A DNA stretch of 21,613 bases from a virus, in the IMG/VR virus record IMGVR_UViG_3300017967_000264, positions 1 through 21,613 of that record; one strand, 5' to 3'. The notes below the pieces were generated by a model. It ran no database searches. It was not told the DNA's origin and worked only from the letters and a program-made list of their open reading frames with translations. The position numbers and the translations under genes are program-made. Position 1 is the stretch's first letter; each line of letters starts with the position of its first letter. Of the stretch, positions 1-21,613 are shown in pieces.

Positions 1-3000
1 ATTTTCACAAGAAATAATAGAACATTCTATAAACTTGGTTTGTTTGTAGGATATAATGACAGAGATCTTGTTGAAGGAACTTTTGGTGTTCCAGGATTCT
101 CCAGGTCATTAGAAGAAGTTTCAATTGGTTCTTCAGTCATCAGTGTAGATTCTACCATTGGATTTGGTCAAACTGGAGAACTTAACGTTAGTGGAAATGT
201 TATAACATATCAAAATAAGAGTATTAATCAATTCTTTGATTGTGTTGGTGTTACCAGTGCGATTTCTCTTGGTGAAGGTGTCAGAGCAAATGAAGTTATC
301 TTCGGTTATGAAAATGGAGATACCAGCAAAAGGGTAGAACTTCGTGTAACTGGAGTACTTTCAGACTTTGAAGCACTTGAAGATATTCCTTTGATGGAAG
401 TTGGTGAGGAAATTTTTGTAAGAAATATTGGGGAAATCATTGAAAACCCAATTGGTGAAAAAACATTCAAAGAATCATTTGCAAATTCTTGGTTGTATAA
501 TACCAGTACAAGACTTGCAGTTGATTCAATTCAAGGTAGTACTTTTATCCTTTCAACTGACGTCATTGATAAATCATTCCTTAAAGTTGGCGATAGTGTT
601 GATATTGTTGTTGGTAGCAGCAATGTTGTTTCTCATCCAAATGCAATCGTTGATAATATTAACTTTGCAAATAGGGAAGTTACATTAACCAACCTGGGAG
701 CATTTGTACCACTTGCTGGCGTTTCTTATTCAATAAGAAGAAATATTGTTAAGGTAACTAGTGCAACATCTAATTTAAAATTAGGAAATGACAAGTACAT
801 TGCAAACACTCTCAACGTCTATACCGATGATAAGAATGAGTATGGATATGTTGCCTCCCATTCTCTGCCAGGATATCAAATCGTAGATGAAATTGTAGAA
901 TCAAAACTATCCGATGGATCTGTAAATAATCTAGAAGAATATGATTCTGCAAAGTTAACTTATAAAACTATTAAGTTCCCATCTGCAGTAAGATTCATTG
1001 ATGGTGATGAGATTGTCTACACTGCAACTAATCCTCTGAAAGGATTGGAGTCTGGTGGTTTTTATTATGTAAAACTTGTAGATACGAATAAAATTCGCGT
1101 ATACTCATCAAAATCAAGAATCAAAGGTGATGAGTATGTAGAGTTGCTTCCTGCAGACAATACTTCAGGTGAGCACATATTCACTCTGAAGCGTCACGAG
1201 AATAGGTTTATATCACAAAATAATATTTTTAGAAAGTTTCCGATTAAACAATCTCTAAGTAGTGTAAAAGAAAGTGATAGAAATATTGGTAATGTTGGAA
1301 TCTTAATCGATGGTGTTGAGATTTCTTCTCCACAATCTAGAGATAAGATTTATTGGGGTCCATTAGAGAAATTTGATGTCCTTAATGGTGGTTCTGGATA
1401 TGATGTAATCAATCCACCAAACATTAGGATAGGAATTGGATCAGGAACTCAGGCATATGTTGAACCTGTAGTTATTGGTAGTGTAAAAGATGTTATTGTA
1501 GACCCACAAAATTTTGATATTGATAATGTTCTTTCTATCAGTCTTTCTGGTGGTAATGGATCTGGATGTGTCTTACAACCAGTTGTTGGTGATAGATTCA
1601 GAGAACTTCTGTTTGACAGTCGTCCAATTAGTCTTGGTGGTGGTGTCGATATTGTTGATGAAACGATTACTTTCAGAGAACCGCATAATTTATTCACAGG
1701 TCAATCTCTAATTTACAATCAGAATGGAAATAATCCAATCAATATTGGAAATGCATATGATACTAATAATATAACTACAGGAACACTTGGTAGTGGTGAT
1801 GAATATGCTATCAGCGTAGTAAATAGCAGCACCATTAAACTGCACAAATCTAGAGCAGAAGCACTTGCAGGAATCAATACTATTGGATTCTCAACTGCAA
1901 CTGCTGCAGCTGGAATTCACAAATTTAGAACTTTATCCAAAAAGAATCTTAGACAGGTAAAAGTTTTAGAATCTGGTTCTGGGTATGCCCACAGAAAATT
2001 AAGAGTTAAGACTGCAGGAGTTTCCACTGCATACAATACTATTGAATTTCCAAATCATGGATTTAAGACTGGTGAGACTGTAACATATTCCAAAGAAACC
2101 TTTGCTGGATTAACAACCACCACTAGTGAAATTTCTATTGTCGGTTTACATACAGAAAATCAATATTCAATATACAAAGTTGATGACAACAGATTTAAAT
2201 TAATCAATGTTGGTGTTTCTGGAACAGTAACAACAGATTTGGTAAGAAACAAGTTTGTAGATTTTGTGGGATTTGGAACCATTGATGGATATCATGTGTT
2301 CAAGTATCCAGAAATTAAAGTAGTTGCAAATGTTTCTTTTGGTGCTACTACTGGAGAGTTTGTATTCACACCAATTGTAACGGGAGAAGTCTCAGATGCA
2401 TATCTTTATGAGACTGGTAGTGGATATGGATCAACTACATTAAACTTACATAGAAAACCAATAATAACTATTGAAACTGGTTCAAATTCACAACTTGCTC
2501 CTATTATCTTAAATGGTAGAATTGCGGATGTACAAGTTCTTAATAAGGGTAATGGTTATGCAGGTCCACCAGAATTAGTTATTGAAGATACATCAACACC
2601 AGGCGGAACTGGTGCCATATTGAGACCCGTCATGGATGGGGATAGACTTTCTGATATTATTGTAATTAATTCTGGTATTGGATATAGTGCAAATTCTACA
2701 AGTATTTTTGTAAAAGAAAGAGGGTTCGGTGCCAAATTTGATACAAGAGTTAGAGATCTTTCTGTAAATGATGCTGAAAGATTTGCAGACTTCTCAAAAT
2801 CCAAAAACACAAAAATATTCTCAAATCTTTACAAGAATGAGAAAGAAGATAGTCTTGTTTATGGAATTTATGGATACTCCGAAGATTTGGCAGAAAATTA
2901 TGAAGAGCTTGGTGGTTCACACTCACCAATCATTGGATGGGCATATGACGGCAATCCAATCTATGGACCATTTGGATACTCTTCACCATCAGATGTTCAG

Positions 3001-6000
3001 TCTGGTGTTAAGATATTAGATACAAGTTATGAACTAAAATCTGCTTCGGTAGAAGATAGACCTCCCAACTTCAAACCTGGTTTCTTCATCGAAGACTACA
3101 GATACACTGGATCTGGAGATTTAGATAGACATAATGGAAGATTCTGCATAACACCAGATTATCCAAATGGAATCTATGCATACTTTGTTGGTGTTACTAC
3201 AAGTGCAACATCACCAGACTTTGAACCAAAGTATCCATACTTTGTTGGAAATACTTACAAGTCGAATATTATTTCTGAGAACTTTACTTTAGATCATACT
3301 TTCGATTTTAATAACTCAAATCTTGTTAGAAATACTTTCCCATATAACATCAATAAAAAGTATGCTGATTACGATTTTATTAATGAAGGATATGAAGTAT
3401 TCAATCAAGCAAGTGTAGTTAAATCTGTTACACAAGGTGAAGTTGATGATGTTAAGGTTATTGAAGGTGGTCTTAACTATGTTATTGGAGACAGAATAAA
3501 TTTTGATATAGAGGGTGCAAATGGTGCTGGTCTTAGAGCAGAAGTTTCTGAACTAGTTGGTGCTGGAATAACTGCTCTTAATACTATTTTAGACTCCTAC
3601 GAATCATGTGTATTTGAGTGGGATAATGAAAATCAAGTTTCTGCATACTTCAGAGATGGATTTGATTTATTGAATAATGATAGAGTTGTTGTTGGCGGTC
3701 TTTCAACATCAATAACTTCTCTGGTTGGAACGTTCAATATTGGATTTACCACATCTATTGTTTCACTTGCTGGAACAATGATTAATTATAGTTCAACCCC
3801 ATATGGAATAGCAGAAGATATTTTTGTTTCTAGAAGTGTAAATGTTTCTACAGGAACAACCGTCGTAATTCATTCCGAACAAGGAAGTGAAACTGCCATT
3901 GTCCTCAATAACTTTGGTAATGGTGTTTTAAAAATTAAAAGACCAGAACCCGCAGGAGTTGCTCATACACTTGGAAGTAGATTAGAAATTAAAGAAAATA
4001 GATTAACTCTTCCAGTTAAAACTCAGAAGTTTACTTCAAGTTTTAATGACATTGTTTATTTCAATGCAAAAAATGCGGTTGGAGTTGGTACAACTTCTGG
4101 TTCTGCAGTTACAAAATCGTTTAATGTTGGAATTACTACAGTAACTGTTTCTATCCCAACACGCCAAATTTACTTACCAAAACATCCATTCAAAACAGGT
4201 CAAAAGGTAACATATACAAATCCACCAAAACCAGGAACTGCACAAATTGTAGTCGGAGCATCCTCTACTGTTGGTGGAACATTCAATCTTTTAGATGGCA
4301 CAGATCTTTATGTCATCAACAAAGGAGAAAATTACATTGGATTAGTTACAACCGTTGGTTTAACTACATCTGGAAATGGTCTTTACTTCCACAGTGATGG
4401 TGATGACCATAATGAATATAAGTTAGTATCCAATAAAGTACAAGTTACTGGAGATGTAAGCAGAATAGTAACAACTGTAAGTTGTGGAACAACTCATGGA
4501 TTAGAGAATGGTGATACTATTAAACTTGTAGTCAAACCAAATACGATTGTTGGATTGGGAACAACTGCTGCTCTTAGAGTAGAGTTCAATCAGGAAGAAA
4601 GAAAACTTTTAATTAATCCAGTAGGTATTAATTCTTCTAATATCAATATTGCTGATAATACAATTACAATCACCGATCATGGATATAGAACTGGTGATAA
4701 AGTTTACTATGAAAGTGTTGAACCAGCGGCTGGTCTTCATACTGGATCATACTATGTAATTAAGGAGTCTTCGGATAAATTTAAAGTTGCAGAAACTTTA
4801 TATGATGCAATTCCCACCACACAAAATGCTGTCAACATTGTTGGAACGGGAGATACAAATCATAGATTCTCTTTGATAAATCCAGAGATTGATGTAGTTA
4901 AAAATAGTGACCTTCAATTTGACTTAAGTCACGAATCTCTTGATGGATTTAAACTTAAGATATTCAGAGAAGGCAATTTTATTAATGAATATACTTCATC
5001 CTATGATGAGAATGGTTTCAATGTAATCGGTGTTGGAACTGTTGGTGTTGGTACAACTGGAATTGCAAACTTAACTATTGAGTATTCTGAAAATATTCCT
5101 GATAGATTATTCTATGCACTAGAAAAATCTGGATATATTAGCACTGCAGATACTGATGTACAAAACTACTCACAGATTAATTACATCAACAGCCCATACA
5201 CTGGAACTTATGATGTATTCGGAGTTGGTAGTACTACATTTAATATTTCTCCAGTACAACTCCCAACAGTTTTAAATTATGTTGACACCCAATGTGATGA
5301 GTTAAAATATACAACAAAATCAAGAACAGCACTCAGTGGTTCAATCGCTAACGTCAATATACTTTCGAAAGGATTTAACTTCGAAAGTCTACCAAAGTTT
5401 AGTGATGTTACATCTGAAGAAGGAACTAATGCAAATATTGCAGCAATTTCAACTTCAATTGGAAGAATCAGAAAAGTAAGATTCAAAGATTTTGGATATG
5501 ATTATCCATCAGATAAGACTTTAAGACCTGAAGCGATTGTCCCCCCAGTTATTTCTATCGACAACCTGGATACTATCACCGATGTCAGTATTCAGTTTGG
5601 TGGCGCAAGATACTTATCAGATCCAGATTTAATTCTGTGGAACGATACCAAGAAACAAATTGTAGATTCAACTACGTTTATTGCTCATGCTCCAAATGGT
5701 GCTATTGCAGAAGTAGAGCAACTTGCTCCTATTTTTGGTCTTGAATCTGAACCACATAAGATAATCGCAATTAATAATTCAAATGGTGTTGGTATTTCTT
5801 CCATGACCAGTGGTGATTCTGGTATTGCAACCTGTATTTTAAATACTCCTATTCTTGGATTTACTAGCAAATTATTTGAACCTGGTGATAGAATCTTTGT
5901 TGAAGGTGTTGAATTAATTCCTGGAACTGGTGAAGGATTTAACTCCGCAGATTATGAGTACAAGTTCTTTGAAGTAACTGAGTACAATGATACCAGTCCA

Positions 6001-9000
6001 GCAGTATTGAAATTTAGACTTGTTGGGGAAGATGGAATTGGTCTTAGTACTAATCCAGGAATCGCAAAGACATTCCAGTCTGGATATGCTACGATTATTA
6101 ACAAATCAAATTATCCAATCATTGATGTAAAGCAAGAGAGAGCTAAATTTACTATCAATGAAAAACTCTTCGTTGATACTGGAACTGGTTTCTTTGATAC
6201 TGATTTGGAAGTTTCTCTTGTAAGAGATGATTATATCAAGATAAGAGGTGATTACAACTTAAGAAAATCTGCAAAGATTAAGGGCATTATAAGTGGAGCA
6301 GTTGCTGAGGTAACAAATGTTGATAGAAAGAGAGCGAAGTTTAACATAAGCTACTCATCTAAAGTTGATTTGGGTTGGAGTAATGATATTGGTAAAATTA
6401 ATGAAGATTACCAAGTAACACCTAACAATGATTATTATCAGAATCTCTCTTATTCAATTAAGAGTCCAATAACATGGGATGAATCATCTGGTCCAGTTAA
6501 CAGCATTATTCACCCTGCTGGTTTGAAAAACTTTGTTGATGTTGGAATTACTTCCGTTGCAACCTCTAGAGCAGGTTTAGGTGGAACAACATCTGCAATC
6601 GTTATCTTAGATGTTGTTAATGAAACTAGAGTTGATACAATTAATAACTTCGATAATGCACTTGATGATAGTCCAAGACAAAGTCCAGTTGGCAATTTCT
6701 TACAATCAAATTCTTTACAGATAGAAAACAGGAAACTTACAGACTTTACTGAGTGTAGAACCAATAGAGTTCTTATTCATGATGATATTAGTCCACAATT
6801 CTCAAGCAAAGGTTTCCAAGATATATTTGTGGAACTTGAAGAAATTGAGTTTTCTGAAAATCACAACAGATATCTTGTTCAGGTTGTAGATCCAGACACT
6901 TCAGACATTCAATTATCCGAACTTGTTCTTCAGTCGACTGCTACAGATACCTTCTTGTTTGAAAAGTATAGTAATTATAGCAATAAGCAACTTGGTTCAT
7001 TCAGAGCAGATACTGATGGATTTGGTAGAAAAACCATAATCTTCGATCCTGTTGACCCATATGAAACTGACCATGATATTAAGATTCTGAAGAAATCATA
7101 CCTTTATCAGGCACTTCCTGGTGGTGTTTCTGGAGTTGGAACACAATCCCTTGGTTCTGTAGATGTTATTGGCACATTCACTGCTGGTATTGGTAGTGTC
7201 GGAACAGCATCAAGTATCAAGACTATTGCAGAATTTGATGCAACCGAATTTAATGGTGCATTTGCAAACATTGAAATTTCCGATAGATTTGGTACAGTAG
7301 TCAACTATGTTGAAGCTGCGATTGACTTTGATGGTTCAGATACTTATTTGAGTGAGTATTATTTCGATGCAACTACTCAGTCCTATAGTTATGTACAAAC
7401 AGGAATTCTTAGTGCAACATATGATTCTAATGCAGGAACTGTATCTCTGACTGCAAGGAACAGTGGAATATCTTCCACAGTTCTGTATGATGTTCGTTCC
7501 AATATTGTTGGATTTGGGACAACAACCGCAGGAATTGGAACATATAGATTCTTATTGAACAACCAACCAGCAGGCACAGAATTAAGTGCTAGATTAGAGT
7601 CTACTGTTGGATTTGGAACAACTGTAGTAAGAATTGGTTCTTATGATATAAATTCAATTTCTGCAGTTAATTCAATTGTTCGGGTTTCTGCTGGTCAGTC
7701 ATCAGCAATACATCAAGTTAACATCCTTGCAAACGATCAAGATTCTGAATTGTTTGTAACTCAAGGACCATTTTCACCAACAAACAATACTACCGGTATT
7801 GGAACCTTTGGTGGAGAAATTATTGGTTCTAACTTCCATTTGAATTTCTATCCAGATTCTGGATATGATGTAGAAACTCAAGCGTTTGGTGAAGTTCTCT
7901 ATAGAGGAATGGATTTTGATAACCAAGCAAATCCACTTGAATATGGTCCTGCTTCTCAATTAGTATTATTATCCGCATTTGACGGTTTAAATGGATTGAG
8001 AGCAAACAGAGTTAACTTCACACTTAAGCATGAAGGTGACCCAATCTATACTAAGATTTTCGATCCTTCAAATACATCCATTATAGATTATGCAACGGGA
8101 ATTTTCAGTTATCCAAATCACTTCTTCAATACTGGTGAAGAATTAATCTATACACCAGAAGCAACATTTGTTGGTGTTGGCAAATCTGCAATGGGTATTG
8201 GTAGCACTGAAAACTATCTTGGTATTGTTACTGATAGACTTCCAGAAAGAGTTTATCCAATTGCACTTACTCCAGATACTTTCCAATTAGCAACTAAACC
8301 AGAATGGGCAAGAGAAGCTGCTTCATCTGCTGGAGTGAGTGGAAATGTTGGTATTGCTATCACATTTACTGATGCTGGACTTGGAAATTCTCATGAACTT
8401 GAATTTACTAAGAAGTTGACAAAGACTGTTGTTGCACTTGACGGTATCGTGCAGCAACCAATTGCCTTTACGCCAATCAACCATCTGTTAGAAAACAACA
8501 ATGGAGGTATTACTGCTGGTATTTCAACTTTCAATCTTAGTGGTATTTCTTCGGTTCAACCAAGAGACCTTCTTAGAATTGATGATGAATACATGAAGGT
8601 TGTTGAAGTTGGACTTAGCACTAATGTTAATGGTCAACTTCTTGGTCCAATCAATGGAATTATTGCTGCAGGTGCTGCTGCAACATACCCAACTGTATCT
8701 GTTGTTCGCGGAATCGTTGGTTCTGCAGCAACTACTCACACTGATGGCGCAGAGGTCAGAATTTACAGAGGTGCAATTAACATTGTTAAGAATGAAATCT
8801 TCTTCGTTGATCCTCCAAAAGGAAACTCTAGAGCAAGAAGAAATTCTTCAAATCTTCCTTATGTTAAGGCAGAATACACTGGCAGAACCTTCTTGAGATC
8901 GAATTATGATACCAATATGCTCTTCGATGATATTTCGGATAGTTTCACTGGTATTGCTAAAACCTACACTACAACCATTGAAGGAATCAATACTTCTGGT

Positions 9001-12000
9001 GTTCAACCTGGTAATGGAATCCTGTTCATTAATGGTGTTTTCCAGACACCATCAACTCTCAACAACGCTGGAAACAATTATGTTTTCGAGAGAGACACCT
9101 CTGCAGGTATTTCTAGTGTTGTATTTACTGGTATCACTTCAACCAATGGTCTTCCCATTCAATCTGAGTTTGATATCAACCAGAATCAGATTCCAAGAGG
9201 TGGTTTGGTAGTTTCCCTTGGTTCGACACCTGGTCTTGGTTATGCACCTCTTGTAGGTGCTGTGGTTAAGGCAGAAAAAGATTCTTCTGGAACTATCACA
9301 GATATTGTTGGCATCAATACTTGGACTAGACCTGTTTCTATAAGCACGGCAACGTATAATAAGATTTCTGGAATTCTTGAGGTTGAAACTGTTGAACCAC
9401 ACAATCTTAGAAATGGTGATAGTGTAAAATTAGTTGGTCTCGCATTTACCTGCCCAAGTGGTTCTGGTATTACAACTACAATCTTCCCAGATCATGATCG
9501 CGCTCTTGCATTGTTTAATGTTGTTGATGCAAACAAAGTCAATGTTCTTGTTGGACCAAGCACAATTACACATTACTACACGGGTGATGGTGAAATTTAT
9601 AGACATTATAATTTAAATTTCGGTTCTGGATATAGATCACCAGTTTCTATCGCAGTTACTGATAGAGCATATGAGCATAGATTTGTAAGAGCAGGTATAA
9701 ATTCAACTTTTGATGGTAGTGGTAACACCTATTCAATCACTAATGCTAAATTCACTTCACATACAGGTGAACTTCAAGTAACAATTGATGGACATGGATT
9801 AACAACTGCAGATACTGTTGGATTCGATACTGGTTCAATCGTATTCAGATGTTCTGATGATGATTTCTTCACAGAACAAGTTTATCCAAGACCTACAGAT
9901 CCAGCAGCAGGAGTTAATCTTTCCATTGCTTCTACGACAGTAAACACTTTAACTGTTAATGTTGGTCCAGCTGGTGGTGGTGGAACGGGTGCTGTTGTTG
10001 AGGCAGTAGTCGGTGCTGGAGGAACTTTGGCACTCAATATTGTTAATGGTGGTACTGGATATATCAATCCTATTATTGAGATTCCAGAACCAAATTATGA
10101 AAATATGCCTGTTACTGGTGTTTCTAGACTTGGTGTTGGTGCTACAACGGAGACTGGTAAGAACTTACTTCTCAACTTGACAGTTGGTGCCGCTGGCACA
10201 AGTAATGTCGGTATTGGTTCAACATTATTCTCAATTGAGTCATTCAAGATTGCTAGAAATGGATATGGATTCCAACCTGGAGATGTTGTAAAAGTTGTTG
10301 GTCTTGTTACTGCTAAGGATTATACTGCACCAATTGCCGATTTCCAAGTTGAAATCACACAAACCTTCAATGATTTCTTCTCATCTTGGTCATTCGGTGA
10401 AATGGATTACATTGATAGTATTGCTGGTTATCAAGACGGAAATAGAAAGAGATTCCCACTCTTCTATAATGGTGAATTGTTAGCATTTGAAATTGATCCA
10501 GCAGCAAGACTTTCTAGCGCAATTGATTTAGATGCAGTTCTTGTTATCTTTGTAAACGGTGTTCTTCAAACTCCAGGATATGCATACCAGTTCCTTGGAG
10601 GAACATCATTTACGTTTACTGAGGCACCAAAGGTTAACGACAGAGTAGATATTTTCTTCTATGTCGGTCAGAATGGAATTGACGTTGGAATTACGACAGT
10701 TAGAGAAACTATTAAAGTTGGTGATGATGTTTTTGTTAGAAGACATCCAGGTCTTCCACTAACTGTAGACCAAATTGAGCAAAGAACTATCTCAGAAATT
10801 CTTGGTTCTGATACAGTTGAAACTGCAATTTACACTGGTCCTGGTGTAAATCAAAATGATTTCAAACCATTCTATTGGACAAAGCAGAAGAAAGACAAGT
10901 TTGTAAAGGGTGATGTTATTTACAAAACCAGAGCATCCCTTGAACCAAGAATTTTCCCAACTGCAAAGGTTATTGGTGATGTTAACACTAATAGTGATCA
11001 AATATTCGTTGATAATGCACAGTTCTTTGATTATGACGAAGTCATCTATGATTTGAATATCAATACATTTGAATTTGATGCCTTTATGGTGGATTCTTTT
11101 GAACCAGTATCTGCTGCGTTTACTGCTACAGTCAGTGCTGCTGGAACTGTTACATCTATTCAAATTCTTGATGGTGGTAGTGGATATACTGGATCTACGG
11201 TTGACCTCAAATTCTCTGCACCAAGAGTTATTGGTGTTGGAGTTGGAACAACGGCAACAGGAACTGCAACCGTTGGAACTGGTGGATCAATCACATCAGT
11301 AACACTGACTAACCCAGGAATGGGTTATACAAATGCTACAAACCAGGCAATTGTACCTCAAATTATTACAGAAGTTCCTACTGCAATCAGAGAAACTATT
11401 GGTGGTATTTCAAATGTTCAAGGATTTACTGGAATTATTACTGGTATTGGAGAAACAACCAACGGTAGTGGTCAAAAAGCAATTAAATTCTTCTTCTCGG
11501 CATTAAAAGATTACACTCCTTCTGGAGAATCTGAACTTGCATCTGATGCTTTAGATTTACAAGTAGGATATCCAATCATTGTTTCAAATACTAAGGTTGG
11601 ACATGGAGTAACTTCCGTATATGATTCTGATAATGCAGTTGTTTCCATTGGAACAACATTCCTTGATAACATCTATATTGTTGATTCAATCTTCAGTGTT
11701 GGACCAATTGGAGTCCTGACTTGTAATGTTCACAATGCAACTAATTTAACTGGCATTGGTTCAACAGGAAACTTTGACGAATATAATGCAGGTCTTACAA
11801 CTTCTCTTGGAACATTCTCTTGGGGAAGGATATACAACTTCAACCAAAGAACCAATCCAATTTCAATTGGTGTTACTGGATTGACAATTGATTCTGGTTT
11901 ATCTACATTCCCAACAATTCAAAGAAGAGGCAATTTTGGTGAGTCTAAGACTGGAGCAGTTCGTTCCAGAAAACCAATTGCGGATCCAAATATTGTACAG

Positions 12001-12027
12001 GACAATATTTTACCGTTCTATCCATAA
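1..12027 (+). CDS. Giant YHYH-domain virion structural protein, probable baseplate wedge component in the gene 7 slot (5' end missing)
   Basis: The frame is open from base 1 to the TAA at 12025-12027, giving at least 4008 residues. The first possible start in the window, TTG at 40, lies in uninterrupted coding sequence, so the true start is upstream. Residues below count from base 1. About 954-1088 form a YHYH-family domain. Residues from about 320 to 3280 carry recurrent beta-type modules: H-x-(tG)D-x-V-x-Y units and GGSGY units. Near 2810-3560 there are repeated 'NGV-QTP' modules. A C-terminal block (about 3449-3670) and the terminal FSWGRI region resemble cyanophage structural proteins I know. 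No signal peptide or membrane segment is evident in the part seen. The next gene is gp8; in T4 gene 7 precedes gene 8, and cyanophages lack a gp7 recognisable by sequence. A gp7-like wedge role is therefore inference from position; a long fibre or host-contact protein is the alternative. Structural protein is confident; exact role is not. Confidence 0.85.
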   Translation: MFTRNNRTFYKLGLFVGYNDRDLVEGTFGVPGFSRSLEEVSIGSSVISVDSTIGFGQTGELNVSGNVITYQNKSINQFFDCVGVTSAISLGEGVRANEVIFGYENGDTSKRVELRVTGVLSDFEALEDIPLMEVGEEIFVRNIGEIIENPIGEKTFKESFANSWLYNTSTRLAVDSIQGSTFILSTDVIDKSFLKVGDSVDIVVGSSNVVSHPNAIVDNINFANREVTLTNLGAFVPLAGVSYSIRRNIVKVTSATSNLKLGNDKYIANTLNVYTDDKNEYGYVASHSLPGYQIVDEIVESKLSDGSVNNLEEYDSAKLTYKTIKFPSAVRFIDGDEIVYTATNPLKGLESGGFYYVKLVDTNKIRVYSSKSRIKGDEYVELLPADNTSGEHIFTLKRHENRFISQNNIFRKFPIKQSLSSVKESDRNIGNVGILIDGVEISSPQSRDKIYWGPLEKFDVLNGGSGYDVINPPNIRIGIGSGTQAYVEPVVIGSVKDVIVDPQNFDIDNVLSISLSGGNGSGCVLQPVVGDRFRELLFDSRPISLGGGVDIVDETITFREPHNLFTGQSLIYNQNGNNPINIGNAYDTNNITTGTLGSGDEYAISVVNSSTIKLHKSRAEALAGINTIGFSTATAAAGIHKFRTLSKKNLRQVKVLESGSGYAHRKLRVKTAGVSTAYNTIEFPNHGFKTGETVTYSKETFAGLTTTTSEISIVGLHTENQYSIYKVDDNRFKLINVGVSGTVTTDLVRNKFVDFVGFGTIDGYHVFKYPEIKVVANVSFGATTGEFVFTPIVTGEVSDAYLYETGSGYGSTTLNLHRKPIITIETGSNSQLAPIILNGRIADVQVLNKGNGYAGPPELVIEDTSTPGGTGAILRPVMDGDRLSDIIVINSGIGYSANSTSIFVKERGFGAKFDTRVRDLSVNDAERFADFSKSKNTKIFSNLYKNEKEDSLVYGIYGYSEDLAENYEELGGSHSPIIGWAYDGNPIYGPFGYSSPSDVQSGVKILDTSYELKSASVEDRPPNFKPGFFIEDYRYTGSGDLDRHNGRFCITPDYPNGIYAYFVGVTTSATSPDFEPKYPYFVGNTYKSNIISENFTLDHTFDFNNSNLVRNTFPYNINKKYADYDFINEGYEVFNQASVVKSVTQGEVDDVKVIEGGLNYVIGDRINFDIEGANGAGLRAEVSELVGAGITALNTILDSYESCVFEWDNENQVSAYFRDGFDLLNNDRVVVGGLSTSITSLVGTFNIGFTTSIVSLAGTMINYSSTPYGIAEDIFVSRSVNVSTGTTVVIHSEQGSETAIVLNNFGNGVLKIKRPEPAGVAHTLGSRLEIKENRLTLPVKTQKFTSSFNDIVYFNAKNAVGVGTTSGSAVTKSFNVGITTVTVSIPTRQIYLPKHPFKTGQKVTYTNPPKPGTAQIVVGASSTVGGTFNLLDGTDLYVINKGENYIGLVTTVGLTTSGNGLYFHSDGDDHNEYKLVSNKVQVTGDVSRIVTTVSCGTTHGLENGDTIKLVVKPNTIVGLGTTAALRVEFNQEERKLLINPVGINSSNINIADNTITITDHGYRTGDKVYYESVEPAAGLHTGSYYVIKESSDKFKVAETLYDAIPTTQNAVNIVGTGDTNHRFSLINPEIDVVKNSDLQFDLSHESLDGFKLKIFREGNFINEYTSSYDENGFNVIGVGTVGVGTTGIANLTIEYSENIPDRLFYALEKSGYISTADTDVQNYSQINYINSPYTGTYDVFGVGSTTFNISPVQLPTVLNYVDTQCDELKYTTKSRTALSGSIANVNILSKGFNFESLPKFSDVTSEEGTNANIAAISTSIGRIRKVRFKDFGYDYPSDKTLRPEAIVPPVISIDNLDTITDVSIQFGGARYLSDPDLILWNDTKKQIVDSTTFIAHAPNGAIAEVEQLAPIFGLESEPHKIIAINNSNGVGISSMTSGDSGIATCILNTPILGFTSKLFEPGDRIFVEGVELIPGTGEGFNSADYEYKFFEVTEYNDTSPAVLKFRLVGEDGIGLSTNPGIAKTFQSGYATIINKSNYPIIDVKQERAKFTINEKLFVDTGTGFFDTDLEVSLVRDDYIKIRGDYNLRKSAKIKGIISGAVAEVTNVDRKRAKFNISYSSKVDLGWSNDIGKINEDYQVTPNNDYYQNLSYSIKSPITWDESSGPVNSIIHPAGLKNFVDVGITSVATSRAGLGGTTSAIVILDVVNETRVDTINNFDNALDDSPRQSPVGNFLQSNSLQIENRKLTDFTECRTNRVLIHDDISPQFSSKGFQDIFVELEEIEFSENHNRYLVQVVDPDTSDIQLSELVLQSTATDTFLFEKYSNYSNKQLGSFRADTDGFGRKTIIFDPVDPYETDHDIKILKKSYLYQALPGGVSGVGTQSLGSVDVIGTFTAGIGSVGTASSIKTIAEFDATEFNGAFANIEISDRFGTVVNYVEAAIDFDGSDTYLSEYYFDATTQSYSYVQTGILSATYDSNAGTVSLTARNSGISSTVLYDVRSNIVGFGTTTAGIGTYRFLLNNQPAGTELSARLESTVGFGTTVVRIGSYDINSISAVNSIVRVSAGQSSAIHQVNILANDQDSELFVTQGPFSPTNNTTGIGTFGGEIIGSNFHLNFYPDSGYDVETQAFGEVLYRGMDFDNQANPLEYGPASQLVLLSAFDGLNGLRANRVNFTLKHEGDPIYTKIFDPSNTSIIDYATGIFSYPNHFFNTGEELIYTPEATFVGVGKSAMGIGSTENYLGIVTDRLPERVYPIALTPDTFQLATKPEWAREAASSAGVSGNVGIAITFTDAGLGNSHELEFTKKLTKTVVALDGIVQQPIAFTPINHLLENNNGGITAGISTFNLSGISSVQPRDLLRIDDEYMKVVEVGLSTNVNGQLLGPINGIIAAGAAATYPTVSVVRGIVGSAATTHTDGAEVRIYRGAINIVKNEIFFVDPPKGNSRARRNSSNLPYVKAEYTGRTFLRSNYDTNMLFDDISDSFTGIAKTYTTTIEGINTSGVQPGNGILFINGVFQTPSTLNNAGNNYVFERDTSAGISSVVFTGITSTNGLPIQSEFDINQNQIPRGGLVVSLGSTPGLGYAPLVGAVVKAEKDSSGTITDIVGINTWTRPVSISTATYNKISGILEVETVEPHNLRNGDSVKLVGLAFTCPSGSGITTTIFPDHDRALALFNVVDANKVNVLVGPSTITHYYTGDGEIYRHYNLNFGSGYRSPVSIAVTDRAYEHRFVRAGINSTFDGSGNTYSITNAKFTSHTGELQVTIDGHGLTTADTVGFDTGSIVFRCSDDDFFTEQVYPRPTDPAAGVNLSIASTTVNTLTVNVGPAGGGGTGAVVEAVVGAGGTLALNIVNGGTGYINPIIEIPEPNYENMPVTGVSRLGVGATTETGKNLLLNLTVGAAGTSNVGIGSTLFSIESFKIARNGYGFQPGDVVKVVGLVTAKDYTAPIADFQVEITQTFNDFFSSWSFGEMDYIDSIAGYQDGNRKRFPLFYNGELLAFEIDPAARLSSAIDLDAVLVIFVNGVLQTPGYAYQFLGGTSFTFTEAPKVNDRVDIFFYVGQNGIDVGITTVRETIKVGDDVFVRRHPGLPLTVDQIEQRTISEILGSDTVETAIYTGPGVNQNDFKPFYWTKQKKDKFVKGDVIYKTRASLEPRIFPTAKVIGDVNTNSDQIFVDNAQFFDYDEVIYDLNINTFEFDAFMVDSFEPVSAAFTATVSAAGTVTSIQILDGGSGYTGSTVDLKFSAPRVIGVGVGTTATGTATVGTGGSITSVTLTNPGMGYTNATNQAIVPQIITEVPTAIRETIGGISNVQGFTGIITGIGETTNGSGQKAIKFFFSALKDYTPSGESELASDALDLQVGYPIIVSNTKVGHGVTSVYDSDNAVVSIGTTFLDNIYIVDSIFSVGPIGVLTCNVHNATNLTGIGSTGNFDEYNAGLTTSLGTFSWGRIYNFNQRTNPISIGVTGLTIDSGLSTFPTIQRRGNFGESKTGAVRSRKPIADPNIVQDNILPFYP
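970..9855 (+). repeat. Divergent protein-level repeats of the H-x-(tG)D-x-V-x-Y type (at least 8 units)
   Basis: Units share a His-containing turn, then a Gly-Asp/Glu pair, then V-x-Y. Most are followed by a 'YYV...dn-f-l' strand pair. Visible copies lie at about 970-1126, 1663-1875, 2038-2223, 4162-4345, 4462-4555, 4648-4860, 8092-8300, 9361-9550 and a weak one at 9754-9855. The clearest cores are HGFKTGETVTY, HPFKTGQKVTY and HGYRTGDKVYY. Copies are diverged in DNA, so this is old duplication of a beta domain rather than recent slippage. The function is probably scaffold or stalk; this is inference. Confidence 0.7.
2860..3264 (+). other. YHYH-family domain inside the giant protein
   Basis: The signature GWAYDGNPIYGPFGY is encoded at 2935-2979 and is preceded by a His (2920). 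It is followed by a GDLDRHNGRFC segment and by NGIYAYF (YAYF at 3175-3186) where the family's eponymous YHYH would stand. This fits the YHYH family (Pfam PF14240), whose function is not established. Both His of the eponymous motif are replaced (Ala and Phe), so a metal site built on those residues would not be intact. The domain is an island among repeats and may be a surface or binding module. Confidence 0.85.
10345..11010 (+). other. Conserved C-terminal block of the giant protein (NGVLQTP / tail-periphery type)
   Basis: The block opens with a 'QTFNDFFSSWSFGEMD' segment. It continues through an 'NGELLAFEI' strand, 'AVLVIFVNGVLQTPGYAYQF' (10534-10593), 'FTEAPK' and 'DRVDIFFYVGQNGIDV', and then the 'KVGDDVF' and 'QRTISEI' segments. 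I recognise this order from large structural proteins of marine T4-like cyanophages; no function is assigned to it. Related but partial NGV-QTP modules occur earlier in the same protein, at about 8428 and 9013. Confidence 0.65.
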
Positions 12028-12033
12028 TAAATA
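12026..12033 (+). promoter_or_regulatory. Putative T4-type late promoter box upstream of gp8
   Basis: AATAAATA differs from the T4 late consensus TATAAATA at one base and contains the ATAAATA core used in cyanomyoviruses. It overlaps the TAA stop of the giant gene by two bases and lies 17 bases before the gp8 ATG. Transcription would then start roughly at 12039, leaving a very short A-rich leader with no clear Shine-Dalgarno. The position in the only gap between the two genes supports it; an AT-rich chance match is the alternative. Confidence 0.55.
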
Positions 12034-12050
12034 CATAAAAAAAGATAACG

Positions 12051-13610
12051 ATGTCAGCACTTGTTACTGATCAATTTAGGATTTTGAATGCCAGTAATTT
12101 TGTAGATTCTGTTGGAGATACTTCCAACGCATATTACATTACTGTTGGTCTTCCCAATCCAACTATTGTTGGATATGGTAGGAGCAATACGTGGAACACA
12201 AATCCACCAGCACCTATTGATAACCTTGCATATAATAAGCATACTGGCGATGTTACGTTATATGGTAGAAGAGTTTCTTCTTCTAATGTAAGAAGGTTGG
12301 CTAGAAAAATTGAATGGACATCGGGTTCAAAATATGAGATGTATAGACACGATTACAGTGTCTTAAATCCATCTCCATTAACAAATGCATCAAGATTGTA
12401 TGATGCAAATTATTATGTAATTAACTCAGATTATAGAGTTTATATTTGTATTGAAAATGGTTCTAGTGGAGACAACCCAAAAGGTAATAACTCCCAGGAC
12501 GAACCAAGATTTACTGATTTAGAACCATCCAGAGCAGGTGATAGTGGAGATGGATATATCTGGAAGTATCTGTTTACAATTAGTCCAAGTGATATTATTA
12601 AGTTTGATTCTATTGAATATATTACAGTTCCAAATGATTGGGCAACATCAACCGATTCACAGATAAGAGCAGTTAGAGAATCTGCAGATTCTTCTATTAA
12701 TGAAAATCAAATCAAAACTGTTTATATCCAAGACCAAGGAGCAAATTATGCTAATGGTTTAGGGCAAGAGGTTGATATTATTGGTGATGGCACTGGAGGA
12801 AAAGTAAGAGTTGATGTTGTTGGTGGTAAGATTACAAATACTGTAGTCACTTCAGGTGGTAAAGATTATAGTTATGCAATGGTTGATTTGGGTTCTATCA
12901 ACTCAAATACCACAGGAACTAGTGCACATCTGATTCCTATCATTCCCCCATCAAAGGGACATGGATATGATATTTACAATGAATTAGGAACCGACAAGGT
13001 TTTAGTTTATGCAAGATTTGATGATAGTGATAAAGACTTCCCAACAGATACAAGTTTTGCTCAGGTTTCTATCGTTAAAAATCCAACACAAGTTGGAACT
13101 AGCGATATCTACAAAGCAAACAATTTTAATGGTTTGAATGCATTTAAGTTCCAGACAGTGACTGGAACACCAAAGGTTGGAGAAAAGATTTTCCAGAGAG
13201 TTCAGCAAAATACTGCTAGAGCATTTGGTTATGTTGCTTCTTATGACCAAGATACAAAGGTTTTGAAGTATTTTTCAGATAGATCTTTGTTCTTGAATCA
13301 AACAACTCTTGATACTCAAGATTATACTGGCATCTCTACCAATGGTAGAAGATACAACTTTGAATCTTCCAGTGAATTAATCACAGGGACCACTTCTTCA
13401 TTTACTGGTTCAATTGATACCACATTTAGTGGTTTCACTGTAAACCCAACAGGAACAAAGTTAATTAACCTCGGGGTCAACTTCACCGGTGGCACTGCAG
13501 TTTCTGAAATAAATAAAGGCTCAGGGGATATTATATACCTTGATAACAGAGCCAGCATTGCTAGGAACGCACGCCAAAAAGAAGATTTAAAAATTATACT
13601 GGAATTCTAA
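12051..13610 (+). CDS. gp8: Baseplate wedge subunit gp8
   Basis: This is a T4 gp8 homologue; gp8 is a wedge protein that in T4 dimerises and binds gp7 and gp6 in the baseplate. Matching landmarks in order are an N-terminal 'VTDQFRI...YYITVGLPNP' segment, GDGYIWKYLF at residues 166-175 (T4 has GDGYVWEYLF), then YITVPNDW. Next come QVSIVKNPT near 338-346 and the C-terminal 'GDIIYLDNR...LKIILEF' from about 491, against 'GEMIYMENR...INILFTF' in T4. At 519 aa it is about 185 residues longer than T4 gp8. The excess falls in two places: about 220-275, with two GGSGY-like units, and about 345-488, with a GE-I module. The ATG at 12051 starts at the conserved N-terminus. No strong ribosome site is visible. 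The stop is 3 bases before the next ATG, so the two genes are probably cotranscribed. Confidence 0.93.
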   Translation: MSALVTDQFRILNASNFVDSVGDTSNAYYITVGLPNPTIVGYGRSNTWNTNPPAPIDNLAYNKHTGDVTLYGRRVSSSNVRRLARKIEWTSGSKYEMYRHDYSVLNPSPLTNASRLYDANYYVINSDYRVYICIENGSSGDNPKGNNSQDEPRFTDLEPSRAGDSGDGYIWKYLFTISPSDIIKFDSIEYITVPNDWATSTDSQIRAVRESADSSINENQIKTVYIQDQGANYANGLGQEVDIIGDGTGGKVRVDVVGGKITNTVVTSGGKDYSYAMVDLGSINSNTTGTSAHLIPIIPPSKGHGYDIYNELGTDKVLVYARFDDSDKDFPTDTSFAQVSIVKNPTQVGTSDIYKANNFNGLNAFKFQTVTGTPKVGEKIFQRVQQNTARAFGYVASYDQDTKVLKYFSDRSLFLNQTTLDTQDYTGISTNGRRYNFESSSELITGTTSSFTGSIDTTFSGFTVNPTGTKLINLGVNFTGGTAVSEINKGSGDIIYLDNRASIARNARQKEDLKIILEF

Positions 13611-13613
13611 AAA

Positions 13614-16600
13614 ATGCCACAGAAGACGAACCTCAACGTAAGCCCTTATTATGATGATTTTGATAAGGACAAGAATTTTTATAAGGTCTTATTTAAACCA
13701 GGGTATCCTGTTCAGGCAAGAGAATTAACTGGTCTTCAGTCAATCCTCCAGAATCAGATAGAATCCTTTGGCAGCCACATGTTCAAAGAAGGTTCTATGG
13801 TTATTCCTGGTGGAATTACCTGTGATAATCAATTTACGACAATTAAAGTCAATCCAAATCATTTAGGCATTGATATTACTGTCTATCTTGACGCATTGTC
13901 TTCTGGATCTAATGGTAAAGGAACAAAGGTAATCGGTCAAGATTCTAAAGTTGTTGGTAATATTAGTGGATATATACTTCCACCAACTTTAGATGTAGAA
14001 GATATTACAGTTTTTGTCAAGTATCGCGATAGTGCTGAAGATGGGGAAAGTGTAGAATTTCAGGATGGTGAAGTTTTAATCCTTGATGAAAACCTCACAT
14101 ATGGCAACACAACCCTTGTTGAGGGTGATACGGTACTTACCCTTAAAGGAACTGAAGCAACGCAGACAGGATATGCTGTAGGTGTTGCAGAGGGCGTTTA
14201 CTTTATCAGAGGTACCTTTGTAGATGTCCAAAAACAAAGAATTGTTTTGGATCCATATGACAATGAACCATCATTTAGAGTTGGATTTGATGTCGTAGAA
14301 GAAATTATAAACTCAGATGAAGATGAATCCCTGAATGATAATGCAAAAGGATTCACAAACTATTCTGCACCAGGTGCAGATAGATTAAAAATTAGTGTAA
14401 AATTAGCCAAAAAGCAACTAACTGATACTGATGACGTCAACTTCATCGAATTAGTTAAAATTGATCAAGGAGAAATTAAAAAACTCCAAAATCAGTCAGA
14501 TTACAACATAATCAAAGATTATTTCGCAAAGAGAACTTTTGAAGAATCTGGTGACTATGCCATTGATAATTTTATCGTAGAAACATCAGAGTGTTTAAAC
14601 GATGAAAAGGGAAATGGTGGATTATTTAAGTATGATGAAGTAACTGAGCAAGGAAATACTCCCTCAGAAAATTTGGTTTCTGTTAAAGTTTCTGCAGGAA
14701 CTGCTTACGTTAGGGGTTATGATATTGATTTAGTTGGATCTACTGTCCTTGATGTTGAAAAACCAAGAACAACCAAATCAGTTGCAACTGCAGCAGTCCC
14801 ATTTGCAATGGGAAGTTTATTGAAAGTCAATAATACGGCAGGTGTGCCATACATTAACATTGGCGACAGTGACGCTGGCGGTGCAAATAGCACTAATGGC
14901 AATATCATTTCTTTATATAAAGAAAGAAGAAATAACACTGGTATTACTAATATTTCTGATGCAGCAACAGCAGGTCTGAACACCAAAATTGGTGAGGCAA
15001 GAGTTTATTGGTATGGTCTTGCAGATGATACTTATAAAAATGCTGCTACTCAATTTGATCTGTACTTATTTGATATTCAAACTTATACAGTTTTAACATT
15101 AGCAAATACTTACAATACTAATGATGTTCCAGATACCTCTATTGTTAGAGGTCTTTCAAGTGGAGCAACTGGATTTATTAGCACAAGAAGCACTAATGTC
15201 TATAGTTTAACACAAACTTCAGGAGAGTTTCTTGTTGGTGAGCAAGTTATTATCAATGAGCAAGTAAAATATCAAACTGGTATCAATGCAATCACAGTAT
15301 ACACTACTGAAGATATTAAAGGTATTTTCCAAGATTGCCCATCATTGAACAGCAACATCCAAACTCCTTTTGTTGCAGATACTGTTCTTTATCCTAAGCC
15401 CCTCCCACAATTTGCAATAACAGACCAACTGACGCTTTCTGGTTCTGGTGCAACAAAAACAGGTATAGTTGGTGGAAGATTCTTTAGCGGTGTAACTGGA
15501 ATCAAACTCGGAAGAACTATCAAATATCAGAATGGAAATGCTGATCCAATTTATGCAGATATTAGTGCAATTTCTGCAGATGGAACAAGTATTAGTCTGA
15601 CTGTACCAACAACTGCAGTTCCTGGTGTTTATAGAGCAACGCATGGTGCCAATGCAAATTATAATTTCCGTTTGATGGTTCCAAGAATCATCAATGCAGG
15701 ATCAACAGGTCTTTATTCTCCTATGCCTGTTGAAAATATTGCATCTGTTGACTTAGCAAACTCAAGTTTATTCATAACAAAGCAAATTACACATCCAAGT
15801 TTTAGTGGAAATGGATTTGAACTCGCTGTAGGTGATGCAATTAGTGCAAGTGCTGGAATTACTAGTGTATTCTATACACCATTTGATGCAGAAAGATATG
15901 CAATTGTTTATTCTGATGGTTCAACAGAAAAACTGACTTCTGGTAAAGTTACTTTAGGTCCTGGTGGAAACACAGTTACCTTTAGTGGTTTAGATAAAGC
16001 ATCAGATTCAAATACAACTGTTATTGTAACATTAGACAAGAGAAATGTTACTAATAAAACTAAGGACTATATCAGAAGTAATTCTATCACTATTGATAGA
16101 ACTTCAAAAACAAATGCATTAGGTGGTTTAACTACCAGTTCATACTATGGAACAAGAATTGATGATAGGGAAATATCTTTGAATGTTCCAGATGTTATGG
16201 AAGTATGTGCAGTTTATGAATCGACGGATGAAAATGCACCAATTCTTGATAAACTCACATTTGCTACAGGTTCAAATCTGAATACAGAAGCAATTGTTGG
16301 TGAAAAGATATTCGGTGAAGAAAGTAGAGCAATTGGTTATGTATATGAAAGAACATCAAATACAATATCCTTTGTTTCAAAAAATACAAACAATTTCTCC
16401 GTTGGCGAAACCGTTAATTTTGAAAAATCTGCAGTTTCTCTAGTTGTCCAAGAGGTAACTAAAGGAAGTTATGTAGATTTGACTGCCAATTATAGATTAG
16501 ATACAGGTCATAGACATGATCTTTGTGATTATTCTAGAATTATTAGAAGACCTGGAAGTCCAACTCCAAGCAGGAAGTTGTTGGTAATTTATGATGCATA

Positions 16601-19600
16601 TGAAGTTGGATCTGATAATAATGGAGATTTCTTCACTGTAAATTCTTACTCAGCAGATAGATTTAAGAGTGATATTCCAACATTGCCAAGCGGTCTTAGA
16701 GTAACAAATACAATTGATTTTAGACCAAGAGTTAAGCATTTTACATCAACAACTACTTCGCCTTTTGCATTCTCATCAAGACAATACGATTCTACTTACA
16801 GATATGTAATTTCTCCAGATGAAAGTTCTTATGTTGGATACTCTTATTATCTTCCAAGAATTGATTTAGTCTCTATCAATAGATTGGGAGAAGTTGAAGT
16901 AATCCAAGGAGAACCTGCAGATATTCCACAAGCACCTGTGCTTGCTGATGATGCAATGGAAATCGCATCAATTAGTTATCCTCCATATCTTTTCAACCCA
17001 GATTCTGATCCACAGATTCTTCTGAGAGATAATAGAAGATTCACAATGCGTGATATTGGAAAGCTTGAAGATAGGATTGAAACTCTTGAAGAATTGACGA
17101 GTCTTACTATGCTCGAATTGAGCACAAAGTCTCTCTCAGTTACTGATGCTAACGGATTAGATAGATTTAAGTCTGGATTTATTGTTTCTGATTTTAGAGA
17201 TAAGTCATTGGCAGATCCACGTCTGACAACTATTGATATTAGTAAGGAGGGTGCAACTGCAATCGCACCTGTTGATATCTGGTCAATGGATGCAGAATTA
17301 GCATTTGATCCAAATATTAATATTCAAACCGCAGATTTGAGTCAAAACTTAAGACTTCAGGATACAAATATCCAGAAATCTGGTGATATGCTTACGTTAA
17401 AGTATGAAGAAGTTGAATGGTTAAATCAACCTCATGCAACTCATGTTGAAAATGTTAATCCATTTGAAGTTGTTGCTTTTGTTGGTGGTGTTGTTTTAGA
17501 TCCAGCATCAGATAATTGGGTCAGAACAATCTATATCAATGATCAAAGAACAGAATCAACTGGTGCAAAGTGGAAGCAACAGGCAAAAGTAACTAAGAAA
17601 GTTGACAAAAAAGTTCGTTTTGAACGTTACAAGAAGGGTGGAAATAGAGGTGAAACTGGAAGAAGAAAGTATGTAACAACAACTATTACGACAAAAACAA
17701 AATACACACCAAAACTTACAGGTCCATCAAGAGAATTTAATTATGTTGAAGATGTGAAAATATCTGGAGATGCAGATCCATGGATGCGTGAGAGAAATGT
17801 TTACTTTGCTGCTAATGGATTGAGACCATTTACAAAGCACTATCACTATCTTGATAGTCAGCAGGTTGACATTATACCAAAACTTTGTGAAATCAATATG
17901 ATTTCTGGAACTTTCCAAGTTTATGAAGGAGCTGATGTTTTCGATTCAACTGGAAAGAAAATTGGTTTTATGAGAATTGTAAAACCAAATCATAAGTTTG
18001 GTGATACTACCAGACCAGATATTGGTGCTGGTCTTGGTTCTCCATCAGTTCTTGTTGAGAAATATAGTGTAGATCCATATGATAGAACTAGACCAGCTCC
18101 AGGCGAGTTATATTCTCCAACATCAAAACTGATTAATTTTGGCGTTAGAGCTTTAGCTAATTGGCAGAAGTTCTATGGGTATGTGGAAAAAGGTGCTAAG
18201 GTAGTTGGACAAAGTTCTGGTGCTGTTGCTACAATCACAAGAGCAGAACTTATTTCTGATAACTGGGGAGATATCATTGCAAACTTCTACTTCAGAAACC
18301 CAAATAGCAATCCATTACCACCAGTAAGGGTTAAGAGTGGTACAAAAACTGTTAAAATTACTGCTGTTCCACCCAATACATTTGTTCTTCCTGGTTCAAA
18401 GAGATTTGCATCGGAAGCAATTGGAACATATAGTGGTTCTGGAACAATCTTAACTCAGGAGACAACCCGAGTTTCTGTAAGAAATCCACCCAAACCTGCA
18501 GCAAAACCAACAGAAATCCAGCGTAAAGTAAAAGCACCTCATAGAGATCCATTAGCACAATCATTTACTGTTGATGGTAAGGGCATATTCTTAACTTCTT
18601 TTGACTTGTTCTTTGCTTCTAAAGATCCAGATTCAAAAATATTTGTTGAACTGAGGACTATGGAATTGGGAACACCAACTCAGTACTTAGTCCAAGATTA
18701 CACTCAAGTTGCACTTAATCCAGATCAAATCAATGTATCTCAGGATGCAAGTGTTCCAACTAGAATTAGTTTCCCATCTCCAGTTTATCTTGAGGCGGAT
18801 AAAGAATATGCAATTGTTGTTCTTGCTCCAGCATCAATTAATTATGAGATGTTTATTGCAAGAATGGGTGGCAAAACGCTGAAAACAACCAATCTTCCTG
18901 ATGTACAAAATGTTGTCGTTAGTAAGCAGTATATTGGTGGTTCATTATTTAAATCCCAAAATGGAACTATTTGGACACCAAGTCAATATGAAGATTTGAC
19001 TTTCAAACTTTATAAAGCAAAGTTTGTAAGTTCTGGAACTGTAACATGGCATAACTCCGATATTACACCAAAAGGTACTAATAGTGCTTCTTTGAATAAC
19101 AACCCAGTTGAAGGTCTTCCAAGAAAAATTAAAGTAGCAATTACTGGAACATTAAACAGTAATGTTGTACTTGGAACTAAGGTTGCTGAAGGAGCAACTG
19201 CACCAAGTGTCAGTGGATTTGTTGAAAATCTTGGTGCTGCAGCAGCCACTGTAGAAATTACCGATGGTGGTTCTGGATATCTTGCATCGCAAACTGGAAT
19301 CACAAATGTAAACTTGTTCTCACTTACTGGAAGTGGAACTGGTGCAGTAGCAACAATTAATACTGATGCAGATGGTAAAGTTTCTAGTGTGACTCTTACC
19401 TCTAACGGTTCTGGTTTTGTTGAAGGTGAAACAGTTGGAATTACAACATCAAGTATTGGTACGACCGCACAGCAACAAGGTTCTGGTGCTAAGGTTACAA
19501 TCAAAACAATCAATGCTTCGACAGATACGCTTTATCTAACTGATGTTCAGGGTGATAACTTTAGTGCCGCATCTTCAGTTTATTACTTGACAGATGCAAA

Positions 19601-21029
19601 TGATGAGTCAACAAGAACAAATTCTGGCGCTTCAGTAACTACTTCTGCAATAGTTAATAATAAGTATTCTGGTAATGTGTTCCGCATCAAGCAGCAAAAT
19701 CATGCTCATCATGGTGGAAATAATAAAATTGAAATTGTTGATATTGACCCAGATACAACTAAGACAACATTGACCGAAGAATTTACAGAGACTGCGACTA
19801 CGGTTGCAGTTGCAAATACTTCAATCTTTGCTAGATTTGAGGGGATTTCAACCACTAGAGGTTATGCTTTAGTTGATAATGAAATTATTGGATATTCCAA
19901 TATTAGTGCTGGTAACGCAGGTGCTGGTACTTTGACAATTGATTCTAGATCATTACAAGGTAGTGTCAAATCAATTCACAATAAGGGTGTTTCCATTCAA
20001 CCTTATGAAGTAAATGGTGTTTCTTTGACAAGAATCAATACAACACACAATATTCCATCAACTTATTATGCAACTGATAACTCAAATATTGATAGTTATT
20101 TCCTAGAGTTTGATAGAAGTTTAGAATCGCCTTCTGTTAGAGATAACGGAGCAGGTTTGCTCAACTTTAAAACTCAATCTGGTTTTGGTGGCAACACAGT
20201 TGGTATTTCACAAAACTATCAGTTCAGCGTTCTGACACCACAATTTAATGTTATTACTCCAGGAAAAGGAACATCTGCTAAGTGCAATGTTCGAACAATT
20301 TCTGGAACAAGTGCTGGTGGAAATGAAGCATCATTTATTGACCAGGGTTATCAACCAGTAGTTCTTAACAAACCAATTTACTTCAATACTCCAAGAATGG
20401 TTGCTTCTGAAGCAAATGAACAGGCAAGACTCACTACTTTACCACGTAATAAATCACTTACCTTGAGAGTTGATTTTGCTTCTGAAGATGAAAATCTATC
20501 ACCAATGATGGATACTCAAAATGCAACATTTGTTCTTGGAAGAAACAAAACTAACAAACCTATTGATGATTATGTCACAGATTCAAGAAGTAATCAAGAT
20601 GAAGGTGATCCACATGGTGCAGTATTTGTAACCAAGGCAGTTTCTCTCTCACAACCAGCATCCAGTTTGAAAGTCATCATCGCTGCACATAGAGAAGAAA
20701 CTGCAGACTTTAGAGTATTCTATAAACTCTATAAGGCAGATTCTATGGAAATTGAACAAAAATTTGTTCCATTCCCAGGATATGATAACATGTTTGACAC
20801 TGATGGAGATGGTTTTGGTGATAGAGTTAAAGATCCTAACAAAAATAATGGAAGGGCAGATGCTTTTGTCCCACCAAATGGTGAGGGAGAAGATGATTTC
20901 TCAGAATATCAATTCAGTGTGGATAACTTAGATCAGTTTACTGCATTTGCAATTAAGGTTGTTATGTCATCGACAAATGAATCTGCACCTGTTAGACTGA
21001 GAGACTTTAGAGCAATTGCACTCGCATAA
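13614..21029 (+). CDS. DUF4815-type giant baseplate/tail structural protein (gp10-like position)
   Basis: This 2471-aa virion protein starts at ATG 13614 with an N-terminal motif familiar in marine T4-like phages: PYYDDFDKDKNFYKVLFKPG (residues 12-31), then PVQARELTGLQ. Near 1143-1190 lies the conserved 'TMRDIGKLEDRIETLEELTSL' helix followed by NGLDRFKSGF. A lysine/arginine-rich patch covers 1318-1353. A Pro/Lys linker then leads to RDPLAQSF (1644-1651) and a beta-sandwich-like region. Two GGSGY units lie near 1883 and 1930, an RG-GS-H-G-like module near 2052-2139, and a DxDxDG loop at 2395-2407. The protein ends in VRLRDFRAIALA, typical of the family. Position downstream of gp8 matches T4 genes 9/10, so a wedge pin or fibre-connector role is inferred, not shown. 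It is four times the length of T4 gp10 (602 aa). The stop is one base before the next start. Confidence 0.88.
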   Translation: MPQKTNLNVSPYYDDFDKDKNFYKVLFKPGYPVQARELTGLQSILQNQIESFGSHMFKEGSMVIPGGITCDNQFTTIKVNPNHLGIDITVYLDALSSGSNGKGTKVIGQDSKVVGNISGYILPPTLDVEDITVFVKYRDSAEDGESVEFQDGEVLILDENLTYGNTTLVEGDTVLTLKGTEATQTGYAVGVAEGVYFIRGTFVDVQKQRIVLDPYDNEPSFRVGFDVVEEIINSDEDESLNDNAKGFTNYSAPGADRLKISVKLAKKQLTDTDDVNFIELVKIDQGEIKKLQNQSDYNIIKDYFAKRTFEESGDYAIDNFIVETSECLNDEKGNGGLFKYDEVTEQGNTPSENLVSVKVSAGTAYVRGYDIDLVGSTVLDVEKPRTTKSVATAAVPFAMGSLLKVNNTAGVPYINIGDSDAGGANSTNGNIISLYKERRNNTGITNISDAATAGLNTKIGEARVYWYGLADDTYKNAATQFDLYLFDIQTYTVLTLANTYNTNDVPDTSIVRGLSSGATGFISTRSTNVYSLTQTSGEFLVGEQVIINEQVKYQTGINAITVYTTEDIKGIFQDCPSLNSNIQTPFVADTVLYPKPLPQFAITDQLTLSGSGATKTGIVGGRFFSGVTGIKLGRTIKYQNGNADPIYADISAISADGTSISLTVPTTAVPGVYRATHGANANYNFRLMVPRIINAGSTGLYSPMPVENIASVDLANSSLFITKQITHPSFSGNGFELAVGDAISASAGITSVFYTPFDAERYAIVYSDGSTEKLTSGKVTLGPGGNTVTFSGLDKASDSNTTVIVTLDKRNVTNKTKDYIRSNSITIDRTSKTNALGGLTTSSYYGTRIDDREISLNVPDVMEVCAVYESTDENAPILDKLTFATGSNLNTEAIVGEKIFGEESRAIGYVYERTSNTISFVSKNTNNFSVGETVNFEKSAVSLVVQEVTKGSYVDLTANYRLDTGHRHDLCDYSRIIRRPGSPTPSRKLLVIYDAYEVGSDNNGDFFTVNSYSADRFKSDIPTLPSGLRVTNTIDFRPRVKHFTSTTTSPFAFSSRQYDSTYRYVISPDESSYVGYSYYLPRIDLVSINRLGEVEVIQGEPADIPQAPVLADDAMEIASISYPPYLFNPDSDPQILLRDNRRFTMRDIGKLEDRIETLEELTSLTMLELSTKSLSVTDANGLDRFKSGFIVSDFRDKSLADPRLTTIDISKEGATAIAPVDIWSMDAELAFDPNINIQTADLSQNLRLQDTNIQKSGDMLTLKYEEVEWLNQPHATHVENVNPFEVVAFVGGVVLDPASDNWVRTIYINDQRTESTGAKWKQQAKVTKKVDKKVRFERYKKGGNRGETGRRKYVTTTITTKTKYTPKLTGPSREFNYVEDVKISGDADPWMRERNVYFAANGLRPFTKHYHYLDSQQVDIIPKLCEINMISGTFQVYEGADVFDSTGKKIGFMRIVKPNHKFGDTTRPDIGAGLGSPSVLVEKYSVDPYDRTRPAPGELYSPTSKLINFGVRALANWQKFYGYVEKGAKVVGQSSGAVATITRAELISDNWGDIIANFYFRNPNSNPLPPVRVKSGTKTVKITAVPPNTFVLPGSKRFASEAIGTYSGSGTILTQETTRVSVRNPPKPAAKPTEIQRKVKAPHRDPLAQSFTVDGKGIFLTSFDLFFASKDPDSKIFVELRTMELGTPTQYLVQDYTQVALNPDQINVSQDASVPTRISFPSPVYLEADKEYAIVVLAPASINYEMFIARMGGKTLKTTNLPDVQNVVVSKQYIGGSLFKSQNGTIWTPSQYEDLTFKLYKAKFVSSGTVTWHNSDITPKGTNSASLNNNPVEGLPRKIKVAITGTLNSNVVLGTKVAEGATAPSVSGFVENLGAAAATVEITDGGSGYLASQTGITNVNLFSLTGSGTGAVATINTDADGKVSSVTLTSNGSGFVEGETVGITTSSIGTTAQQQGSGAKVTIKTINASTDTLYLTDVQGDNFSAASSVYYLTDANDESTRTNSGASVTTSAIVNNKYSGNVFRIKQQNHAHHGGNNKIEIVDIDPDTTKTTLTEEFTETATTVAVANTSIFARFEGISTTRGYALVDNEIIGYSNISAGNAGAGTLTIDSRSLQGSVKSIHNKGVSIQPYEVNGVSLTRINTTHNIPSTYYATDNSNIDSYFLEFDRSLESPSVRDNGAGLLNFKTQSGFGGNTVGISQNYQFSVLTPQFNVITPGKGTSAKCNVRTISGTSAGGNEASFIDQGYQPVVLNKPIYFNTPRMVASEANEQARLTTLPRNKSLTLRVDFASEDENLSPMMDTQNATFVLGRNKTNKPIDDYVTDSRSNQDEGDPHGAVFVTKAVSLSQPASSLKVIIAAHREETADFRVFYKLYKADSMEIEQKFVPFPGYDNMFDTDGDGFGDRVKDPNKNNGRADAFVPPNGEGEDDFSEYQFSVDNLDQFTAFAIKVVMSSTNESAPVRLRDFRAIALA
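17565..17672 (+). other. Strongly basic patch in the DUF4815-type protein
   Basis: Residues 1318-1353 contain 15 Lys/Arg and 3 Asp/Glu in 36 residues, net about +12, in a protein that elsewhere is mixed or acidic. A Thr-rich stretch follows. It precedes the 'RERNVYFAANGLRPFTKHYHY' region that leads towards the DPLAQSF module. It could be a site for contact with nucleic acid, with a polyanionic cell-surface polymer, or with an acidic partner subunit; the sequence does not say which. Confidence 0.7.
19260..19418 (+). repeat. Tandem GGSGY units in the DUF4815-type protein
   Basis: Two units, with GGSGY at 19266-19280 and NGSGF at 19404-19418, are separated by a 'GTGAVATI...G-V-S-S-V-T-L' strand pair. 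The arrangement is the same as the tandem pair at 11170-11328 in the giant upstream gene. Confidence 0.75.
20796..20834 (+). other. DxDxDG calcium-binding-like loop near the C-terminus of the DUF4815-type protein
   Basis: DTDGDGFGDRVKD is encoded with Asp at residues 2395, 2397, 2399, 2403 and 2407. This matches the D-x-D-x-D-G-x-x-D pattern of EF-hand, dockerin and thrombospondin type 3 calcium loops, closest to the last ('D-x-DGDG-x-GD'). A polar Asn/Lys/Gly-rich stretch follows. One loop only is seen. Calcium binding is inferred from pattern. Confidence 0.6.
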
Positions 21030-21030
21030 T

Positions 21031-21246
21031 ATGGACAAGGAAGACTTGATTCCCGTTGAGGGACACAATAACTTATTCAGAGATAGAAATACTGGGGCTA
21101 TCATTAACACCGATAGTTCCGGTTATACCCAATATAAAAAAATGAAGCAACGGAGGCAGACAGAAAGAGAAGAACTTGATACTCTTAAGAAGGATATTGA
21201 CGAAATTAAATCTTTACTCAAGGAGCTTACTAATGGATCCAGATGA
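21031..21246 (+). CDS. Small coiled-coil protein, conserved-neighbourhood hypothetical
   Basis: This 71-aa protein starts at ATG 21031, one base after the stop of the DUF4815-type gene. An upstream in-frame TTG at 21016 would overlap that gene and is less likely. The N-terminal part is short and polar with 'LFRDRNTGAIINTDSSGY'. The C-terminal half, from about residue 33, is a charged helix with hydrophobic heptad spacing (LDTLKKDIDEIKSLLKEL), a probable coiled coil. There is no signal peptide or membrane segment. No Shine-Dalgarno is visible, so translation is probably coupled to the upstream gene. I associate the N-terminal 'R-(D/N)-x-x-(S/T)-GAIIN' segment with small proteins in T4-like marine phage structural regions, but no function is known to me. 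Minor virion protein or assembly factor is a guess. Confidence 0.85.
   Translation: MDKEDLIPVEGHNNLFRDRNTGAIINTDSSGYTQYKKMKQRRQTEREELDTLKKDIDEIKSLLKELTNGSR
21220..21225 (+). promoter_or_regulatory. Shine-Dalgarno for the 59-aa gene
   Basis: AAGGAG lies 7 bases before ATG 21233, inside the end of the preceding gene. It is the clearest ribosome site in the window and decides the start at 21233 over earlier in-frame codons. Confidence 0.8.
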
Positions 21247-21412
21247 CATCAAACTTGAAAAACTGTCCAAAGAATTTGAATATCAGAAAATAGCAAACGA
21301 AATTGATGGGTGCGATTCTGTGACTATGCTGAAAGACATGGCTAAGTCATATGTAAAACTTTACCTCAAACAGCAGGAAGTTGTAAGTACTTTGGGACTT
21401 GAAGGAATATAA
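21233..21412 (+). CDS. Small helical hypothetical protein (59 aa)
   Basis: ATG 21233 has a good ribosome site 7 bases upstream and overlaps the previous gene by 14 bases in another frame, so translation is likely coupled. The 59-aa product is acidic at the N-terminus (MDPDD) and then reads as two helices: about residues 8-22 (LEKLSKEFEYQKIANEI) and about 26-52 (VTMLKDMAKSYVKLYLKQQ). There is no membrane segment or Cys pair. I do not recognise it firmly. Size, the two-helix plan and the 'L-x-x-EF' start vaguely recall NblA-type phycobilisome degradation proteins; a small virion or regulatory protein is at least as likely. Its stop codon is part of an exact late promoter box for the next gene. 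Confidence 0.85.
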   Translation: MDPDDIKLEKLSKEFEYQKIANEIDGCDSVTMLKDMAKSYVKLYLKQQEVVSTLGLEGI

Positions 21413-21415
21413 ATA
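21408..21415 (+). promoter_or_regulatory. T4-type late promoter
   Basis: TATAAATA matches the T4 late consensus exactly. It contains the TAA stop (21410-21412) of the 59-aa gene and lies 28 bases before the ATG at 21444. Transcription would start about 5-6 bases after the box, near 21421. Recognition by a gp55-like sigma factor is inferred from the T4 paradigm. Confidence 0.8.
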
Positions 21416-21443
21416 ATTCCTAGATCCTGAAAATCTATCGTAA

Positions 21444-21613
21444 ATGGCTGATATTAAGGTCAGGGTAGGTCAACAACCTGCAGTAAAAGTAATATCTTCG
21501 CTTGCTGGTGCTCAAGGTCTATCTTTAGCCGAACTTAGTGATGTTAGTGCAACCAATTTGCAGAATGGAATGGTACTCGTGTACAACAGTTCTATTCAAA
21601 AATGGGAAGCAAC
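21444..21613 (+). CDS. Fibre-like virion structural protein, N-terminal fragment (3' end beyond window)
   Basis: Fifty-six codons from ATG 21444 stay open to the right edge. The product begins MADIKVRVGQQPAVKV, an N-terminus I associate with structural or fibre proteins of marine T4-like phages. It continues into 'LSLAELSDVSATNLQNGMVLVYNSSIQKWEA', the 'L-x-DV...G-x-VLVYN...W' unit that is common and often repeated in tail-fibre proteins. It is the first gene downstream of the exact TATAAATA box. No clear Shine-Dalgarno precedes it. The rest of the protein, including any receptor-binding tip, cannot be judged. Confidence 0.8.
   Translation, partial: MADIKVRVGQQPAVKVISSLAGAQGLSLAELSDVSATNLQNGMVLVYNSSIQKWEA

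Follow-up and report, generated by a model that had tools for sequence, protein, structure and literature searches.

The stretch of DNA analysed here, hereafter the window, comprises 21,613 nt and is part of the genome of a marine T4-like phage. It contains three genes that carry copies of a glycine-rich repeat unit, and the genes and units are listed in Table 1. The first is a giant gene in the gp7 position, and its counterpart in P-SSM2 bears the annotation gp7. The second encodes the baseplate wedge protein gp8, which passes the PF09215 profile (E 2.8e-14, 53 bits vs. a cut-off of 25) and has the fold of T4 gp8. The third, a DUF4815 gene, passes the PF16075 profile with 188 bits against a cut-off of 30.

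Table 1. Carrier genes and repeat units in the window (coordinates in nt; residue numbers are those of each protein; i-E values are from the unit HMM).
Feature	Coordinates	Strand	Residues	Remarks
Giant gene, gp7 position	1..12027	+		phrog_2885 baseplate wedge subunit; YHYH PF14240; 5' end cut by contig
Giant gene unit	1357..1488	+	453-496	GGSGY; i-E 5e-9
Giant gene unit	1948..2070	+	650-690	GSGY; i-E 0.0023
Giant gene unit	2374..2523	+	792-841	i-E 1e-6
Giant gene unit	2512..2640	+	838-880	i-E 9e-9; modelled, pLDDT mostly ~90
Giant gene unit	2644..2772	+	882-924	i-E 5e-4; modelled, end part low pLDDT
Giant gene unit, after YHYH domain	3433..3573	+	1145-1191	i-E 3e-4
Giant gene unit, degenerate	5338..5469	+	1780-1823	GFNF; i-E 2e-6
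Giant gene unit	10003..10149	+	3335-3383	GGTGY; i-E 1e-4
Giant gene C-terminal pair, unit 1	11128..11286	+	3710-3762	GGSGY; i-E 1e-6
Giant gene C-terminal pair, unit 2	11269..11400	+	3757-3800	HMM match to 3815; i-E 4e-4
gp8 baseplate wedge gene	12051..13610	+		PF09215; phrog_438; T4 gp8 structure Z 12.6, 147 residues
gp8 unit 1	12699..12839	+	217-263	GANY; i-E 2.5e-7
gp8 unit 2	12819..12953	+	257-301	GKDY; i-E 3.2e-7
DUF4815 gene	13614..21029	+		PF16075 E 3e-55; some counterparts named VrlC or VriC
DUF4815 gene unit 1	19248..19388	+	1879-1925	GGSGY; i-E 7e-5; hhalign
DUF4815 gene unit 2	19368..19520	+	1919-1969	NGSGF; i-E 1.4e-7; hhalign

The first-pass annotation described GGSGY-type units running through these three genes, and the family proves to be wider than it stated. 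A profile built from 98 units, and trained partly on the window units that it then recovers, locates 10 units in the giant gene and a further 2 each in gp8 and the DUF4815 gene (i-E < 0.01). The same profile gave no match at E <= 1 to 2016 reversed ORFs, some of which were listed twice. The translations first given for individual copies are correct (LNGGSGY at 1381-1401, IQDQGANY at 12726-12749, TSGGKDY at 12849-12869, TDGGSGY at 19260-19280 and SNGSGF at 19401-19418). Literal GGSGY occurs only three times in the window, at 1387, 11173 and 19266, with GGTGY at 10048; it is absent from gp8, which has only degenerate forms. The unit appears to be a small beta-module of approximately 40-50 residues, often paired and with three strands in the modelled copies, in which the G.GY turn would follow the first strand and G.GtGA would precede the last. 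The strands modelled in gp8 span residues 224-228, 236-245 and 250-257 in unit 1 and 260-268, 276-278 and 293-296 in unit 2, the model being of low quality beyond the module (mean pLDDT 60). The model of a giant-gene piece has six strands in its confident part. No family covers the unit in scans of Pfam and NCBIfam, the latter run on the gp14, fibre, gp5, giant and gp8 proteins, and no title on a GGSGY repeat was found in the literature.

Similarity between genes was examined using hhalign with profiles from orthologues only; seven giant-gene windows at the 5' end were built on fewer than 10 sequences each. Residues 201-300 of gp8, compared with 128 windows of the giant and DUF4815 genes, gave five rows below 1e-3, the top four of which are unit windows (giant_801 2.6e-8, duf_1851 7.6e-7, giant_851 1.3e-6 and duf_1901 1.7e-5). 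Five other gp8 windows served as control and gave 0 of 640 rows below this threshold. Residues 1851-1950 of the DUF4815 protein, compared with 89 windows, gave nine rows below 1e-3, all of them unit windows (giant_3701 5.1e-9, gp8_201 6.8e-7 and seven others), and eight other windows of this protein gave 3 of 712. The strongest match between genes joins gp14_301, from the neck protein gp14, to giant_3701 (1.7e-12), and duf_1874 matches giant_3710 at 2e-6; the gp14 windows 351 and 401, which lie at the unit end or beyond it, also return weak rows (15/138 and 7/138 below 1e-3). Giant unit 838-880 is the giant unit closest to both gp8 units (gp8_218 7e-8, gp8_258 9e-5). The units of one gene are not always mutually closest, as gp8 unit 1 matches this giant unit better than it matches gp8 unit 2 (8e-4). 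A single-unit HMM from the giant gene only is too weak to reach gp8 and the DUF4815 gene. Judged by profile statistics, units in different genes are homologous, and the earlier proposal of one module common to the three genes is upheld.

The place of the module is conserved in most tested gp8s. By alignment, the unit pair lies at the same place in 9/9 non-T4 gp8s, and it is recovered in seven of the nine at HMM E <= 2.1e-4; the unit HMM misses it in S-PM2 (E 110) and MA01 (E 0.3), in which only the alignment shows the module. T4 gp8 is without units, as originally claimed (alignment; HMM E 55). The accompanying statement that the gp8 units lie in an insertion stands in that T4 has no stretch at that place, and it stands relative to T4 only. 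In relatives of the DUF4815 gene, the block is spanned by 51 of 82 rows, with 32 of the 51 at HMM E < 1e-3 and 16 of the 51, including S-CAM9, failing HMM E 0.05 and assigned the module from the alignment only. The DUF4815-gene module is also detected in S-PM2, MA01 and OLIVR6. A tblastn search with the DUF4815 pair returned 12 records, some of which are gp8 of S-CAM9-type phages, and the DUF4815 unit block left its own gene's PHROG family unmatched at E <= 0.1.

Carriers of the module extend to other virion proteins. In relatives, an HMM built from the giant gene only also matches gp14 (neck), gp5 (hub) and one tail fibre. At E < 0.01 it matched 7 of 837 ORFs, all seven of them virion genes and none from the T4 stretch; its training set held the P-SSM2 giant gene, and the remaining six matched ORFs were outside the training set. 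The genome stretches examined were P-SSM2 except 50001-60000, HTVC008M 1-100000 of 147284, T4 72001-122000 and S-CAM9 40001-90000. In P-SSM2, the carriers gp14 and tail fibre lie 3.9 kb and 115 kb past the DUF4815 gene, and gp5 lies 61 kb before gp7. The four window unit blocks match 16, 15, 8 and 7 PHROG families (E <= 0.1), the majority of which belong to the baseplate, neck, fibres or other virion parts. Foldseek comparison of the giant piece with BFVD gave 30 rows at E <= 0.001, in which the named rows are phage proteins, many of them structural, and include Stenotrophomonas phage Mendera and Agrobacterium phage Atu_ph07. No match was obtained with the giant C-terminal pair against phages (tblastn, 0.01) or with the S-CAM9 gp14 block against plasmids. 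Against solved structures (PDB), phmmer with one S-CAM9 gp14 block gave a best E of 0.1, which is chance level, and Foldseek with the giant piece gave no row below E 1.

The best explanation, to which we assign a probability of roughly 0.65, is an old beta-module dispersed over virion genes, mostly inherited in place and possibly used for outward docking. Duplication or insertion would have distributed the module among virion genes in the distant past, its carriers being the three genes of the window plus gp14, gp5 and tail fibres in relatives; thereafter its units would mostly have kept their places, and recent exchange between neighbours is not seen. The module may form an outward accessory surface to which fibres or other parts of the virion dock, or which weakly holds surface glycans. 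Docking or adhesion is proposed because the gp8 pair resembles the outward, fibre-binding domain I of T4 gp18, and a shared outer surface, also raised in the first-pass annotation, is plausible by this analogy.

Domain I of T4 gp18 (PF22639; PDB 3foa, 3j2m) is likewise a beta insertion about as large as a unit pair, carried by a different virion protein, and its first half reads GNIDYTISTPGSNYAVGD. Residues 222-300 of gp8 superpose on gp18 99-188 with a Z of 5.4 (below 8), an rmsd of 2.8-3.1 over 72-74 residues and 18-22% identity, and the gp8 module reaches a Z of 4.7 with the KP1 sheath; the unit pair may fold like domain I, which is a six-stranded beta-barrel. A unit HMM made without gp18 ranks gp18 top among 84 T4 ORFs (E 0.0057 vs. 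0.76 for the next, residues ~101-120), and against all 837 ORFs gp18 reaches just E 0.057 and is outranked by two ORFs that are not known virion genes (0.031 and 0.037). The hhalign signal of domain I is weak and not clean, with 1.4e-4 for the best unit window and 3.5e-4 for a non-unit gp8 window. Among structural matches, gp18 is present only in rows of the gp8 model and is missing from the shown Foldseek PDB rows and the VIA-align rows of the giant piece. Pfam places PF22639 nowhere in the window at E <= 10, and the four unit blocks are likewise unmatched. The two systems also differ in that T4 shows the NY of the second half but 0/20 aligned relatives do, that T4 has the domain in its sheath whereas the window phage has units in baseplate genes, and that the P-SSM2 and HTVC008M sheaths are without a PF22639 match. 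Domain I is described as protruding and as binding the baseplate and retracted fibres, and the substitution G106S as inhibiting fibre retraction (PMC3004832). With the initial Met left out of the numbering, G106 corresponds to the glycine of GSNY. It is possible, if somewhat doubtful, that domain I and the GGSGY pairs are homologous forms of a single docking module in the T4 superfamily, which sits on the sheath in T4 and, in marine phages, on the baseplate, neck, hub and fibres, with the G.GY turn as the contact that catches retracted fibres. If this were true, moving the module would change where on the virion the fibres are parked. The module gives a testable link to domain I, whose mutants show a phenotype.

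A purely cementing role, in which the module only fills or stiffens inner baseplate and neck contacts without docking or glycan contact, is rather unlikely. Such a role would suit carriers that are baseplate, neck and hub proteins, and a stabilising role is among those proposed for additional sheath domains in PMC9230969; however, domain I, the closest solved likeness, binds fibres and, as far as PMC3004832 describes it, is not part of the inter-subunit contacts, and the one locus found in a search of genome contigs encodes a protein that also contains LamG and Ig domains. Phage Ig-like accessory domains are comparable as small beta bodies added outside the core of a virion protein, with proposed roles in adhesion, as appendages and in stability (PMC9230969). 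Unlike these, the window body is made of repeats with G.GY turns; no Ig or Big profile matched the three window proteins (Pfam, E <= 1) or the four unit blocks (E <= 10), and the giant piece reaches Ig domains with a best VIA-align Z of only 4.9 (rmsd 4.0, 75 residues). Carbohydrate-binding modules of 936 lactococcal phages are similar in being binding elements built into neck and tail proteins, with binding demonstrated there (PMC6669499), whereas for the window units binding is a proposal.

Convergence, in which glycine-rich beta turns were selected for stable strands with no common ancestry, is improbable. The motif is short, identity is ~30% and beta-rich virion proteins are simple in composition, as convergence would have it, but the profile matches between genes extend up to 50-65 columns and keep their elements in one order (turn, strand, GtGA, strand, G turn, strand). 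Matches are rare in the remaining windows of these proteins, and the reversed ORFs gave 0/2016.

Mean identity of window units is 31% within genes (47 pairs) and 30% between genes (44 pairs), and the best between-gene pair has 54% over 37 aligned residues. The unit tree was computed from 90 selected orthologues (five for each position) plus 8 additional rows; over its 47 columns, 34 of 95 forks are open, the bootstrap is not settled and the deep order is open. Eleven of 18 positions hold together, two more do so except for the S-CAM9 row and five do not, and in none of the 200 bootstrap trees do the units of any gene make up a single clade. Constraining the gp8 units to one clade was rejected (p-AU 0.0286; AU test, gp8 only), and the well-supported branches alone do not require more than one origin for them. 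The best DNA repeat between two genes covers 59 bp at 76% (E 0.032) with both ends outside units, none with E < 0.03 joins two window genes, and repeats at E 0.003 lie within the giant gene only; recent copying between genes is not seen at the DNA level. Movement of modules between adjacent baseplate genes by recombination, as first suggested, is therefore very improbable, for while specific giant units are close partners of gp8 and DUF4815 units (gp8_218/giant_838, duf_1874/giant_3710) and the rejected gp8 clade and the 54% pair also favour it, this suggestion conflicts with the missing between-gene repeats, with the gp8 place kept in distant phages and with carriers as far away as gp14, gp5 and the tail fibre, the first of which supplies the strongest match.

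Giant marine T4-like virion proteins contain much sequence without a named domain, and an old, dispersed beta-module would account for part of it. The module may also explain labels that were transferred through it, such as head closure Hc2, which is carried by the HTVC008M gene in the gp7 position.

The IMG/VR viral fragment of 21613 bases carries three long genes, namely the gp7-position gene (the giant gene), gp8 and the DUF4815 (DUF) gene of marine T4-like phages, in that order. In P-SSM2, whose gp8 shares 63% identity with the gp8 of the window, the order is gp25, gp6, gp7, gp8 and then a gene without a name. On the giant gene "gp7" is a mere label, because T4 gp7 is held to be missing from these phages, with VrlC in its stead, in an excerpt of one source (PMC7029224). 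The YHYH domain is predicted to be a metal-dependent hydrolase in an excerpt of one paper (PMC7824862).

Features of the three window genes and sites of a second motif
Feature	Position	Assignment or setting	Basis
Giant gene	1-12027 (+), 5' end cut	YHYH + phrog_2885	Pfam, PHROGs in agreement
gp8	12051-13610 (+)	Phage-Gp8 + phrog_438	Pfam, PHROGs in agreement
Third gene	13614-21029 (+)	DUF4815 + phrog_358	Pfam, PHROGs in agreement
YHYH domain PF14240	2872-3204, residues 958-1068	between giant-gene units 882 and 1145 (start residues)	Pfam
Motif GE.i.G..SGA.A.v	residues ~2090-2115	giant gene	
Motif GE.i.G..SGA.A.v	residues ~1525-1590	DUF gene	
Motif GE.i.G..SGA.A.v	residues ~376-410	gp8	
Motif GE.i.G..SGA.A.v	C-terminal part	P-SSM2 gp14	

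Literal GGSGY is scarce in the window (only at 1387, 11173 and 19266); motif and models together describe the unit more fully as a strand, a G.GY turn, a second strand, G.GtGA and a third strand. Five ranges assigned to it in the first-pass annotation translate as described there, and the proposed profile search finds the unit in all three genes: a 98-unit profile, trained partly on these same window units, detects 10 copies in the giant gene, 2 in gp8 and 2 in the DUF gene (i-E below 0.01), with no match at E <= 1 among 2016 reversed ORFs (some listed twice). Profiles of 100-residue windows of the three proteins, each built from same-gene orthologues only, were also compared across genes by hhalign; seven windows at the giant-gene 5' end have fewer than 10 sequences. 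For gp8 201-300, 5 of 128 rows fall below 1e-3: four unit windows lead (2.6e-8 to 1.7e-5), followed by a match of nine columns to giant_3051 (windows are named by gene and first residue). All nine rows below 1e-3 for DUF 1851-1950 (of 89) and all eight for DUF 1901-2000 are unit windows. Controls gave 0/640 rows for five other gp8 windows, one holding part of unit 2, and 3/712 for eight DUF windows. The best similarities span 50-65 columns, thus excluding coincidence of a short motif, and these comparisons indicate that the sharing of the unit by the three genes is real. Separately, a second short motif seems to recur among these genes (table; duf_1501 with giant_2051 4e-5, gp14_351 with gp8_351 1.9e-5), and one of the three control DUF rows, with giant_2051, resembles it.

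The unit tree (98 units, 47 columns) did not recover each gene's copies as mutually closest, the outcome named beforehand as contrary to exchange: in none of the 200 bootstrap trees did any gene's units group as a single clade. Constraining the twelve gp8 units together was rejected (p-AU 0.0286), but a single origin for gp8 is compatible with the starred branches taken alone. In the profile comparison each gp8 unit has giant unit 838 as its closest partner (7e-8, 9e-5, vs 8e-4 between the two), while the DUF units are closest to each other. Identity is 30% between genes (44 pairs) and 31% within genes (47 pairs). Of the DNA repeats shared by two genes, the top one (59 bp, 76%, E 0.032) has both ends outside units, and the top one to link units across genes measures 17 bp (E 0.11); inside the giant gene, E 0.003 is reached by two unit pairs. 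Equal identity and weak cross-gene repeats therefore indicate that the spread between genes is old.

Place is also kept. Eleven of 18 unit positions are coherent across phages in the tree, two more are so save for the S-CAM9 row, and five are not. A ten-gp8 alignment has the two-unit stretch at one place in all nine non-T4 gp8s (window, P-SSM2, S-CAM9, syn9, S-PM2, MA01, HTVC008M, Stenotrophomonas phage Marzo and Agrobacterium phage OLIVR6). The unit HMM supports the module in 7/9 (E <= 2.1e-4; a single unit in HTVC008M) and gives no support in MA01 (0.3) and S-PM2 (110). In T4 this place holds a short stretch, and the gp8 insertion claimed earlier therefore stands only relative to T4, which may just as well have lost the module. 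Among DUF rows, 51/82 span the unit block, 32 of these 51 below 1e-3 with the unit HMM and 16 short of 0.05, the latter with an aligned stretch of similar length. DUF units are present also in S-PM2, MA01 and OLIVR6; the HTVC008M gene has 12 residues there. From these alignments the unit appears old and mostly fixed in place.

Its distribution is wider than the neighbouring genes. A profile from giant-gene units alone, run on 837 ORFs (parts of P-SSM2, S-CAM9, HTVC008M and T4), gave seven matches with E below 0.01. Three are gp7-position genes (those of S-CAM9, HTVC008M and P-SSM2, the last being in the training set), two are gp14 (P-SSM2 and S-CAM9), and the other two are a tail fibre gene and the gp5 hub lysozyme of P-SSM2; this profile did not reach gp8 and DUF. 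Distances in P-SSM2 are 3.9 kb from the DUF4815 gene onward to the start of gp14, 115 kb from DUF4815 onward to the fibre gene, and 61 kb from gp7 back to gp5. The strongest cross-gene hhalign match seen joins gp14 301-400 to giant 3701-3800 (1.7e-12); gp14 windows 1, 51 and 101 gave 0/414 rows below 1e-3, but windows 351 and 401, which lie at the unit end or beyond it, gave 15/138 and 7/138 weak rows. Four unit blocks match 16, 15, 8 and 7 PHROGs families at E <= 0.1; all four match gp7-type, gp8, gp14 and fibre families, two match gp5, and the DUF block has no match to its own gene's family. Searching with the S-CAM9 gp14 block (tblastn) returned 337 phage records, named Synechococcus, Cyanophage, Prochlorococcus or Marine save two Agrobacterium. 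With distant carriers, kept places and weak cross-gene DNA repeats, exchange between neighbouring baseplate genes gives way to an old, dispersed accessory beta-module, which no family covers in our Pfam and NCBIfam scans. The HTVC008M gp7-position gene (33435-36485) is annotated head closure Hc2, a label probably transferred via the shared unit.

AlphaFold2 models of gp8 (mean pLDDT 60, module mostly 70-90) and of a giant-gene piece (confident at about residues 45-120) each have three strands per unit. Structure comparison of the gp8 model lists gp8 structures first, then one archaeal virus tail chain (Z 6.4), then gp8 222-300 on T4 sheath gp18 99-188 (72-74 residues); the Z values of this match (5.4) and of the KP1 sheath (4.7) are below the tool's advised trust level. 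T4 gp18 domain I starts GNIDYTISTPGSNYAVGD, and a unit HMM built without gp18 ranks gp18 top of 84 T4 ORFs at this start (E 0.0057, next 0.76); over all 837 ORFs gp18 itself has E 0.057 and ranks behind two ORFs that are not known to encode virion proteins. Against the gp18 link count Pfam Gp18_dom_I, with no window match at E <= 10, and weak hhalign rows between domain I and the units. At gp18 148-154 the T4 record reads GKNYAKA, with NY in 0/20 aligned relatives, either a real variant or a record error.

T4 gp18 domain I protrudes and binds the baseplate and retracted fibres, and the gp18 changes G106S, S175F and A178V inhibit fibre retraction, according to an excerpt of PMC3004832. These three letters match the T4 ORF only when the initial Met is left out of the count, which places G106 at the glycine of the GSNY turn. 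If the module works alike in marine phages, its pairs would serve as outward docking surfaces, for fibres or further appendages, on gp8, VrlC, gp14 and the gp7-position protein. Alternatively they may bind glycans weakly, as an excerpt of PMC9230969 proposes for Ig-like additional sheath domains. Docking, glycan binding and a surface role are all inferences. On a bacterial MAG contig (2369-4855), phage or host DNA, LamG, Ig and GGSGY-type units occur together in one protein, in keeping with a surface role.
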